Of a stretch of 64,000 nucleotides of DNA, positions 1 through 64,000 are shown piece by piece. Source of the DNA: an uncultured Bacteroidales bacterium (lineage in GTDB: Bacteria; Bacteroidota; Bacteroidia; Bacteroidales; UBA932); contig ONOQ01000002.1 in NCBI GenBank assembly GCA_900319485.1, positions 85,784 to 149,783 of the forward strand, in the 5' to 3' direction. Both the position numbers and the translations under genes were made by a program. Numbering within the stretch: position 1 is the stretch's first letter; each line of letters opens with the position of its first letter. The notes under the pieces are model-generated. The model worked only from the letters and a program-made list of their open reading frames with translations, was not told the origin of the DNA and did no database searches.

Positions 1-1539
1 TACGTGTACACTATGCAGGAGGGATCGGACAACTACCAGTATTTCTACCTCAACTGGTATATGCTCCCAAAACTCCTGATGCAGCCCTGCTGGACTGAGC
101 CCTACACGGACCAGGAGGAGGGGGACGAAGCCACTATGAACCTGGAGATGAACGTCTCCTACTGCAAGCCCATAATCGGCAATGACGGCAATTTCATCGG
201 CGTCATATCCCTTGACATATCGCTCAAATGGCTGTCGGAGACAATATCGGCCGTAAAGCCATATCCAAACGCGTACGCATTCCTGCTTGGCCGCGGCGGC
301 TCCTACCTTGTGCACCCGGACCCTCAGAAACTCTTCTATGAGTCCTTCTTCACCCCGGGGCTTGTAGACGCCCTCACCCCTGAGCAGAAGCAACTGGGAA
401 AGGATATGCTTGAATGGAAGGAGGGCATTCGGAGGCTGGAAGTGGACGGAGATCCCAGTTTTGTCATTTTCAGGCCCCTCCTCACAACCGGGTGGAGCCT
501 TGCCATAGTGTGCCCGGAGTCAGACATTTTCGGCGGGTTCAGGCGCTTCAGGAACACCCTCCTTCTCAGCCTCATCCTTGGGCTCATCCTGATGTTCCTG
601 GTGATGTATTTCATCATCCACCGTCAGATAAGGCCCCTCAGCAGGCTTGCCTCCCACGCGGAAACCATGGCTTCCGGAAACCTGGAAGTGGAACTCCCGC
701 ATATGAACAGGACCGATGAAATAGGCGTCCTCAACCGGGCGTTCCGCTATATGCAGGTGTCCCTTAGAAAGTATATCGACGAACTTACCACCGCCACGGC
801 AAAGCGAGAGAGGATAGAGGGTGAACTCCAGATTGCCCGGGACATCCAGATGGGAATGGTCCCCAGCACTTTCCCCGCTTTCCCGGACAGGAAGGACATA
901 GACCTTTACGCCTCCATGTCTCCCGCCAAGGAAGTTGGAGGAGACCTCTACGACTACTTCATAAAGGATCAGAACCTCTATTTTGCCGTTGCCGATGTAA
1001 GCGGCAAGGGCGTTCCCGCCAGTCTGTTCATGGCCGTCGTGAGGAACCTATTCCGCGTGGTTGGATCGGCAGGCCTGCCTCCGGAAGAGATAGCCCGCCA
1101 GATCAACAACACCGTGTCCGAGGACAATGAGCAGTTAATGTTCATCACTATGTTCATCGGCCGTATAAACCTTGAGGACGGCAGCCTCAGTTTCTGCAAC
1201 TGCGGCCACAATCCTCCGGTGCTCCTGAAGGAAAAGCCCGTATTTATGGAGTGCGAGCCAAACGTTCCGCTTGGCATAGCCCCGGGATTCCAGTTCAAGG
1301 GCCAGAGCATCCGGAATTTCCGCGGCACGCCCATCCTGCTTTACACGGACGGCCTCAACGAGGCTGAGAATTCAGCCCACGAGGAACTTGGCAATGAGCG
1401 TCTCCTCCAGAGCCTTGCCGCCAATCCTTTCAAGGACGCGGAGGCAACGGTGCAGTTGCTCCAGGGGGTTGTATCGGCCCACGTTGGAGACGCGGAGCAG
1501 AGCGACGACCTAACCCTCCTATGCATAGACATCAAATAA
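1..1539 (+). CDS. Membrane-bound PP2C-type phosphatase (RsbU/SpoIIE-like), 5' end missing
   Basis: The frame is open from the first base, so the start lies outside the window; the GTG at base 4 is probably internal. Numbering from base 4, residues 1-180 look like the end of an extracytoplasmic Cache-type sensor (GVISLDISLKWLSE), 186-206 form a membrane helix, and a HAMP linker follows (RPLSRLASHAETMASGNLE). The last ~210 residues are a SpoIIE/PP2C phosphatase with VGGDLYDYF, ADVSGKGVPASLFMA, CNCGHNPPVLL, LYTDGLNEA and SDDLTLL, which carry the metal-binding aspartates. Such proteins typically dephosphorylate a STAS-domain anti-sigma antagonist in a partner switch; no partner gene is visible here, so the target is unknown. 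Its stop overlaps the ATG of the next gene (TAATG), suggesting co-translation. Family assignment is firm; ligand unknown. Confidence 0.9.
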   Translation, partial: YVYTMQEGSDNYQYFYLNWYMLPKLLMQPCWTEPYTDQEEGDEATMNLEMNVSYCKPIIGNDGNFIGVISLDISLKWLSETISAVKPYPNAYAFLLGRGGSYLVHPDPQKLFYESFFTPGLVDALTPEQKQLGKDMLEWKEGIRRLEVDGDPSFVIFRPLLTTGWSLAIVCPESDIFGGFRRFRNTLLLSLILGLILMFLVMYFIIHRQIRPLSRLASHAETMASGNLEVELPHMNRTDEIGVLNRAFRYMQVSLRKYIDELTTATAKRERIEGELQIARDIQMGMVPSTFPAFPDRKDIDLYASMSPAKEVGGDLYDYFIKDQNLYFAVADVSGKGVPASLFMAVVRNLFRVVGSAGLPPEEIARQINNTVSEDNEQLMFITMFIGRINLEDGSLSFCNCGHNPPVLLKEKPVFMECEPNVPLGIAPGFQFKGQSIRNFRGTPILLYTDGLNEAENSAHEELGNERLLQSLAANPFKDAEATVQLLQGVVSAHVGDAEQSDDLTLLCIDIK

Positions 1540-2606
1540 TGAAACTCTGTTTAATTGCACTCTCTCTCCTTGCAGCCGTTTCCTGCGGCCCCGCAAAACC
1601 ATCTCTGAAGGAAAGGATTGACGCCGCCGTGGATTCCACCCTGGCATCCTACACTCTTGAAGAGAAGGTGTGGCAGATATTTATGGTGGGAACCCAGGAA
1701 CTCCAGGACAGCCTCTGCCCGGTTGGCGGGGTTATCCTCTTCGGCTACGACGTAAAGGATTCGGCGAGGCTTGTCCACCTTACCGACAGCCTCCACGCCC
1801 TTCCGGGAAGCCCGCTCATCTCCATCGACGAAGAAGGCGGAAGGGTAGCGCGTATCGGCCGGAACAAGGCATTCAATGTGCCCCGGATCCCCGCAATGAG
1901 CCAGGCTTCCGGCACGGAGGATGCGTATAGGTTCGGCAATACTATCGGCCGGTATCTTGCCCTTTACGGGATAGACATCGATTTTGCTCCTGTGGCCGAT
2001 GTAAACACCAATCCGCAGAACCCGGTGATTGGCGACAGGGCGTTTTCCGATGATCCTTCGGATGCCGCAGAAAAGGTGGTAAAATACCTCCAGGGCCTTT
2101 CAGATGCTGGAATCTATGGCTGCATCAAGCACTTCCCCGGCCACGGAGACACCCAGACGGACTCACACTTCGGCTATGCCCAGAGCCTCAAGACCTGGGA
2201 GGAACTCCTCACCTGCGAGATGATTCCCTTCAAGGCCGGAATTGAGGCAGGGACTCCGCTTGTTATGACGGCGCATATAGCGGTGCCCTCCGTAACCGGC
2301 TCCAATGTTCCTTCAACGCTGTCTCCCCTTATGCTTAAGGAAAAACTCCGCGGGGAACTTGGCTATGACGGGATAATCATCACTGACGCCCTCAGGATGG
2401 GCGCCATTTCAAAGGAGTACTCTTCCGGTGAAGCCGCTGCTTTAGCCTTCATCGCCGGGGCCGATATCCTCCTTCTCCCGGAGAATCCCCTTGAGGCATT
2501 CCAGGGGGTTATGGGCGCAATTGAGGACGGAAGGATCACGGAGGAGCGCCTGGACAGGAGCGTCCGCCGCATACTTGAATTGAAATTTTCCAAATCCATA
2601 AACTGA
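1539..2606 (+). CDS. Glycoside hydrolase family 3 lipoprotein (beta-N-acetylhexosaminidase, NagZ-like)
   Basis: A 355-residue protein beginning [16 protein letters not shown], a lipoprotein signal with cysteine at 16; the start is set by the TAATG overlap with the upstream stop, although an in-frame ATG exists at 1521. Single-domain GH3 fold: [10 protein letters not shown] near residue 92, FAPVADVN, the NagZ-type KHFPGHGDT motif with the His/Asp pair, and [11 protein letters not shown] carrying the aspartate nucleophile. NagZ-type enzymes remove N-acetylglucosamine from muropeptides; lipidation suggests a periplasmic or outer-membrane location here rather than the cytoplasm of the E. coli enzyme. 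Other beta-hexosaminide substrates are possible. One base separates it from aspA. Confidence 0.88.
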
Positions 2607-2607
2607 T

Positions 2608-4020
2608 ATGTCAGAAAAACTTTTCAGGGTCGAGAGTGACCTTATCGGAGAACTCCAGGTTCCCGTTGACGCGTACTACGGTGTCCAGACACAGCGCGCC
2701 ATCAACAATTACAAGATCTCCAACACGCATATGTGCGACTATCCGGAGTACATCATCGCAATTGCATACGTCAAGATGGCCGCGGCAGAGGCAAATGCCC
2801 GCCTTGGCGTGCTTGACCGTGGAATTGCCGATGCTATCGTAGCCGCCTGCAAGGAGATTGTGGGAGGCAAACTCTGGGACCAGTTCCCCGTGGATATGAT
2901 GCAGGGCGGCGCCGGCACATCCGTTAATATGAACGCCAACGAGGTAATTGCAAACCGCGCCCTGGAACTTATGGGCCACAAGAAGGGCGAATACCAGTTC
3001 TGCTCCCCCAACGACCACGTTAACTGCGCCCAGTCCACAAACGACGCCTATCCCACAGCGTTCCGCTACACATTCGTGCGTATGAACCGCAACCTGGTGA
3101 AGGCCCTGGAGGCCCTGATTGAGGCTTTCCGCGCAAAGGGTGACGAGTTTGCCGATGTCCTCAAGATGGGCCGCACGCAACTTCAGGATGCCGTCCCCAT
3201 GACTTCCGGCCAGGAATTCCACGCCTTTGCAACCAATCTCAAGGAAGAACTTGCAAACCTTGAGAGGAACGTGGTCCTGCTGAAGGAAATCAATATGGGC
3301 GGAACGGCCATCGGCACAGGCCTCAACGCCGTTCCCGGCTTTGCGGAACTGTGCACTTCCCTTATGAGCGAGTTCACGGGTGACAAGTTTGAAGTGGCCG
3401 AAGACCTTGTGGAGGCAACCCCCGATACCGGCGCTTACGTGAGTTATTCCGCTGCCCTCAAAAGGCTTGCCGTTAAACTCTCCAAGATATGCAATGACCT
3501 AAGGCTAATGGCTTCAGGTCCCCGCTGCGGCCTTCACGAGATAAATCTCCCTGCAATGGCTCCCGGCTCATCCATTATGCCCGGCAAGGTGAACCCCGTT
3601 ATCCCGGAGGTTACCAACCAGGTGTGCTTCAAGGTTATCGGCAACGATACCACCGTGGCATTCGCCGCCGAAGCCGGTCAGTTGCAACTCAACGTTATGG
3701 AGCCCGTCATCGCAGAGTCCATCCTTGAAAGCCAGACCTGGCTCACCAACGCAATGAACACCCTGCGTGAAAAGTGCATCGTGGGCATCACCGTGAACGC
3801 AGAGCATTGCTACAATATGGTGAAGAACTCCATCGGCATTGTTACCGCCCTTAATCCCTACATCGGCTACAAGGCTTCCACCAAGGTTGCCAAGGAGGCC
3901 CTGGAAACAGGCGGCAGCGTTTATGACCTTGTGCTGGAGCACGGCCTTATGACCAAGGAGAAACTTGACGAGGCCCTGGATCCCGCCGCGATGACAAAGC
4001 CGCACGAGCTTCTGAAATAA
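2608..4020 (+). CDS. aspA: Aspartate ammonia-lyase
   Basis: 470 residues, full length for the fumarase/aspartase superfamily. Visible signatures: substrate-binding [14 protein letters not shown] near residue 99, [18 protein letters not shown] near 131, TGLNAVPGF, and the superfamily signature [15 protein letters not shown] near 318, whose loop carries the catalytic serine. The enzyme converts L-aspartate to fumarate and ammonia in the cytoplasm. In Bacteroidota, fumarate feeds fumarate respiration and the succinate pathway; a class I fumarase is encoded nearby on the other strand and an asparaginase lies at 29.8 kb, so asparagine and aspartate can enter the same pool. It contains none of the ATCGGCC heptamers common elsewhere in the window. 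A 38-bp palindromic terminator follows. Confidence 0.97.
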
Positions 4021-4039
4021 CTGATTTTCAGCGCTTTAG

Positions 4040-4077
4040 CAGTATAGCGGTGCACCGTACGGTGCACCGCTATACTG
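4040..4077. terminator. Perfect 38-bp palindrome, bidirectional terminator
   Basis: The 38 bases form a perfect palindrome centred on 4058/4059 (arms of 19 bases; left arm begins CAGTATAGCGGTGCACCG). It lies between the 3' ends of convergent aspA and the minus-strand lipoprotein gene, where a shared terminator is expected. No long T-run follows on either side, so termination strength is inferred from the stem. Confidence 0.7.
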
Positions 4078-4092
4078 TCATTTAGCTGATAC

Positions 4093-5079
4093 TCAGCGGA
4101 TTACAGGAAAAAGGTGGTACTTTGCGCCGGGTTCCGGAGTGATGATCCGGGCTTCGGTCTTTGTGTCGTCCTTTGGGTCAAGATACTTGTACACAAGGGC
4201 TTTGCCGCTGGAGAGCCAGAATCCGCTCTCTTCTCCAAGGGCCGATGGCAGCAGCAGGGAGATGAATGTATGCTCAGTCTTGTGCATGAACGCCATGCTT
4301 GTCCGGTTGTTTACGCAGACAAGGTCACAGTTGTCAAGCAGCCACTGCGCCTCCGATTCAGAAGGGTTGCACCACTTCAGACCGTAATGGACGGTAGAAA
4401 GGTCTACGCCGTCCACCCACGGGAAAAGGGCGTTGTCATATACAAATTGATTTGCCCAGACAATTCCGTTGTCAAAAGGTTTTCTGCCTGAATCCTTTGT
4501 GCCGTATTCTCCTTCAATCTCATATAGGGGAGTGAGGCTTGACTTCTCCATATTAACCATAGCTATGCCCCACTGCTGCTTGTCAAGGTCAAGGCCGCTG
4601 TATGAGGCTGCCGACGGATCATAAAAAGAAAACATCAGACCCTTTCCTTCCACTTGCATTCCGGGCATATTGGCGGACACGGTCATCATCTCTATTTTCC
4701 CCAGTCTGATGTCCTCTCCCACATACGTATTGCCGTTGAAATGGACCTCGCAGCCATAAGTGATGGGTTTATCAAAACTGATGGTGCGGGCCTTGGTGTC
4801 CAGCGTATATCCCACGGTACGGTATGCTCCGGACGGAAACACCACGGTGGCTTTCCCGTCTTTGAATGTGAATTCCGCCGCAATGAGGTTGTCATCGGCA
4901 TCCTTATAATGCATCCTGCCTATCTCCTGCTGGCCATAAGGGCCCTTGAAGCCGCTCACGGCCCATATCTGCCCTTCAAGGTCAAAGTCTTCATATCTGA
5001 TGTCCAGCCCGAAAGGGTTCAGTCCGCTGCAGGCTGCTGCCATAAGGGCAGATATCAATACTGCTGTAATCTTATTCAT
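4093..5079 (-). CDS. Lipoprotein of unknown function
   Basis: 328 residues read from the ATG at 5079; a longer frame starting at 5151 exists, but the later start gives a clean lipoprotein signal (MNKITAVLISALMAAACSG, cysteine at 16) and lies 27 bases after a -7 promoter box. The mature protein is rich in short beta-type segments and aromatic residues, with no motif I recognise. It is the last gene of a minus-strand group (fumarase, TIGR02757 protein, this gene) but has its own promoter inside the 3' flank of the gene before it. Function unknown; anchored in the periplasm or outer membrane by inference from the lipobox. Confidence 0.75.
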   Translation of the reverse strand: MNKITAVLISALMAAACSGLNPFGLDIRYEDFDLEGQIWAVSGFKGPYGQQEIGRMHYKDADDNLIAAEFTFKDGKATVVFPSGAYRTVGYTLDTKARTISFDKPITYGCEVHFNGNTYVGEDIRLGKIEMMTVSANMPGMQVEGKGLMFSFYDPSAASYSGLDLDKQQWGIAMVNMEKSSLTPLYEIEGEYGTKDSGRKPFDNGIVWANQFVYDNALFPWVDGVDLSTVHYGLKWCNPSESEAQWLLDNCDLVCVNNRTSMAFMHKTEHTFISLLLPSALGEESGFWLSSGKALVYKYLDPKDDTKTEARIITPEPGAKYHLFPVIR

Positions 5080-5106
5080 ATTATCATTTCTGAAGTCCGT
5101 ATAATG

Positions 5107-5114
5107 CAAAGATA
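5107..5114 (-). promoter_or_regulatory. -7 promoter box for the lipoprotein gene
   Basis: TATCTTTG on the minus strand matches the Bacteroidota -7 consensus TAnnTTTG; the gene start is 27 bases downstream, in the 46-base space after the previous stop. Confidence 0.6.
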
Positions 5115-5125
5115 GCAAAAAAGGG

Positions 5126-5848
5126 TTAGCCTGCTGAGACGCCTTCCCCAAACAGGGCGAAGTCTCCTCTGAGGGGATCGTCCGGGAAAATCTGCGCCAG
5201 GCGGGCGGTGAGGCGCTGCGCGGCGGCCATAGAGGCGGTTTTTGAGGAGAGCAGCCCCAGCCGGACGCTCTGCTGAAGGACGTGGGTGTCCATGGGCATA
5301 ATTAGCGTGCGTTTATCAATTTGCGGGGCCCAGAGACCAAGGTCTACGGGAGAGCCGTCACGGACCATCCAGCGGAGAAACATACACACCCTCTTGCAGG
5401 CCGATGATGTGTCCTTGGGCACCGGTGCCGTGTCCCCGAACCAGCGGGTTATGGCATCCACGGCCTCGATGCCTGTTGCGGAACCAACGTAAGCGCCCAG
5501 CGTGCCGTAGCCGTCAAGGAGGCGGCGGTAGGATTCAAGGAAAGCGCAGACATCGGCCACGGTATAAAGCCTGTAGTAACAGGCGGAGGAATCGGCGGGT
5601 AAATCGGCCCTAAATGCCCCTGAACGCACCCATCGGTCCATATCTCCGCTGGCGCGCTCAAGCAGCCAGCCTATCTTTGGCATAAACTGCGCGCGGGAGC
5701 CGTACGCCAGGGCCTGTGCTACAAAGGCCGTTGCCTCCTGGTTGGCCGCCCCTTCAACCTGATGCATCCACCAGGATGGGTCTCCTTCAATGAAAGAGGG
5801 AGTCTCGTACTTTGCGGCGAGCTCCCTCAGTAAAGCGTCTACACTCAT
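5126..5848 (-). CDS. TIGR02757 (DUF2400) family protein
   Basis: 240 residues, close to the usual family length. Recognisable blocks: ANQEATAFVAQALAYGSRAQ near the N-terminus, CMFLRWMVRDG and VDLGLW in the middle, and LIMPMDTHVLQQSVRLGLL, which resemble the helix-hairpin-helix DNA glycosylase (HhH-GPD) superfamily in layout. The biochemical role of the family is not established to my knowledge; a DNA base-excision role is only suggested by the fold. Its ATG directly abuts the fumarase stop, so the two are almost certainly co-transcribed and translationally coupled. Confidence 0.88.
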   Translation of the reverse strand: MSVDALLRELAAKYETPSFIEGDPSWWMHQVEGAANQEATAFVAQALAYGSRAQFMPKIGWLLERASGDMDRWVRSGAFRADLPADSSACYYRLYTVADVCAFLESYRRLLDGYGTLGAYVGSATGIEAVDAITRWFGDTAPVPKDTSSACKRVCMFLRWMVRDGSPVDLGLWAPQIDKRTLIMPMDTHVLQQSVRLGLLSSKTASMAAAQRLTARLAQIFPDDPLRGDFALFGEGVSAG

Positions 5849-7477
5849 TTAAAGGCCGATACTCTTGAAGAAATCGTTACCCTTGTCATCTACCAGGATG
5901 AAGGCCGGGAAGTCTTCCACGGTGATCTTCCAGATGGCTTCCATGCCAAGTTCAGGGTATTCCACGCATTCTATGCTGCGGATGCTGCTCTGGGAAAGCA
6001 CTGCAGCCACGCCGCCGATTGTTCCAAGGTAGAAGCCGCCGTGCTTCTGACAGGCATCGGTTACCACCTTTGAGCGGTTGCCCTTTGCAATCATCACAAG
6101 GGATGCGCCGTGGTCCTGGAATTCATCCACGTAAGGGTCCATACGGTTTGCAGTGGTGGGGCCCATGGAGCCGCAGGGGTATCCGGCAGGAGTCTTTGCA
6201 GGGCCGGCATAGAGGATGGGATGGTCCTTGAAGTATGCGGGCATTCCTTCACCTGCATCCAGGCGGGCCTTGAGTTTTGCGTGGGCAATGTCACGGGCCA
6301 CGATTATGGTTCCCTTAAGGTTCACGCGGGTACCTACGGCATATTTGGTAAGTTCTGCGCGCACTGCGTCAATACCCTTATCAAGGTCTATCTCAATCCC
6401 CTTGGGGCCTTCGCCGGGACGGCGGAATTCCTCCGGGATGAGTTCTGAAGGGTTGGTGTCCATCTTCTCAATCCAAACGCCATCGGCATTGATCTTAGAC
6501 TTGATGTTGCGGTCTGCGCTGCAACTTACACCCATGCCGATAGGGCAACTGGCGCCGTGCCTCGGGAGGCGTACAACGCGGATGTCGTGGGCCAGGTACT
6601 TGCCGCCAAACTGCGCTCCAAGGCCAATCTTCTGCGCTTCCTTCAGGAGTTTTTCCTCAAGGTCCAGATCACGGAAGGCGCGGCCGGTTTCGTCGCCGGT
6701 AGTGGGCAGGGCGTCGTAGAACTTGATGCTGGCAAGTTTTACTGTAAGGAGGTTTTTCTCGGCCGATGTTCCGCCTATCACAAACGCAATGTGGTAAGGC
6801 GGGCAGGCTGCCGTGCCAAGGGAACGCATCTTCTCCACCAGGAACGGGATGAGGGTACTCTCGTTCTGGATGGTGGCTTTGGTCATGGGGTAGAAGTAGG
6901 TTTTGTTGGCGCTGCCGCCGCCCTTTGCCACCATAATGAAGCGGTACTCGCTTCCTTGAGTGGCCTCAATGTCAATCTGGGCCGGGAGATTACACTTGGT
7001 GTTAACCTCATTGTACATATCCAGGGGGGCGTTCTGGCTGTAGCGGAGATTCTCCTTGGTGTAGGTGTTGTATACGCCAAGGCTCAGGGCTTCCTCGTCC
7101 TCAAAGTCCGTCCACACGTGCTGGCCTTTCTCTCCGTGGATGATGGCCGTGCCGGTGTCCTGGCAGAACGGAAGCACGCCCTTTACGGAAGTCTCCGCGT
7201 TGCGAAGGAACTGCAGTGCCACGTATTTGTCGTTATCCGAGGCCTCGGGATCCTTAAGGATTGCGGCCACCTGCTCGTTGTGGGAGCGGCGAAGCATGAA
7301 CTGGCAGTCGTGGAAAGACTGCTGGGCTACCAGCGTAAGGGCCTCCGGAGATACCTCCAGGATGGTTTTGTCACCGAATTTGGAAGTTTTTACCAGTTTT
7401 TCAGATCCGGGAATCTTGTAATACTCCGTGGTGTCAGGGCCCAACTGGAACATGGGCGCATATTTGAATTCTGCCAT
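5849..7477 (-). CDS. fumA: Fumarate hydratase, class I (iron-sulfur type)
   Basis: 542 residues, the length of fused class I fumarases in which the alpha and beta parts form one chain. Iron-sulfur cysteines are visible in [12 protein letters not shown] near residue 103 and in [16 protein letters not shown]; the beta-part signature [14 protein letters not shown] and the tail GGVAAVLSQ are present. It interconverts fumarate and malate in the cytoplasm; class I enzymes are oxygen-sensitive, fitting an anaerobe. A -7 box lies 23 bases upstream of the ATG. It leads a minus-strand group with the TIGR02757 gene. The symbol is assigned by family; fumB would serve equally. Confidence 0.95.
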
Positions 7478-7500
7478 AATGGTTTTATTTGTTCAGTTTA

Positions 7501-7508
7501 CAAATATA
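7501..7508 (-). promoter_or_regulatory. -7 promoter box for fumarase
   Basis: TATATTTG on the minus strand, 23 bases before the fumarase ATG, matches TAnnTTTG. Confidence 0.6.
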
Positions 7509-7580
7509 ACATTTTTACGGGAGGATTCCAATGCCGGCAGTGTTTGTGGAAGGCGTCTCCGCCGGCTAAGGCCGCCGCGT

Positions 7581-7655
7581 GCAACAAAAATGGCCGATTT
7601 TGTTCCTCCAGCAGGTCTCGAGACCGCCGCGTGGCACAAAATCGGCCTTTTTTGT
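7581..7655. repeat. Intergenic palindromic repeat, left part, split by the IS
   Basis: Two related stretches begin CCGCCGCGTG (7582 and 7623), and GGCCGATTTTGT (7594-7605) pairs with ACAAAATCGGCC (7636-7647) just before a T6 run, giving a terminator-like hairpin built from an inverted pair of the ATCGGCC heptamer. Rejoining 7655 to 9490 across the IS gives a sequence closely like 63310-63340, so the IS has landed inside a member of a dispersed repeat family. Confidence 0.6.
7648..7655. repeat. Target-site duplication, left copy
   Basis: TTTTTTGT flanks the ISL3 element here and again at 9482-9489. Eight bases is the usual duplication length for the ISL3 family. Confidence 0.85.
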
Positions 7656-7686
7656 GAATCTTCGTCACATTTCGTGCAAAACAAAT

Positions 7687-7719
7687 AGGGTAACAAGTTG
7701 ATAATCAACATGTTACCCT
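7687..7719 (+). terminator. Hairpin upstream of the transposase, inside the IS
   Basis: AGGGTAACA pairs with TGTTACCCT, and GTTGAT with ATCAAC inside it, giving a long stem followed by a T-rich stretch. Such a hairpin between the IS end and its transposase could block transcription entering from outside; that role is inferred. Confidence 0.5.
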
Positions 7720-7774
7720 TGCTTTTTCGGATTAATTTTCGTAACTTAAGGTGTTAAAAATCAGGAGTTTACGA

Positions 7775-9472
7775 ATGTCCAAAAGAGTTATTGACAAAGT
7801 TAGCACAAAGAAAAGAGTTGACCAAACTTTAGTGAAAATAAGTGGTTGGAGTGGCGTCCGCTGCTATAAATATGAGTGCCATGAAGGCTATATAGAGGCT
7901 GGTATCCAGTCAACACACCATGCAGCGAAGTGTCCGTATTGTGGTCGCCGCAGCAACCAAGTTCATTCAAGGTATGCGCGCACGGTGAGTGATATCCCGG
8001 TTCACGGTCTTAGCGTCATCCTTAAAGTTGAAGTCTCCCGCTACCGATGTCTTAATCCGCAGTGTTCTCACAGGACGTTCGTTGAACAATATCCTGGGGT
8101 AACCGAGAGGTACCAGCGCCGTACTCCTGAGCAGCGTCGTCAACTTCAAGGTATCCTCGTGCTGGCGGCATCGACTGTCGGTACCCGTCAGTGCGCATCA
8201 ATGGGTATTGATATAAGTCCATCGACGGCGTTGCGGATAGTGAGAAGCATCCGTTGCGATGTTGACTACGCCTCCTACAAACACTTGTGTATTGATGACT
8301 TCGCAACGCGTAAAGGCCGTGAATATCGGACGCTCATCATCGATGCTGACAGCCATGTTCCCCTAGAGATAGTGCCCAGCAGAGATAAGGCCGATGTCGC
8401 GAAGGCACTTCGTAAATACAAGCATGCGACGGTGATATGCAGGGACCGCTCATCGGCCTATGCCGGAGCAATCAAGTCCGCGCGTCCAAGAGCGAAGCAG
8501 GTTGCCGACAAGTTCCATCTGGTCAAGAACTGTGGCGAACACCTGGATAAGCAACTGCGTGTATCAATGCCTGAAATCATGTCCGAGTTATCTCCAGCGC
8601 TGGAGCGTCCTATAGAATCAGGAGTTCGTTGGGAGGATATGTACAAGCCTCCGACCTCCCGTGACATTGAGTTGTTTACGGAAATCCACAAACTCAAGAC
8701 TGCGGGGTTGAGTAACGAAAGCATCGGTAAAAACCTGAGAATCAACACAAAGACCGTTGCGAAGTATCAGTCGATGGATAGGCCTTGCGGGCGCAAACTC
8801 ACTGCGTCTAAGTGTGTAGGGCGGTATATCGATATCATCCAGGAAGGAATGACAGGCGGACAGGGGTATACTGCAATCAGAAATAAGATTATAGCGGCCG
8901 GCGGATATGTGGACTATGGAGCGCTACGCGATGGGATGAAGAAAGTCTTCCCTACATATCGTCCCAAACGAGGGTATGGGAACAAGATGACATCCCCTCT
9001 TGCGGAGGCCCAGAAAGAGCGAGCCTCTGCGAGGCATCTCCTGTCCTCGAACAGGATGCATATCTATGTGGCAAACTCCGCCTTTGGAGTACATGAGCAT
9101 ACTGGAGAGTGCTCTAAGGAAAGGGTGTTAGCCGATACGTTAATCAGCAGGTCTGGGACACTGCAGGACCTTAGGCTGGCTTGCAAAAGCTTTCGGGAGG
9201 TCATGAGTGGGGATGCACCGGACGAGTTAAATGCATGGATAGAGAGATACGCTGTATCACGCTACCAGCATATCGCCTCGTTCGCAAAAGAACTCAAGAA
9301 AGATATCTCCGCCATAAAAAACGCAATACGATACAACTTCTCCAACGGACCGATGGAGGGCTGCAACAACAAGGTCAAAGCCGTCAAGAGAAGTATGTAC
9401 GGAAGAGCGAAAGATGATCTTCTTTTAATAAAAATCATCTGTTACTCGCAAAACTATGTGCACGAAAATTGA
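7775..9472 (+). CDS. ISL3 family transposase
   Basis: 565 residues from the ATG at 7775, chosen because AGGAG at 7763-7767 is correctly spaced; a GTG at 7751 is in frame but lacks this. The N-terminus has a zinc-finger pair (CPYCGRR, later CLNPQCSH), as in ISL3 transposases, followed by a helix-turn-helix region. The DDE domain shows IDDFATRKG for the first aspartate, CRDRSSAYAGAI for the second, and NGPMEGCNNKVKAVKRSMYG carrying the glutamate near the C-terminus. It catalyses movement of the surrounding element. No frameshift or stop interrupts it, so it is probably active. Confidence 0.95.
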   Translation: MSKRVIDKVSTKKRVDQTLVKISGWSGVRCYKYECHEGYIEAGIQSTHHAAKCPYCGRRSNQVHSRYARTVSDIPVHGLSVILKVEVSRYRCLNPQCSHRTFVEQYPGVTERYQRRTPEQRRQLQGILVLAASTVGTRQCASMGIDISPSTALRIVRSIRCDVDYASYKHLCIDDFATRKGREYRTLIIDADSHVPLEIVPSRDKADVAKALRKYKHATVICRDRSSAYAGAIKSARPRAKQVADKFHLVKNCGEHLDKQLRVSMPEIMSELSPALERPIESGVRWEDMYKPPTSRDIELFTEIHKLKTAGLSNESIGKNLRINTKTVAKYQSMDRPCGRKLTASKCVGRYIDIIQEGMTGGQGYTAIRNKIIAAGGYVDYGALRDGMKKVFPTYRPKRGYGNKMTSPLAEAQKERASARHLLSSNRMHIYVANSAFGVHEHTGECSKERVLADTLISRSGTLQDLRLACKSFREVMSGDAPDELNAWIERYAVSRYQHIASFAKELKKDISAIKNAIRYNFSNGPMEGCNNKVKAVKRSMYGRAKDDLLLIKIICYSQNYVHEN

Positions 9473-9481
9473 CGAAGAACC

Positions 9482-9489
9482 TTTTTTGT
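9482..9489. repeat. Target-site duplication, right copy
   Basis: TTTTTTGT, identical to 7648-7655, directly after the right end of the IS. Confidence 0.85.
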
Positions 9490-9521
9490 GTCCCCGGCTG
9501 GCCAGAGGCCTGGATTTTTGC

Positions 9522-9529
9522 TATCTTTG
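9522..9529 (+). promoter_or_regulatory. -7 promoter box for the PPC-domain gene
   Basis: TATCTTTG matches TAnnTTTG and ends only four bases before the ATG at 9534, so the transcript should begin at or beside the start codon. Confidence 0.6.
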
Positions 9530-9533
9530 CAAT

Positions 9534-9962
9534 ATGTATAAGTACAAAGAGGTAAAGGACAATGCGTTTGTCCTGAGTATTGACAACCATGAGGGGGTTG
9601 CGGCCGCCCTGATGGCTTTCTGCAAGGAGAAGAACATCCTTGCCGGTAACATAACGGGCCTTGGAGCAATCTCGGAGGCCACTTTCCGTTTCCTGAACCC
9701 GGCCACAAAGAAGTACGTGGACAAAACCTTCAAGGAGCAGATGGAAATCACAAACCTTACCGGGAATATCTCTGAGAAGGACGGAAAGCCGTACCTGCAC
9801 CTTCACATCACCGCCAGTAGGAGTGATTACTCGTGCATCGGCGGGCATCTTCTGGAAGCCTACATCAACGGCGCCTGCGAACTTTACGTGGAGGCTTTTC
9901 CGGGGGCTGTTATCGGCCGATACCAGGACCCTGAAACAGGCCTCAACCTTTATGAGTTTTAG
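9534..9962 (+). CDS. PPC-domain (DUF296) DNA-binding protein
   Basis: 142 residues. The reading frame is open further upstream, but that extension runs into the IS end, and the ATG at 9534 begins the conserved MYKYK start. PPC/DUF296 features: ILAGNITGLGAISEATFRFL, PYLHLHITASRSD with the conserved histidines, GGHLLEAYINGACELYVE and a C-terminal GLNLYEF. Prokaryotic PPC proteins form trimers and resemble the DNA-binding part of plant AT-hook proteins; the physiological role is poorly known. The IS sits just upstream, so an earlier promoter may have been displaced; the remaining -7 box implies a leaderless message. The next gene starts four bases after the stop. Confidence 0.88.
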   Translation: MYKYKEVKDNAFVLSIDNHEGVAAALMAFCKEKNILAGNITGLGAISEATFRFLNPATKKYVDKTFKEQMEITNLTGNISEKDGKPYLHLHITASRSDYSCIGGHLLEAYINGACELYVEAFPGAVIGRYQDPETGLNLYEF

Positions 9963-9965
9963 GAT

Positions 9966-10598
9966 ATGGCTATCAAAATCAACCTTCAGGAAACGGAGCA
10001 GGAACTCTTCTGCTGCTCAAAATGGTGGGGAGACCCCGACCTTCCCGCCGACATGGAATATCCCCTTGCAAAGGCGGAGGAAGACGGCGAGGAATTTGAC
10101 TATCCCCTCACCTTCGTGTGCCAGATAGACTGTGCCGATATCGCCCCATATGACCCCGAGGGCCGGCTTCCCCACGAGGGAATGTTCTACATCTTTGCAG
10201 GCCTTGACGAGTACCTTGGCTTTGACAGCCCCTGGCACAACGGCATTGGGGAATGGCCCCGGAAGCAGGTGGTGGTGAAATACACCAAGGCCGTCAATAT
10301 GGAAACCTTCCGCAGCGCCATCCTTGTGGACGACGAAGACCAGCCCCTCACCCAGAAAGCCCTAAAAATGACCTTTGAGGCATGTTCTGAGGCCGATGAC
10401 TGCACAAAACTCCTTGGCTTCCCCTTCTTTGAGGAAGTACGTCAGGAGATGGAAGGCTGCATCAACTTCCTGCAGATAGACTCGGACACCGCGGGGCTCC
10501 GTTTCTACGACGAAGGCCAGCTGAACCTTCTTTACAAGAAGGCCGATTTTGAGGCCGGAAAGTGGAAGCTTGTAAAAGCCTATATGAGCTCCTGCTAA
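9966..10598 (+). CDS. DUF1963 (YwqG-like) family protein
   Basis: 210 residues, cytoplasmic, no signal peptide. The arrangement SKWWGDPDLPADMEYPLA, then YPLTFVCQIDCADIAPYDP, then EGMFYIFAGLDEY, and late NFLQIDSDTAGLRFYDEG follows the DUF1963 pattern (GG-P-LP, L-FLAQI, G-L-FF, LLQID). The function of the family is unknown. It follows the PPC-domain gene by a few bases and probably shares its transcript. Confidence 0.75.
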   Translation: MAIKINLQETEQELFCCSKWWGDPDLPADMEYPLAKAEEDGEEFDYPLTFVCQIDCADIAPYDPEGRLPHEGMFYIFAGLDEYLGFDSPWHNGIGEWPRKQVVVKYTKAVNMETFRSAILVDDEDQPLTQKALKMTFEACSEADDCTKLLGFPFFEEVRQEMEGCINFLQIDSDTAGLRFYDEGQLNLLYKKADFEAGKWKLVKAYMSSC

Positions 10599-10609
10599 AA
10601 CTTTTTTGC

Positions 10610-10617
10610 TATCTTTG
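10610..10617 (+). promoter_or_regulatory. -7 promoter box for the M13 peptidase
   Basis: TATCTTTG, 23 bases before the ATG at 10641. Confidence 0.6.
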
Positions 10618-10640
10618 TGATTCAAATTAAATCATTTGTA

Positions 10641-12650
10641 ATGAAAAAAGCGTTTATCCTTATGATGTCATTCCTTGCAATGGCGGCGTGCGCTCCCAAA
10701 TCCGGAGCACCCGCATTGGATTTGACAGACCTTGACACCACCGCTTCACCCAAGGTGGATTTCTATCAGTACGCAACCGGCGGATGGCAGGTTAAGAACC
10801 CCCTGAGGGCAGAATTCTCCCGCTACGGCAGTTTTGACGCCCTCCGTGAACAGGCGCAGGAGAACCTCAACGCCCTGTTCCAGGAGATGACCACCCTCAA
10901 GGCAAAGCCCGGCACCGTGGAGCAGAAGATCAGCGACCTCTACAAGATGGCCCTTGACTCCACCACCCGCAACAGCCTTGGCGCAGAGCCCATCCAGCCC
11001 TATATCGCAGAAATTCAGGCAGTCGATTCAAAGGACGCCCTTGCCACCCTTCTTGGAAAGATGAACCTCTACGGAGAAGGCGGATTTATGGGATTTGGCG
11101 TGGAGGCCGATCTAACCAACTCCGACATGCAGATCCTCTACCTTTCCCAGGGAGGCCTTGGAATGGGAGACCGTGACTACTACCTCAAACCTGAGAATGC
11201 AGAACTCAAGGCCGGTTATCAGGAATACCTTGGCAAGGTCCTTGGCCTTGCCGGCATAGAGAATGCGGCAGAACTTGTTGCAAAGGATATGGAGGTTGAG
11301 AATGCCATGGCCCAGGCTTTCTGGAGCCGCGAGGAGAACCGCAATATGGCAGCCATCTACAACCCTATGTCCACTGAGGAGATAGCCTCAAAGTGGCCTG
11401 CAATCCGCTTTGACGCCATCACCGCAGCCGCAGGCGTAGAGCCCCAGGAGAAGGTGATTGTTGCTCAACCCTCATACTTTGACGGTCTGGATAAGTTATT
11501 TTCTGAGTGCCCTCTTGAAACCCTCAAGGCATACCTCCTCTGCCAGTTTGTAAGCGATCAGGCAGGCGCCCTCTCCGACGAATTCTACACCGCAAGTTGG
11601 GAGTTCTTCTCCCACCAGATGGCCGGCGCCCAGGAGGAAACTCCCCGCTGGAAGCGCGCTATGAGCGTCCCCAACGGCATCCTTGGAGAGGCCGTAGGTG
11701 AGATGTACGTAGCCCGCTACTTCCCGGAAAGTTCCAAGAAGAAGATGGTGAAACTTGTGGAGAACCTCCGCACAGCCCTTGGACAGCACATCGATGAACT
11801 TGAGTGGATGAGCGATTCCACAAAGGTGCGTGCCCGCGAGAAACTGGCCGCCTTCACCGTGAAGATTGGCTATCCTGACAAATGGAAGGATTACAGTTCA
11901 ATGGACATCAACCCGGAGAGCACCTACTATGAGAACCTCCGCAACGCCAGCGCCTGGTATGTGAAGGACAATCTCTCAAAACTTGGAAAGCCCACGGACA
12001 GGACCGAATGGGGTATGACTCCCCAGACGGTTAACGCCTACTACAACCCCACCACCAACGAGATCTGCTTCCCGGCGGCAATCCTCCAGAAGCCTTTCTT
12101 CGACCCTGAGGCCGATGATCCCGTGAACTACGGCGGAATCGGCGTGGTTATCGGCCACGAAATGTCCCACGGCTTTGACGACCAGGGTTCTATGTTCGAC
12201 GCCACCGGCAATATGGTGAACTGGTGGACCGCAGAGGACAAGGCCAAGTTCGACGCCCTTGGAGACAAACTGGTTGCCCAGTTTGACGAGGTTGAGATCC
12301 TCCCCGGCGTACACGCTAATGGCAGGTACACCCTCGGAGAGAACATCGGAGACCACGGCGGCCTCTCTATCGCATTCACCGCAATGGAGAATGCTGTTGG
12401 TAATAAGCCGGATCCTATGATTGACGGCTTCACCCGCGCCCAGCGCTTCTACCTGAGTTACGGCGCCATCTGGGCCCAGAACATCACAGACCAGGAGAAG
12501 GCGCGCCTCACCAATATGGATCCTCACTCACTGGCTCAGAACCGCGTGAACGTGAGCGTACGTAACTTCGAGACTTTCTTCGAGGCATTTGACATCGAGG
12601 AGGGAGATCCTATGTTCCGTCCTGAGGAAGAGCGCGTACACATTTGGTAG
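10641..12650 (+). CDS. pepO: M13 family metallopeptidase (neprilysin-like, PepO), lipoprotein
   Basis: 669 residues, full length for bacterial M13. Start chosen at MKKAFILMMSFLAMAACAP, a lipoprotein signal (cysteine at 17) that follows a -7 box; an upstream in-frame ATG at 10617 overlaps that box and is unlikely. The zinc site is VVIGHEMSHGFDDQG (HExxH with a variant M-S in the middle), with the third ligand glutamate in ENIGDHGGL and the substrate-binding NAYYNP upstream; the C-terminus ends EERVHIW, matching the usual M13 tail. It should cleave small peptides in the periplasm or at the outer membrane. The permease downstream overlaps its last codons. Confidence 0.95.
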   Translation: MKKAFILMMSFLAMAACAPKSGAPALDLTDLDTTASPKVDFYQYATGGWQVKNPLRAEFSRYGSFDALREQAQENLNALFQEMTTLKAKPGTVEQKISDLYKMALDSTTRNSLGAEPIQPYIAEIQAVDSKDALATLLGKMNLYGEGGFMGFGVEADLTNSDMQILYLSQGGLGMGDRDYYLKPENAELKAGYQEYLGKVLGLAGIENAAELVAKDMEVENAMAQAFWSREENRNMAAIYNPMSTEEIASKWPAIRFDAITAAAGVEPQEKVIVAQPSYFDGLDKLFSECPLETLKAYLLCQFVSDQAGALSDEFYTASWEFFSHQMAGAQEETPRWKRAMSVPNGILGEAVGEMYVARYFPESSKKKMVKLVENLRTALGQHIDELEWMSDSTKVRAREKLAAFTVKIGYPDKWKDYSSMDINPESTYYENLRNASAWYVKDNLSKLGKPTDRTEWGMTPQTVNAYYNPTTNEICFPAAILQKPFFDPEADDPVNYGGIGVVIGHEMSHGFDDQGSMFDATGNMVNWWTAEDKAKFDALGDKLVAQFDEVEILPGVHANGRYTLGENIGDHGGLSIAFTAMENAVGNKPDPMIDGFTRAQRFYLSYGAIWAQNITDQEKARLTNMDPHSLAQNRVNVSVRNFETFFEAFDIEEGDPMFRPEEERVHIW

Positions 12651-13831
12651 CAGACTCCTTCATATCACGTAAGATCAAGTTCAAAGGAAACATCGCGGCC
12701 GTTGCTACGGCCGTGAGTTTCTTTGTTATAATAGTTGCTGTGGCGGTAAGTTCAGGCTTCCGCCATAGCATAAGGGACGGCGTGGCCGCAATGACCGGAG
12801 ACATAAAGATCACACCTTATGTCTCCGGCGGCCAGGATCCCGTCCCGATGCCCCGTCACCTGCCATCTGAGGATAAAATCCTTGCCATTCCCGGGGTAGT
12901 GGAAATTGTCCCGGCCATAAGCCGCGCCGGCATTGTGAAAAACGGGGAGATAGTGCACGGGGTTATCGTGAAAGGGACCCCCGATCAGGTCGGGGGTGAC
13001 GGCCCCGTCATGGCCGGCCCCGACCGGCCATCTCTTGCGGTCTCCATCCCCCACCGCCTTTCTGAAATCACGGGCCTTCAGCCCGGCGAAGACCTCACAA
13101 CCTACTTTGTGGGGGAAAAGGTCCGCGCCCGCAAGTTCCACATCACGGCAGAGCATCGGGACATCATTGAAACCGATGACAACCTCCTGGTGTATGCTGG
13201 TCTTGAGGATATGCAGCGGCTCAACGGCTGGGATTCAACCAGCGTTTCACAACTGGAAGTCAAAGTTAAAAACGCCTCTCCAAAGGTCCTCAAAGACATA
13301 GAGGCCCGTATCGGCTATATCCTTGCAACAAGCCCTGATGAGGACGAGAACGGGCTCTATGTCATTTCATCGGCCCGGAGTTACCCGCAGATTTTTGACT
13401 GGCTGGGGCTTCTGGACGTGAATGTCCTCATCGTCCTTATCCTCATGACGCTGGTTGCGGGTTTCAACATGATCAGCGGCCTTCTGGTGATGCTCCTTAG
13501 AAACATCCCTCTCATCGGCACCCTCAAGGCGCTGGGGATGCAGGACAGGGCAATAGGCCGATTATTCGTGAGAATCGGCGCCGAGGCCGTGCTCAAGGGC
13601 ATGCTTGTGGGTAACGCCCTGGCGTTCCTATTCTGCCTCATCCAGGGCACAACGCACCTTATCAAACTGGATCCAGCCAACTACTTTGTCTCCTTCGTTC
13701 CCGTCCATCTCCCCTTCTGGGGCATCCTTGGGGCCGATATTGCTGCCTTCCTGGGCATAGTTCTCCTCATGTGGCTCCCGGCGCTTTCCATCTCCAAGAT
13801 AGATCCTGCCGAGACCGTCAAGGCCGACTAA
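12644..13831 (+). CDS. FtsX/LolE-like ABC transporter permease
   Basis: 395 residues with a TTG start inside the end of the M13 gene (7-base overlap); no ATG is available before the first membrane helix, so TTG is favoured. N-terminal SFISRKIKFKGN, helix 1 at ~17-35, a large periplasmic MacB-PCD-like domain to ~255, then three helices (VLIVLILMTLVAGFNMISGL; the GTLKALGMQD coupling loop; a C-terminal pair) typical of FtsX. LolC/LolE-type permeases extract lipoproteins from the inner membrane with LolD; no ATPase gene is adjacent. Residues ~111-131 are encoded by two facing palindromes (12974-13034) that also occur in other genes of this window, an in-frame insertion in the periplasmic domain. 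The 3' end overlaps the convergent transglycosylase by four bases. Confidence 0.85.
   Translation: MVADSFISRKIKFKGNIAAVATAVSFFVIIVAVAVSSGFRHSIRDGVAAMTGDIKITPYVSGGQDPVPMPRHLPSEDKILAIPGVVEIVPAISRAGIVKNGEIVHGVIVKGTPDQVGGDGPVMAGPDRPSLAVSIPHRLSEITGLQPGEDLTTYFVGEKVRARKFHITAEHRDIIETDDNLLVYAGLEDMQRLNGWDSTSVSQLEVKVKNASPKVLKDIEARIGYILATSPDEDENGLYVISSARSYPQIFDWLGLLDVNVLIVLILMTLVAGFNMISGLLVMLLRNIPLIGTLKALGMQDRAIGRLFVRIGAEAVLKGMLVGNALAFLFCLIQGTTHLIKLDPANYFVSFVPVHLPFWGILGADIAAFLGIVLLMWLPALSISKIDPAETVKAD
12974..13034. repeat. Pair of GTCAT-type palindromes inside the permease gene
   Basis: Unit 1 (12974-13000) ends CGGGGGTGAC and unit 2 (13007-13034) begins GTCATGGCCGG and ends CCGGCCATCTC; they face each other. 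Unit 1 has CCCCCG/CGGGGG where other copies have TGCCCG/CGGGCA, a paired change that keeps the stem. Both lie in frame. Confidence 0.75.
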
Positions 13832-14418
13832 TACTTGCTGTAATAATAGGAATAGGTGTCCAGAACCTTCTCCACGTAGGAGACGGTGTGGTGGCCTTTT
13901 GGAAGTTGAGTGGAAGCCACTACGTCCCAGCGGCTGGCATCCTCCCCGGCGTCCTGCGCCTGCTTAATCAGGCGCCAAACCTTCCCCTCCCCGAAGTTAT
14001 ATGCCGCAAGGGCGAATTTCAAGGCCTCGGTGGGATTTGCGGCCGTTGAGGAATACATATTCTGGAGGCGCTTGAGATAGCGTGAACCTACCCTGAGATT
14101 GTTGGCGGGCTCAAGGAGATATTCCTGCGAATAGCGGGAACTGAGCACCTGCATAAGCCCCACGGCTCCGCGGGCCGACTGGGCTTCGTTGTGGAAACGG
14201 GACTCGTGATACACCACGGCGGCAATGAGGTGCCAGTCCATCCCCAGGGAATCGGCCGTAGCCTTTATCACCTTGTCATAGGCGCTGAGGGATTCCGTGG
14301 AACGCTCCTGGGCCATTATTTCCTCCGGGGTTTCGGCGCGTGGCACCCTGCTTTTCTGCGGGATGAGAAGGAGCAGCAGCGTGAACGCCGCCGCGTATGC
14401 CAGGGTACGGTTTTTCAT
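13828..14418 (-). CDS. Lytic transglycosylase (SLT domain)
   Basis: 196 residues with an N-terminal hydrophobic anchor or signal (residues 5-20). The SLT domain starts near residue 50: WHLIAAVVYHESRF carries the catalytic glutamate, followed by SARGAVGLMQVL, the NLRVGSRYLKRL segment and FALAAYNFGEGKV. Such enzymes cut peptidoglycan glycan strands with formation of 1,6-anhydromuramic ends; the small size suits an MltE/EmtA-like or MltF C-terminal type. Located in the cell envelope. It lies four bases after the porin gene on the minus strand and is probably co-transcribed with it; its 3' end overlaps the convergent permease gene. Confidence 0.92.
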   Translation of the reverse strand: MKNRTLAYAAAFTLLLLLIPQKSRVPRAETPEEIMAQERSTESLSAYDKVIKATADSLGMDWHLIAAVVYHESRFHNEAQSARGAVGLMQVLSSRYSQEYLLEPANNLRVGSRYLKRLQNMYSSTAANPTEALKFALAAYNFGEGKVWRLIKQAQDAGEDASRWDVVASTQLPKGHHTVSYVEKVLDTYSYYYSKY

Positions 14419-14421
14419 AGG

Positions 14422-17196
14422 TTATCGGCCACCCCTCAGCATACCGCCAAGGCCACCGCCAAGACCGCCGCCAAGACCGCCGCCACCGCCGCCCATTCCG
14501 GCGCCGGCCCTTTCGCTGAGGGTCTTGACCTTCCCGAGAGGCGGGTAGAACGGCCAGGAAATGCCGAATTTGAACACTGCGGGAGGGTTGATATAGTGGT
14601 GGGCGCTGAAGTATTCGTGCTTGTCCAGCGGCCAGCCCTTGCCCATATTCTCAAACTTTATGAATATGCAGGCCTTCTTCCACTGGAGATTGATGAAGGG
14701 GTCGAAGATGGGGGCGTTGCCGTAGAGTTGCTGGTTCTGGTTCATAAACACGCCGGCAACGGGGTTATACGAAGGGGCATACCACAGGGTGTTGTACCTT
14801 AGGTTCACGCCCACCTGGAGTTTCATCACCTTGGGATCCACGACGTTGAACTGCAGATACCACCTGAGGTTGAGCGCCAGGGTGGGCAGCGGCAGGACGT
14901 TCTGGTTTGAGGAGAGTTGCAGCAGCGCCTGGTTGTCAAGATGGACGGGGCCAAACGCGAAGTTCTTGGTGAGGGCCGCCGTAAGGACGCTCATCGGAAC
15001 GGTGTTCTGCCGCGCTATTCCGGTTGTGTCGTAGTAGACGTTATTTGCCAGGAGGGCATAACCGGCCTCGGCCTTGAGGTCCCAGCGCGGGACGCTGAAG
15101 GTAGCGTGAAGTTTGGTTGTGGATACCTTCTGGAAACTGTTTTCCCACATATAGTGGTTGGAGTAGAAGTGCTGCTGGTAGAAGTCCGGGGCCTTCAGGG
15201 AAGTTTCCACGGAGGCCTCCAGGGACATAGGACTGGAAGGATGCCGCCTGAAGGGGAACACGTTCAGTTTTATGCGGCCGCCAAGGCTGAAGTCGTTGGC
15301 CTCTACCCCCGTTAGATGATACCTTCCGGTGGCGTCCCATTCAAGGTACTTGCTCAGCCTTCCCTCTGCTCCGGCATAGGCGTATATTGTGTTCCAGACG
15401 GTATTTGCGGGCTTTATGAGGGAGTATCCGGGCTGCCTCAGGTAGAAAGTCTGCAGGCGGTCTCCTATGCCGCCTTCTATCTTTGACACTATGGCGTCCT
15501 CCTTCCACGGCTGGAGACGGAAGATGATGCGGTTGTCAAGACGCATCGTGCGGAGGGAGTCCGTGCTCTTGGTGGGGTTGATGTAGAAGGTTTCGTCGTA
15601 GAATTCGGCCAGGGACTGGGAGGTGTTGTCCACGTACTTCTTGCTGTAGGTGGTCCATTCCGTACCTGTGCCGATGAAAGCGGTTGTGGTGTTGGTATTG
15701 AGGGTATCTGAAGGCACCCAGGCGGTGTCCTTGCGGTGCTTCAGTTTCTCAATGAACTCAAAGGGGATGCGGTAGTTCTGGTCAAAGAATACCGTGGTTT
15801 TCCTGTATCGGTTTGTGGCCGACGGAAGGTTCACGTCCACTTCCCTTACCTGCACAGTGGTATCCCTGATCCAGAAATTGTCAATTACGCCGCCGCTTTC
15901 CTGGCGGGTTATGCTGTTGGAGATGAATCCGGCGTGGGCAAGCCACTTCTTGCCCAGCCAGTTGGCGGTGACAAAGTAGGTGCGGTTGTCGGTTTCCTCG
16001 TTCTTGAGGTTACCTGCGCCGCCGTAACGCTTCATCTCCAGGGACAGGTTCAGTTGCGGGAGGATGTTCTGGGTTGTGAATATGCGGAAGGCGTCGTTGG
16101 CCTCCGTGCCACTGGAGAAGAGGGATCCGTAGTATTCCCACTCCGTGTAAGGGGTCTTGGTGTTGAAGAAGGGGATGTTGTCGGCCGTGTAAGTCCAGGT
16201 TTCCATGGGCTCATAGTAACTGGTGGTGAGTTCCCGGCCCCTTCTGAAGAAGTTGAAGGTCTGGACGGCGGAGCCCGTGAAACCAAGCCAGGTGGCGCCT
16301 ACGTCCTCCCTCATATGGGGGTAGTCGTAGAAACGGTAGTTGGCGGTGGTGTCCCACTCCTTGTACTCTATGCCGTTGTAGTTACGGTCACGCTTCCAGG
16401 AGATTAGGCGCTTGAAGAAGAGGCTGTCCGGGAGGAAGGCCGTCTCAAGTACCCTGGGAGTGCTCTGGCGGATGCTGTCCTTGACGCGCTTTATGCTGTC
16501 CTTGTGCTTTAGGATTGAATCCTGGCGGTGAAGGAGGATGGGGAGTTTCTGCTCGTAGTCATAGCGCTTTCTCTCCGCCTTGGTAAGACCGGCGTACCAC
16601 CTTTCGAACTTCTCCTTGGCGGTGCGGGTTGAATCGTCAAGATAGAGGGAATCGATGCGGGGCCAGAGGAGGGAGTCTCCTTCGGCCTTCAGGGAATCCA
16701 CCACAAGCCTGTGGGTGAAGGAGTCCTTTACGGCCACGTACCACTCATAGAGGAAGGGGTCCGTAAGTTTCAGGCTGTCCGGGACTTTCATAGTGTCACG
16801 GGCATAGACCTTTGGCATAGTATCCTCCTGGGGGATGCCGAATAGGTCGAAGTCCTCTTCATCGGCCAGGCTGTCAAGGGGGCTCCTGGATTCCGAGTCA
16901 AGGTGCAGGAGGACATTGTAGAGAGAGTCCATCCTGGCGGTATCGGCCTTGGCTTTCAGGCTGTCAATAAGGGCCTGGATGCTGTCACGCTTATGCTGGA
17001 GGACGGTTCTCCGGATGGAGTCTGCTGCGGCCTTGAGGCTGTCTGCCGCTGCGGTATCGGCCTTTACCGTATCCTTGACGGCAACGGGGAACCACCTGTG
17101 CAGGCGGGCGGCGCGGTTAACCTCCACGCCCACCGTCTGGGCCGCAACCAGACCGGCCACGGCTATTGGCAGCAGTATGTTCCCTATCTTAGACAT
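14422..17196 (-). CDS. Putative porin (Porin_10 family)
   Basis: 924 residues. An N-terminal hydrophobic segment (IGNILLPIAVAGLVAAQ) is followed by ~200 residues dominated by repeated D-S-L and K-D-S-I-K motifs likely to form helix or coil, then ~650 residues with alternating aromatic and polar beta strands typical of an outer-membrane barrel. The layout fits the Bacteroidota Porin_10 family. The C-terminus carries an unusual glycine-rich tail (GGGGGGLGGGLGGGLGG) ending MLRGGR after the barrel. A -7 box on the minus strand ends six bases before the ATG, so the message may be leaderless. The substrate is unknown. Confidence 0.82.
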   Translation of the reverse strand: MSKIGNILLPIAVAGLVAAQTVGVEVNRAARLHRWFPVAVKDTVKADTAAADSLKAAADSIRRTVLQHKRDSIQALIDSLKAKADTARMDSLYNVLLHLDSESRSPLDSLADEEDFDLFGIPQEDTMPKVYARDTMKVPDSLKLTDPFLYEWYVAVKDSFTHRLVVDSLKAEGDSLLWPRIDSLYLDDSTRTAKEKFERWYAGLTKAERKRYDYEQKLPILLHRQDSILKHKDSIKRVKDSIRQSTPRVLETAFLPDSLFFKRLISWKRDRNYNGIEYKEWDTTANYRFYDYPHMREDVGATWLGFTGSAVQTFNFFRRGRELTTSYYEPMETWTYTADNIPFFNTKTPYTEWEYYGSLFSSGTEANDAFRIFTTQNILPQLNLSLEMKRYGGAGNLKNEETDNRTYFVTANWLGKKWLAHAGFISNSITRQESGGVIDNFWIRDTTVQVREVDVNLPSATNRYRKTTVFFDQNYRIPFEFIEKLKHRKDTAWVPSDTLNTNTTTAFIGTGTEWTTYSKKYVDNTSQSLAEFYDETFYINPTKSTDSLRTMRLDNRIIFRLQPWKEDAIVSKIEGGIGDRLQTFYLRQPGYSLIKPANTVWNTIYAYAGAEGRLSKYLEWDATGRYHLTGVEANDFSLGGRIKLNVFPFRRHPSSPMSLEASVETSLKAPDFYQQHFYSNHYMWENSFQKVSTTKLHATFSVPRWDLKAEAGYALLANNVYYDTTGIARQNTVPMSVLTAALTKNFAFGPVHLDNQALLQLSSNQNVLPLPTLALNLRWYLQFNVVDPKVMKLQVGVNLRYNTLWYAPSYNPVAGVFMNQNQQLYGNAPIFDPFINLQWKKACIFIKFENMGKGWPLDKHEYFSAHHYINPPAVFKFGISWPFYPPLGKVKTLSERAGAGMGGGGGGLGGGLGGGLGGMLRGGR

Positions 17197-17202
17197 AGCC
17201 TA

Positions 17203-17210
17203 CAAATATA
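17203..17210 (-). promoter_or_regulatory. -7 promoter box for the porin gene
   Basis: TATATTTG on the minus strand, six bases from the ATG at 17196. Confidence 0.6.
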
Positions 17211-17257
17211 ACGTATTTTCACAACTTTCCCAACCCCTGCCCCCCTTCCCCCTCACG

Positions 17258-17369
17258 CTTCTCCCCTGGCGGTGGAATCCAACACGCTGACTACCAGCCA
17301 CTTACACGGGTTTCTACTAGAAAAAGTTCTGGTAGAAACTCTCATAACTCGCTGTGCATCAAACACTTA
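17258..17369. repeat. 112-bp inverted repeat, left arm
   Basis: Aligns without gaps to the reverse complement of 19022-19133 at roughly 80% identity by eye; the outer 20 bases (CTTCTCCCCTGGCGGTGGAA) and the stretch GTTCTGGTAGAAACTCTCAT are identical. Each arm contains its own hairpin (TTTCTACTAGAA pairing with TTCTGGTAGAAA here). The two arms face each other around two transporter genes. Confidence 0.85.
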
Positions 17370-17401
17370 ACCCCCACCGCTTCCTTGTCCGTTTTTTTTC
17401 G

Positions 17402-17409
17402 TACCTTTG
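17402..17409 (+). promoter_or_regulatory. -7 promoter box for the two-transporter operon
   Basis: TACCTTTG fits TAnnTTTG and ends eight bases before the ATG at 17418, just inside the left inverted-repeat arm. Confidence 0.6.
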
Positions 17410-17417
17410 TACCTGTT

Positions 17418-18080
17418 ATGAGTTCAGACATTCTAAGAAGATACAGCATATCCACGCTGGGCCTCGTTCTGGTGGCCCTTGGTGTGGGTATTTCCATAAA
17501 GAGCAACCTGGGGATCGCCCCTCCTTCCTGCCCTCCTACCATCCTTTCACTGAAGTGGGGCGCCATTTCCATCGGCACATTCACCTGGATGATGCACATC
17601 GTGTTCATCCTCACCCAGTGGGCCCTGCTGGGGAAGAAGTTCCAACTACGCTACCTGATGCAGATTCCCGCGGCGTTTGTGTTTGGCTATATGTGCGACG
17701 CCTCAATCTGGCTTTTCAATGCCATAGATGCTCCCTCCACAAACTACGTGGTCCAGATCCTTCTGAGCCTGGGAGCGGTGGTGCTCACGGCTATCGGCAT
17801 TAAACTGGAGGTGGTGGGAGACGGATGGATTCTTGCCGGTGACAAACTTGTAGCAGTGCTGTCGGAGGTTACAAAGAGCCCTTTCAGCAGGGTGAAAGTG
17901 ATCTTTGACATAGTGATGGTTGCCTTTACGGCCGCGTTCTCATTCATTGTCTTCGGCCTTCTGGACGGCAACGGCCACACCGTGGTCATCCGTGAGGGCA
18001 CCCTCATCCTTGCCATACTCACAGGCATCTGCATGAGGTTTACGGACCCTCTCATAGACCGCATCTTCACTAAAAAATGA
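17418..18080 (+). CDS. YczE/YitT-like integral membrane protein (DUF6198-like)
   Basis: 220 residues with about six membrane helices. The N-terminal GLVLVALGVGISIKSNLGIAP and the late KVIFDIVMVAFTAAFSFIVF segments resemble the YczE/YyaS/YitT group of membrane proteins, whose transported substrate is unknown. The start at 17418 is preferred to an upstream in-frame start because the promoter box lies between them. The stop overlaps the ATG of the following symporter gene (ATGA), so the two are co-translated. Both genes sit inside a 1.9-kb unit bounded by 112-bp inverted repeats. Confidence 0.75.
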   Translation: MSSDILRRYSISTLGLVLVALGVGISIKSNLGIAPPSCPPTILSLKWGAISIGTFTWMMHIVFILTQWALLGKKFQLRYLMQIPAAFVFGYMCDASIWLFNAIDAPSTNYVVQILLSLGAVVLTAIGIKLEVVGDGWILAGDKLVAVLSEVTKSPFSRVKVIFDIVMVAFTAAFSFIVFGLLDGNGHTVVIREGTLILAILTGICMRFTDPLIDRIFTKK

Positions 18081-19024
18081 GCCGCACACGGCAACTTGTG
18101 AATGACTGGATGCTGCCCGGAGCAATTGTTCTGGGCATAAGCCTCTATCTTGTCTATTACTTCACGCCGGGCCTCCACAGCCACGAGCGCCTTCTGCACC
18201 TTCTTGTCTCCGAGGGCCAGCGCGTTGTGATAGCCACCCTCCTTTTCTTCCAGTTTGTGAAGATTTCCCCCCACGACCTCCGTTTCACCCGCTGGCACTT
18301 CCTTGCCCTGGCGCTCCAGGTGGGGCTTTTTCTGGGGTTATCGGCCATAATTTCCTTTATGCCCCTCGGAGACCCGCGTATGCTCCTTGAGTGCGCAATG
18401 CTGTGCCTCATATGCCCTACTGCATCGGCCGCAGGCGTGATTACGGAAAAACTTGGCGGGAACCTTGCCGGAACCGTCACTTACATTGTGCTCATAAACC
18501 TTGCAGGCACCTTCCTCATTCCGCTGGTTATTCCCCTTGTCAATCCATCGGCCACAATGGGCTTCTGGGCATACGTGGGGCACATTGCGCTGAAGGTTTT
18601 CCCAGTGCTGGTGCTGCCGGGGCTCCTTGCCTGGACCATCCGATACACCACTCACCGGCTCCAGAGGGGCCTGATGAGATGGAGTTCCAATTCATTCTAC
18701 GTATGGGGCGTGGGACTCACCCTGGCTATGATCCTTGCCACCCGCGCGCTCATGGAAAGCGGCCTTGGAGCAGCCGCCATCGCCGGAATAGTGCTGGTGT
18801 CCGTGTTCTGCTGCTTCCTGCAGTTCTTTACCGGACGCCGTCTTGGGGCCGATAAAATCACCCCCGGCCAGGCCCTTGGCCAGAAGAACACCGGCTTTCT
18901 TATCTGGCTGGGTTACAACTATATGACGCCCGTCACATCCGTTGCCGGCGGCCTCTACGCCATCTGGCAGAACCTTTTCAACAGTTGGGAACTCTACCGG
19001 AAACAGCACCTCAGTGGAAGCTAA
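18077..19024 (+). CDS. Bile acid:sodium symporter family transporter
   Basis: 315 residues, about nine membrane helices, no signal peptide. The fold signature of the BASS/SBF family is visible in LLECAMLCLICPTASAAGVI (first crossover helix region), GTVTYIVLINLAGTFLIPLV, and the repeat near GQKNTGFLIWLGYNY, where E/Q-x-x-x-x-T/S sodium-site residues usually lie. Members carry bile acids, pantoate or other organic anions with sodium; the substrate cannot be told here. Co-translated with the YczE-like protein. The right inverted-repeat arm overlaps its last three bases and fills the space to the convergent Nudix gene. Confidence 0.8.
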   Translation: MSRTRQLVNDWMLPGAIVLGISLYLVYYFTPGLHSHERLLHLLVSEGQRVVIATLLFFQFVKISPHDLRFTRWHFLALALQVGLFLGLSAIISFMPLGDPRMLLECAMLCLICPTASAAGVITEKLGGNLAGTVTYIVLINLAGTFLIPLVIPLVNPSATMGFWAYVGHIALKVFPVLVLPGLLAWTIRYTTHRLQRGLMRWSSNSFYVWGVGLTLAMILATRALMESGLGAAAIAGIVLVSVFCCFLQFFTGRRLGADKITPGQALGQKNTGFLIWLGYNYMTPVTSVAGGLYAIWQNLFNSWELYRKQHLSGS

Positions 19025-19133
19025 GTAATTGAAACACAGCGCATTATGAGAGTTTCTACCAGAACTTATTCTGGTAGAAAACCTTGTAAGTAACTGGTAA
19101 TCAAGGCATTGACTTCCACCGCCAGGGGAGAAG
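19022..19133. repeat. 112-bp inverted repeat, right arm
   Basis: Partner of 17258-17369 in opposite orientation. Contains a perfect hairpin, TTTCTACCAGAA with TTCTGGTAGAAA. No short direct duplication is evident at the outer edges of the two arms. Confidence 0.85.
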
Positions 19134-19172
19134 TATTATGGGAGTGCGGGGATCAGCGCCATAGGAGAACGG

Positions 19173-19790
<618 letters not shown>

Positions 19791-19791
19791 C

Positions 19792-19815
19792 TATCTTTGC
19801 GGAGATACAAAGATA
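19792..19815. promoter_or_regulatory. Face-to-face promoter pair, Nudix and START-like genes
   Basis: TATCTTTG at 19792-19799 (plus) and TATCTTTG at 19808-19815 (minus) lie within 24 bases. The plus box is 23 bases from the ATG at 19823 and the minus box 23 bases from the ATG at 19784, so the two transcripts overlap at their 5' ends and polymerases would compete. Confidence 0.65.
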
Positions 19816-19822
19816 CAAACTT

Positions 19823-20269
19823 ATGACAACAATAGAAAGTAAACACGGCATAGTTTCACGTCAGCCCCACGAGTTATATATGTCCTTCACGGACCTCCAG
19901 AACTTCAAGGCAATGCTCCCTGAAGACAAGAAGGATATGATAGAGGCCACCTTTGACACCATCCAGGCCACCGTCCAGGGCTTCAACATTGGCGTGAAAG
20001 TGCATGAGAGGGTTCCCTACTCCCGCATTGAACTTGTAGATTACGGCGCGCCCTTCGCCTTCCATATTGTCCTTCACTTCGATCCCGCCGCTGAGGACCC
20101 TTACAAGACGGATTTCCACGTAATGGTTGAGGCCGATCTTAACCTTATGATGAAGATGATGCTCTCCGGCAAGGTTAAGGAAGCCCTTGACAAGGTGGTG
20201 GACGGCATTGTGGATGCCTCCAACGGCAAAATGCCGGAAGGGTTCGATCCAAAAGAGTGGATGAAGTGA
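19823..20269 (+). CDS. SRPBCC/START-like domain protein
   Basis: 148 residues, cytoplasmic. The order ESKHGIVSRQPHELYMSFTDLQNF (helix-grip start), a central beta region (VKVHERVPYSRIELVDYG), FAFHIVLHFDP, VMVEADLNLMMKMMLSGKV and a long C-terminal helix fits the START/SRPBCC helix-grip fold that binds hydrophobic ligands. The ligand is unknown. ATG chosen for its position after the -7 box. It overlaps the start of the RNA methyltransferase gene by 13 bases, suggesting coupling. Confidence 0.65.
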   Translation: MTTIESKHGIVSRQPHELYMSFTDLQNFKAMLPEDKKDMIEATFDTIQATVQGFNIGVKVHERVPYSRIELVDYGAPFAFHIVLHFDPAAEDPYKTDFHVMVEADLNLMMKMMLSGKVKEALDKVVDGIVDASNGKMPEGFDPKEWMK

Positions 20270-21420
20270 CGGAGGAATTCAGGATATTACTGGCCGATTC
20301 TGTAGGCGAAGAGAAGGCGGAGATTGCGCTGAAGGCACTCTCCGGGGAGCCTTCCGTATCCATTCGCCTCAATCCAGCAAAACTCACGGAATGCCCGTTC
20401 CCGGACGCTGAAAACGTGCCCTGGAGCCCCTACGGCTACATCCTGAAGGAACGCCCGTCATTCACCCTGGACCCTCTTTTCCACGCCGGATGCTACTATG
20501 TGCAGGACACCAGCGCAATGTTCCCCGGTCACGTTGCAAGGCGCTTTATGGACCGCCCTGGAATGAGCGTCCTTGACCTCTGCGCAGCCCCCGGCGGCAA
20601 ATCCACAGACCTTGCCGCATCCCTCCGGGAACGCTTCGGGGATAACTTCACCCTCCTTGCAAATGAAGTTGTACGGGCCCGGTACAACACCCTGAAATCC
20701 AACCTTGAAACCTGGGGAGACAGCCGTACAGGCGTTGTATCACGCGACCCATCGGCCTTTGGAAGCGCACCTCTTTTTGATATGATAGTGGCCGATGTCC
20801 CCTGCTCCGGCGAAGGCATGTTCCGGAAAGACGCCAAGGCCGTGGAGGACTGGTCCCTTGAGACAGTTGAGTTCTGCGCCGCCCGCAGCCGCCGCATCCT
20901 CTCAGATATCTGGCCCGTCCTTGTCCCCGGCGGCATCCTCATCTATTCCACCTGCACCTTCAACCACTTTGAAAACGACGACACAGTGGAGTGGATAGCC
21001 TCAGAACTTGGGGCCGATATCATCCCACCTGAGGACTTCCCTCCTGCAATCCTCACACGTTACGGGCAAGTTCTCCTTCCCGGCTTCGTGCCCGGAGAAG
21101 GCCAGTATGTGGCTGCGCTGAGAAAGCGCGGGGAAAGTGACTGCATACGCCGCGGAGACCCGCTGAAGATATTCAGGGCAGAGATGCCCGATCAGGCAGG
21201 GCATGACGGCAAAACCGCAGGGCAGGACGCCCCCCACGTGAACGTTGACCGAAAGACTGCCCTTCAGTACCTCCACGGGGATGCGCTGAGGCTCCAGGAC
21301 GCCCCCATCGGCCTTATAACAATATGCTATGAGGGACATCCCCTTGGGGCGGCAAAAAACCTTGGGACAAGGTGTAACAACCTCTATCCCAAGGCTAAAA
21401 GGATAAGGATGGACGTCTAG
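20257..21420 (+). CDS. rsmF: RsmF-like rRNA m5C methyltransferase
   Basis: 387 residues from a GTG at 20257 (the next GTG at 20266 is an alternative). SAM-binding CAAPGGKSTDLA near residue 109; catalytic motif DVPCSGEGMFRKD and second cysteine in YSTCTF, as in NOL1/NOP2/Sun enzymes; C-terminal RsmF-type region with GDALRL and PLGAAKNLGTRCNNLYPKA. It transfers methyl groups to cytosine C5 of rRNA, most likely 16S. Residues ~309-317 (MPDQAGHDG) come from a palindromic repeat unit also present in dnaG, lying in the linker between the catalytic and C-terminal regions. The symbol reflects family membership; the modified position is not proven. Confidence 0.88.
   Translation: MDEVTEEFRILLADSVGEEKAEIALKALSGEPSVSIRLNPAKLTECPFPDAENVPWSPYGYILKERPSFTLDPLFHAGCYYVQDTSAMFPGHVARRFMDRPGMSVLDLCAAPGGKSTDLAASLRERFGDNFTLLANEVVRARYNTLKSNLETWGDSRTGVVSRDPSAFGSAPLFDMIVADVPCSGEGMFRKDAKAVEDWSLETVEFCAARSRRILSDIWPVLVPGGILIYSTCTFNHFENDDTVEWIASELGADIIPPEDFPPAILTRYGQVLLPGFVPGEGQYVAALRKRGESDCIRRGDPLKIFRAEMPDQAGHDGKTAGQDAPHVNVDRKTALQYLHGDALRLQDAPIGLITICYEGHPLGAAKNLGTRCNNLYPKAKRIRMDV
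21181..21207. repeat. GTCAT-type palindrome inside rsmF
   Basis: 27 bases starting GAGATGCCCG and ending GGGCATGAC, encoding MPDQAGHD in frame. The same unit in nearly the same form is found in dnaG at 60027-60053. Confidence 0.75.
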
Positions 21421-21534
21421 CCTGACGCATCTGAGTGTAAGGAATCTTGTTCATATCTCCGTAGTCAAGATTCATGCGATGAAACTTTTTTGCGGTAGCA
21501 GCCGTATTATAAAAGTATCGACTAAAACCGCAAA

Positions 21535-22584
21535 ATGAAACTTTCGCAATTTAACTTCGACCTCCCGCAGGATCGTATTGCATCGGAGCCCACCCGCTGG
21601 CGCGACGAAGCCCGCCTTATGGTGCTTCACAAAGACACCGGCGAGATTGAGCACAGGCTCTTCAAAGACATTATAGATTATTTCGGAAAGGGAGACATCT
21701 TTGTCCTTAACGACACAAAGGTGTTTCCTTCCCGTATGTACGGCAAGAAGGAAAAGACCGGGGCCGATATCATGGTCCTGCTCCTCCGCGAACTCAACCG
21801 CGAGCAACGCCTCTGGGACGTGATCGTGGATCCCGCCCGCAAGATCCGTATCGGCAATAAACTCTATTTCGGAGAGGATGAATCCCTTGTGGCTGAGGTG
21901 ATTGACAACACCACATCCCGCGGCCGCACCCTCAGGTTCCTCTTTGACGGCACCTATGAGGAGTTCAAGGAAACCCTCTTCAGCCTTGGAGAGCCCTACG
22001 TCCCGGAATGGGTGAAGGAAAAGACCACCCCGGAGGACATTGAGAACTACCAGACCATCTTCGCAAAGCACGAGGGCGCGGTGAGCGCTCCGGCAGTCGG
22101 CCTGCACTTCTCAAGGGAACTTTTCAACCGTATGATCCTAAAGGACATAGAGAAAACCTTCATCACAGTGCATATGGGTATCGGCCACTTCCGCACAGTG
22201 GATGTGGAAGACCTTTCCAAGCACAGGATGGATTCCGAGCGCCTCATTATCCCTGAGGATGCCGCGGAGGCCATCAACAAGGCAAAGCGCAGCGGAAAGA
22301 AGGTGGTTGCCATCGGTGCCACCGTAATGAGGGGCCTGGAGACTTATGTCACCACCACCCATCAGGTGAACGCCTTTGACGGCTGGACCAACAAGTTCAT
22401 CTTCCCTCCCTACCAGTATTCCGTCCCGGATGCAATAGTTTCCAACTTCCACCTTCCTCAGAGCACCATGCTTATGAGCGTGGCTGCTTTCGGCGGCTAC
22501 AAGCCCGTTATGGCGGCCTATGAGGAAGCCCTCAAGGAAGGCTACAGGTTTGGTCCTTACGGAGACGCCCTCCTTGTTCTTTAA
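21535..22584 (+). CDS. queA: S-adenosylmethionine:tRNA ribosyltransferase-isomerase
   Basis: 349 residues, full length. MKLSQFNFDLPQDRIASEP is the canonical QueA start; further signatures are LNDTKVFPSRMYG, GAVSAPAVGLHFS and the C-terminal NFHLPQSTMLMSVAAFGG. It transfers and isomerises the ribosyl part of SAM onto 7-aminomethyl-7-deazaguanine in tRNA to make epoxyqueuosine. No other queuosine gene lies in the window. A hairpin with a T-run follows. The 114 bases upstream (21421-21534) hold no feature I recognise. Confidence 0.97.
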   Translation: MKLSQFNFDLPQDRIASEPTRWRDEARLMVLHKDTGEIEHRLFKDIIDYFGKGDIFVLNDTKVFPSRMYGKKEKTGADIMVLLLRELNREQRLWDVIVDPARKIRIGNKLYFGEDESLVAEVIDNTTSRGRTLRFLFDGTYEEFKETLFSLGEPYVPEWVKEKTTPEDIENYQTIFAKHEGAVSAPAVGLHFSRELFNRMILKDIEKTFITVHMGIGHFRTVDVEDLSKHRMDSERLIIPEDAAEAINKAKRSGKKVVAIGATVMRGLETYVTTTHQVNAFDGWTNKFIFPPYQYSVPDAIVSNFHLPQSTMLMSVAAFGGYKPVMAAYEEALKEGYRFGPYGDALLVL

Positions 22585-22636
22585 CGTGAAACAACAGTTG
22601 TTTTTGGGCGGAATCCGCTAAAACGTAAAATAATTC

Positions 22637-22688
22637 ACGTGAAACAACGCTTTCTTTAAGTAGAGAGTGTTGTTTCTCTTTTTTTTAG
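22637..22688 (+). terminator. Terminator after queA
   Basis: GAAACAAC (22641-22648) pairs with GTTGTTTC (22670-22677), with additional pairing inside, followed by CT and a run of eight T. The same CGTGAAACAAC sequence also occurs at 22585, directly after the queA stop, as part of a shorter palindrome (AACAACAGTTGTT). Confidence 0.7.
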
Positions 22689-22690
22689 CA

Positions 22691-22731
22691 TATTTTTGGC
22701 GACGGGCACCCCACTGGCGGGGCGCCCGTTG
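22691..22731 (+). promoter_or_regulatory. -7 box and leader hairpin before dprA
   Basis: TATTTTTG (22691-22698) matches the -7 box. Directly after it ACGGGC...CCCC pairs with GGGG...GCCCGT (22702-22728), a strong GC hairpin in the expected leader, ending ~10 bases before the ATG. Whether it controls translation is unknown. Confidence 0.5.
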
Positions 22732-22738
22732 TGCCATT

Positions 22739-23751
22739 ATGAACTATTCAGACGAACACGTGGCGCTGTGCGCCCTGAACAAAATCTTCGGTTACCACCC
22801 CACCCTCGCGGTCTCCCTCATCGAAAAGGCCGGCAGCGCCCTGGGGTGTTTCTCCGTCATTTCGAGCGAAGCCGAGAAATCTCCTCACCCTGAACTCCTC
22901 TCTGAACTCACGCCATCGGCCCTGGAATGGGCCAGGGGGGAACTCTCCAGCATTGACTCCCGGGGATTCCGCTTCCTCACCATCATCGACGAAGACTACC
23001 CGCAGCCCCTCCGGGAGTGCGCCGGCCCGCCGCTGGGGCTATACCTCAACGGCTGCTCTTCACCCACGGAAATTTTCGGCCTCAGGCCCATGATTGCCTT
23101 TGTGGGGACGCGGGACATCAGCCCCTACGGGCGCCTTTGGTGCCAGAAACTGGTGAAGGCCTGGCCGTGGACATCGTGAATCGGCCCGGATGCGGACTCA
23201 TTACGGACTATCCCCTGGGGACGTCCCCCGTGGCGCTGAATTTCCTCCGGCGCAACAGGATAATAGCCGGGCTTGTATCGGCCGTAGTTGTAGTGGAGTC
23301 TAAGACCCGGGGAGGTTCACTTATGACCGCGCGGTATGCCTGCGAATACAGCCGTGAGGTCTTCGCCCTGCCCGGAAGGATTGACGATATCCGCTCTGCC
23401 GGCTGCAATTCCCTCATCCACACTCAGATGGCCCGCATCATCACCTCCCCTGAAGAACTTGTGGGAGAACTTGGCCTTGGGCGCCCCTCCCGCGGTGCCG
23501 GCGGCTCCTGGGCGGCCGGGTCCGGGGCATCCCTTCGGGGAATCCTCACCCGAAAGTACGGGGAATTATCGGCCCAGGTGAGGATTGGGGAAGCCGTGAA
23601 AGAGAACCTCGGAATCACCGTGGAGGCCCTCGCGTCCCTTCTTATCCTCCCCTACCAGGAAGTCCTCACCGCCGTCACCGTGATGGAGGCCGACGGCATC
23701 CTCACCACGGACCTCCTTGGCCGCTGCTCCCTCACCCCGAATTATGCTTAG
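22739..23751 (+). pseudogene. dprA: dprA (DNA processing protein), deleted and frameshifted
   Basis: The first part (ATG 22739, stop 23179) reads as the DprA N-terminus: YSDEHVALCALNKIFGYHP, FRFLTIIDEDYPQPLRE, PPLGLYLNG and IAFVGTRDISPYG. The next frame, joined near 23160, continues with IVNRPGCGLITDYPLGTSP, LNFLRRNRIIAGLVSAVVVVE, TRGGSLMTA and the winged-helix tail. Between KLVKA and LAVDIVNRPG the usual ~45-50 residues with the GLAxGxD and AH motifs of the Rossmann core are missing and the frame shifts, so a functional protein is unlikely. DprA loads RecA on incoming single strands in natural transformation. A palindromic unit encoding VISSEAEKS also interrupts the N-terminal part. A sequencing or assembly error cannot be excluded. 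Confidence 0.8.
22856..22883. repeat. GTCAT-type palindrome inside dprA
   Basis: 28 bases beginning GTCATTTCGAGCGAAGCC and ending GAAATCTC. It has the same GTCAT...ATCTC edges as the other units but a different stem (ATTTC/GAAAT), so it is a separate subtype. Confidence 0.7.
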
Positions 23752-23767
23752 TGTTGACATCTTGTTG

Positions 23768-23856
23768 CCTCACTTGATTACATCGCCTCACCTGATTGTT
23801 TTGACAACTTGATCGGTTTGCTACACCTGATTGTATTGCCCCACTTGATCTATGCC
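23768..23856. repeat. Five degenerate 18-bp tandem units
   Basis: CCTCACTTGATTACATCG, CCTCACCTGATTGTTTTG, ACAACTTGATCGGTTTG, CTACACCTGATTGTATTG and CCCCACTTGATCTATGCC follow one another directly after the dprA remnant. The core is C(A/C)(A/C)C(T/C)TGAT(T/C). Confidence 0.7.
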
Positions 23857-23911
23857 ACACCGTCATCTCTATGCCTGCACCGTTACTTCTATGCCCACGC
23901 CACACTCCCCT

Positions 23912-24320
23912 TGGACCAGGTCCAGGGCCTTCGTGGACCTGGTCCAGCCACTTTTTGGACGTGGTGCCATTTTACCCCCTGGACCTGGTCCAGCCACCAT
24001 GCCCCACAGGTACCCCAGAGCCACACTCAGTGGACTTGGTCCACCACACACAATTACACCTCGGCCAAATATCGGCCACACCAAGGCCAAAACACAGTCA
24101 CACCTCGGCCAAACACCCCCTGGACCTGGTCCAGCCACCATGCCCCACAGGTACCCCAGAGCCACACTCAGTGGACTTGGTCCACCACACAAAGTCGCAC
24201 CTCGGCCAGATATCGGCCACACCAAGGCCAAAACACAGTCACACCGCGGCCAAACACCCCCTGGACCTGGTCCAGCCACTTTTTGGACGTGGTACCATTT
24301 CACCCCCTGGACCTGGTCCA
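23912..24320. repeat. Array of TGGACC(T/A)GGTCCA palindromes upstream of the RAYT gene
   Basis: Eight palindromes at 23912, 23934, 23980, 24031, 24121, 24172, 24262 and 24308 (those at 24031 and 24172 read TGGACTTGGTCCA, one mismatch). Two direct copies of a 141-bp unit (23975-24115 and 24116-24256, only a few differences) are flanked on both sides by a ~43-bp block holding TTTTTGGACGTGGT (23934-23974 and 24262-24302). Open frames cross the array in several frames only because the repeat lacks stops; none looks like a gene. This accounts for most of the gene-free stretch 23752-24373. Confidence 0.9.
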
Positions 24321-24373
24321 GCACCCATAAATCTTTAACAACCATATAATCAAACAACTAATCGAGCACGCCT

Positions 24374-25282
24374 ATGAAAAGAATCGTTCTTCGCACACTC
24401 CCCTCCGGTGAACAAGCCAATGTCCAGCCCTATCACATAAGCATGAAGGGCCTTAAAACAGCCATACTCTGCCGTGATGAGGAGGACTACGGTGTACTTG
24501 TCAAATACATCGCCATCTGCTCCCACCGCAAGAATGTCTTTGTTATAATCTACGCTGCAGTATCTAACCATTGCCATATTGCCGTACTTGCCAAATCGTA
24601 TGTAGAAGCCTGCGAATTTGCTGAAGAGCTGAAGCGTATATACGCCCAGTGGATTCATACCAAGTACAGGGAGAAAAAGTTGCTCAGGAATGTAGATGTG
24701 CAGGCTATCCTTCTGGACAACGATTCCTATGTGAGAAATGCCCTGGCATACATCCCCCGCAATGCGGCCGATAACGGGAGTCCCATCGACACTTACAGAT
24801 GGAGCGGATACAGAGCCATGTTTTCTGGCAAGAAGACCGGCGGAATCCCCGTAAACAAGTACACCCGCAGGGAGCAGGACAGGATAATGCATTCACGTGA
24901 AGACCTTAAAGACGTGAAATGGGAGGTTGACGGCTATGGGGAACTGATCCCAGAATCGTTCTGTGACGTGGAGTATCTGGAGCAGGTCTTCAATAATGAC
25001 CAGGCTTTCTGGCTCAGGATGGTCGGGGGCGTCAACACCGCCGAGATGGAGGAAACTCTGGTTGAGGCCCCAAGACGGATGCTGCCGGACAGTGAGTTTT
25101 ATAAAGTTGTGGCCGATATAGTAGACCGCTGGTTCAAAACGGATATCGGCCAACTCACGACCGAAAAGAAAAAGCGAATCCTCCCCTACCTGTGGCGCAC
25201 CCGCAAGACTACGGTGAATCAACTGGCAAGGGTTATCGGCCTTGACCGGGAAGAGGTCAAAAGGGCCATCAGAAAGCCTTGA
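24374..25282 (+). CDS. REP-associated tyrosine transposase (RAYT, Y1/HUH family)
   Basis: 302 residues. HUH motif in SNHCHIAVL (His66, His68) and a catalytic tyrosine in YIPRNAADNG (Tyr126), with the PYHISMKGLKTAIL beta start near residue 20, correspond to the Y1 transposase core of the IS200/RAYT group. The C-terminal part (residues ~205-300) adds a domain ending in a helix-turn-helix, TVNQLARVIGLDREEVKRAI, as in RAYTs of the TnpA-REP type. Such proteins cut and rejoin single-stranded DNA at short palindromes. The gene stands alone, with no IS ends, and is flanked on both sides by the same palindrome family, the usual RAYT arrangement. Intact. Transposition activity is inferred, not shown. 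Confidence 0.85.
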   Translation: MKRIVLRTLPSGEQANVQPYHISMKGLKTAILCRDEEDYGVLVKYIAICSHRKNVFVIIYAAVSNHCHIAVLAKSYVEACEFAEELKRIYAQWIHTKYREKKLLRNVDVQAILLDNDSYVRNALAYIPRNAADNGSPIDTYRWSGYRAMFSGKKTGGIPVNKYTRREQDRIMHSREDLKDVKWEVDGYGELIPESFCDVEYLEQVFNNDQAFWLRMVGGVNTAEMEETLVEAPRRMLPDSEFYKVVADIVDRWFKTDIGQLTTEKKKRILPYLWRTRKTTVNQLARVIGLDREEVKRAIRKP

Positions 25283-25331
25283 GAGTACCTTCATAGGAAT
25301 AGGCCTCGGGCATCCCGTAGTGCCGATGGGT

Positions 25332-25529
25332 TCTGTCCCGGCTCAGTTAGGGCCGATAACTGGAGCTATGAACTGGACCAGGTCCACGGCATTTTTGGAC
25401 GAGGTACAATTTCAGGTGGTGGACCTGGTCCAGGCAGTGTGCCCCAGAATGCCGTAGAAGGCACAGTCGGTGGTCCTGGTCCACAGGGTAAAATAGCACC
25501 TAGTCCAGATTATGGCTGGACCTGGTCCA
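25332..25529. repeat. Palindrome module with a tatD scrap, downstream of the RAYT
   Basis: Bases 25332-25386 resemble tatD codons around ADNWRYELDQVQ (GGGCCGATAACTGGAGCTAT against GCGCTAT in tatD). From the palindrome at 25374 to 25529 the sequence is close to 27390-27545 (about a dozen differences in 156 bases). Palindromes at 25374, 25420, 25471 (imperfect) and 25517. Together with the promoter below, this fills the gap 25283-25631. Confidence 0.85.
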
Positions 25530-25607
25530 CCCCCGGCATACAAAGACAAGAGCATATAACCCCCGCCCTGTAGCGAAATCCGCCACAAGGCTAATTGCGA
25601 AAAAGGA

Positions 25608-25615
25608 TACCTTTG
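25608..25615 (+). promoter_or_regulatory. -7 promoter box
   Basis: TACCTTTG, 16 bases before the ATG at 25632. Confidence 0.5.
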
Positions 25616-25631
25616 CCAAAAATGAACCGCT

Positions 25632-26456
25632 ATGAATAAACAGTTTCCTATTGTCTTATTGCTAATGGCAGGCATGCTGGCCTGGACAGAACTCCCAGCC
25701 CAGGTGCCCCCCGCCAGTGATCCCGTGGTTGTGGCAACATACTGCTACCACTGCGGCTGGATAGACCTGGAAAAAGGAGAAAACCACCGTTCAGACTGTC
25801 CGTACGTGAACGGCAGCGGAAGCGGCAGCTCCAGCCGCGGATCAGGCTCCAAATCCAGTTCCTCCTACATTGATCCGGTCATATCCCAGGCCATTACCTC
25901 TATGGGCTACGCGGCAGGAGAAGCCCTGGGCGCCGCCTTCGACCGTAGCGTGGAGAACTTCTACGCCAGTTCTATGGTCAACTATAGCGGCCTTCGTCCC
26001 GGAGACACCAACGGCACTTACGTGACCGGCCGTAACGGGAAACACGGATCTGTAGGCGTATTTGACAATGATCCTAATACCAGATGGTGGAAAGTACCGC
26101 CCGTGTACAAGGACCTTAAGATCTTTGATATGAGCGCCATCATCGCCTTGAAGAAAAACGGAAGCGTAGGCGTTCTGGACGCATCCGGCAAACGCGCAAA
26201 AAAGATTGTTCCCTTTGAATACGACGACTTCCAGGTACTGGGCCAGCGCAACGGAAAAGGCCTGGTATACGCCCTTGGAGTGAAAGACGGGGAAAAGATG
26301 CGCTGGAGCATCTGGAACGGCAATTCCCGGCTCATTGTAGATGAATTCGACAATATCCGCCTGACGGAAGAAGGCATTGTGGCCGAGTCCGGAGACCGTT
26401 ATATGGTATATGACATTGAAGGCCAGCTCAGGACAATCTTAGTGAACAGGAAATGA
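25632..26456 (+). CDS. Secreted protein with zinc-knuckle-like motif and WG-like repeats
   Basis: 274 residues. Signal peptide at 1-24 (LLLMAGMLAWTELPAQ). Then YCYHCGWIDLEKGENHRSDC, a C-x2-C...H-x3-C set able to bind a metal, and a serine/glycine linker (residues ~60-80). The C-terminal half has repeated units of the kind KHGSVGVFDNDPN / KNGSVGVLDASGK and a final EGQLRTI, reminiscent of WG repeats that form beta structures. I do not know the function. It overlaps the next gene by four bases (ATGA), so the two probably act together at the envelope. The pair sits between two copies of the palindrome module. Confidence 0.7.
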   Translation: MNKQFPIVLLLMAGMLAWTELPAQVPPASDPVVVATYCYHCGWIDLEKGENHRSDCPYVNGSGSGSSSRGSGSKSSSSYIDPVISQAITSMGYAAGEALGAAFDRSVENFYASSMVNYSGLRPGDTNGTYVTGRNGKHGSVGVFDNDPNTRWWKVPPVYKDLKIFDMSAIIALKKNGSVGVLDASGKRAKKIVPFEYDDFQVLGQRNGKGLVYALGVKDGEKMRWSIWNGNSRLIVDEFDNIRLTEEGIVAESGDRYMVYDIEGQLRTILVNRK

Positions 26457-27145
26457 AAAACACAGTATTAACACTCCTTCTTCTGGCATTGGCGCTACCC
26501 GTGTCAAACGCCCAGACAGTTATCAAATACCGCCGCCCTATGAGGGCCCTTGGCATAGAAGGCGGCGTGGGAATGAGCGTAGTAAGTAATGAAAACAGGG
26601 TTCTGGGAGGCCTGCAGCAGCAGCCCGTAAAGATGTATCCTGCGGGAGGCATCACCTTCGAGGGCCCCATGAACTTTTCTCTGGACATAGTCCTCAAACT
26701 GCGCTATTCCAACAAAAGCTTTGTCTGCGCCCCGGAAGGGGATTCACTTCCCTCACACAACATCCACGCCGTGATGATGGATGTGGGGGCAAACTGGTAC
26801 CCGTTCCACAACATCTTCTACATGGGTGCATACTTCACCTTTGGCGGCAATGTCCTGGCTCACAGAATTGATGCCGACGGCACCTGGACCAAACTGAAAT
26901 CCAGCGACCTTGACGCCCTGGGCCTCTTCCTCAGCTATGGCCTTGAAGCCGGGTTCAGTTTAGGTTACTGGCCCATAGGAGACCGCATCACCATCTTTGC
27001 ACGATGGGAACAGGACTGGTCGGGATCTCCGTTCACAAAATACAGCGAATCCATCTACCGCAATGAACTTGTATATAACAAGAAGATGAGGTTGGGTTCA
27101 GTCACAGCGGGTGTAAGAATCCCAATCATTCTGATCAGGGACTAA
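26453..27145 (+). CDS. Outer-membrane beta-barrel protein
   Basis: 230 residues. Signal peptide MKNTVLTLLLLALALPVSNAQ, then GIEGGVGMSVVS, alternating strands (MYPAGGITFEGP, LDIVLKLRYSNKSF, VMMDVGANWYPF, FYMGAYFTFGGNV, LSYGLEAGFSLGYWP, ITIFARWEQDW) and a closing SVTAGVRIPIILI. The pattern is that of a small eight- to ten-strand barrel. Ligand or partner unknown; translational coupling to the WG-like secreted protein suggests a joint role. Confidence 0.75.
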   Translation: MKNTVLTLLLLALALPVSNAQTVIKYRRPMRALGIEGGVGMSVVSNENRVLGGLQQQPVKMYPAGGITFEGPMNFSLDIVLKLRYSNKSFVCAPEGDSLPSHNIHAVMMDVGANWYPFHNIFYMGAYFTFGGNVLAHRIDADGTWTKLKSSDLDALGLFLSYGLEAGFSLGYWPIGDRITIFARWEQDWSGSPFTKYSESIYRNELVYNKKMRLGSVTAGVRIPIILIRD

Positions 27146-27153
27146 AGTTTTTT

Positions 27154-27402
27154 TGTGTCCATGCTTGTGGACACGCATACACATTTCTATGACGACTGGC
27201 TGCTGCCCGACGCAGAGGCCGCAATTCAGCGTGCCATTGATGCCGGTGTGGGCAAAATGATTCAGGCCGATGTAGACTCTTCTGAGCGCCCCCGGATGTA
27301 GGAAATCAGCCTCAGGCACCCCGGAGTTCTTTTCCAGATGGCGGGGCTGTGCCCCGGTTCCGTTACGGCCGATAACTGGCGCTATGAGCTGGACCAGGTC
27401 CA
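27154..27402 (+). pseudogene. tatD 5' fragment, duplicated and degraded
   Basis: Matches the first ~245 bases of the intact tatD at 29066-29314 (starting TGTGTCCATGCTTGTGGACA), close to 90% identity by eye. The ATG at 27161 and the HTH metal motif are kept, but codon 47 is TAG where tatD has TGG, and the similarity ends at the palindrome TGGACCAGGTCCA (27390-27402), after which repeat sequence follows. It could make at most a 46-residue peptide. Confidence 0.88.
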
Positions 27403-27567
27403 CAGCATTTTTGGACGAGGTACAATTTCTGGTGGTGGACCAGGTCCAAGCAGTGTGCCCTAGAACGCCGTAGAAGGCACAGTCGGTGGACCTGGTCCAC
27501 GGGGTAAAATGGCACCTAGTCCAGATTATGGCTGGACCAGGTCCACTGATGCCCTGGACCTGGTCCA
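27390..27567. repeat. Palindrome module fused to the tatD fragment
   Basis: Palindromes TGGACC(A/T)GGTCCA at 27390, 27436, 27487, 27533 and 27555. The module 27390-27545 repeats 25374-25529. In the shared positions the central base is sometimes A in one copy and T in the other, leaving the palindrome intact. With the tatD fragment and a -7 box it fills the gap 27146-27633. Confidence 0.88.
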
Positions 27568-27596
27568 AAACTCAAGGTTTTTGTCCAAAAAGTTTT

Positions 27597-27604
27597 TATC
27601 TTTG
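27597..27604 (+). promoter_or_regulatory. -7 promoter box
   Basis: TATCTTTG, 29 bases before the ATG at 27634. Confidence 0.55.
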
Positions 27605-27633
27605 TAGAACCACTTGTCAATGAGATGCTTACA

Positions 27634-29037
27634 ATGAAACGGATTGCCATACTCCTAGCCTTTATTCTTGCCGCTGCAGGATGCACCAGCCACAAGGGAT
27701 ACATTACTTACTGTTTCACCTATGACGAGGTTGACGTTCACGCCCAGCCGTCCGACACCTCTGAGGTCCTTATGAAGGCTGTCTGCCGGAGAGGGGATCA
27801 ATTCAAGGACACCGTTGCCCTTTTCTTTGACGACCGATATCCCGTTCCCATCGGGATCCGGGAGATTGATGAGACCGGGAAATGGGGACGGATCAATGAG
27901 AGGTTCCCCTTTGTATACAACTACCACGGTTGGATTAAACTCAGTGACGTCATTGTGCTGGGACCTATGGACAAAAATACCCCAATGGCCACTTATGAAG
28001 CAACGGCTTCCGAGGTTAACCTCTATATGCACCCAAAGGCAAGCGACGCTGAAAAAATTCTGATTTTCGGCAAAGGTTTCCAGTCTTTCAACTACAAGAT
28101 GGAAAAGGGCGCCAAAGCGCAACTGCTGAGCAAAAAAGGCGGATGGGGCTTTATCCGGTATGTAAGATATGCCGATTCCACCAAGGACAGGCCGGTCTAC
28201 GGCTGGGTTCCCATGAAAAACCTCAGACCAGTTGGCGACGTAACATATGAATCCATCGCGACAGGTGTCGCACAGGGTATCCAGGACAAGAAACTTGCAC
28301 AGGCGAAGCATACCGGACCTTTCTTCCAGTGGGGCATAAAGCACTGGAACAAGGTTCGGCCCATATTCTGCAAAGCCTGCGAGTACGGTGCCCTGCTGGC
28401 TCTTATCGTAGCGGTAATCTGCCTTGTTCCTTCCATATTGCGAAAAAGATGGATGGGAACGGTTCTGGTACTGCCAGTATTCGCCGCATATCTGTTCATG
28501 GTGGGCTCATTGAGCCATGGGCCCGGAATAGTATACGGACTGGCCGTACCTGTGCTTGCCGTAGTAGTATCATATCCCCTTCTGTATCTGAGCTTCCTGT
28601 CCAGGGCAGTGGGGACATTCATCCGTATTTCAGGAATAGCCGGCAGCCTGTACGTAATGTTCCTTGTAGAGTTTTTTGCCTACGACACCCTCATCCTGCA
28701 CATCTTCCTGCTGCTGCTATATATCACCGTGGCCTTCAAGTTTACTCAGTATATTGCCAAGAAACTGGAAGACGACGTGTGCCCCAATTGCGGCTTCTAC
28801 GCCGGTCACGATAGTTTTGGGGAAGAGTATATCGGCTCAAGTTCAACAACAGAGCACAGTTCCTATGACGTGTTTGACCACAGTGAAAAGCACGGCAACG
28901 TAATCACCAATTACTACAAGACAATGAGGTCAAGCACTACCACCCATAAAGATTACTACAGCGAAGACCGCTGCTGCGCCAGGTGCGGCTATGACTACGA
29001 GGTCATAAAAACCCGTATCTGGAAGGAGCGTGACTGA
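27634..29037 (+). CDS. Membrane lipoprotein with SH3-like repeats and C-terminal zinc ribbon
   Basis: 467 residues from the ATG at 27634, which gives a lipoprotein signal (IAILLAFILAAAGCTS); an ATG at 27625 would add three residues. Two tandem SH3b-like regions follow (DEVDVHAQPSDTSEV and SEVNLYMHPKASDAEK, each ending in a GW motif such as YHGWIKL and YGWVPM). Residues ~245-385 hold five or six membrane helices. The tail has CPNCGFYAGHD and later CARCGYDYEV, a split zinc ribbon around a Ser/Thr/His-rich stretch. A lipobox plus several helices is unusual; the first segment may instead be an uncleaved helix. Function unknown. It lies between the tatD fragment and intact tatD. Confidence 0.7.
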   Translation: MKRIAILLAFILAAAGCTSHKGYITYCFTYDEVDVHAQPSDTSEVLMKAVCRRGDQFKDTVALFFDDRYPVPIGIREIDETGKWGRINERFPFVYNYHGWIKLSDVIVLGPMDKNTPMATYEATASEVNLYMHPKASDAEKILIFGKGFQSFNYKMEKGAKAQLLSKKGGWGFIRYVRYADSTKDRPVYGWVPMKNLRPVGDVTYESIATGVAQGIQDKKLAQAKHTGPFFQWGIKHWNKVRPIFCKACEYGALLALIVAVICLVPSILRKRWMGTVLVLPVFAAYLFMVGSLSHGPGIVYGLAVPVLAVVVSYPLLYLSFLSRAVGTFIRISGIAGSLYVMFLVEFFAYDTLILHIFLLLLYITVAFKFTQYIAKKLEDDVCPNCGFYAGHDSFGEEYIGSSSTTEHSSYDVFDHSEKHGNVITNYYKTMRSSTTTHKDYYSEDRCCARCGYDYEVIKTRIWKERD

Positions 29038-29059
29038 TTACCTTTTGAACATTTTTGAC

Positions 29060-29067
29060 TATCTTTG
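29060..29067 (+). promoter_or_regulatory. -7 promoter box for tatD
   Basis: TATCTTTG ends five bases before the tatD ATG, implying a leaderless transcript. The duplicated tatD fragment at 27154 lacks this box (it has TTTTTTTG), so the fragment is probably not transcribed from its own promoter. Confidence 0.6.
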
Positions 29068-29072
29068 TGTCC

Positions 29073-29834
29073 ATGCTTGTGGACACCCATACCCACTTCT
29101 ACGACGAGTGGCTGCTGCCGGACGCAGAGGCTGCCATCCAGCGTGCCATTGACGCCGGGGTAGGGAAAATGATTCAGGCCGATGTTGACTCCACGGAGCG
29201 CCCCCGCATGTGGGAAATCGGCCTCAGGCACCCCGGAGTGCTGTTCCAGATGGCGGGGCTGTACCCCGGTTCCGTTACGGCCGATAACTGGCGCTATGAG
29301 CTGGACCAGGTCCAAGGCATAACCGGAGTTGTGGCAATTGGGGAAATTGGCCTTGATTATCACGAGGGAAGGGAGTTTGAGAAGGAGCAGAAGGAGGTCC
29401 TAAGGCTGCAGCTGGAACTGGCGGCCCAGAGGAACCTTCCTGTGAATATCCATTTAAGGGATGCCTGGGAGGACCTTCTCACAATCTTCAAGGACTGCCG
29501 CCACCTTAATCTAAGGGGCAACCTCCACTGCTTCAGCGGAAGTTATGAGGTGTACGAGGAAGCCAACCGCTATGGAGACTGGTCCGTGGGAATCGGTGGA
29601 GTGGTCACATTCAAGAACTCCAAACTGGCCACAACGCTTGAAAGAATCCCCCTTCACCATATACTTCTTGAGACAGACGCCCCCTACCTTGCGCCGGTCC
29701 CCCACCGCGGTGAGCGCAACGAGAGTTCATTCCTTCCGCTTATCGCCCAAAAGGTCGCGGAGGTCAAGGGCCTCACAATGGAGGAATGCGAAAGGATAAC
29801 AACGGAAAACGCAGAAAGACTGTTTAACATATGA
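29073..29834 (+). CDS. tatD: TatD family metal-dependent hydrolase
   Basis: 253 residues starting MLVDTHTHFYD with the HxH metal ligands; further ligands in IGEIGLDYHEG (Glu), NIHLRDAW (His), LHCFSGSYE (His) and LLETDAPYLAP (Asp). Full length for the family, whose members are 3'-5' DNA exonucleases or related nucleases in the cytoplasm. Residues ELDQVQG are encoded across a perfect TGGACCAGGTCCA palindrome (29302-29314), the breakpoint shared with the upstream tatD fragment. The stop overlaps the asparaginase ATG (ATGA). Confidence 0.93.
   Translation: MLVDTHTHFYDEWLLPDAEAAIQRAIDAGVGKMIQADVDSTERPRMWEIGLRHPGVLFQMAGLYPGSVTADNWRYELDQVQGITGVVAIGEIGLDYHEGREFEKEQKEVLRLQLELAAQRNLPVNIHLRDAWEDLLTIFKDCRHLNLRGNLHCFSGSYEVYEEANRYGDWSVGIGGVVTFKNSKLATTLERIPLHHILLETDAPYLAPVPHRGERNESSFLPLIAQKVAEVKGLTMEECERITTENAERLFNI
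29302..29314. repeat. TGGACCAGGTCCA palindrome inside tatD
   Basis: Encodes the LDQVQ segment of TatD. It is the same palindrome that forms the arrays around the RAYT gene and the point at which the duplicated tatD fragment ends. Confidence 0.85.
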
Positions 29835-30856
29835 AATCGGCAGTATTAGTCATTTACACGGGAGGAACCATCGGGATGAAGGAAGATCCCGCCGACGGAA
29901 CCCTCAAGCCCTTCGACTTTTCCCAGATCAAGGAGGAGGTCCCGGAACTGAACAAGTTCCAGGTGAGGATAGACTCCTACACCTTCAGCCCGCTTATCGA
30001 CTCCTCGGACGTAGAGCCCGCCCTCTGGGTGAACCTCGCGGAACTAATCCACGAAAGGTATGACGACTACGACGGCTTCGTGATCCTTCACGGCACGGAC
30101 ACTATGGCCTACAGCGCATCGGCCCTGAGTTTTATGCTGGAGGGACTCTCCAAGCCCGTCATCTTCACCGGGAGCCAACTGCCCATCGGCGTTCCCCGCA
30201 CGGACGGCAAGGAAAACCTGATATCGGCCGTGGAAATAGCATCGGCAAAGAAGGCCGATGGCTCCGCAGAAGTGCCCGAGGTGGCCATTTTCTTCGACGC
30301 CCGGCTCCTTCGCGGCAACCGCTCAACAAAGTACAGCGCCGAAGCCTTCAACGCCTTCGCCTCCCCCAACCTTCCGCCACTGGCCCAGGCCGGTATCAGC
30401 ATCCGCTACAACTCTGACATCATCCGGAAGCCATCGGCCCATACCCTCAAAGTCCAGACCCACCTTGACTGCCGGGTGTCAATCCTCAAAATTCACCCCG
30501 GAATCACCCCGGCGGTGGCGCGGCACTCCCTCTGCGCCCCGGAAATCCGCGCCTGCATCCTTGAAACCTACGGCTCCGGCAACGCCATTTCCAAGGAATG
30601 GTTTCTCTCAATCATCAAGGAGGCCGATCACCTTGGCAAGATCCTTCTCAACGTAACTCAGTGTAAATCAGGCACTGTGAATATGAACCTCTACGCCACC
30701 GGCGCCACCCTCAAGAACTGCGGGGTTGTTTCCGGCAAGGACATAACCACTGAAGCCGCCCTTGGGAAACTGTTCTCCCTGATGGGCCGGTCAGACAATA
30801 ATGAGTGGGTGAAGAAGATGCTTGAAAATGACATTTGCGGAGAAATAACGGCATAA
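29831..30856 (+). CDS. ansA: L-asparaginase, type I (cytoplasmic)
   Basis: 341 residues, no signal peptide. First active-site block IYTGGTIGMKED (Thr12-region), second block VILHGTDTMAYSASALSFML with the catalytic Thr-Asp pair, plus FTGSQLPIG and LLNVTQCKSGTVNM. Converts asparagine to aspartate and ammonia, which aspA at 2.6 kb can deaminate to fumarate. Four-base overlap with tatD. Confidence 0.95.
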   Translation: MKSAVLVIYTGGTIGMKEDPADGTLKPFDFSQIKEEVPELNKFQVRIDSYTFSPLIDSSDVEPALWVNLAELIHERYDDYDGFVILHGTDTMAYSASALSFMLEGLSKPVIFTGSQLPIGVPRTDGKENLISAVEIASAKKADGSAEVPEVAIFFDARLLRGNRSTKYSAEAFNAFASPNLPPLAQAGISIRYNSDIIRKPSAHTLKVQTHLDCRVSILKIHPGITPAVARHSLCAPEIRACILETYGSGNAISKEWFLSIIKEADHLGKILLNVTQCKSGTVNMNLYATGATLKNCGVVSGKDITTEAALGKLFSLMGRSDNNEWVKKMLENDICGEITA

Positions 30857-30953
30857 ATCTTTGGCGTTTTCAAGAAAAATGACTAAATTGCCGGGCAAAA
30901 TTGGAAATAACTACAAACTAATTCAACTTATAATTAACAACTCAAAAACGATT

Positions 30954-31745
30954 ATGAAAAAGTTTTTCATGTTTTTGGCAGTAGCCGGTCTCGTGACCTT
31001 CACTGCAAACATCGCTTCCGCACAGGATGAGGGCGCAGCCGCCCCCGCCGCCCAGGAGCAGGTAGAAGAAGCCGAAGAGGTTGTGGACCTTTTCGCCGGT
31101 TCCGGTGAGGAAGTTCCCCTCCACCAGGCCCTCAAGACCAAATTCATCGAGGGTGGTGCAGGCTTTATGTCCCTCATCATCATCTGCCTTATCCTCGGTA
31201 TGGCCCTTGCCATTGAGCGTATCCTCTATCTTGCTTTCTCCAAGACCAACACCACCAAACTCCTCGAGAACGTGGAGGCTGCTCTTGAAAAAGGCGGTAT
31301 CGAAGAAGCCAAGAAGGTTTGCCGTGAAACCCGCGGTCCTGTTGCCAGCATCTTCTACCAGGGTCTCCTCCGCGCAGACCAGGGCATCGACGTAGTCGAA
31401 AAGACCATCGTCTCCTACGGCGGCGTTCAGATGAGCCTTATGGAGAACGGTCTCAGCTGGATCGGCCTCTTCATTTCCATCGCCCCTTCACTGGGATTCC
31501 TTGGTACCGTTATCGGTATGATCCAGGCCTTCGACGCCATCCAGGCTGCAGGTGACATTTCACCTAACGTTGTTGCCGGCGGTATGAAGGTTGCCCTTAT
31601 CACCACCGTGGGCGGTCTCATCGTAGCTATGATTCTCCAGATCTTCTACAACTACATCATCGCAAAGATCGACTCCCTGTCCATCGATATGGAAGACTCT
31701 TCCATCCGCTTCGTGGACACTATGGTAAAATACAACAAGAAGTAG
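30954..31745 (+). CDS. exbB: ExbB/TolQ-family proton channel subunit
   Basis: 263 residues from the ATG at 30954, which opens a signal-like segment (FFMFLAVAGLVTFTANIASAQ); an earlier in-frame start at 30861 is less likely. An acidic, alanine-rich stretch (residues 22-50) precedes helix 1 (GFMSLIIICLILGMALAIER). The conserved pair of helices follows: GLSWIGLFISIAPSLGFLG with TVIGMIQAF, then GGMKVALITTVGGLIVAMI. ExbB with ExbD forms the proton-driven motor that energises TonB-dependent transporters such as the SusC protein in this window. The cleavable N-terminal extension is common in Bacteroidota ExbB. Confidence 0.93.
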   Translation: MKKFFMFLAVAGLVTFTANIASAQDEGAAAPAAQEQVEEAEEVVDLFAGSGEEVPLHQALKTKFIEGGAGFMSLIIICLILGMALAIERILYLAFSKTNTTKLLENVEAALEKGGIEEAKKVCRETRGPVASIFYQGLLRADQGIDVVEKTIVSYGGVQMSLMENGLSWIGLFISIAPSLGFLGTVIGMIQAFDAIQAAGDISPNVVAGGMKVALITTVGGLIVAMILQIFYNYIIAKIDSLSIDMEDSSIRFVDTMVKYNKK

Positions 31746-31771
31746 TCAAACCCCTTAATTTCCTCTGAATA

Positions 31772-32230
31772 ATGGAAAACCAGAAATACGCTAAAATCGT
31801 CAAGATATCCCTGTGGGTCCTCTTGATTCTGAGCGTGGCGGTTCTGCTCTGGGGTACGATTAAGGGTTATCCGGCAACTGTCGCTGCAGACAACGGCACC
31901 GTGGATCCGCTGCTCTACTGGGCATACATTGTCCTTGGCATCGCCCTCGTTTCCGTGATTTGCGTCGGACTGTACGTCACAGCAACCACTAACCCCAAGG
32001 GCCTTATCAAGATCGGCGTCGCAGTCGTGGCCGCAGCCGTCCTCTTCGGCGTCTGCTACCTGGTGGCTTCCGGTGCGCCCGCAGTGGGCTATTCCGGCGC
32101 CAAACTGCCCAGCGCCTCTGAACTCAAGATGACCGACACCATCCTCAACCTCGCATACCTCGTTGGCGGAGTAGCAATCCTCTCCATCATCTTCAGTGAG
32201 GTCTGGATGTCCATCCGCAACAAAAAGTAA
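31772..32230 (+). CDS. Small four-helix membrane protein in the exb operon
   Basis: 152 residues with four membrane helices (about 10-28, 46-68, 78-97 and 126-146) and no recognised motif. It lies between exbB and exbD with short gaps, as in many Bacteroidales exb operons. A role in assembling or regulating the ExbB-ExbD motor is inferred from position only. Confidence 0.7.
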   Translation: MENQKYAKIVKISLWVLLILSVAVLLWGTIKGYPATVAADNGTVDPLLYWAYIVLGIALVSVICVGLYVTATTNPKGLIKIGVAVVAAAVLFGVCYLVASGAPAVGYSGAKLPSASELKMTDTILNLAYLVGGVAILSIIFSEVWMSIRNKK

Positions 32231-32238
32231 AGGAAACC

Positions 32239-32805
32239 ATGGCAAGAAGAACTTTTAATGCAATCGGTTCTACGGCTGATATCGCGTTCCTGCTCCTGTG
32301 CTACTTCCTCATGACCACAACCATGGGTGATCAGTCAGGTCTTCAGCGCCGCCTTCCCCCTATTCCTGACGCCCAGCAGGCCCAGGACCAGAAGGTGAAC
32401 CGCCGTAACATCATCATCGTCAGAATCAACTCTGCCGATAAGCTGTTTGCCGGTAGCGAAGCCATGGACATCTCAATGTTGAAAGACAAGATCAAGGAGT
32501 TCCTCACCAACCCCGCCAATGACCCCAACCTTCCTGAAAAGGAACCCAAGGAAATCGAAGGCAAAACCTACAACGTTTCCAAGGGCGTCATTTCCCTGCA
32601 GAACGACCGCGGTACCAGTTACCAGGCCTACATCGCAGTTCAGAACGAGTTGGTTAAAGCCGTCAACGAACTGAGAGACGAGTTCTCTTACAGGGAGTTC
32701 GGCAAGAAGTTCTCCCGCCTCTCCGAGGATCAGCAGGATATAGTAAAGAAGGCCGTGCCTCAGAACATTTCTGAAGCGGAGCCTAAGGATACCGGTAAAA
32801 AATAG
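32239..32805 (+). CDS. exbD: ExbD/TolR-family protein, first copy
   Basis: 188 residues. A single helix near the N-terminus (TADIAFLLLCYFLMTTTM) carries the protonatable aspartate; the rest is periplasmic. The insert of ~60 residues between PPIPDAQQAQDQ and the C-terminal half (NELVKAVNELRDEFSYREF) makes it longer than the E. coli protein. Motor partner of ExbB. Directly followed by a second copy, 12 bases away. Confidence 0.9.
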   Translation: MARRTFNAIGSTADIAFLLLCYFLMTTTMGDQSGLQRRLPPIPDAQQAQDQKVNRRNIIIVRINSADKLFAGSEAMDISMLKDKIKEFLTNPANDPNLPEKEPKEIEGKTYNVSKGVISLQNDRGTSYQAYIAVQNELVKAVNELRDEFSYREFGKKFSRLSEDQQDIVKKAVPQNISEAEPKDTGKK

Positions 32806-32817
32806 GAGGTAAAAGTT

Positions 32818-33291
32818 ATGTCAAAATTCGGAAGTTCCAGCAATAAGAAGGAAGTCCCCCAGGCATCGTCCAACTCCCTTTCCGATATCGTGTTTATGCT
32901 CCTGTTCTTCTTTATGGTTACCACCCAGATGAGGGAAACCGAGCAAAAGGTGAAAGTCACCATGCCGGTTGCATCTGAGGTAGCCAAACTGGAGAGAAAA
33001 GACCTGAGCGCCAATATCAACATCGGTAGCCCCACCCTGCAGTATCAGGCAATGTACGGTACCGACGCCCGTATCCAGCTCAACGACTCTTTCAAGACAG
33101 TGTCCGACATCCGTGACTTCATCGCTGCAGAGCGTGATGCTATGTCAGAGGCAGAAAGGTCACTTATGACCGTCAACCTCAGGGTAGACCAGGATGTCCG
33201 TATGGGTATCGTTTCCGATGTAAAGCAGGAGTTGCGTCGCTGCTCCGCCCTTAAGATCATGTACGCCGCGCGTAAGCCGGCCAAAGACTAA
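32818..33291 (+). CDS. exbD: ExbD/TolR-family protein, second copy
   Basis: 157 residues. Helix SLSDIVFMLLFFFMVTTQM carries the conserved aspartate; the periplasmic part has LRVDQDVRMGIVSDVKQELR, matching the usual ExbD C-terminal domain. Two differing ExbD proteins probably form a heterodimer in the ExbB pore. A terminator hairpin follows. Confidence 0.92.
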   Translation: MSKFGSSSNKKEVPQASSNSLSDIVFMLLFFFMVTTQMRETEQKVKVTMPVASEVAKLERKDLSANINIGSPTLQYQAMYGTDARIQLNDSFKTVSDIRDFIAAERDAMSEAERSLMTVNLRVDQDVRMGIVSDVKQELRRCSALKIMYAARKPAKD

Positions 33292-33312
33292 GGGTCCTAC
33301 ATCGCTGTTTTT

Positions 33313-33346
33313 ACAGAGGGTGGCCAGATGGTCACCCTCTGTTTTT
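33313..33346 (+). terminator. Terminator after the exb operon
   Basis: ACAGAGGGTG pairs with CACCCTCTGT, followed by TTTTTG. Confidence 0.8.
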
Positions 33347-33352
33347 GTTTAA

Positions 33353-33718
33353 TCATACTCCCAGAACAACGGAAGGAGGGATATTGAGAACCGTTGATAT
33401 CTTTCTTGCCTGTTTGAGTGTGGGCTCTGACTTTCCGGCAAGAATTTCGCTGATCTTGGACTGGTTCATTCCCAGAAGGGACGACAGAGCGGCCTGAGAC
33501 AGCCCCATCTCATACATCTTGAGTTTCAACACATCTGTCAGGGAAGGAGTACTGATTGGATAATGGATATCCTCATATTCCTCAATAAGGTCACTGAGCA
33601 GCGCTAATTCAACAACGTTTTTATCATTGGCCGGCATGCCGTCATCAACAATCTTGAGGAGTTCCTCAATTCTTAGCATAACAGCATCATACTGCTCTAA
33701 CGAATCAATCTTTGCCAT
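33353..33718 (-). CDS. higA: HigA-type antitoxin (HTH XRE family)
   Basis: 121 residues. The C-terminal half is an HTH_3 domain: YEMGLSQAALSSLLGMNQSK for the two helices, then ISEILAGKSEPTLKQARK. The N-terminal half (EELLKIVDDGMPANDKNVVE...) is the acidic, helical part usual in HigA proteins encoded after HigB. It should bind and neutralise the upstream toxin and repress the shared promoter. Starts two bases after the toxin stop. Confidence 0.85.
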   Translation of the reverse strand: MAKIDSLEQYDAVMLRIEELLKIVDDGMPANDKNVVELALLSDLIEEYEDIHYPISTPSLTDVLKLKMYEMGLSQAALSSLLGMNQSKISEILAGKSEPTLKQARKISTVLNIPPSVVLGV

Positions 33719-33720
33719 AG

Positions 33721-34023
33721 TCAGATTTGTTTTATCATTTCTTCAGTCAGACGGTCATATTCGCTGTGCGTCCCGATGAAACGCACAAAGACTCTTTTCA
33801 GGTCATATTGAACGATTGCAACAAGACGGTAATCGTTTCCCTTTATATTAAAAACCACACGCTTGTTCCCAACATTGTCTGCAGACCCGAATGCCCGTCT
33901 CAGGTCAGAGAAATTGTTCCATTCCAATTGTTTTACCTTCTTATACCAAACTTCCAACGCTACCTTGGCATCGGCGTGCTTGGTATAATACTCCACAAGT
34001 GCTTTTTTGCTTATCACTCTCAT
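33721..34023 (-). CDS. higB: HigB-type mRNA interferase toxin
   Basis: 100 residues from the ATG at 34023; a longer frame to 34104 has no promoter logic, whereas a -7 box lies nine bases before this ATG. Typical HigB_toxin pattern: MRVISKKALVEYYTKHADAK, ALEVWYKKVKQLEW, FGSADNVGNKRVVFNIKGND, YRLVAIVQYDLKRVFVRFIGTHSEYDRL. These proteins cleave mRNA on the ribosome. Toxin-first order with HigA follows the higBA norm. The AT-rich, low-GC sequence differs from neighbours, consistent with transfer. Confidence 0.88.
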   Translation of the reverse strand: MRVISKKALVEYYTKHADAKVALEVWYKKVKQLEWNNFSDLRRAFGSADNVGNKRVVFNIKGNDYRLVAIVQYDLKRVFVRFIGTHSEYDRLTEEMIKQI

Positions 34024-34032
34024 TTGTTTTCG

Positions 34033-34040
34033 CAAATATA
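34033..34040 (-). promoter_or_regulatory. -7 promoter box for higBA
   Basis: TATATTTG on the minus strand, nine bases before the toxin ATG. Confidence 0.6.
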
Positions 34041-34145
34041 GATAATATTTCTGAATTTTAGAAGGCGCATGCGGCCTCCTTGACAAAATTATCACGTACA
34101 ACACTTAAAATAGAAGAAATGTATGCTTTTTTCGTCCCAAGAAAA

Positions 34146-34165
34146 ACGGCCCCAGAAGGGGCTGT
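34146..34165. terminator. GC hairpin between higBA and the next gene
   Basis: ACGGCCCC-AGAA-GGGGCTGT; on the minus strand it is followed by TTTTTC, on the plus strand by AACGGGGTTTTTA. No gene ends here, so it may belong to an unseen small transcript or insulate the two promoters. Confidence 0.45.
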
Positions 34166-34280
34166 AACGGGGTTTTTAGGACAAAAGACAAGATTCTACG
34201 TTAATAATTAACTGTTTTTCAGACACTTACCGAGGGACGAAATAAGCACGTCCATTTTTCATTATCTCTATGGGCAAATC

Positions 34281-34288
34281 TATTTTTG
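34281..34288 (+). promoter_or_regulatory. -7 promoter box
   Basis: TATTTTTG, 21 bases before the ATG at 34310. Confidence 0.5.
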
Positions 34289-34309
34289 CGGCCAAAATTT
34301 TCCGCAAAA

Positions 34310-34798
34310 ATGACAAAAACCCAAACTAAACAATTGCTTCACAGTCTTTTCCTTTTCCGGACAAAATATGAATACGCCGGAAAATTCCTGACAAAACTGC
34401 TCAAAGACTATGAAATGCACTTCATCTTCTTCTCACAGAACCGCGAAGAATTTTATAAGTCAGAATTTAAGAGTGAATTCGGTAACAGCACCTTCAAGGG
34501 GGATCTTCAGTATGAACTGGACAGGGAACTTGACGGCGTACTCACAAGGCTGAAAAAGGATTATCCCTACTTTTCCAAAGAGGATATCGCCATCTTCTGC
34601 TACAGCGCGGCCGGTTTTCAGGATTATCTTATTGCCAGGTTCGCAAATATCAGTTCTCCGAAAAGGGTTAGCGCAAGAAGGGCCCAGCTCAGGGAAATCC
34701 TGAAACAATCCGACCGGGAATGGCGGGAGATCTACCTCGCGATGCTGTCAGCAACTCCCGCGGACAACCAGCGTAGGAGGAATCAGGATCTGGCGTGA
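34310..34798 (+). CDS. Hypothetical protein with HTH-like C-terminal region
   Basis: 162 residues. The N-terminal half is charged and helical (KQLLHSLFLFRTKYEYAGKFL). The segment YPYFSKEDIAIFCYSAAGFQ, then LIARFANISSPKRVSARRAQ resembles the sigma-like/LuxR-like tail seen in many Bacteroidota regulators (D-x-x-I-x-C-x-x-x-x-G-F followed by a recognition helix), but the match is loose. The last ~50 bases overlap the convergent LacI-type gene. Low GC compared with neighbours. Function unknown. Confidence 0.6.
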   Translation: MTKTQTKQLLHSLFLFRTKYEYAGKFLTKLLKDYEMHFIFFSQNREEFYKSEFKSEFGNSTFKGDLQYELDRELDGVLTRLKKDYPYFSKEDIAIFCYSAAGFQDYLIARFANISSPKRVSARRAQLREILKQSDREWREIYLAMLSATPADNQRRRNQDLA

Positions 34799-35761
34799 GG
34801 GCGGATCAGGACGGCCGGCACGGCGGGCATCCATAATCTCGAAGAGAGTGTCCACGGCAATCTGGCCCGCTTCCCTCAGCGGCTGCTCCACCCTTGTGAC
34901 GGCAGGATCCATAAAATCCAGGAAACCGTTGTTGTCGTATGAGATAATGCCCACATCCTTCCCGGGCCTGAGTCCAAGACGCCTCAGCGAATCAATTGCC
35001 CCAAGGAGGATAGTAGAACTGAATGCAAATATGGCGTCAAACTGTTTCTGAGCGCCGGAAAAGGCGCTGAGCACCTCCCTCTTGCCATTTTCCACGGAAA
35101 AGGCGTCACCTACCACGCTGAACTCCACGCCGTGAACGCCTATCGCATCCTTGAATCCCCTCACGCGTTCCCTGTTGGGCATTGAATCCGGCACGCCCTG
35201 GATGGCCAGGATGCTCTTATAGCCCTTCCCAAGAAGGTACTCCGTAGCCATTCTGGCTCCGGCGTAATTGTCCGTACATACGTATGACAGGGAGGTGCTC
35301 TTGAAATGACGGTCTATGAGGACTAGGGGAATTTGGGAGGAAACCTGCTCGTGGAATTCCGGCGTTGAAGATGCCGGGATACAGATTATGCCGTCTACGC
35401 TCCGGCTCATAAACATCCGGAGTTCCTGGACCTCGTCCTTCCCGGACTCACGGGAATCGGCCAGAAGCGTATGATACCCCTTTGCATTGAGTATACCTAT
35501 TATTATACCTGAGAGCGTCGCAAAGAAAGGATTGTCAACGGACGGGATAAGAAGGCCGATGGTCTTTGACTGCTGGGTCCTCAGGGTCTGGGCAATGAGG
35601 TTTGGCTGATAGTTGAGCCTTTCGGCCTCTGCCGTAATCTTTTCCTCCGCTTCCCTGCTGATCCTATATTTACGCGCCTTGCCCGAAAGCACCCTTGAAA
35701 CCGTCGATACTGAGTATCCGGTTTGCTCCGAAACGGTAAAAAGTGTGTTTTTTTGGCCCAT
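34748..35761 (-). CDS. LacI family transcriptional regulator
   Basis: 337 residues. N-terminal HTH with TGYSVSTVSRVLSG and hinge LNYQPNLIAQTLR, then the periplasmic-binding-type ligand domain (IGLLIPSVDNPFFATL, LVLIDRHF, VCTDNYAGARMATEYL, AIFAFSSTILLGAI, VGIISYDNNGFLDFMDPAVT). Divergent from ribokinase and its operon, with a palindromic candidate operator between them, so it most likely controls that operon in response to ribose or a phosphorylated product (inference). The rus loci of Bacteroides use a different regulator, so a LacI here is a variation. Confidence 0.93.
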   Translation of the reverse strand: MGQKNTLFTVSEQTGYSVSTVSRVLSGKARKYRISREAEEKITAEAERLNYQPNLIAQTLRTQQSKTIGLLIPSVDNPFFATLSGIIIGILNAKGYHTLLADSRESGKDEVQELRMFMSRSVDGIICIPASSTPEFHEQVSSQIPLVLIDRHFKSTSLSYVCTDNYAGARMATEYLLGKGYKSILAIQGVPDSMPNRERVRGFKDAIGVHGVEFSVVGDAFSVENGKREVLSAFSGAQKQFDAIFAFSSTILLGAIDSLRRLGLRPGKDVGIISYDNNGFLDFMDPAVTRVEQPLREAGQIAVDTLFEIMDARRAGRPDPPSRQILIPPTLVVRGSC

Positions 35762-35778
35762 TTGTTAAAAATCCGCTC

Positions 35779-35786
35779 CAAATATA
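35779..35786 (-). promoter_or_regulatory. -7 promoter box for the LacI gene
   Basis: TATATTTG on the minus strand, 17 bases before the regulator ATG. Confidence 0.55.
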
Positions 35787-35840
35787 CACACTTTTATGCA
35801 TTTTTTTGAAACATACCGAAACAACCTAAAGTTTTTTTAT

Positions 35841-35848
35841 TATATTTG
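35841..35848 (+). promoter_or_regulatory. -7 promoter box for the ribokinase operon
   Basis: TATATTTG; expected start of transcription near 35853, leaving a leader of ~50 bases before the ATG at 35904. Confidence 0.6.
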
Positions 35849-35866
35849 TTAAGGATAGCACAATCG

Positions 35867-35876
35867 TTTGCGCAAA
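35867..35876. promoter_or_regulatory. Candidate LacI-type operator
   Basis: TTTGCGCAAA is a perfect palindrome with the central CG typical of LacI-family operators, set in ATCGTTTGCGCAAAACTT. It lies 15-30 bases after the predicted transcription start of the ribokinase operon, where a bound repressor would block elongation or initiation. Confidence 0.6.
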
Positions 35877-35903
35877 ACTTGAGCACAAAATAACACTAAA
35901 GAT

Positions 35904-36803
35904 ATGAGCCAAAAATCCATTCTGGTCATAGGCAGCAGCAATACGGATATGACCGCAAAAACCGCGGAACTTCCCCGTCCCGGTGAAACCGTCCTGGGAG
36001 GCGTTTTCACAATGGGCGCCGGCGGAAAAGGCGCAAACCAGGCCGTGGCCGCGCAGAGGCTTGGCGGCAAAGTCAAGTTCATCTGCAAGGTGGGAAAGGA
36101 TATGTTCGGAGACAATTCCATAGCCCAGTATGAAAAGGAAGGCCTTGACACATCCGGCATCCTCCGCTCCAATCTTCCTTCCGGAGTGGCCCTCATCTAT
36201 GTGGATTCACACGCGGAAAACTGCATAGTGGTGGCATCCGGCGCAAACGGAGACCTCACGGAAGAAGACATTGAAAAATCCCGCAAGGACCTTGAAGGCT
36301 GTGACATCCTTCTCCTCCAACTGGAGAGTCCCATCCCGTCCGTCCTCAAGGCGGCAAAGATTGCGCACCAGGCCGGAAAGACCGTGGTCCTCAACCCCGC
36401 TCCCGCCTGCCCTCTCCCTGAAGAAATCTTCAGGAACATAGATCTCTTCATCCCCAATGAAACTGAACTTTCCACTTTCAGCGGAATTGAAGTGAAGGAC
36501 GTTGAATCGGCCCAGAAAGCCGCAGCGGCTATGCAGGCAAAAGGCGTGGGCAAGCTCATTGTCACAATGGGCAGCAAGGGCGCCCTCATCTGCGAAGGAG
36601 GCCCCGCCATTTTTGTCCCCGCCCACAAGGTTAAGGCCGTGGATACAACCGCCGCCGGAGACACCTTCTGCGGAGCCCTCTGCGTAGCCATCTCCGAAGG
36701 AAAAACCCTCAAGGAGGCCGCAGAGTTCGCCTGCGCGGCATCGGCCCTTACTGTCCAGAAGATGGGAGCCCAGAATTCCATCCCTTACCGTAAAGATTTA
36801 TAA
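35904..36803 (+). CDS. rbsK: Ribokinase (PfkB family)
   Basis: 299 residues. GSSNTDMTAKTAELPRPGET at the N-terminus, the PfkB signature GAGGKGANQAVAAQRLG near residue 40, and the second signature DTTAAGDTFCGAL with the catalytic aspartate near 250. Phosphorylates ribose to ribose 5-phosphate in the cytoplasm. First gene of the operon regulated by the divergent LacI protein; it would trap sugar released by the ADP-ribosylglycohydrolase-family enzymes encoded further down. Confidence 0.95.
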   Translation: MSQKSILVIGSSNTDMTAKTAELPRPGETVLGGVFTMGAGGKGANQAVAAQRLGGKVKFICKVGKDMFGDNSIAQYEKEGLDTSGILRSNLPSGVALIYVDSHAENCIVVASGANGDLTEEDIEKSRKDLEGCDILLLQLESPIPSVLKAAKIAHQAGKTVVLNPAPACPLPEEIFRNIDLFIPNETELSTFSGIEVKDVESAQKAAAAMQAKGVGKLIVTMGSKGALICEGGPAIFVPAHKVKAVDTTAAGDTFCGALCVAISEGKTLKEAAEFACAASALTVQKMGAQNSIPYRKDL

Positions 36804-36822
36804 TAATTAAAACCATAAGACT

Positions 36823-37836
36823 ATGTTTATCGTTGGCAGTTACTCACTCGCAGTCATTTTCTGCTTCATCACTATGCTTTGCTGGGGTTCCTGGGGCAAC
36901 ACCCAGAAACTTGCCGCAAAAAACTGGCGTTATGAACTGTTCTACTGGGACTACGTGATCGGTATGGTCCTCTTCTCCCTGCTTCTTGCCTTCACCGCAG
37001 GAAGTATCGGAAGTGAAGGCCGCCCCTTCCTCCAGGACATCGCCCAAGCCAACTGGTCAAGTATCGGCTGGGTGCTCCTTGGCGCCGTGGTATTCAACGT
37101 TTCCAACATCCTGCTATCGGCCTCAACCTCTATCGCCGGCCTTGCCGTTGCCTTCCCTCTTGGCGTTGGCATCGCACTAGTGATGGGCGTTCTGAATAAC
37201 CTCCTTCTGCACCCCACAGAGGGCCAGAACACCGGCCTGCTGTGGCTTGGCGTGGCCCTGGTGGTTATTGCCGTCATCTGCAACGGCGTAGCTTCAGGCA
37301 AGGTTTCCAACGAGCAGCGTGATCCCAAGCAAAACCGCAAGGGCATCATCCTGGCAGTGCTGGCAGGCCTCATTATGTCCTTCTTCAGCGCACTTGTATA
37401 TAATGGTGTAGACCTGGCCGATTTCCACAATCCTGCAGCCGGAAAGCTCACCCCTTATACTGCAATGGTCATCTTCTCTCTTGGCGTGTTCCTGAGCAAT
37501 TTTGTAGTGAACACCATAGTGATGAAAAAGCCCTTCGTGGGAGAGCCCGTCACCTATGCCCAGTATTTCAAAGGCAACTTCAAAACCCACCTTGTGGGTA
37601 TGCTTGGAGGCGCCATCTGGGCACTTGGTACTTCCCTCAACTATATATCGGCCGGAGAAGCCGGCGCAGCCGTTTCCTACGCCCTTGGACAGGGCGCTCC
37701 CATGATCGCCGCCATCTGGGGCGTATTCATCTGGAAGGAATTCAAGGGCGCCTCAAAGCAGGTTTACTGGCTCCTTGGCATTATGTTCGCCCTGTTTGTG
37801 GCAGGCCTCGCAAGTATCGTGGTAGCAGGAATGTAA
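36823..37836 (+). CDS. Sugar permease of the GRP/RhaT-like (DMT superfamily) type, probable ribose uptake
   Basis: 337 residues with ten membrane helices and no signal peptide. TMLCWGSWGNTQKLAAKNWR, FELFYWDY-like YELFYWDYVIG, NVSNILLSASTSIAGLAVAFPLGVG and LNYISAGEAGAAVSYALGQG are features of the family containing bacterial RbsU/GlcU-like and eukaryotic ureide permeases. Proton-driven uptake of ribose across the inner membrane is inferred from its place between ribokinase and SusC. Confidence 0.85.
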   Translation: MFIVGSYSLAVIFCFITMLCWGSWGNTQKLAAKNWRYELFYWDYVIGMVLFSLLLAFTAGSIGSEGRPFLQDIAQANWSSIGWVLLGAVVFNVSNILLSASTSIAGLAVAFPLGVGIALVMGVLNNLLLHPTEGQNTGLLWLGVALVVIAVICNGVASGKVSNEQRDPKQNRKGIILAVLAGLIMSFFSALVYNGVDLADFHNPAAGKLTPYTAMVIFSLGVFLSNFVVNTIVMKKPFVGEPVTYAQYFKGNFKTHLVGMLGGAIWALGTSLNYISAGEAGAAVSYALGQGAPMIAAIWGVFIWKEFKGASKQVYWLLGIMFALFVAGLASIVVAGM

Positions 37837-37848
37837 TTCAAAGGCGTT

Positions 37849-40758
37849 ATGAATACTCTTAAAAGACTGATGCTTGCCGCCGCCATGCTCATTCTGGCGG
37901 CAGCGGCTGCATTCGCCCAGAACAAGACCATCTCCGGCACAGTTCGTGACGAACGCTCCGAGCCCCTTCCCGGAGCCACACTCGTGGCGGCCGGTAGCCA
38001 GGCTTATGCCATCACCGACGCCAACGGCAAATTCTCCATGTCCGTACGGCAGGGCCAGGAAATTACAGTTTCCTACCTTGGTTATGACGACTACCTCTTC
38101 TCCGTAACCGGCGCGTCGCAGTATACTGTCTCCATGCGTCCCTCGGAGGCCACGATGCTGAACGAGTCCGTGGCTATCGGTTACGGCACCACAACCAAGA
38201 AGGAGGTCACGGGATCCGTGACCAGCCTCAGAAGCGAAGATTTTGACAAGGGCGCGTTCAACAGCCCCGCAGGTATGCTCCAGGGCAAAGTTGCCGGTCT
38301 GACCGTCACCAATCCCAACGGCGGTGACCCCAACGGCTCATTCGAGATCCTGCTCCGCGGAACAAACACCCTCAGCGCCGGACAGGGCCCGCTGATCATA
38401 ATTGACGGCGTGGTTGACGCAGACCTCAGTTCCATCAACTTCCAGGAGGTGGAATCTATGGACGTCCTCAAGGACGGTTCGGCCGCAGCCATCTATGGTA
38501 CACGCGGAACAAACGGCGTAATCATCATCAATACAAAGCGCGCGCGTTCAGGAAAGACAAGCGTGGAATATGACGGGCAGGTATCCATCCAAACCGTTCT
38601 TTCCAGGGCAAAACCTATGACGGCAAGCCAGTTCACAGATGCAGTCAAGGCGTATGTGAACGGCGGCGAGGCATATCTGTACGGCTCCGACACAGACTGG
38701 TTCGAGCAGGTTACCCGTACGCCCGTGAGCCACAAGCACAGCCTGGCCGTCGCCGGCGGCTCCGACAAATTCTCTCACCGCACAGTCCTGAACATAGAGC
38801 AGAACCAGGGTATTCTCCGCAAGAACGACGTAAGCAAATACCTGTTCAAGACCAATATCCATCAGGAAGCCCTCCAGGGCTGGTTAACCTTTGACTATAA
38901 CCTCAGTTACGCCAAACGCAATTATAACGGCACCCGTTCCGGCATTTTCCGCCAGGCCTTCTTCCACAACCCCACAGAGCCTGTCCTGGATCCCGACGAC
39001 AAAGATAACGGAGGTTATTTCACCATCACGGCTATGGACTACTACAACCCCGTTGCAATGCTCAACGAGAGGAACGGAGAAACCGCCGTGGATATGATTG
39101 GCGTCAATGGCCGCGCAACCCTGAACATCCTTCCCGTGAAGGGCCTCAAATGGGACAACTTCATCAGTTACGGCATCACCCGCAGGGAAAGCAGGGATTA
39201 TAAGACCCGCTATTATCCCGGAGAGACCGGTATGATGGGATCTGCAGAAATAGAGAACGCGGCATCTACCGATCTCCAATACGAGACCACCCTCAGTTAC
39301 AACAACAGTTTCGGAAAGCACAATGTTCAGGGAATCCTTGGCTATACATATCAGACCAGAGGTTACCGCAGTTCCTATGAATTCAATTACAGTTTCGACA
39401 CTGATTACTTCGGGACAGACAACATCGGCTCAGGATATGCCTTACAGGATGGTATGGCCGATATGAGTTCCTACCGTTCATCCAGCAAATACATCGCCTT
39501 CTTCGGCCGTGTAATGTATAATTACGACGAAAAATACCTTGCGTCTGTTTCCCTCAGAAGAGACGGATCCTCAAGATTCGGCTCCCAGAACAAGTGGGGA
39601 TGGTTTCCTGCCGTGAGCCTTGGCTGGCGCATCACCCAGGAAGACTTTATGAAGAGTGTCAACTGGCTGGAGGAAATGAAACTCAGGGTTGGCTTCGGCG
39701 TCACCGGCAACCAGGACTTTGACAACTACAGGTCCCTGTTCCTGATGGCCACAAGCGGCCACTACTATTCCAACGGCAAGTGGTACAACACATACGTTCC
39801 TGCCAGCAACGCCAATCCCAATCTGGGATGGGAGAAAAAGTCAGAGTTCAATGCCGGTGTAGACTGGAGCGTACTCAAGGGCCGTCTTAGCGGTACTATA
39901 GACTACTATTACCGCCTGACAACAGACCTCCTCTATGATTATGCCGTACCGGTTCCTCCATACGACTACAAATCATTCTTCACCAACGTAGGATCCATCA
40001 GCAACAGCGGTATAGAGATCACCATCAATGCCATCCCCGTCAAGACCAACAACTGGGAGTGGAATACCACTTTCATATTCTCCCGCAACTCCAACAAACT
40101 CATCAAATTCACCAACGAAGAGTTCCAGGGGCAGGAGTACAGGATTGGCTGGGTGAACACACCTCTGGGCGTTTATACACAGCGTCTGGAAGAAGGAAAG
40201 AGCCTGGGCAGTTTTTACGGTCCTGTTTTCCAGGGCACCGACAAGGAAACCGGCAACGCCATTGTATCAACTGACGATGAAAACCAGTGGGAATGGCTTG
40301 GAAGCGCATACCCCGACTTCAACCTGGGCTGGAGCAACAGCGTTTCCTGGGGCAACCTCAGCCTGAGCGCCACGCTCCGCGCGGCAATCGGCGGAAAGGT
40401 GCTCAACCAGATGAGAGGCGTATACGAGAACATCACCAATATGGGTCTTCAGAACATCCAGGAATCCTGGCTCTACGACCAGGACTATACCGGAGGCGTG
40501 GTGTATTCTTCAAAGTATCTTGAAGATGCCACATATCTCAAACTGGACAACATCTCCATCACCTACAATGTTCCCATTGAGAACAAGTTCGTCAAGGGCA
40601 TCCGCGTCTACGCAACCGCCCAGAACGTGTTTGTGCTCACGGGCTATTCCGGCGTAGACCCCGAGGTTTCACTCTCCGGACTGGCTCCGGGCATTGCTCC
40701 GCTCAGTTACTATCCCCGTACCAGAAGTTTTACCCTGGGCGCCTCAATAACCTTCTAA
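37849..40758 (+). CDS. susC: SusC/RagA TonB-linked outer-membrane transporter
   Basis: 969 residues. Signal peptide (LMLAAAMLILAAAAAFAQ), carboxypeptidase-D-like domain (TISGTVRDERSEPLPGATL, residues ~28-105), plug domain with LNESVAIGYGTTTKKEVTGS, PLIIIDGVV and SMDVLKDGSAAAIYGTRGTN, then a 22-strand barrel ending FTLGASITF. Transports oligomeric or conjugated substrates with energy from TonB-ExbBD. Forms a complex with the SusD lipoprotein encoded next. Context points to ribose-containing substrates. Confidence 0.97.
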   Translation: MNTLKRLMLAAAMLILAAAAAFAQNKTISGTVRDERSEPLPGATLVAAGSQAYAITDANGKFSMSVRQGQEITVSYLGYDDYLFSVTGASQYTVSMRPSEATMLNESVAIGYGTTTKKEVTGSVTSLRSEDFDKGAFNSPAGMLQGKVAGLTVTNPNGGDPNGSFEILLRGTNTLSAGQGPLIIIDGVVDADLSSINFQEVESMDVLKDGSAAAIYGTRGTNGVIIINTKRARSGKTSVEYDGQVSIQTVLSRAKPMTASQFTDAVKAYVNGGEAYLYGSDTDWFEQVTRTPVSHKHSLAVAGGSDKFSHRTVLNIEQNQGILRKNDVSKYLFKTNIHQEALQGWLTFDYNLSYAKRNYNGTRSGIFRQAFFHNPTEPVLDPDDKDNGGYFTITAMDYYNPVAMLNERNGETAVDMIGVNGRATLNILPVKGLKWDNFISYGITRRESRDYKTRYYPGETGMMGSAEIENAASTDLQYETTLSYNNSFGKHNVQGILGYTYQTRGYRSSYEFNYSFDTDYFGTDNIGSGYALQDGMADMSSYRSSSKYIAFFGRVMYNYDEKYLASVSLRRDGSSRFGSQNKWGWFPAVSLGWRITQEDFMKSVNWLEEMKLRVGFGVTGNQDFDNYRSLFLMATSGHYYSNGKWYNTYVPASNANPNLGWEKKSEFNAGVDWSVLKGRLSGTIDYYYRLTTDLLYDYAVPVPPYDYKSFFTNVGSISNSGIEITINAIPVKTNNWEWNTTFIFSRNSNKLIKFTNEEFQGQEYRIGWVNTPLGVYTQRLEEGKSLGSFYGPVFQGTDKETGNAIVSTDDENQWEWLGSAYPDFNLGWSNSVSWGNLSLSATLRAAIGGKVLNQMRGVYENITNMGLQNIQESWLYDQDYTGGVVYSSKYLEDATYLKLDNISITYNVPIENKFVKGIRVYATAQNVFVLTGYSGVDPEVSLSGLAPGIAPLSYYPRTRSFTLGASITF

Positions 40759-40771
40759 TGAGAGATCAGTT

Positions 40772-42352
40772 ATGAAAAAGTATCTATATATACTTGGGAT
40801 GGCAGCCTGCATCCTTACAGCCTGCACCAATCTGGAAGAAACCACATACTCCCAGTTGCCAAAATCTGAGTTTTTCCAGTCCGAGGCCCAACTTATGACA
40901 TACAGCGCCAGACCTTACACCCTGCTGCAGAACTGGGGCGTCGAGCAGAGTATGTGGACTCTTGTGATGCAACTGAGCAACGAGGTTGCGGTACCTAAAT
41001 CCTACAATGGCAGTTGGTCCGAGCCCCGCTACCGCGAACTCCAGACCCACAAGATGCAGACCAACAACAAACTTATCCGCACGGCCTGGGAGTTCTGCTT
41101 CAATGTCATCGCCGGCTGCAATGACGTCATCTACGAAGTGGAGCAATCCGGAGAGATGAATCAGTCCAAGGAGAAAATCATTGCCGAAATGAAGGTCCTG
41201 CGCGCGTACTGCTATATGATGGCAATGGACTGCTGGGGCAACATCCCTTACTCCGTGAGCAAAAAGCAGGAAGGATATCCCGACGTAAAGGGCCGCGATT
41301 TCTTCTTCGGCTTCATTGAGAAGGAGATAAAGGACAATATCGATAAACTGGATGAAAAGCCTACTGCCGTAAATTACGGACGCTGCACCCAGGATATGGC
41401 TCATTTCCTGCTGGCAAAACTCTATCTGAACGCAAAAGTCTGGATAGGAAAAGAGATGTGGGCAGAAGCCGCAGCGGAGTGCAAGACCATTATGGACAGC
41501 GGAAATTACAAACTCACCCGCACCTATAAGGAAAACTTCGACGTTCACAACGAAGGTTCCTCAGAAGCCATATTCGCCATTCCGTACAGCACGGGCATCA
41601 CCACTTCCGACCGAAACGCCTTCTATCCTTTCTGCCTCACACTCAACTCCGATTGTGAGAAAATATGGAACGCCAGCGGCACCTGGAACGGTTCTTTCAT
41701 CGGCCAGCCCGACTTTATGGCATCATATGATCCCGCCGATACCCGAAAGAGCGACACCTGGCTGTTCGGGCAGGTATATGACCTCAACGGAAACAAATGG
41801 CGTATCGCAGTGGGCGTGAACAAGAAGGGAGAGCCCGTCTATCGAGATTATATCCTTGAGGACATCAACATCGCCGAAGACAAATTCTCCTATGGCCTTT
41901 CCCGCACAGACGGCGCCAGGATCATCAAATGGACATACCAGAGCGACGGCAGCCTCACCAGTTACAGCGTAGGTATGGAGAATGACTTCATCCTCTTCCG
42001 TTATGCCGATGTAGTGCTGATGTACGTGGAGGCCCTTATGCGCCAGGGCAAAACCGGAGAGGCCGCGGCCGTTCAGGAATTCAAGGATATCCGCACCCGC
42101 GCAGGCCTGGAGCCTATGAGCGCGGCAGACCTCACCTACGACAATTTCCTCTGGGAGCGCCAGCACGAACTTGTAATGGAAGGCTGGGGACGCCAGGACC
42201 TGATACGTTTTGGAAAGTATCTGGACAAATGGTGGATGAAAGAAGCAGGTCAGGAAAGAGAACTCCTTCTGCCCATCCCCGAGGAAATGCGCGGAGCAAA
42301 TCCTAAACTTCAGCAGAATCCAGGTTATTCAAGTGCAGCAGACGCAGAATGA
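40772..42352 (+). CDS. susD: SusD/RagB substrate-binding lipoprotein
   Basis: 526 residues. Lipoprotein signal MKKYLYILGMAACILTACTN; acidic residues shortly after the cysteine (NLEE) fit a surface-export signal. Helical TPR-type repeats (EKIIAEMKVLRAYCYMMAMDCWGNIPY is the conserved SusD segment, split here as AYCYMMAMDCWGNIPYS) and the C-terminal ERQHELVMEGWGRQDLIRF. Acts as the lid of the SusC channel on the cell surface. Overlaps the first ADP-ribosylglycohydrolase-family gene by four bases. Confidence 0.97.
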   Translation: MKKYLYILGMAACILTACTNLEETTYSQLPKSEFFQSEAQLMTYSARPYTLLQNWGVEQSMWTLVMQLSNEVAVPKSYNGSWSEPRYRELQTHKMQTNNKLIRTAWEFCFNVIAGCNDVIYEVEQSGEMNQSKEKIIAEMKVLRAYCYMMAMDCWGNIPYSVSKKQEGYPDVKGRDFFFGFIEKEIKDNIDKLDEKPTAVNYGRCTQDMAHFLLAKLYLNAKVWIGKEMWAEAAAECKTIMDSGNYKLTRTYKENFDVHNEGSSEAIFAIPYSTGITTSDRNAFYPFCLTLNSDCEKIWNASGTWNGSFIGQPDFMASYDPADTRKSDTWLFGQVYDLNGNKWRIAVGVNKKGEPVYRDYILEDINIAEDKFSYGLSRTDGARIIKWTYQSDGSLTSYSVGMENDFILFRYADVVLMYVEALMRQGKTGEAAAVQEFKDIRTRAGLEPMSAADLTYDNFLWERQHELVMEGWGRQDLIRFGKYLDKWWMKEAGQERELLLPIPEEMRGANPKLQQNPGYSSAADAE

Positions 42353-44115
42353 AAAAGTTATCCATAATATCCATTAGCATTGTCCTTCTGGCAGCATCCT
42401 GCGCCCAGAAGCCGTTAGAGATAACCCGTACCCAGCTTAAGGACAAGATTGCCGGCGCCTGGCTTGGCCAGATGGTCGGAAACATCTACGGACTGGAGTA
42501 TGAGAACAAGTTTGTGGAAGAGCCCGGCGAAGGCCCCTTCGTCTTCAACAAGGCCATCACCAAGATGACCGCCGTTGACGGCGCCTTCTCCGACGACGAC
42601 ACAGACGTTGAGTACCTCTATCTTATGATGATGGAAAAGGACGGAGTGGATCCCACCTATGCCCAGGTGCGTGACCACTGGATGTACCATATCCGTGACA
42701 GGGTGTGGCTTGCAAACCGCGCTGCCCTTGGCCTTATGCACTACGGCTTCACCCCTCCGCTCACCGGCAGCAAGCAGTACAACCCCCACTGGTTCCAGAT
42801 AGACCCCCAGCTCATCAACGAGATATGGGCCTACACCGCCCCCGGAATGCCCGCCTATGCCGCAGGCATCTCCGACTGGGCAGCCCGCATCACCTCCGAC
42901 GACTGGGCCGTATCCCCTACCGTGGTATACGGAGCAATGTACTCCGAGGCCTTCTTTGAAAAGGATATCCCCACCCTCATCAGGCACGCAAAGGAGTATC
43001 TCCCCAAGAAGGACCGCTTCCGCAGGATAATCGACGAGTGCATAGCGCTTCACCGGCAGTACCCCGACAACTGGAAGGCAGCCCGCAAGGTCATTGCCGA
43101 TGAACTCTATTTCAATGAGCCGGACATCACCAGGAGTATCTGGAATGCCGATCTTAACGGCGCAATGGGCATCCTCTCGCTGCTTTACGGCAACGGAGAC
43201 ATAGAGGAGACCCTCCTCATCGGCTGCGCCCTGGGATTTGACTGCGACAACCAGACCGCAACCATGTGCGGCCTCCTTGGCGTCATCAACGGCATAGAGG
43301 GCGTTCCGCTTGACCGCGCAATGCCGTTCGATCACTGGACAAAGCCCTTCAACGACCGCTACATCAACGTAACCCGCTACGATATGCCCGACGCCTCCAT
43401 CGAGGACCTCATAGAGCGCACGGTGGTCATTGCCGAAAAGAACATCCTTGCACGCGGCGGAAAGGTCCGTGAGGAAAACGGAGAAAAGATCTATACCATC
43501 AACCGCAAGGCCCGCTTCACTCCTGCAAAGGAGGCGGCAGCCCTGTTTGAACTTCCCGCCCCCAGCGGCCGCAACCTTGCCCCTGAGGCGGCGGAAATCC
43601 TTGCCGCTACCCGTCAGACAGACCGCGCCACGCTGGATTCCTGCTGGCTCACCATCCCCGTCACCTACCGCGCCTACACCGTGGATGTAATCAACGACGG
43701 TGTTGAGAGCGGCCCCGGAGCGGCTTTCTACTCACTTGGAGAGAAGTCCAACGCTCCCAAGCGTGACTTCTTCGGCTACCGCTGGAATGAGCCCATAACA
43801 ACTGATATGATCTCATTCCACTACGGCCCGCTTGAGGAATTCGGCGGCTGGTACAGCAATATGCATCCGGAGTATCTGGATGAGGACGGCAACTGGGTGC
43901 CCATAGAGGCAACGGTCACCCCCGCCCTTCCATACTGTGATGAGGTATTCTTCCAGCCCCACAATGCGGAATTCGTGTTCACCTTCCCCAAGGTCACCAC
44001 AACGGCAATACGCATAATTGGTGACGACGCAGTCCTCATCCACTGGCACAAGTACACCAAGGCTGTATCGGCCTTCATTTCAATAACGGAATTAAAGGTT
44101 TATGAGGCAAAGTAG
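42349..44115 (+). CDS. ADP-ribosylglycohydrolase-family lipoprotein, copy 1
   Basis: 588 residues, lipoprotein signal ending LLAASCAQ. ARH fold: KIAGAWLGQMVGNIYGLEY, first metal motif AFSDDDTDVEYLYLMMM near residue 79, second metal motif GFDCDNQTATMCGLLGVING near 299. Residues ~400-588 add a beta-rich domain (FGGWYSNMHPEYLD, RIIGDDAVLIHWHKY) that could bind carbohydrate. Family members cleave N- or O-glycosidic bonds of ADP-ribose conjugates; export to the envelope suggests a role on environmental ribosylated molecules rather than on the cell's own proteins. Differs clearly from copies 2 and 3, which resemble each other more. Fourteen-base overlap with copy 2. Confidence 0.88.
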   Translation: MKKLSIISISIVLLAASCAQKPLEITRTQLKDKIAGAWLGQMVGNIYGLEYENKFVEEPGEGPFVFNKAITKMTAVDGAFSDDDTDVEYLYLMMMEKDGVDPTYAQVRDHWMYHIRDRVWLANRAALGLMHYGFTPPLTGSKQYNPHWFQIDPQLINEIWAYTAPGMPAYAAGISDWAARITSDDWAVSPTVVYGAMYSEAFFEKDIPTLIRHAKEYLPKKDRFRRIIDECIALHRQYPDNWKAARKVIADELYFNEPDITRSIWNADLNGAMGILSLLYGNGDIEETLLIGCALGFDCDNQTATMCGLLGVINGIEGVPLDRAMPFDHWTKPFNDRYINVTRYDMPDASIEDLIERTVVIAEKNILARGGKVREENGEKIYTINRKARFTPAKEAAALFELPAPSGRNLAPEAAEILAATRQTDRATLDSCWLTIPVTYRAYTVDVINDGVESGPGAAFYSLGEKSNAPKRDFFGYRWNEPITTDMISFHYGPLEEFGGWYSNMHPEYLDEDGNWVPIEATVTPALPYCDEVFFQPHNAEFVFTFPKVTTTAIRIIGDDAVLIHWHKYTKAVSAFISITELKVYEAK

Positions 44116-45715
44116 CATCATAGCAATCCTCACGCTGGTTCTTGCGGCCTCGTGCTCCGCGCCAAAGACCCCTGAGTCCGTCACCCTCTCCAAAGATGCC
44201 CTTATGGACAAGATCAAGGGCGGATGGGCCGGCCAGACCATAGGCGTAGTGTACGGCGCCCCCACGGAGTTCAAGTTCTGCGGAACCATTATCCCGGAAG
44301 AGATTCCCATAGGCTGGGGAGAAGGCTACGTGAAGCACTGGTGGGACCGCAAGCCCGGCCTGTTTGACGACGTCTACAACGACCTAACCTTCGCCGAGGC
44401 CTTCGAGCAGTTGGGCCTGGACGCATCGGCCAACAACCTTGCCCTCCGCTTTGCATACGCGCCCTACCACCTTGCCCACGCCAATCAGGCCGGACGCTAC
44501 AACGTGCGCCAGGGCATAATGCCGCCTGAATCCGGCAACTGGCTCAACAACCCACACGCCGACGACCTTGATTTCCAGATTGAGGCCGATTTCATCGGCT
44601 TGATGGCTCCCGGTATGCTTCCCGAGGCTCTTGACATCGCAGACCGCGTAGGCCACATTATGAACAGCGGCGACGGATTCTACGGCGGAGCCTACGTCGC
44701 GGGCCTTTACAGCGCAGCGTTCGTGGAGTCGGATCCCGCAAAGATTGTGGATATGGCGCTGGAGGCAATCCCCGTGGAGAGCACCTTCCGGCAGTGCATC
44801 GATGACGTCATTAAATGGCACAGGCAGTATCCCTCCGACTGGAAGGCCACCTGGTTCCATGTCCTCAAGAAATGGGGGGCCGATACAGGCTGTCCCAAGG
44901 GAGTGGGCCTGAGTTTTGACATCGACGCCAAACTCAACAGCGCATACGTCACCATCGGCCTGCTGTACGGCGGCGGAGACTTTGGAAAATCTATGGAGAT
45001 AGCCACCCGCTGCGGCCAGGATTCAGACTGCAATCCCGCCACCGTTGGCGGCGTCCTTGGCGTAGTGTACGGCCTTGAAGGCATCCCGGAATTCTGGCGT
45101 GAGCCCGTGATGGAAATCTGGGACCTTGACTTTGAAGGCACTGACGTATCCCTTGAAAAGGGCAGCCGATACTCCTACAATCACGCCCTAAAACTTATTG
45201 AGAAAAACGGCGGAGAGGTACGTGAGAATGAGGTTGTAATTCCTGTTTCCAGGCCGGAAGTCCTACCCCTGGAGCAGAACTTCATTCACACCTATCCCCT
45301 TATGAGGGACCAGAAAGACGCCTGGCTCCGTGACACCTATGAGTTTGACTTCTCCGGCAACGGCTTTGTGATCTGGGGGAACCTTGTGTGCCTCAGGGGC
45401 ATCACGGAAGACTACGCCCAGAGGGTAGCCAAAAAGCATGTGGGATCAGAGGTATTTGCCATGGCCGAGGAAGGAGACCCCTACGTTGCAGAGATTGAAG
45501 TGTGGATAGACGGCGCCCTTGACCAGGTTTCCATCCTCCCTATGAAGGGAACGTCCCGTAAACTTGAACCCGCCTGGAAGTACTGCATGGAAGAAGGCCG
45601 CCACAACGTAAAGCTTGTGTGGCGTAACCCCAAACCGGACACCTACCTCCTCAGGATAAACGCCATAGAATACTACGGCAGCAAACCCAATACCGACACC
45701 TATTACCATAACTGA
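44102..45715 (+). CDS. ADP-ribosylglycohydrolase-family lipoprotein, copy 2
   Basis: 537 residues, lipoprotein signal ending LVLAASCSA. Core starts DKIKGGWAGQTIGVVYGAPT; the first metal motif reads GLFDDVYNDLTFAEAF (DDxYxDLTF instead of the usual S/T-D-D-T), the second GQDSDCNPATVGGVLGVVYG. Middle segment HADDLDFQIEADFIGL and GHIMNSGDGFYGGAYVAGLY are shared with copy 3. A C-terminal ~130-residue beta domain follows. Predicted to hydrolyse a ribosyl bond at the cell envelope; substrate unknown. Its stop overlaps the ATG of copy 3. Confidence 0.88.
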   Translation: MRQSSIIAILTLVLAASCSAPKTPESVTLSKDALMDKIKGGWAGQTIGVVYGAPTEFKFCGTIIPEEIPIGWGEGYVKHWWDRKPGLFDDVYNDLTFAEAFEQLGLDASANNLALRFAYAPYHLAHANQAGRYNVRQGIMPPESGNWLNNPHADDLDFQIEADFIGLMAPGMLPEALDIADRVGHIMNSGDGFYGGAYVAGLYSAAFVESDPAKIVDMALEAIPVESTFRQCIDDVIKWHRQYPSDWKATWFHVLKKWGADTGCPKGVGLSFDIDAKLNSAYVTIGLLYGGGDFGKSMEIATRCGQDSDCNPATVGGVLGVVYGLEGIPEFWREPVMEIWDLDFEGTDVSLEKGSRYSYNHALKLIEKNGGEVRENEVVIPVSRPEVLPLEQNFIHTYPLMRDQKDAWLRDTYEFDFSGNGFVIWGNLVCLRGITEDYAQRVAKKHVGSEVFAMAEEGDPYVAEIEVWIDGALDQVSILPMKGTSRKLEPAWKYCMEEGRHNVKLVWRNPKPDTYLLRINAIEYYGSKPNTDTYYHN

Positions 45716-47217
45716 TGAAAAGATTCCTCATACCATTAGTGCTTCTCCTTCTTGCGGCCTGCACCCAGGTGCCCAAGGTGCCTTACGGGGAAACCGTGAG
45801 CCTTGACAGCGCCACCCTCATGGACAAAATCAAGGGCGGCTGGTACGGCCAGACCATCGGCTGCACCTACGGCGGCCCCACGGAGTTCAAGTACAAGGGC
45901 GGCCTCATAATGGAGGAAATCCCCATCCCCTGGTACGACGACTACATCTATGACACCTACATAGAGGATCCGGGTCTGTACGACGACGTATACATGGACC
46001 TCACCTTCATGGAAACCATGCTCCGGCACGGTCTTGATGCACCTGTGGAAGAGTACGCCAAGGCTTTTGCCTATGCCGATTACAAACTCTGGCACGCAAA
46101 CCAGGCCGCCCGATACAATATCCTCAACGGACGCGGCGCCCCCGAAAGCGGGCACTGGAAATACAATCCCCACGCCGATGACATTGACTTCCAGATTGAG
46201 GCCGATTTCATAGGTATGCTCTACCCCGGTCAGGCAAACAAAGCCTCTGAACTCAGCGACAGGATCGGCCACATCATGAACTACGGGGACGGCTGGTACG
46301 GAGGCGTTTTTATAGGCGCCATGTACTGCCTGGCTTATGTCTGCAACGACATTCCCACAATTGTGACGGAGGCCCTGAAGACCATCCCTGAAGGCACCAA
46401 GTTCCATAGCACTATCTCCGACTGCATAAAGTTCTGGAAGCAGTATCCCAAGGACTGGAAACAGTGCTGGTTCGAGGTGACAAACCGCCACGCCAACGAC
46501 GTGGGCTGCCCGGAAGGCGTCTGGAACGGCTTCAACATTGACGCCACCATCAACTCTGCGTTCGTCGTCATCGGCCTTCTTTACGGAGAGGGTGATTTCC
46601 TGAAGACTATGGACATAAGCACCCGCTGCGGCAACGACTCCGACTGCAATCCTGCATCGGCCGCCGGCATCCTTGGCGTGATGTACGGCTACGACGCCAT
46701 CCCCGATTACTGGAAAAAGGGCGCCGAAAAGATAAAGGACATACCCTTCCCCTATACATCCCTGAGCCTTGACGAGGTGTGCCGGGAGAACTACAATCTC
46801 ATCCTCCAATGCAACGAATCAGGGGATAACGGCATCTTATTTAATGTTGAGAAACCACAGCCCGTCCGCTACGAGCAGTGCTTTGAGGGGATAAAGCCCG
46901 TGGAAAAGAGGGTTCTCAAGAAAGCCTTCACCACCGAGGCCCTGTTCCCGTTCAAGGGCAACAGCATTGTAGTGGAAGGAAGCGTCCGGAAAACCGGCCA
47001 CGCGGATGACAGTTATGTTGCATCCGTCACGGCCCTTCTGGACGGCACTGAACTGGAAACATTTACTATGCCCGTAGATTATATCACGCGGAAGTACGAG
47101 ATATTCAGCGCCTACTGCTTTGACAGCGGGGAGCACACGCTTACCCTCCGCCTCAACAACCCCCACCCCGATTTTGAACTTTACGCATCTGAAATGGTTG
47201 TCTATGATACACTTTAA
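45715..47217 (+). CDS. ADP-ribosylglycohydrolase-family lipoprotein, copy 3
   Basis: 500 residues, lipoprotein signal ending LLLLAACTQ. DKIKGGWYGQTIGCTYGGPT, GLYDDVYMDLTFMETML, HADDIDFQIEADFIGML and GNDSDCNPASAAGILGVMYG correspond position by position to copy 2, so these two arose by tandem duplication. C-terminal beta domain from ~370. Predicted role as for copy 2. The esterase ATG lies inside its last codons (14-base overlap). Confidence 0.88.
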   Translation: MKRFLIPLVLLLLAACTQVPKVPYGETVSLDSATLMDKIKGGWYGQTIGCTYGGPTEFKYKGGLIMEEIPIPWYDDYIYDTYIEDPGLYDDVYMDLTFMETMLRHGLDAPVEEYAKAFAYADYKLWHANQAARYNILNGRGAPESGHWKYNPHADDIDFQIEADFIGMLYPGQANKASELSDRIGHIMNYGDGWYGGVFIGAMYCLAYVCNDIPTIVTEALKTIPEGTKFHSTISDCIKFWKQYPKDWKQCWFEVTNRHANDVGCPEGVWNGFNIDATINSAFVVIGLLYGEGDFLKTMDISTRCGNDSDCNPASAAGILGVMYGYDAIPDYWKKGAEKIKDIPFPYTSLSLDEVCRENYNLILQCNESGDNGILFNVEKPQPVRYEQCFEGIKPVEKRVLKKAFTTEALFPFKGNSIVVEGSVRKTGHADDSYVASVTALLDGTELETFTMPVDYITRKYEIFSAYCFDSGEHTLTLRLNNPHPDFELYASEMVVYDTL

Positions 47218-48751
47218 TATCATAAGTCTCATATGTATGCTGGCCATGCTGTCTTCATGCGGCTGCACCAAGTCACCGGAGCCGGTGCAGGAGGATGACC
47301 AGAAGCAGGAGCAGGGACAGGATGAGGGACAGGGACAGGACGGCCAGGACGAAAAGCCGGACACTAATCCCGACCGCTATCAGAGGGACCTTGTCCTTTC
47401 CAGCGCAATCCTTGACACGGACATCCGTTATTCCGTCCTTCTGCCAAAAGACTATTTTGAAAACGACGACAGGCGGTATCCTGTGGTCTATATGCTTCAC
47501 GGATACGGAGACAACCAGAATTCCTGGAACGGAGACTGGCTGCACGCCCGTGACCGTATATCGGCCCTGGAAAGCGCAGGACTCGAGGATATGATCTACG
47601 TCTATCCTATGGGATACCAGTGCTATTATGTGAACAGGTATGACGGGTCCTTCAGTTATATGGATATGTTCGCCCGGGAACTTGTCCCGCATATTGATGC
47701 AACCCTCCGCACCATACCGGACAGGCAGCACCGCTCAATCACAGGTTATTCAATGGGCGGATTCGGGGCATATGTCATAGCCGCAAAACATCCCGAGTTA
47801 TTCCTCTGCAGCGCTCCGCTTTCAATGTCATTCCGCACGGACCAGCAGTATATGACAGAAAGCGCAAGCGGATGGAACAACCAGTGGGGCCTCAACTTCG
47901 GCGGAAAAGGAGAAAAGGGCGAAGCGCGGCTCACGGACTATTATAAAGAGCACTGCCCCTACTATGTATTCAATGAGGAGAACCGCCAGGCCCTTGAAAC
48001 CGTCAAGTGGTATTTTACCTGCGGCGATGACGAGGAGCAGCTCCTCATCGCAAATGATTCCCTGCACGTCATCCTCCGTGACAGGAATTTCAGGCACGAA
48101 TACCGTGTAAACAACGGCGCACACACTTCCAAATACTGGATGGACGCCCTCAACGAGGTCCTTACAATGTTCTCCTTCTATATGGACGGAGGAGATGTCT
48201 GGCCCGGAAGGAATATAACCGAGCCCCGCATCCCGGAAATTTCCACGGACCAGAACGGAGTATACCAGTCTGAAGGCTTTGGAGAAAACGGAACCCTTGT
48301 CCTGGTAGCGTATAAAGGCCTTGACAATATAAAAGACGTGATGGCGGAACTTAGCCGGGGCTCCGGTTACTACGCCCTTCTCCCCTGCAATCTTGGAGCA
48401 AAATCCCTCTCCGAATGGAAAGAGAGCTGGCAGGCCATATTCAGCGGCGCTAAGTTGCAGATCGTCGCCATCGGAGATGCCGGCAAGGATGCCCTGGCGC
48501 TTCAGGAAGAGGCCGGGTCGCTGTATCTGATAGACGCCAGCCTGGGGGAAGACATCAATCCCGTCAAGACCTGCCGATATGTCATCCTAAATACTGACTA
48601 CGGCGTAAACTACAGGGATATGGGAGCCCTCTACACGGCCTGCAAGCGCGCCGACTGCTCCTTCGAATACCGCGTGGCCAAGGCTACGGATGATCCCGGA
48701 AAAGATCTTTTAAGATTGATCGAAACCAATAAAACACTTTTTAACTTTTAA
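47204..48751 (+). CDS. Secreted alpha/beta-hydrolase esterase (esterase D-like), lipoprotein
   Basis: 515 residues from the ATG at 47204, which gives the signal MIHFNIISLICMLAMLSSC; an earlier in-frame start lies within the previous gene. After the cysteine comes an acidic Gln/Asp/Glu-rich linker (residues ~22-55), possibly a surface-export signal. Catalytic triad: Ser in GYSMGGFGAY, Asp in FTCGDDEEQ, His in NNGAHTSKYW. Residues ~345-515 form a second domain of unknown role. Likely removes acyl or feruloyl-type esters from the substrate of the locus, or acetyl groups from ribosyl conjugates; this is inference. Confidence 0.85.
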   Translation: MIHFNIISLICMLAMLSSCGCTKSPEPVQEDDQKQEQGQDEGQGQDGQDEKPDTNPDRYQRDLVLSSAILDTDIRYSVLLPKDYFENDDRRYPVVYMLHGYGDNQNSWNGDWLHARDRISALESAGLEDMIYVYPMGYQCYYVNRYDGSFSYMDMFARELVPHIDATLRTIPDRQHRSITGYSMGGFGAYVIAAKHPELFLCSAPLSMSFRTDQQYMTESASGWNNQWGLNFGGKGEKGEARLTDYYKEHCPYYVFNEENRQALETVKWYFTCGDDEEQLLIANDSLHVILRDRNFRHEYRVNNGAHTSKYWMDALNEVLTMFSFYMDGGDVWPGRNITEPRIPEISTDQNGVYQSEGFGENGTLVLVAYKGLDNIKDVMAELSRGSGYYALLPCNLGAKSLSEWKESWQAIFSGAKLQIVAIGDAGKDALALQEEAGSLYLIDASLGEDINPVKTCRYVILNTDYGVNYRDMGALYTACKRADCSFEYRVAKATDDPGKDLLRLIETNKTLFNF

Positions 48752-48768
48752 TCCTTAATTTATTCATT

Positions 48769-49671
48769 ATGAAAAAGTTATTTTATGTACTGATGGCATC
48801 CCTGGTAGTAGCCGGGATGGTATCCTGCAACAAACCCGCTCCCACCGTCAAGGAGAAGCCCGATGAAGGCACAGAACAGAAACCCGATGGTGGTGACAAC
48901 ACCGGCGACAACACCGGCGACAACTCTGGTGACGACAAGCCCCAGTACGAAGAGGTTGAGGTTATCCTGAAGACCGCTTACATCGAGGCTATCTGCGACT
49001 GGCCCGAGGAGAACGACTGGAAGGCTACCCGTGTCGGTGAAACCCGCTGGGACATCACCTACGACGAGTATGGCCACATCCTTTCCGCTCTTGTCAAAGG
49101 TGACAAGGAGAAGGGTTATGAGTTTGACTATAATGACGACTTCACGCAGTGCGACGTGAACAGGGAATCCGACAAGGACATCGTCATCTACAGCCTCAAA
49201 CTCAACGACAAGGGCCTCTGCACGGAGTTCACCGACAACACCGAGGATCCCGCCCGCGTATGGACATACACCTACGATGCCGACGGATTCCAGCTTACCG
49301 CAAGCCGTGACGGCGAAGTAAAGACCCAGTACGCTATCCAGAACAAGAACATCTTCACCTGGAGCCGTGACGGAAGCCGCTTCAAAGAGCACAAGTACAG
49401 CACCAAGGATAATGTTGCCGATATCCACACCTCATACTCCGAGGATGCCGGCCTGAGCCGTTTCCTCTATGAGACCGGTCTGTTCGGCCGCAGTTCCGAG
49501 AAGGAGTGCACCGAGGCAAAATGGCAGGACAGAGACTCCAAGGCCACATTCGAGTATGAATATGACGAGGCTACCGGCGGTATCGTCCGTGAGGTCAAAT
49601 ACTATGCAGGCGACTACGACTTCGACGTAAACTTCGAGGTTGCCAAGAAGACCATCAAGGTAAAGAAATAG
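48769..49671 (+). CDS. Lipoprotein with beta-sheet repeats, unknown function
   Basis: 300 residues, signal MKKLFYVLMASLVVAGMVSC. A flexible linker with DNTGDNTGDNSGDD repeats follows, then a beta-rich domain built from R-W-D-I-T-Y-D-E-Y-G-H-I type strands (ITYDEYGHILSA, YTYDADGFQLTA, FEYEYDEATGGIV), similar in style to DUF4595/YD-like proteins that form sheets. Last gene of the ribose-type operon, 17 bases after the esterase; may be a surface glycan-binding accessory protein. Terminator downstream. Confidence 0.7.
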   Translation: MKKLFYVLMASLVVAGMVSCNKPAPTVKEKPDEGTEQKPDGGDNTGDNTGDNSGDDKPQYEEVEVILKTAYIEAICDWPEENDWKATRVGETRWDITYDEYGHILSALVKGDKEKGYEFDYNDDFTQCDVNRESDKDIVIYSLKLNDKGLCTEFTDNTEDPARVWTYTYDADGFQLTASRDGEVKTQYAIQNKNIFTWSRDGSRFKEHKYSTKDNVADIHTSYSEDAGLSRFLYETGLFGRSSEKECTEAKWQDRDSKATFEYEYDEATGGIVREVKYYAGDYDFDVNFEVAKKTIKVKK

Positions 49672-49691
49672 TCTGCCTTCCCCCTTCATTT

Positions 49692-49738
49692 ATCGGCCTC
49701 CCGCACCCCGGGGGGCCGATTTTTTTGCTAAGGTGGCA
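49692..49738 (+). terminator. Terminator with ATCGGCC/GGCCGAT stem
   Basis: ATCGGCC (49692-49698) and GGCCGAT (49724-49730) pair at the base of a GC hairpin directly followed by seven or more T. The genome-wide heptamer thus forms the stem of this terminator, as uptake-signal pairs do in Pasteurellaceae and Neisseria. Confidence 0.85.
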
Positions 49739-49747
49739 AAGAAATGC

Positions 49748-49755
49748 TATATTTG
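49748..49755 (+). promoter_or_regulatory. -7 promoter box for asnS
   Basis: TATATTTG, 15 bases before the ATG at 49771. Confidence 0.6.
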
Positions 49756-49770
49756 CATGATTATAGCAAA

Positions 49771-51180
49771 ATGTTTATGGAAAGCCTAAAAAGAACCAAA
49801 ATCAAGGCTCTGCTTCAGATGGAGCCGGGGGTAGAAGTTCTGGCCAAAGGATGGGTCAGGACCAAGAGAGGAAACAAACAGGTAAAATTCATCGCCCTCA
49901 ACGACGGTTCCACCATCAATAACATCCAGATAGTAGCAAACACGGAACTCTTCGACGAAGAACTCATAAAGAGAATCACCACCGGAGCGTCCCTTGCCGT
50001 AAAGGGAGACCTTGTAGAGTCCCAGGGAAGCGGCCAGGCCGTGGAGATCCAGGCAAAGGCAATTGAAGTGCTTGGAGAATGCGACCCTATGCGTTTCCCG
50101 CTCCAGAAGAAGGACACCACCCTTGAGTTCCTCAGAAGCGTTGCCCATATGCGCCTCAGGACCAACACCTTCGGGGCCGTCCTCCGCATCCGTAACGCCA
50201 TGGCCTTCGCCATCCACAAGTTCTTCAATGAGAAGGGGTTTGTGTACCTCCACACCCCGCTCATCACAGAAAGTGACGCTGAAGGCGCAGGAGATATGTT
50301 CCAGGTAACCACCATGGACCTTAAGAACATCCCTCTGGACAAGAAGGGCAACGTGGACTTCTCAAAGGACTTCTTCGGGAAGAAGACCTCCCTTACCGTT
50401 TCCGGCCAGTTGGAAGGTGAACTTGGAGCAACTGCAGTTGGTGAGATCTACACCTTCGGCCCCACTTTCCGCGCAGAGAATTCCAACACTCCCCGCCACC
50501 TTGCGGAGTTCTGGATGATTGAGCCTGAAATGGCCTTCTACGACATAAACGACAATATGGCCCTGGCGGAGGAATTCGTGAAATACCTTGTCCAGTATGC
50601 CCTGGACAACTGTATGGATGACCTCCAGTTCCTTAACGACAAATACGACGACGGCCTCATAGAGCGTATGCGCTCCGTCCTTGGCATCGCTTTCCAGAAG
50701 GTCACCTACACTGAGGCCGTGGAAATCCTTGAAAAGGCCATCGCAGACGGCGTCAAGTTCGAGTATCCCGTCCACTGGGGCACTGACTTCCAGAGTGAGC
50801 ACGAGCGTTACCTTGTGGAAAAACACTTCCAGAAGCCCGTCATCCTCATAGACTTCCCCAAGGACATCAAGGCCTTCTATATGAAGCAGAACCCGGACGG
50901 CCGCACCGTACGCGGTATGGACGTCCTGTTCCCCAAGATCGGAGAAATCATCGGCGGCTCTGAAAGGGAGGCCGATCTTCAGAAACTGGAAACCCGCATC
51001 GACGAACTTGGAATGTCCCGAAAGAACCTTGAGTGGTACATAGACACCCGCCGCTACGGCTCAGTCCCCCACTCCGGATTCGGCCTTGGCTTCGAGAGGC
51101 TCCTCCTCTTTGTAACCGGTATGGCCAACATCCGTGACGTCATCCCCTTCCCCAGAACTCCTAAAAACGCAGAATTCTAG
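49771..51180 (+). CDS. asnS: Asparaginyl-tRNA synthetase
   Basis: 469 residues from the ATG at 49771 (a second ATG at 49777 is equally possible; an in-frame start at 49744 overlaps the promoter). OB-fold anticodon domain ([28 protein letters not shown]), class II motif 2 region [20 protein letters not shown] and motif 3 [16 protein letters not shown]. Charges tRNA-Asn directly. First gene of a likely operon with udk, a TonB-like protein, a periplasmic protein and an M16 peptidase. Confidence 0.97.
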
Positions 51181-51183
51181 CAT

Positions 51184-51816
51184 ATGTTAGTCATCGGTAT
51201 TGCCGGAGGTTCCGGCTCAGGAAAGACAACCGTTGTCCGCGCAATCACGGAACAACTTCAGGGACGCGTAGTGGTTATCCCCCAGGATTCCTATTACAAG
51301 GATTCCAGCCACGTGCCGCCGGAGGAGCGGAAGAACATCAACTTCGACCACCCGGACGCAATTGACTGGAAACTGATGTGCCAGCAGATCCGTGAACTCA
51401 AGGCCGGAAAGACCATAGAGCAGCCGGTGTACTCCTACATCACCTGCTCCCGTTCCACCACGGAAACCATCACCGTGGAGCCCGCAGAGGTGATAATCGT
51501 GGAAGGCATCCTCATCTTCACCTGCAAGGAACTCCGGGACCAGATGAACATAAAGATCTTCGTGGACGCAGATGACGACGACAGGGTGCTGAGGATTATG
51601 GTCCGTGACATAGCGGAGCGCGGCCGCACTATAGAAACCGCCATAGAGCACTACTGCGACACTGTGAAGCCTATGCACCTCCAGTTCATAGAGCCCTCCA
51701 AGCGTTATGCCGATGTTATAGTGCCCCAGGGCGGCCACAACAAAGTGGCCATCGACATAATCTCAAATACCATTGAGAAGGCTCTCCACCAGAGGAAACG
51801 CCGCAGCAAGAAATGA
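51184..51816 (+). CDS. udk: Uridine kinase
   Basis: 210 residues. P-loop GIAGGSGSGKTTVVRA at 5-20, QDSYYKD, INFDHPDAIDW and EGILIFTCKELRDQM, RDIAERGRT. Phosphorylates uridine and cytidine in pyrimidine salvage; could use nucleosides brought in by the ribose-type locus upstream, though it belongs to a different transcript. Four-base overlap with the next gene. Confidence 0.96.
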   Translation: MLVIGIAGGSGSGKTTVVRAITEQLQGRVVVIPQDSYYKDSSHVPPEERKNINFDHPDAIDWKLMCQQIRELKAGKTIEQPVYSYITCSRSTTETITVEPAEVIIVEGILIFTCKELRDQMNIKIFVDADDDDRVLRIMVRDIAERGRTIETAIEHYCDTVKPMHLQFIEPSKRYADVIVPQGGHNKVAIDIISNTIEKALHQRKRRSKK

Positions 51817-52523
51817 GACTGACTCCGGACCAGAAAGCAGGTATTTACATCACCGTGAGCATCCATCTCGCGGTGATTATCGTATTGCTTCTGGTGCGGA
51901 TTGGAATGGAAGTCCAGAAGGAGAACAGTTTTGTCCTGGATTTCACAAAGCAGGAGGAACTGGAAGAACTTCAGAAGAAGGAAGAGTTTCTGAAAAGCGC
52001 CGCGGAGCAGCTTGAGGAGATGATTGCGGCGGCCGCCGGAGTGCCGGTTAGGAACGTCACCGTTGAAAGGAGCGCCCTCAAGGACGACAGAGGCACTGAT
52101 GCCGATGAACTTTACAAGGAGGCGGAACGCCTGGCCCAGGAATTGAAGGATGGGCAGGAGCGCCCGCAGGAAGTGGAGGAGATAGCCGTCGAGCCCATCA
52201 GGAAGGATGAGCCAAAGAAGCAGGAGGAGGTAAAGCCATACAGCGGTCCTTCCGTTCTTTCCTGGAGCCTTGACGGCCGGAAGGCCACCCGCCTTCCCAT
52301 ACCGGCCTACCGCTGTTACGGAGCCGGAGAGGTCACGGTCATAATCACCGTGAATAACCAGGGAGATGTGGTAAACGCCAAGGTAGATGAGAAGGTATCG
52401 GCCACGGATAACTGCATACGCACATTTGCCGTACGCGCAGCCAGGCTGTCCAAATTCAACGCCTCCGCCCAGGCTCCAGCCCGCCAGATGGGCACAATTA
52501 CATACGCATTCATAGCACAATGA
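51813..52523 (+). CDS. TonB-like energy-transducing protein
   Basis: 236 residues. One membrane helix (IYITVSIHLAVIIVLLLVRIG) near the N-terminus, a coiled-coil stretch (KQEELEELQKKEEFLKSAAE), a Glu/Pro/Lys-rich spacer, and a C-terminal TonB-type domain (GAGEVTVIITVNNQGDVVNA, AARLSKF). It should link an ExbB-ExbD motor to outer-membrane receptors, but the domain is short and lacks the usual YP motif, so a related role is possible. Four-base overlaps on both sides. Confidence 0.72.
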   Translation: MRLTPDQKAGIYITVSIHLAVIIVLLLVRIGMEVQKENSFVLDFTKQEELEELQKKEEFLKSAAEQLEEMIAAAAGVPVRNVTVERSALKDDRGTDADELYKEAERLAQELKDGQERPQEVEEIAVEPIRKDEPKKQEEVKPYSGPSVLSWSLDGRKATRLPIPAYRCYGAGEVTVIITVNNQGDVVNAKVDEKVSATDNCIRTFAVRAARLSKFNASAQAPARQMGTITYAFIAQ

Positions 52524-53344
52524 GAAAATTGCTGATACTTCTTACCCTGTGTCTTATTGCAGCAATCACGGCAATGGCCCAGGGCCGCGTCGAGACGCGG
52601 AGTTACATACTGTCCGATTTCCAGGACAAGGTCACGAAGGTGGTTCTCCCGGAAGAGGCCTTCCTCCAGAGCGCCCTCAGACAGGAGGTTACAAATATCT
52701 GGGGAGCATCGGCCTTTGAATTCTGCACCCAGAAGGAGTTTGAGGCCCTGAAAGGCTCCAAGGATTACTATTTCCTTACCGTCCAGGCCTTCAGGTTCAA
52801 GGGCGAGAAAGAGCCCGGACTCCTGTTCCTGATCCTTCTGAAGGGTGAGGACCATGAGGTTATCTCCCTCCCCCTTGCCCCCGCCGACGACAGCAGCGGC
52901 CGCGAACTTGTGTACCTTGGCGCGCTTGTAAAGGCAATCCAGGACTACACCCTTGCCGCAATGGAAAGCGAAAAAACGGCCTATGTCCCGGACAAATGGT
53001 TCAACGACAACTATGCAAAATGGGGCAGGACGACAACCATCTATATGGCAAGGGAAGACGTCTCCCTCTCCGTGAAGGAGGCCGATATTGAGAAGTACCT
53101 CGATCCCGATTTCCATATCACTGATGCTGACACCGCAGACGGCGTCTTCGTGGACGCTCCCGTGAACACGCTGGTGAGTTACTGCGTGGCTCCCGTGGAT
53201 CCTTCATCGGCCTCATACAGTTACCAGATGCTCTTCAAGGCCGATACCCTTGAACTCTACTACATATCCCGCCACAGGATCAGGCCAAGGTCCCAGGCCG
53301 GATTCCTTACCCAGGATCTGAAATGGCTGAAGGGGAGAAGATAA
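52520..53344 (+). CDS. Periplasmic protein of unknown function
   Basis: 274 residues. Signal peptide MRKLLILLTLCLIAAITAMAQ. The mature part alternates helices and strands (SYILSDFQDKVTKVVLPEE, YYFLTVQAFRFKGEKEPGLL, FDADTLELYYISRHRI-like FKADTLELYYISRHRI) with no motif I recognise. Coupled to the TonB-like gene before it and overlapping the M16 peptidase by 22 bases, suggesting joint function in the envelope. Confidence 0.7.
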   Translation: MRKLLILLTLCLIAAITAMAQGRVETRSYILSDFQDKVTKVVLPEEAFLQSALRQEVTNIWGASAFEFCTQKEFEALKGSKDYYFLTVQAFRFKGEKEPGLLFLILLKGEDHEVISLPLAPADDSSGRELVYLGALVKAIQDYTLAAMESEKTAYVPDKWFNDNYAKWGRTTTIYMAREDVSLSVKEADIEKYLDPDFHITDADTADGVFVDAPVNTLVSYCVAPVDPSSASYSYQMLFKADTLELYYISRHRIRPRSQAGFLTQDLKWLKGRR

Positions 53345-54573
53345 GGTGCGGCGCTGCTCCTTCCGGAGTTAAATATGCCCTCAGAAGGTCTTCCGGGCAG
53401 GTTGCCTGGTGCGCCCTTTCAATTGGCGCAGGCACCCGCGACGAAGCCGGGTTCCCCGCCGGCATAGCCCATTTTACGGAGCACAATATATTCAGGGGCA
53501 CTTCCCGCAAGAGCGCCAAGGTTATTAGTTCATACCTCGACCGCCTTGGCGGGGAACTGAACGCCTTCACCACCAAGGAGGAGATAGTGCTTCACGCAAC
53601 CGTCCTGAGGGAGGATCTCCCCAAGGCCATCGGCCTTCTTTTCGAACTTGCCACGGACTCCGTTTTCCCGGAGGACGAGATTGAGACGGAGCGCGGCGTG
53701 GTGCTTGACGAGATAATCTCCTACAAGGATAACCCCGCAGAGGATGTCTACGATAAGTTTGAGTCCATGCTCTTTGAGGGCCATCCGCTCTCAACGCCAA
53801 TCCTTGGGACATCGGCCTCCGTCAAAAAGATAAAGCCGGATATGCTCCGCCGCTTTGTCCGGGAGAAGTTCATCCCCTCCCGCATGGCCCTTTCCGTCGT
53901 GGCCGATATTGACCTTCAGAGGCTTGAAAAGGTGGTTTTGAAGCAGACGGGGAAGACCTTTTCCGGAGCATTTGCCCGGACAGGGTTGCGAAGCAACGCG
54001 GAGGAAAAGGTCTTCCCCGTCCGTTTTAACAAGGTCCTGGACAAGCATAACCACGAGGTAAATGCCGTGATAGGAGGCCTGGCGCCGTCGCTGTATGAGA
54101 TGCCGGAGCGGCTCATTGCGGCAATGCTGTGCAACATCCTTGGCGGGCCGGCGTCCAATTCACTTCTGAATGCCGAACTCCGTGAAAGACGCGGATGGGT
54201 GTACGGGATTGAGTGTAATTATACCCAGTATGCAGATACCGGGGTGGTTGCCATATCCTTTGGCTGCGACAAGCCGAATCTTGATAACTGCCTGAAGGCC
54301 ATTGATAAGATCCTTGCAGGGCTGCGGGAAAAACCGCTTTCCGATGCACGCCTGAAAGCATACCGGAAACAACTTCTTGGGCAACTTGCCATCAGTTCCG
54401 AGGCCGGCGAGGCCCAGTGCCTGTCCCTTGGAAAGAGTATGCTTGCATGGGGTGAAGTCATGACATCGGCCAAAACCCGCAGCATAATTGACTCCATTAC
54501 CGCAGAGCAGCTCCAGGCCATGGCCGTAAGGCTGTTCTCTCCGGAGAAACTCTCCTCCTTAATATACCTTTAA
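53323..54573 (+). CDS. M16 family metallopeptidase
   Basis: 416 residues with both M16 halves. The inverted zinc motif is HFTEH (in GIAHFTEHNIFRGT, near residue 49) with the third ligand glutamate in ETERGVVLDEI; the second half has RRGWVYGIECNY, the conserved RY-like substrate segment. No signal peptide. Cuts peptides in a closed chamber; family members also process presequences. Residues ~209-233 are encoded by a 76-bp block with perfect 19-bp inverted arms, likely an in-frame insertion in the linker. Confidence 0.92.
   Translation: MAEGEKIRCGAAPSGVKYALRRSSGQVAWCALSIGAGTRDEAGFPAGIAHFTEHNIFRGTSRKSAKVISSYLDRLGGELNAFTTKEEIVLHATVLREDLPKAIGLLFELATDSVFPEDEIETERGVVLDEIISYKDNPAEDVYDKFESMLFEGHPLSTPILGTSASVKKIKPDMLRRFVREKFIPSRMALSVVADIDLQRLEKVVLKQTGKTFSGAFARTGLRSNAEEKVFPVRFNKVLDKHNHEVNAVIGGLAPSLYEMPERLIAAMLCNILGGPASNSLLNAELRERRGWVYGIECNYTQYADTGVVAISFGCDKPNLDNCLKAIDKILAGLREKPLSDARLKAYRKQLLGQLAISSEAGEAQCLSLGKSMLAWGEVMTSAKTRSIIDSITAEQLQAMAVRLFSPEKLSSLIYL
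53946..54021. repeat. Inverted repeat block inside the M16 gene
   Basis: GACGGGGAAGACCTTTTCC (53946-53964) and GGAAAAGGTCTTCCCCGTC (54003-54021) are perfect 19-bp inverted arms around 38 bases that contain a further small palindrome (GTTGCGAAGCAAC). Confidence 0.85.
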
Positions 54574-54584
54574 CCCTTCCGGGC

Positions 54585-54636
54585 CGCTGGTAACCTAAAA
54601 GAGGCTGTTTTACGGTAATTAGCTGCCCTATCGGAC
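54585..54636. repeat. Intergenic GGTTACCAGC-type repeat, reverse orientation
   Basis: The reverse complement reads GGGCAGCTAATTACCG...GGTTACCAGCGGCCC, matching the tandem copies at 58216-58312. Confidence 0.65.
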
Positions 54637-54664
54637 AAAAAAAGGGTGACCAGAGCGGTCACCC
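54637..54664 (-). terminator. Terminator after the DUF3127 gene
   Basis: GGGTGACC-AGAGC-GGTCACCC with a run of seven A on the left, which is a T-run for the minus-strand transcript. Confidence 0.8.
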
Positions 54665-54672
54665 TAAAAGAT

Positions 54673-55095
54673 TCAGAACGGAAGGTCTTCTTCCTCCGGG
54701 CTTTCTCCCGGCATATCGTCCAGCGTAGGAGCCGGAGCATGTTCAAACGCCGGGGGCGGAGCCGGTGCGGCGTGAACCTGAGGTGCTGCGGGAGCAGCGG
54801 GAGCCGCTGTGGGCTGGCCGGCAGGAGCGATGCGCCAGATCTGGAGGTCATTGTACCAGCGGCCGTTGAATTCACGGCTTCTGATGTTGAAAGAAATCCT
54901 GATACGGTCTCCAATCTGGTACTTGTCCAGTTCTGCCACCTTGTCCTGGCCGAAAGCCGTGAAACAGGCCTGCGCGGTGTAATTGCCGTCAGGGTATTCC
55001 AGGATGAACTCCTGTTTTGCCCAGGCGCCGCGTGCCGACGTTCCCTGCTGCGAGGCCAACTTGTGCCTCAGCGTTCCTTCCAGTTCAAGTGCCAT
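54673..55095 (-). CDS. DUF3127 protein with SSB-like tail
   Basis: 140 residues. The first ~90 (MALELEGTLRHKLASQQG, WAKQEFILEYPDGNY, FTAFGQDKVAELDKYQIGD, WYNDLQIWRI) match DUF3127, an OB-fold family typical of Bacteroidota. A Pro/Ala linker leads to an acidic end, EEEDLPF, closely resembling the protein-binding tip of single-stranded DNA-binding proteins. A DNA-binding role with partner recruitment by the tail is inferred. Lies next to the FKBP gene and is read in the same direction. Confidence 0.85.
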   Translation of the reverse strand: MALELEGTLRHKLASQQGTSARGAWAKQEFILEYPDGNYTAQACFTAFGQDKVAELDKYQIGDRIRISFNIRSREFNGRWYNDLQIWRIAPAGQPTAAPAAPAAPQVHAAPAPPPAFEHAPAPTLDDMPGESPEEEDLPF

Positions 55096-55096
55096 A

Positions 55097-55840
55097 CTAT
55101 TTCTCTTTCTCTACGTAGGGGTGAACCTCAAGGAGGTCTACGTCAAAGATAAGGGTGGAGTTGGGGCCGATGTTACGGGGACCACGCTCACCGTAAGCGA
55201 GGTTTGCAGGGATCACGAGGGTGATCTTGCCGCCTTCACCGACGAGTTTCATACCCTCGGTCCAGCCGCGGATGACGCGGTTGAGGGAGAACTCGATACC
55301 TTCGTTGGCGTCAAACTCCTTGCCGTCGATAAGGGTACCGCGATAGTTCACCTTCACGGTGTCACGGTCAGAGACAGCCTTTACCTCGGAGCCGCTGTCC
55401 TGGATGAGGTAAACGATACCGGAAGCGGTGGAGTCTGCGCTGTTCTTCACATAGAAGTCCTTGCGGAAAGCGTCGCCTTTCTCCTTGTTCAGGGCGCCTT
55501 CGTAAGCGGAACGCTTGCGGAGGAACTCGTTGATGATCATATTCATATTTGAAGGATCAATCTTGAACTGCTTTACGAACACGGAGTCCATAGGCTCACC
55601 CTCCTTTGCGTTGAGGGCGTCTGCCATACCTTTGCGTACCTGGGCCATATTGAGGTCACCGAAGCCGTTCTGGGTCATGACAAGACCGAAGTTAACACCG
55701 AGGAGGTAAGAAGTGGTGTCAATCTGGCCCTTGCCCGGGAGAAGGTCACGAACTTCCTTTGAGCCCTCCACCTTGGGAGAACCGCAAGCCATCAGCATAG
55801 CGGCTGCGCCGGCGATGGCAAGAATCTTAGAAATCTTCAT
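55097..55840 (-). CDS. FKBP-type peptidyl-prolyl isomerase, lipoprotein
   Basis: 247 residues from the ATG at 55840, giving the signal MKISKILAIAGAAAMLMACG; a start at 55870 would spoil it. N-terminal helical dimerisation region (SYLLGVNFGLVMTQNGFG), as in FkpA/Mip, then the FKBP domain: VKVNYRGTLIDGKEFDAN, VIRGWTEGMKLVGEGGKI, IPANLAYGERG, LIFDVDLLEV. Assists folding of proteins in the periplasm. The -7 box lies 59 bases upstream. Confidence 0.94.
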   Translation of the reverse strand: MKISKILAIAGAAAMLMACGSPKVEGSKEVRDLLPGKGQIDTTSYLLGVNFGLVMTQNGFGDLNMAQVRKGMADALNAKEGEPMDSVFVKQFKIDPSNMNMIINEFLRKRSAYEGALNKEKGDAFRKDFYVKNSADSTASGIVYLIQDSGSEVKAVSDRDTVKVNYRGTLIDGKEFDANEGIEFSLNRVIRGWTEGMKLVGEGGKITLVIPANLAYGERGPRNIGPNSTLIFDVDLLEVHPYVEKEK

Positions 55841-55899
55841 TTTATCAATTGTTTTTAAGTAAAATTTCAAACAATGTAAGCTATTAAGCGCTCAACCTG

Positions 55900-55907
55900 C
55901 AAATATA
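55900..55907 (-). promoter_or_regulatory. -7 promoter box for the FKBP gene
   Basis: TATATTTG on the minus strand, 59 bases before the ATG. Confidence 0.55.
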
Positions 55908-56030
55908 CAAAACTTTTGGAACAATTCATAGATAATTGCGACGAGCGGCAAAAATAGGCGCTGAACAGCATTTTTATTTGGTTTTTACATTTATTATGAT
56001 TAATTTTATGCAACCACATTGATAAGGCAA

Positions 56031-58206
56031 ATGCCAATAGATCCCAATATTCTTCACTCCAAGCTGAAGACCTTCTTCGGCTGGGATGCCTTCAAGGGTG
56101 ATCAACTGGATATTATCACTCATCTTATTGAAGGCGGGAACGCTTTTGTGCTTATGCCCACCGGCGGCGGCAAGTCCCTGTGCTACCAGATGCCTGCCCT
56201 GGTGATGGAGGGCACCGCCATAGTCATCTCCCCGCTCATAGCCCTGATGAAGAATCAGGTGGACGCCATCCGCGGCTTCGAATCCTCGGAGGAAGGGATT
56301 GCGCATTTCCTCAATTCGTCCCTCAGCCGGGTAGAGACCGCCCAGGTACAGGAGGACCTCCTGAGAGGCGTCACAAAACTCCTGTACGTTGCCCCGGAAT
56401 CCCTTACCAAGGAAGAGAACATAGCCCTTCTCAAGAGCATCAAGATATCCTTCTATGCCGTGGATGAAGCCCACTGCATTTCAGAATGGGGCCACGATTT
56501 CCGTCCGGAATACCGCAAGATCGCCCGCTCCGGTGATTGCCCTTACCGCTACGGCAACGCCAAAGGTCCAGAGTGACATCCTCAAGAACCTCCGCATCCA
56601 GGATGCAACCGTGTTCAAGAGTTCCTTCAATCGGCCCAATCTCTATTATGAGGTAAGGGACAAGGTGGAGCCGGAAAAGGACATAATCCGTTTCATCCGC
56701 CAGAATCCCGGCAAGAGCGGCATAATCTACTGCCTCAGCCGCAAGAAGGTGGAGGAACTGGCGCAACTCCTTGCCATAAACGGCATCAGGGCCCTCCCGT
56801 ATCACGCCGGCCTGGATGCGAAGACAAGGGCCGATAACCAGGACAAGTTCCTGATGGAGGAGATAGACGTAATTGTTGCAACCATCGCCTTTGGTATGGG
56901 CATAGATAAGCAGAACGTCCGTTTTGTCATCCATTATGACATCCCCAAGAGCATAGAGGGTTATTACCAGGAAACCGGCCGCGCCGGCCGTGACGGCCAG
57001 GAAGGCACCTGCATCACATACTACAGTTACAAGGACATCCAGAAACTGGAGAAGTTCATGCAGGGAAAGCCCGTGGCGGAGCAGGAGATAGGAAAGCAAC
57101 TCCTCAAGGAAACCGTGGCTTACGCAGAGTCCAGCCAATGCCGCCGCAAACTCCTCCTCAACTACTTTGGAGAGGATTATACCCAGGATAACTGCGGCGC
57201 CTGTGACAACTGCCTGCATCCCAAGGTGCGCTTCGACGGCCATGAAGAGATGTGCCTTGTCATTGAACTCATAGAGTCCCTCAAGGAGCATTTCAAACTG
57301 GAGCACCTTACCGGCATCCTTGCCGGGGAGGCCAGCGCAATGATAAAGTCTTATCAGCACGACCAACTGCCGCTGTTCGGCGCCGGCAAGGACCATGACC
57401 AGCGCTTCTGGGCTGCCGTAATCCACCAGGGCCTCATTCTCCACTTCCTTGAAAAAGACATTGAGAACTACGGCCTCATTTCGGTGACAGACGCCGGCCT
57501 TGAGTTCTTCCTGCATCCTAAGGAACTTATGCTGGTGGAGGACCGCACGTTCTCAGAAGGTGAAGATGACGACGAAGAAGACGCCGCTGCGGTTCGCGGT
57601 GGCGGCGGCGGAGACCAGGTGCTTCTGGCTATGCTCAAGGACCTTCGCAAGGACGTTGCCCGCAAGATGAGGGTCCAGCCCTGGGTGGTGTTCAGCGATC
57701 CTTCGCTGGAAGACATGACCATAGTGTATCCTCTCACCCTCAAGGAACTCTCGGAAAAGTGCCAGGGCGTAGGTGAAGGCAAGGCCCGCAAATTCGGCCA
57801 GCCGTTCATTGATCTCATTGCAAAATACGTTGAGGAGAATGAGATTGAAAGGCCGGACGATTTTGTGGTAAAGAGCGTCGCGTCCAAGTCCGGCAACAAG
57901 GTGTATATCATCCAGTCCATAGACCGTAAACTCCCTCTGGAAGACATTGCAAGGGCCAAGGACCTTGATATGGATCAGCTTCTAACGGAAATGGAGGCCA
58001 TAGTGAGCACCGGCACAAGGCTCAACCTCGGCTATTATATCTCAGAAAACCTTGATCCTGAGGTTGTTCAGGAACTCTACGACTGGTTCAAGAATGACGC
58101 CGCATCGGATTCTCTTGCCGATGCCCGCGCGGAATTATCGGCCGATTACGAGGACATCGAAATTCGCCTGGTAAGGCTGAAATTCCTCTGCGAGGTCGCA
58201 AACTAA
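56031..58206 (+). pseudogene. recQ: recQ (ATP-dependent DNA helicase), frameshifted
   Basis: The first frame (ATG 56031, stop 56576) carries KTFFGWDAFKGDQLDII, LMPTGGGKSLCYQ (Walker A), SPLIALMKNQV and DEAHCISEWGHDFRPEYRKI. The next frame continues from about 56530 with PVIALTATAT, FNRPNLYYEV, the QETGRAGRDG motif VI, zinc cysteines (NCGACDNC), the RQC region and an HRDC domain (ELSEKCQGVGEGKARKFG). Between EYRKI and PVIALTATAT the usual ~10 residues are missing and the frame changes, as if ~23 bases were lost. Everything else is intact and conserved, so either a recent mutation or a sequence error. An acidic stretch (GEDDDEEDAA) and a glycine run lie before the C-terminal domains. Confidence 0.85.
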
Positions 58207-58215
58207 TGCCCGCCG

Positions 58216-58312
58216 GGGCAGCTCATTACCGGAAATATGGCGTTTTACGGTTACCAGCGGCCCAAAGGGCAGCCAGTTACCGGGAAAGGGGCGTTTTACG
58301 GTTACCAGCGGC
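58216..58312. repeat. Two tandem copies of the GGTTACCAGC-type intergenic repeat
   Basis: Copies at 58216-58261 and 58267-58312 share GGGCAGC...(A/G)TTACCGG, GGCGTTTTACGGTTACCAGC. Each can fold, with ACCG...AAA pairing to TTT...CGGT. Lies after recQ; other members at 54585, 63187-63345 and around the IS. Confidence 0.75.
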
Positions 58313-58404
58313 TCAGCAACTGGAGTGGGCGGCTGTTTTGATCACACATGGAGCGGCAAATATATGACAATGTGTCATCGGCACGGATTATCGCAGGATT
58401 TTTG

Positions 58405-58412
58405 TATCTTTG
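58405..58412 (+). promoter_or_regulatory. -7 promoter box
   Basis: TATCTTTG ends six bases before the ATG at 58419. Confidence 0.6.
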
Positions 58413-58418
58413 TGGGCT

Positions 58419-58718
58419 ATGATGAATATTGGATATAACAACAGGTGGTTAAGGCTTGCAAAGGACATAATCTTTGTGGCCCTTGCCGTCTGGATACTTA
58501 CAAGGCACAGCATACTGGCATTCATTATTGGAGCGCTGGGCGCGTTCTGGTATGGGCGTGACGCCTATTTCCAGGCAAAGGCCCTGTGGCAGGAGAAGCA
58601 TTACAAGGCTCCCGAGGCCCCTAAGGACGGCCCCAACACCCAGGCCCCTCAGGATGACGGGAAGGTAACCATTACCAACCTGTCAGATGCCAAGGAAGTG
58701 GATTTTGAGAAAGAATAG
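58419..58718 (+). CDS. Small membrane protein, unknown function
   Basis: 99 residues (or 98 from the second ATG at 58422). One or two membrane segments (DIIFVALAVWILTRHSIL and AFIIGALGAFWYGRDAYF), then a Pro/Lys/Asp-rich cytoplasmic tail. No family recognised. Three bases before the dnaG start codon and probably co-transcribed with it and metG. The promoter position suggests a leaderless message. Confidence 0.65.
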   Translation: MMNIGYNNRWLRLAKDIIFVALAVWILTRHSILAFIIGALGAFWYGRDAYFQAKALWQEKHYKAPEAPKDGPNTQAPQDDGKVTITNLSDAKEVDFEKE

Positions 58719-58721
58719 GAC

Positions 58722-60692
58722 GTGATTCCTAAAGAGACAGTAGATCTTATCCTTGATACCGCCCGGGTAGAGGAGGTTATAGGGGATTTCGTGACGCTTA
58801 AGCGCCGCGGGTCCAGTTATGTGGCCTGCTGTCCTTTCCATAATGAGAAAACCCCGTCTTTCCACGTAACCCCTTCAAAGGGCATCTACAAGTGTTTTGG
58901 CTGCGGTAAGGCCGGAAGCGCAGTGGGGTTCCTGATGGATTATGACCATCTCACATACCCTGAAGCCCTCCGTTACCTTGCAAAAAAATACAATATAGAG
59001 GTAAAGGAAGAGGAAGAGACCGCAGAGCAGATTGCAGCGCGCCAGCGCACGGAAAGCCTTATGGCGGTATCTGAATTTGCCCGTCAGTTCTTCCAAGACC
59101 AGTTAAAGACAGGTGAAGGCCGCGCAGTCGGCTACCGCTATTACCGTGAGCGCGGAATAGAGGACGCCACCATTGAAAAGTGGAGCCTTGGCTGGGCCCC
59201 ATCCGGGAAGGCCACCTTTGTGGAAGCAGCCCGCGCGGCCGGTTACAAGGACGAATTCCTTGTGGCGGCAGGCCTTGCCATCCAGCAGGAAGACGGCACC
59301 CTCATTGACAAGTTCCGTGAAAGGGTGATGTTCCCCATCCACTCCGTGAGCGGACGCGTCATTGCCTACAGCGGCCGTACGCTCAAAAGTGACAACCCCG
59401 CAAAGTACGTAAACTCCCCGGAAACGGAGATTTACATAAAGAGCAGGAATCTCCTTGGAATCTACCTTGCCAAAAGCGAGATAGCAAAGCAGGACTGCTG
59501 CATCCTTGTGGAAGGCAACGTGGACGTTGTGATGATGCACCAGATGGGCATTACCAACGTAGTCGCCTCCTGCGGCACCTCCCTCACGGAGGAGCAGATC
59601 CGCCTCATAAAGCGCTTCACGGAGAACATCACCATCATGTACGACGGCGACAAAGCCGGTCTCCACGCCGCTCTCCGCGCTATAGGGATGATCCTCAAGG
59701 AAGGGATGAACCCCAAGGTGGTGTTCCTCCCTGACGGCGATGACCCGGATTCCTTCTCCCGCAAGCACACGCTGGAGGAGATACGGGAATTCATATCGGC
59801 CCACCAGCAGGATGGCATCGCCTTCAAGACGGACCTTCTCCTGGGAGAGGCCGGCGACGACCCCCTCAAGAAGGCCAACCTCATCAACGAGATAGCGGAT
59901 ACAGTGGCCGATATCCCGGACGCCATCAAGCGCCAGGTGTACGTGGACACCGTTGCCCGCCGCTTCGCAATTGAGGCCGATATTATCCAGGACCGCGTGC
60001 GGAAAACCCGGGAGAATGCCAGGAAGGAGATGCCCGGTCGGGCCGGGCATGACGGCAGAGGACAGGCCGGCGGTCAGGGCAGCGATGAGCGCGTCATGGC
60101 CGACACCGATCGGCCATCTCAAGCCGCAGCGCCAAGAATCGGCAATATAACAGAGCCATCGGAGCGTGAACTTCTAGGCTTCATCCTTCGGCACGGATGC
60201 TCGGAACTGAAGTTTGAGACGGACTCGGAGTTCTATAACCCTGACGGTTCCCAGACCGTAGCGGAATTCATAGACGCCGCCCTTAACGGAGACAACGCCG
60301 CATTCTCAAACCCCGCCTACCAGGCAGCATACAACGCATATTTCGCCCTCTACGACGAAGGCCTGGACCAGGACGGCATAGTGCGTTCACTCCTCAACGG
60401 CGAAGACCGCACCGTTGCCGCGGTGGTGGCAGACCTTGCCACGGAAAAGTATGAACTCACCGTCCATAACTTTTCCGACGCCCTCACCACCACGGATTCC
60501 TGGCTGGTGACCTATGTGCCCCGCGCCATACTTGCCTACCACGACAAACGCCTCCAGGCCCAGCAGGCCGATATTAACCGCCGCCTGGCACAGGCAACCC
60601 CGGAAGAGGCCACACAGCTTCTGACGGAACTGAGCAGCATCAATGCCCTCAAGAAGACCATCAACATAAAACTTGGAAGAATAAAGAAATGA
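58722..60692 (+). CDS. dnaG: DNA primase
   Basis: 656 residues from a GTG start, three bases after the previous stop. Zinc-binding [13 protein letters not shown] and [18 protein letters not shown] polymerase domain NVIGFGGR-like region ([13 protein letters not shown]), [20 protein letters not shown] with the acidic residues and [20 protein letters not shown]. Makes RNA primers for replication. Residues ~436-467 (starting MPGRAGHDG, ending DTDRPSQ) are encoded by two facing palindromic repeats at the junction with the C-terminal helicase-binding domain, apparently an in-frame insertion tolerated in a linker. Confidence 0.96.
60027..60120. repeat. Pair of GTCAT-type palindromes inside dnaG
   Basis: Unit 1 (60027-60053) starts GAGATGCCCGG and ends CCGGGCATGAC; unit 2 (60093-60120) starts GTCATGGCCGA and ends TCGGCCATCTC. 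They face each other across 39 bases, the same arrangement as in the permease gene. Confidence 0.8.
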
Positions 60693-62875
60693 GCAGTTAC
60701 AAAAGAACCCTGGTGACCTGCGCGCTCCCCTATGCCAACGGTCCCGTACATATCGGCCATCTTGCCGGTGCCTACATCCCCGGAGACATCTATGTCCGTT
60801 ATCTCCGAATGCGCGGGGAAGACGTGGTGTTTGTGTGCGGATCCGATGAACACGGCGTTCCCATCACCATCAAGGCCAAGGACCAGGGCGTAACTCCCCA
60901 GGATATTGTGGACAAGTACCACAAAATAATGAAGGACGCCTTCACGGGCCTCGGAATCAATTTTGACATCTATTCCCGTACGTCCTCCGAAGTTCACGCA
61001 AAGAACGCCTCCGAGTTCTTCCGTAAACTCTATGACCAGGCCGATTTCATCACCCAGGAATCTGAGCAGCTCTATGACGAGCAGGCAAAGATGTTCCTCA
61101 CTGACCGCCTCATAGAGGGTACCTGCCCCAAGTGCGGCAACCCCCACGCTTACGGTGACCAGTGCGAGAAATGCGGCTGCACCCTCTCCCCGGAAGAACT
61201 TCTGGAGCCAAAATCCAGGCTCTCCGGCAGCGCTCCCGTGAAGAAAAAGACCAAGCACTGGTACCTTCCCCTTGACAAGTACGAGCCCTGGCTCCGTGAC
61301 TGGATCCTGGAGCAGCACAAGGAGTGGAAGACCAATGTCTACGGCCAGTGCAAGAGTTGGCTGGACGGCGGCCTGCAGCCCCGTGCCGTCACCCGTGACC
61401 TTGACTGGGGCGTTCCCGTTCCGGTAGAGGGTGCAGAGGGCAAGGTGCTGTATGTGTGGTTCGACGCCCCCATCGGCTATATTTCCAACACCAAGGAACT
61501 CCTGCCTCAGAGTTGGGAGAAGTGGTGGAAGGATCCTGAGACGCGTCTGGTGCATTTTATCGGCAAGGATAACATTGTGTTCCACTGCATCGTGTTCCCT
61601 TCAATGCTGAAGGCCGAGGGAACGTATATCCTTCCGGACAATGTCCCTTCCAACGAGTTCCTTAACCTTGAGGGTGACAAGATATCCACGTCACGCAACT
61701 GGGCCGTGTGGGTTAATGAATACGAGGAGCAGTTCCCGGGCTGCGAGGACGTGATGCGTTATGTCCTCACCGCCAATGCCCCCGAGACCAAGGACAATGA
61801 CTTCACCTGGAAGGACTTCCAGGCACGCAATAACTCTGAACTTCTGGCAGTATTCGGAAACTTCGTGAACCGCGCCGTGGTGCTCACGCATAAGTACTTC
61901 GGCGGCGCAGTTCCTGAGAACAAAAAGCCGGAAGCAATTGATAAGGAGACGCTTGAGGCCCTTAAGCCCTGCCGTGAGGCCCTTGAGAAATACATTGAGA
62001 CTTTCCACTTCAGGGAGGCCCTGAAGGAGGCTATGAACATGGCACGTATCGGCAACAAATACATCTCCGACATGGAACCCTGGAAGATTGCCAAGGAGGA
62101 TATGGACCGCTGCGCCAGCATCCTTTACACCTGCCTTCAGATCTGTGCCGATCTAGCAATTGCCTTCGAGCCCTTCACTCCGTTCAGTGCCCAGAAACTG
62201 AGGGACATCCTGAAAGTTGGCGTAAACGCCGGCTGGGACTACCGCGCCGGTGAAGGCACCCCCACCGTCAACTTCTACAAGGAAGGTGAAGGCAAGGCTG
62301 TGCATACGGTGGCCGCGTCATCCCTGGCCCCGACCGGGGATCTCACCCTGTCCTGGGACATGCTGGGTAACGCAGAACTGCTGCCGGCCGGGCATCAACT
62401 TGGAGAGGCGGTGCTGCTGTTCCGTAAGATTGAGGACGCAGAGATCGATGCCCAGATTGCAAGGCTTGAGGCCATCAAGAAGGCCCGTGAGGAGGCCGAG
62501 GCCGCAAAGGCCGCTGCAGAAGCTGCTAAGAAGATTGAACCGCAGAAGCCGGAGGTCACCTTCGAGCAGTTTGGTGCAATGGATATCCGCACGGCTACGG
62601 TTCTGGCTGCAGAGCGCGTTCCAAAGACGGATAAACTTCTCAAACTCACTATTGATACCGGCATTGACCAGCGCACAATTGTGTCCGGCATTGCAGAGTA
62701 CTATTCTCCGGAAGATATGGTGGGTAAGCAGATCTGCATCCTTGCGAACCTTGCTCCCCGCGTGATCCGCGGCATAGAGTCAAAGGGTATGATCCTTATG
62801 GCAAAGCAGGGTGACGGCAAGATGCGCTTCATCACCCCGCAGGAGGCCGTTGTGAATGGCGCCCAGATAGGTTAA
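60689..62875 (+). CDS. metG: Methionyl-tRNA synthetase with C-terminal tRNA-binding domain
   Basis: 728 residues, overlapping dnaG by four bases. Class I signature [20 protein letters not shown] (HIGH), zinc knuckle CPKCG...CEKCGC, KMSKS-type loop as DKISTSRN, and anticodon domain. After a lysine/alanine-rich linker ([20 protein letters not shown]) comes a C-terminal OB fold ([20 protein letters not shown]) that binds tRNA. Residues ~544-552 (SSLAPTGDL) derive from a palindromic repeat unit. Essential for translation. Confidence 0.97.
62317..62344. repeat. GTCAT-type palindrome inside metG
   Basis: 28 bases starting GTCATCCCTGGCC and ending CCGGGGATCTC, in frame. Confidence 0.7.
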
Positions 62876-62888
62876 CGCCGGGAGGTAA

Positions 62889-63104
62889 TTACTGAAGGGC
62901 CTTGACGTCTTCTGGCGTCAGGCCCGTTTTTGTGCATATTTCCTGCACGGAAGAGCCATTTTTAATCATAGCGACTGCCAGCTTCACCTGATTCAAGGCT
63001 TCAGCCCTGCCTTCGGCTTTCCCTTGCTTCCGGGCAAAGGCTTCTGTTGCCATACGGTCAATTTCTGTCCACATAATACTATCGTAATTTTGTCTTTCCG
63101 TCAC
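62889..63104 (-). pseudogene. C-terminal remnant of an Rpn-type (PD-(D/E)XK) transposase/nuclease protein
   Basis: About 70 residues: a helical ARKQGKAEGRAEALNQ segment followed by AVAMIKNGSSVQEICTKTGL and TPEDVKAL, the ending usual in Rpn/YhgA-like recombination-promoting nucleases of Bacteroidota. The ~200-residue nuclease part is absent. A possible GTG start at 63104 follows a TATCTTTG box (63108-63115, minus strand) by three bases, so a short leaderless peptide could still be made. Confidence 0.6.
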
Positions 63105-63186
63105 TGTCAAAGATAATGTGTTTTTTAGAAATCTCCAATTAGTTCATATTCATTCCTTTATGCTCCTTACGTTTGAGAACTGAGGG

Positions 63187-63345
63187 TTAGGGCAGTTCAT
63201 TACCGTTTCCAGGCCGATTTTCGGTTACGGGCAGCCCAAAGGGCAGCTGGTGACACAAAAATGGCCATTTTCGTGTTACGCGCTGCCCTGAAGCACAGCT
63301 AGGGCAACAAAAACAGGCATTTTTGTGTCCGTGGCTGGTCCTTGC
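63187..63345. repeat. Cluster of intergenic palindromic repeats
   Basis: Three successive related units: GGGCAGTTCATTACCG...TTTTCGGTTACGGGCAGCCC, then GGGCAGCTGGTGACAC...TTTTCGTGTTACGCGCTGCCC, then AGGGCAACAAAAACAGGCATTTTTGTGTCC. The last closely matches the sequence reconstructed across the ISL3 insertion at 7.65/9.49 kb. Confidence 0.7.
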
Positions 63346-63367
63346 CCGCCAAGTGACAAATCCCTCC

Positions 63368-63394
63368 GTCATGCCCGACTACGACCGGGCATCT
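63368..63394. repeat. GTCAT-type palindrome, intergenic copy
   Basis: GTCATGCCCG, eight-base loop, CGGGCATCT. The only unit of this type seen outside a gene in the window. Confidence 0.7.
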
Positions 63395-63457
63395 TATATC
63401 AATCATCTCGACATAGGAGAAAAGTGAGAAACACAAGGAGTATCGTTAGTATAGTAT

Positions 63458-63487
63458 TGTTTATATCTAATTAGTTGATTATTTTTG
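63458..63487 (+). promoter_or_regulatory. Promoter with -33 and -7 elements
   Basis: TTG at 63458-63460 and TATTTTTG at 63480-63487 with 19 bases between, the normal Bacteroidota spacing. Points into the candidate RNA below. Confidence 0.5.
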
Positions 63488-63492
63488 CAGGA

Positions 63493-63677
63493 GCAAATAC
63501 ATCAGATTTCAATACGGAATCGCTTTTGACGGACATTCTTGAAACTTGGAAACTTTTAATGTCACTGTCCGGTCACAAGGGTTCCCCTGCGCTTTTCGCA
63601 TGGGGGATCCTGTGTCTGGTGACAGGGTTTTCCAAGACCTCAAGAATCGACACAGGTGAACCTGTGCGATTTTTTTG
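63493..63677 (+). ncRNA. Candidate rod-shaped structured RNA (6S-like shape)
   Basis: Between a promoter and a terminator, with no convincing reading frame. Nested pairings: ATTCTTGA with TCAAGAAT, CTTGGAAAC with GTTTTCCAAG, TGTCAC with GTGACA, CACAAGG with CCTGTG, and CCCCTGCG with CGCATGGGG at the tip, giving one long rod with internal bubbles over ~63533-63644. The end is CACAGG-TGAA-CCTGTG followed by seven T. Length and shape recall 6S RNA; the signal recognition particle loop is absent. Identity not established. Confidence 0.5.
63647..63677 (+). terminator. Terminator of the candidate RNA
   Basis: CACAGG/CCTGTG stem with a TGAA loop, then CGA and T7. Confidence 0.7.
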
Positions 63678-63982
63678 TATAGTTGACTCTGGCAACTGCG
63701 GAAAATAATGATAATTGGTTTTTGTTTTATAGTTTTTTCCGTGGTTGCCTTTCTAGATATGAAAGGAACAAGTCCTCGTCCGGACATTGAGAATTCTTGA
63801 TAAGTGTTCTGAACCTGGAACGGCTAGTTCTTAGGCTGCCGGTAGAATGGCTCCTCATAATATACTGTATAATCTCGTACGGGACATTTGCAAAATACAA
63901 AGACATTGCTGTCCACTAAAAGTTGTGGACGATTATTATAAGGTTTAACATTTAAAACAAACTAAGTTCATCAAAACTATTT
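63678..63982. other. Gene-free stretch before the probable rRNA operon
   Basis: AT-rich, no convincing frame. Holds one small hairpin (GTCCAC 63911-63916 with GTGGAC 63925-63930). A promoter for a downstream rRNA operon would be expected here, but I cannot pick one with confidence. Confidence 0.4.
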
Positions 63983-63995
63983 TGCTCTTTGACAA
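63983..63995 (+). promoter_or_regulatory. rrn-type boxA antitermination site
   Basis: TGCTCTTTGACAA closely matches the E. coli rrn boxA TGCTCTTTAACAA, where NusB and S10 bind the nascent RNA. It sits at the very end of the window in the plus direction, suggesting that a 16S rRNA gene begins shortly beyond. Confidence 0.65.
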
Positions 63996-64000
63996 TATTG

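Follow-up and report, generated by a model that had tools for sequence, protein, structure and literature searches.

A dispersed seven-base DNA word in a Bacteroidales genus as a candidate self-DNA recognition sequence

Chi is a short, asymmetric word that is rich in the chromosome, and KOPS-like signals are polar along the chromosome. To our knowledge, uptake words have come from two proteobacterial families only. According to two reports, the words in question, DUS of Neisseriaceae and USS of Pasteurellaceae, are short, asymmetric, dense genome-wide and shared by related species; their conservation is strong, the core genome is rich in them and acquired DNA has few, and they have these features in common with the word ATCGGCC described here (PMC2397512, PMC1939737). 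The first report describes the neisserial DUS as highly conserved, core-rich, poor in diversifying regions and absent from recently acquired genes (PMC2397512), and the second finds that single-mismatch forms of DUS and USS are also enriched (PMC1939737). HIP1 and the alternate HIPs of cyanobacteria are, like ATCGGCC, very frequent genome words that vary by lineage; for HIP sequences, Elhai describes a connection with cognate methyltransferases and puts forward a repair model (PMC4390886). Within the Bacteroidota, the naturally competent R. columbina prefers its own DNA, and no word is established for it (PMC7965970). In the published literature covered, with most subscription papers outside this coverage, we found neither ATCGGCC/GGCCGAT as whole words nor an overrepresented 'DNA uptake sequence' for Bacteroidetes nor natural transformation of Cryptobacteroides.

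ATCGGCC further resembles DUS and USS in being enriched beyond codon usage and on both strands. It differs from them in its occurrence in Bacteroidales, its 7-bp core, single-mismatch forms that are not enriched as a set and the lack of a pilus-type ATPase over the cut-off in 12 word-rich genomes. With Chi it shares shortness, asymmetry and richness in the chromosome, but it has no strand or sense bias and its codon-corrected enrichment exceeds that of E. coli Chi. Unlike HIP1, it is not palindromic, and no methyltransferase of four families is common to the rich genomes.

Density of the word in the window and the genome

The window, which is the whole stretch of 64,000 nt that was analysed, contains 112 exact copies of ATCGGCC/GGCCGAT (63 on the plus and 49 on the minus strand), compared to a mean of 11.2 in 100 dinucleotide shuffles (sd 3.0, maximum 18). 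The original prediction of about 110 copies with about 10 expected by chance was therefore accurate; the word lies far above its chance expectation, and the ten example positions were exact or 1–3 bases off (1851 = 1854; 20752 = 20751; 53628 = 53629). Copies start at positions 246, 1156, 1473, 1854, 1944, 1994, 2459, 4240, 5399 and 5552, continue with 5603, 5854, 6761, 7592, 7641, 8389, 8452, 9912, 9915 and 10391, and the last ones start at 60109, 60566, 60752, 61039 and 63212. The whole genome of 2,506,427 bases holds 3,797 copies (1883 + 1914; 1.5 per kb), which corresponds to about one site per 660 bp for both strands together, while the reversed control word occurs 298 times (139 + 159). 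Because the sub-words of ATCGGCC are also rich, maximal-order Markov z-scores mask the word, and an order-2 background and codon shuffles were used in their place.

In the sampled genes, 521 copies stood against 83 after synonymous shuffling (6.2-fold). This excess was present in each of the six codon phases, between 2.3- and 28-fold (with n=6 and n=7 in the two rarest phases), and codon-pair bias in one phase therefore does not account for the enrichment. Non-coding DNA contained 50 copies compared to 6 expected (8.2-fold). Relative to transcription, 268 copies were sense and 253 antisense, and contig-strand heterogeneity was absent over 21 stretches of the draft genome (chi2 13.6, p 0.89). 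The claim that selection acts on DNA and not on protein is well supported, as selection or drive, since the word is enriched in all phases, equally in sense and antisense and in non-coding DNA, and is conserved in a sister genome (see below).

Among the called genes of the window, the asparaginase gene (29831..30856, plus strand) has the highest density (5 copies, 4.9 per kb). The predicted density in rsmF, dprA, M16 and dnaG was recovered with 5 copies in the rsmF-like rRNA methyltransferase gene (20257..21420, plus strand; 4.3 per kb), 3 in the C-terminal piece of dprA (23017..23751, plus strand), 4 in the M16 peptidase gene and 5 in dnaG (58722..60692, plus strand), the basis of the family tree. 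As foreseen, the SusC/SusD pair (37849..42352, plus strand) is word-poor with 2 copies in 4.5 kb, one in the 2.9 kb of the SusC-type receptor gene and one in the SusD gene; the ExbB-like gene has 1 copy, the three ORFs next after it have none, and the aspA/fumC-type lyase gene has 0. The fumarase gene had also been called poor, but its 2 copies in 1.6 kb are close to the genome mean. An accessory gene (27625..29037, plus strand), which has a match in UBA4230 and in only 1 of 60 further genomes sampled from the genus, contains 0 copies.

Lower word content in phage and diversifying DNA was seen in one prophage stretch, 39 phage contigs and one fimbrillin-type locus. The prophage stretch was at chance level (4 copies, 3.8 expected), 30 related phage contigs held 46 copies compared to 58.2 expected, and nine closer phage contigs showed a 1.85-fold excess. 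The fimbrillin-type locus, at 2.6-fold, was the lowest among 20 non-prophage stretches.

Conservation and spread among relatives

The original prediction had proposed to compare sister genomes for conserved positions, and this comparison revealed a clear excess: in the sister genome G299, 143 of 175 ATCGGCC sites are identical, compared to 1,556 of 3,015 sites of control words (52%), and single-base differences affect 24 of 205 word cells (11.7%) versus 41.7% of control cells. Conservation was also above controls in the relative G295 (35/40). Among relatives at 75–79% DNA identity, G241 retained 7 of 16 sites (control 21%) and G237 6 of 17 (control 25%), and G137 showed no excess (7/28, control 24%). 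The states opposite the word in the sister genome are mixed, and site conservation is compatible with drive and with plain selection alike. Lower identity adjoining the words, as reported for DUS, gave no clear sign in these genomes.

The host group consists of uncultured gut-type bacteria in which the word lies in genes and between them, with thousands of copies per chromosome. In the DnaG tree, richness is concentrated in one clade of a single Bacteroidales genus, all 22 genomes of which carry between 0.48 and 1.69 copies per kb, with a few rich genomes outside it; the genus as a whole shows a gradient from 0.1 to 1.7 per kb, and all 289 genomes of other Bacteroidales families are below about 0.4 per kb. 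Measured against the order-2 background, some other words reach 4- to 10-fold in samples of 20 to 40 kb from genomes of the genus, for example CATCGAC in G300, G180 and G264 and CCTGCAG in G212. CATCGAC, CCTGCAG and CTTGCCG were rejected as comparable words, with 0.9–2.9-fold after codon shuffling (17 genomes). No comparable dispersed word was seen in 19 stretches of other genera (one further stretch, all N, was excluded), the strong words of two of these stretches being a local repeat cluster and a dinucleotide tract.

Candidate machinery and explanations

The pilus-type ATPase T2SSE (PF00437), searched as the ATPase alone in draft genomes of which the rich ones are 76–97% complete, exceeded the cut-off in 0 of 12 rich and 1 of 12 low-word genomes; otherwise only weak matches occurred across all 24. 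The known DUS/USS machine thus seems to be missing. Methyltransferase matches over the cut-off in the 12 rich draft genomes numbered 2 for PF01555, 2 for PF00145, 5 for PF02384 and 2 for PF02086, and G237, G137, G248 and G303 had none of the four families. Within these four families, no HIP1-type methylase partner common to the rich genomes was found. The ComEC-like ORF of the analysed genome has 362 aa and the Competence domain only, a domain also present in 30 of 30 low-word genomes. Its dprA appears to be broken, with a segment missing and two frames: the N-terminal piece (22667..23179, plus strand) covers Pfam DNA_processg_A positions 3–68 and the C-terminal piece, in the other frame, positions 113–210.

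ATCGGCC is best read as a tag for recognising own-kind DNA. The chance that it is a DUS/USS-like word for self-DNA recognition, used in uptake or recombination by other machinery, is somewhat less than even. Speaking for this are the codon-independent enrichment, the strand symmetry, the conservation, the concentration in one clade, the chance-level or low phage counts, the weak flanks shared by coding and non-coding DNA, the similar pattern of the neisserial DUS and the own-DNA preference of R. columbina. Speaking against it are the pilus-type ATPase result, the ComEC-like ORF with a domain that low-word genomes also have, the split dprA, the single-mismatch words at expectation, the excess in nine close phage contigs and the flank signals that a control word surpasses or that coding sites alone display. 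A protein handling DNA in uptake or homologous recombination would prefer fragments with ATCGGCC, and the weak flank preference aHATCGGCCnya would add to this choice. Recombination of word-bearing fragments into the chromosome would then spread the word and keep it in shared, freely recombining genes, and phages and fast-changing surface loci would remain poorer in it. We infer this function, since no receptor was found, and we likewise infer both the existence of the binding protein and uptake or recombination as the process. The machinery would have to be specific to Bacteroidota, given that the search of 12 rich genomes yielded no pilus-type ATPase above the cut-off. More tentatively, ATCGGCC could represent a type IV pilus-independent Bacteroidales word and the first uptake sequence, or recombination-licensing sequence, of its phylum, read by an undescribed receptor and risen to high density in a single genus. 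So strong an uptake word would suggest that gene exchange in gut-type Bacteroidales is routine and directed at self; the word could serve as sequence bait for its receptor, and along the gradient within the genus one can trace how such words arise and decay.

The prediction had left uptake, recombination and chromosome organisation side by side, and of these the uptake-like reading fits best. Chi-like action, in which a RecBCD/AddAB-like enzyme of the clade would halt degradation and start recombination at the word, so that the cell would repair its own DNA and destroy that of phages, would agree with the chromosome-rich, phage-poor pattern, with site conservation and with a short, strict and asymmetric word. 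It fits less well and is unlikely, because ATCGGCC lacks the strand and transcription biases that E. coli Chi has: when run through the same pipeline, Chi was 2.3-fold over codon shuffles, had a sense to antisense ratio of 50:11 in genes and was strand-skewed in 3 of 4 stretches. Quite unlikely, in our estimate, is a HIP1-like origin, in which the word would play no part in uptake and would arise from bias in mismatch repair or from correction linked to methylation. Six of the nine near-words at positions 4–6 stand at 0.37–0.60 of expectation, as if pulled to ATCGGCC, and the methyltransferase link and repair model in Elhai's report would suit such an origin (PMC4390886); the non-palindromic word, the four methyltransferase families with 4 of 12 rich draft genomes lacking all of them, the mixed states in the sister and the T:G-type neighbours, none of which stands out by its depletion, argue against it. 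For this last reason, a Vsr-like repair drive is unsupported as well.

That ATCGGCC is the genome-wide binding site of a chromosome-organising protein, such as a nucleoid or segregation factor, seems very unlikely. The site density on both strands and the lower site numbers of phage DNA and of one surface locus would be expected of such a protein, but KOPS-like polarity is absent and regular spacing was rejected, the sites being clustered (CV 1.30). Some phases match common codons (ATC GGC), yet an origin as a by-product of base composition, codon usage, codon-pair bias or dispersed repeats retains almost no probability and is already refuted by the excess over synonymous shuffles and in non-coding DNA, the 0.8-fold count in nine pooled low-word genomes and the location of only 28 of 572 sites within repeats.

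Near-words, flanks and paired sites

As a set, single-mismatch words numbered 1,201 compared to about 1,182 expected (~1.0), with only A1>T, T2>A, T2>C, C3>G and C7>A above 1.4-fold; the depleted near-word ATCGGGC is equally low in low-word genomes. The flank preference aHATCGGCCnya is weak. Its signals agree between coding and non-coding DNA at -2, -1, +8 and +9, the coding signals -3 T and +10 A were not seen at non-coding sites, and the A+T flank of ATCGGCC is surpassed by that of one control word or more. At positions 9912..9921 (no strand assigned), two copies overlap as the palindrome ATCGGCCGAT, and 13 such pairs are present in a 399-kb sample.

Abundance and strand behaviour of ATCGGCC

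The original prediction of about 110 copies of ATCGGCC (or its complement GGCCGAT) against about 10 expected was borne out, as the window holds 112 copies compared to 11.2 ± 3.0 in shuffled sequences (maximum 18, n = 100). In the whole genome, a draft of 91 contigs (2,506,427 bases, 93.5% complete), the word occurs 1883 and 1914 times on the two strands, and the control word, its letters reversed, 298 times. A working sample comprising the window and 20 further stretches of this genome (399,274 bases) contains 572 copies. Within 325 genes called by a purpose-written codon-score script instead of a standard gene finder, we found 521 copies, compared to 83.4 ± 8.7 expected when synonymous codons were shuffled per gene. 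The predicted occurrence in several codon phases was likewise observed: every phase exceeded the codon-shuffle expectation, the two rarest with 6 and 7 copies only. The largest excess was in phase nnA TCG GCC (152 found, 5.3 expected), and phase GGC CGA Tnn held 27 copies with 1.5 expected; the word takes in 152 of the 659 TCG codons and 27 of the 156 CGA codons. Relative to genes, 268 copies were sense and 253 antisense, and intergenic DNA contained 50 with 6.1 expected. Codon usage therefore fails as a cause of the excess, and the excess in all phases and between genes, together with the near-equal orientation, argues against causes at the amino-acid, codon-pair or RNA level.

No strand bias was detected over the 21 stretches (chi2 13.6, p 0.89). 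Copies are irregularly spaced (CV 1.30), which in part reflects loci that hold few of them.

In the same 399-kb sample, several words holding short palindromes (CATG, AGCT and GATC contexts) were depleted, which is perhaps due to restriction avoidance. CCTCGAG occurred 8 times with 91 expected, an expectation that codon shuffling may inflate for TCG-containing words.

Conservation and shape of the word

In an alignment with the sister genome G299 (96,320 bases, 88.5% identity), 143 of 175 sites were identical, compared to 52.4% of all 7-mers and 1,556 of 3,015 same-letter 7-mers with one CpG. One-base differences affected 24 of 205 word cells (11.7%) but 41.7% of control cells, while differences of three to five bases affected 12.7% and 8.7%, respectively. 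The rarity of one-base differences indicates that point losses are removed or repaired, which selection and drive would produce alike. Smaller alignments at 75–79% identity shared 7 of 16 sites with genome G241 (control 21%), 6 of 17 with G237 (25%) and 7 of 28 with G137 (24%). As the word is abundant in all three of these genomes, its sites turn over at this distance while density is kept.

After ATCGGC, C was 6.3-fold and A 2.3-fold over expectation (G 0.8, T 0.9). Flanks were corrected for codon position in coding sites, pooled with the sister genome, and compared with 100 non-coding sites. Both classes avoid G immediately 5' and show a weak preference for A at −2 and +9 and for Y at +8; a preference for T at −3 and for A at +10 was seen in coding sites but not in non-coding ones. 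On the 3' side the A+T excess is 1.18; 60 control words, measured at both ends, gave 1.01 ± 0.06 (maximum 1.27). Among the nine changes at positions 4–6, six stood at 0.37–0.60 of expectation and the others at 0.73, 0.89 and 1.03; no single neighbour word stands out.

Distribution among loci and genomes

Two of the sampled stretches stand below the 3.8- to 12.4-fold range of the remaining 19. A fimbrillin-type locus reached 2.6-fold, and a prophage stretch (L054, G000:C80:1-20000) held 4 coding copies with 3.8 expected. PHROG matches identify terminase, portal and head genes in its first part, with 5 of 10 genes searched lacking a match. Relatives of this prophage occur in IMG/VR contigs at 93–97% protein identity. 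With one duplicate left out, 9 close phage contigs carried 36 copies (19.4 expected, 1.85-fold) and 30 other related ones 46 (58.2 expected). The window's SusC and SusD genes contain one copy each, and an ISL3-type transposase gene (7751-9472), skipped by the codon-based gene caller, contains two. Genes longer than 900 bp lacked the word in 40 of 174 cases (22 expected); Pfam searches of 10 of these 40 returned one SusD, two DUF4832, a class II tRNA synthetase and a few others, and no family for four, while ten of the densest genes were mostly enzymes. Judged from these examples, the word tends to be core-rich and accessory-poor.

Of 200 genomes of the window's genus, possibly Candidatus Cryptobacteroides, drawn evenly from a larger group, 29 (counted by eye, window's genome included in the draw) carry the word at least five times as often as the control. 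In a DnaG tree of 63 hand-picked rows, biased toward rich and close genomes and leaving out the rich genomes G240, G263 and G191, 22 rows form one clade (100/100) with 0.48–1.69 copies per kb. Above a threshold of 0.55 per kb, which was our choice, lie four rows outside it (top 1.03), and the rich label needs 5 changes compared to 19.4 after shuffling. The relative Bacteroidales bacterium UBA4230 has 23 copies in 21.4 kb. Read by eye, 0.55 per kb was exceeded in just two of 119 genomes of the family, the window's own (G000) and G084 of the same genus, and the order's other families, sampled with 289 genomes, had none above about 0.4. In G346, G558 and other genomes of the order the word is almost absent (0–10 copies) with the control word present, which is perhaps GGCC avoidance.

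Candidate functions and machinery

ATCGGCC is enriched at the level of DNA, shows no strand preference, is conserved, keeps largely to one lineage and is sparse in phages, a pattern described for neisserial DNA uptake sequences (DUS; PMC2397512). Within Bacteroidota, PMC7965970 reports natural competence with a preference for self DNA in Riemerella columbina, and PMC8459023 a requirement for ComEC, DprA, ComF, RecA and proteins of unknown function in R. anatipestifer. Together these likenesses favour ATCGGCC as a possible self-DNA signal in uptake or recombination, a reading to which we give slightly less than even confidence. Two tested DUS features, the pilus machine and a mismatch halo, were not detected; ATCGGCC is DUS-like in behaviour and at most a putative DUS.

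The two main rivals are a Chi-like word and a repair-driven word. E. coli Chi, run as a yardstick on four 50-kb stretches, also exceeded codon shuffles, by 2.3-fold (61 compared to 26.2), but leaned 50:11 toward the gene sense strand and was strand-skewed in three of the four stretches, unlike the balanced ATCGGCC.

Regarding machinery for a self-DNA signal, the ComEC Competence domain was present in 30 of 30 genomes, rich and poor alike; the window's genome encodes it alone in a 362-aa ComEC-like frame. The pilus ATPase PF00437 passed the cut-off in one of 24 genomes, a poor one. Methyltransferase families over cut-off in 12 rich and 12 poor genomes, respectively, were PF01555 (2 and 8), PF00145 (2 and 5), PF02384 (5 and 7) and PF02086 (2 and 4), and rich genomes G237, G137, G248 and G303 had none of these four. 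The window's dprA (22667-23751) is split into two frames, with a middle segment of about 44 profile positions missing; it is one open frame in UBA4230 (410 aa) and the sister genome (401 aa), and the split reflects either an assembly error or a gene that this genome has lost.

Downstream, repeats with the palindrome TGGACC(A/T)GGTCCA (23911-24328, 25328-25530, 27152-27568) flank a gene (24374-25282) that matches Y1 transposases weakly, an arrangement we take to resemble a REP/RAYT-type element. A 257-bp partial copy (27152-27408) is 90% identical to the start of a tatD-like gene (29064-29320). Other words were seen elsewhere: GTTCACG has 20 copies in 20 kb of another genome (L067, G262:C3:36001-56000), nine in a tandem array at 14129-14544 of that stretch with a period of about 52 bp and the others scattered. 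CATCGAC, a possible weaker second word, was 2.9-fold and 2.7-fold over codon shuffles in 20-kb stretches of genomes G300 (L084) and G220 (L090), respectively.
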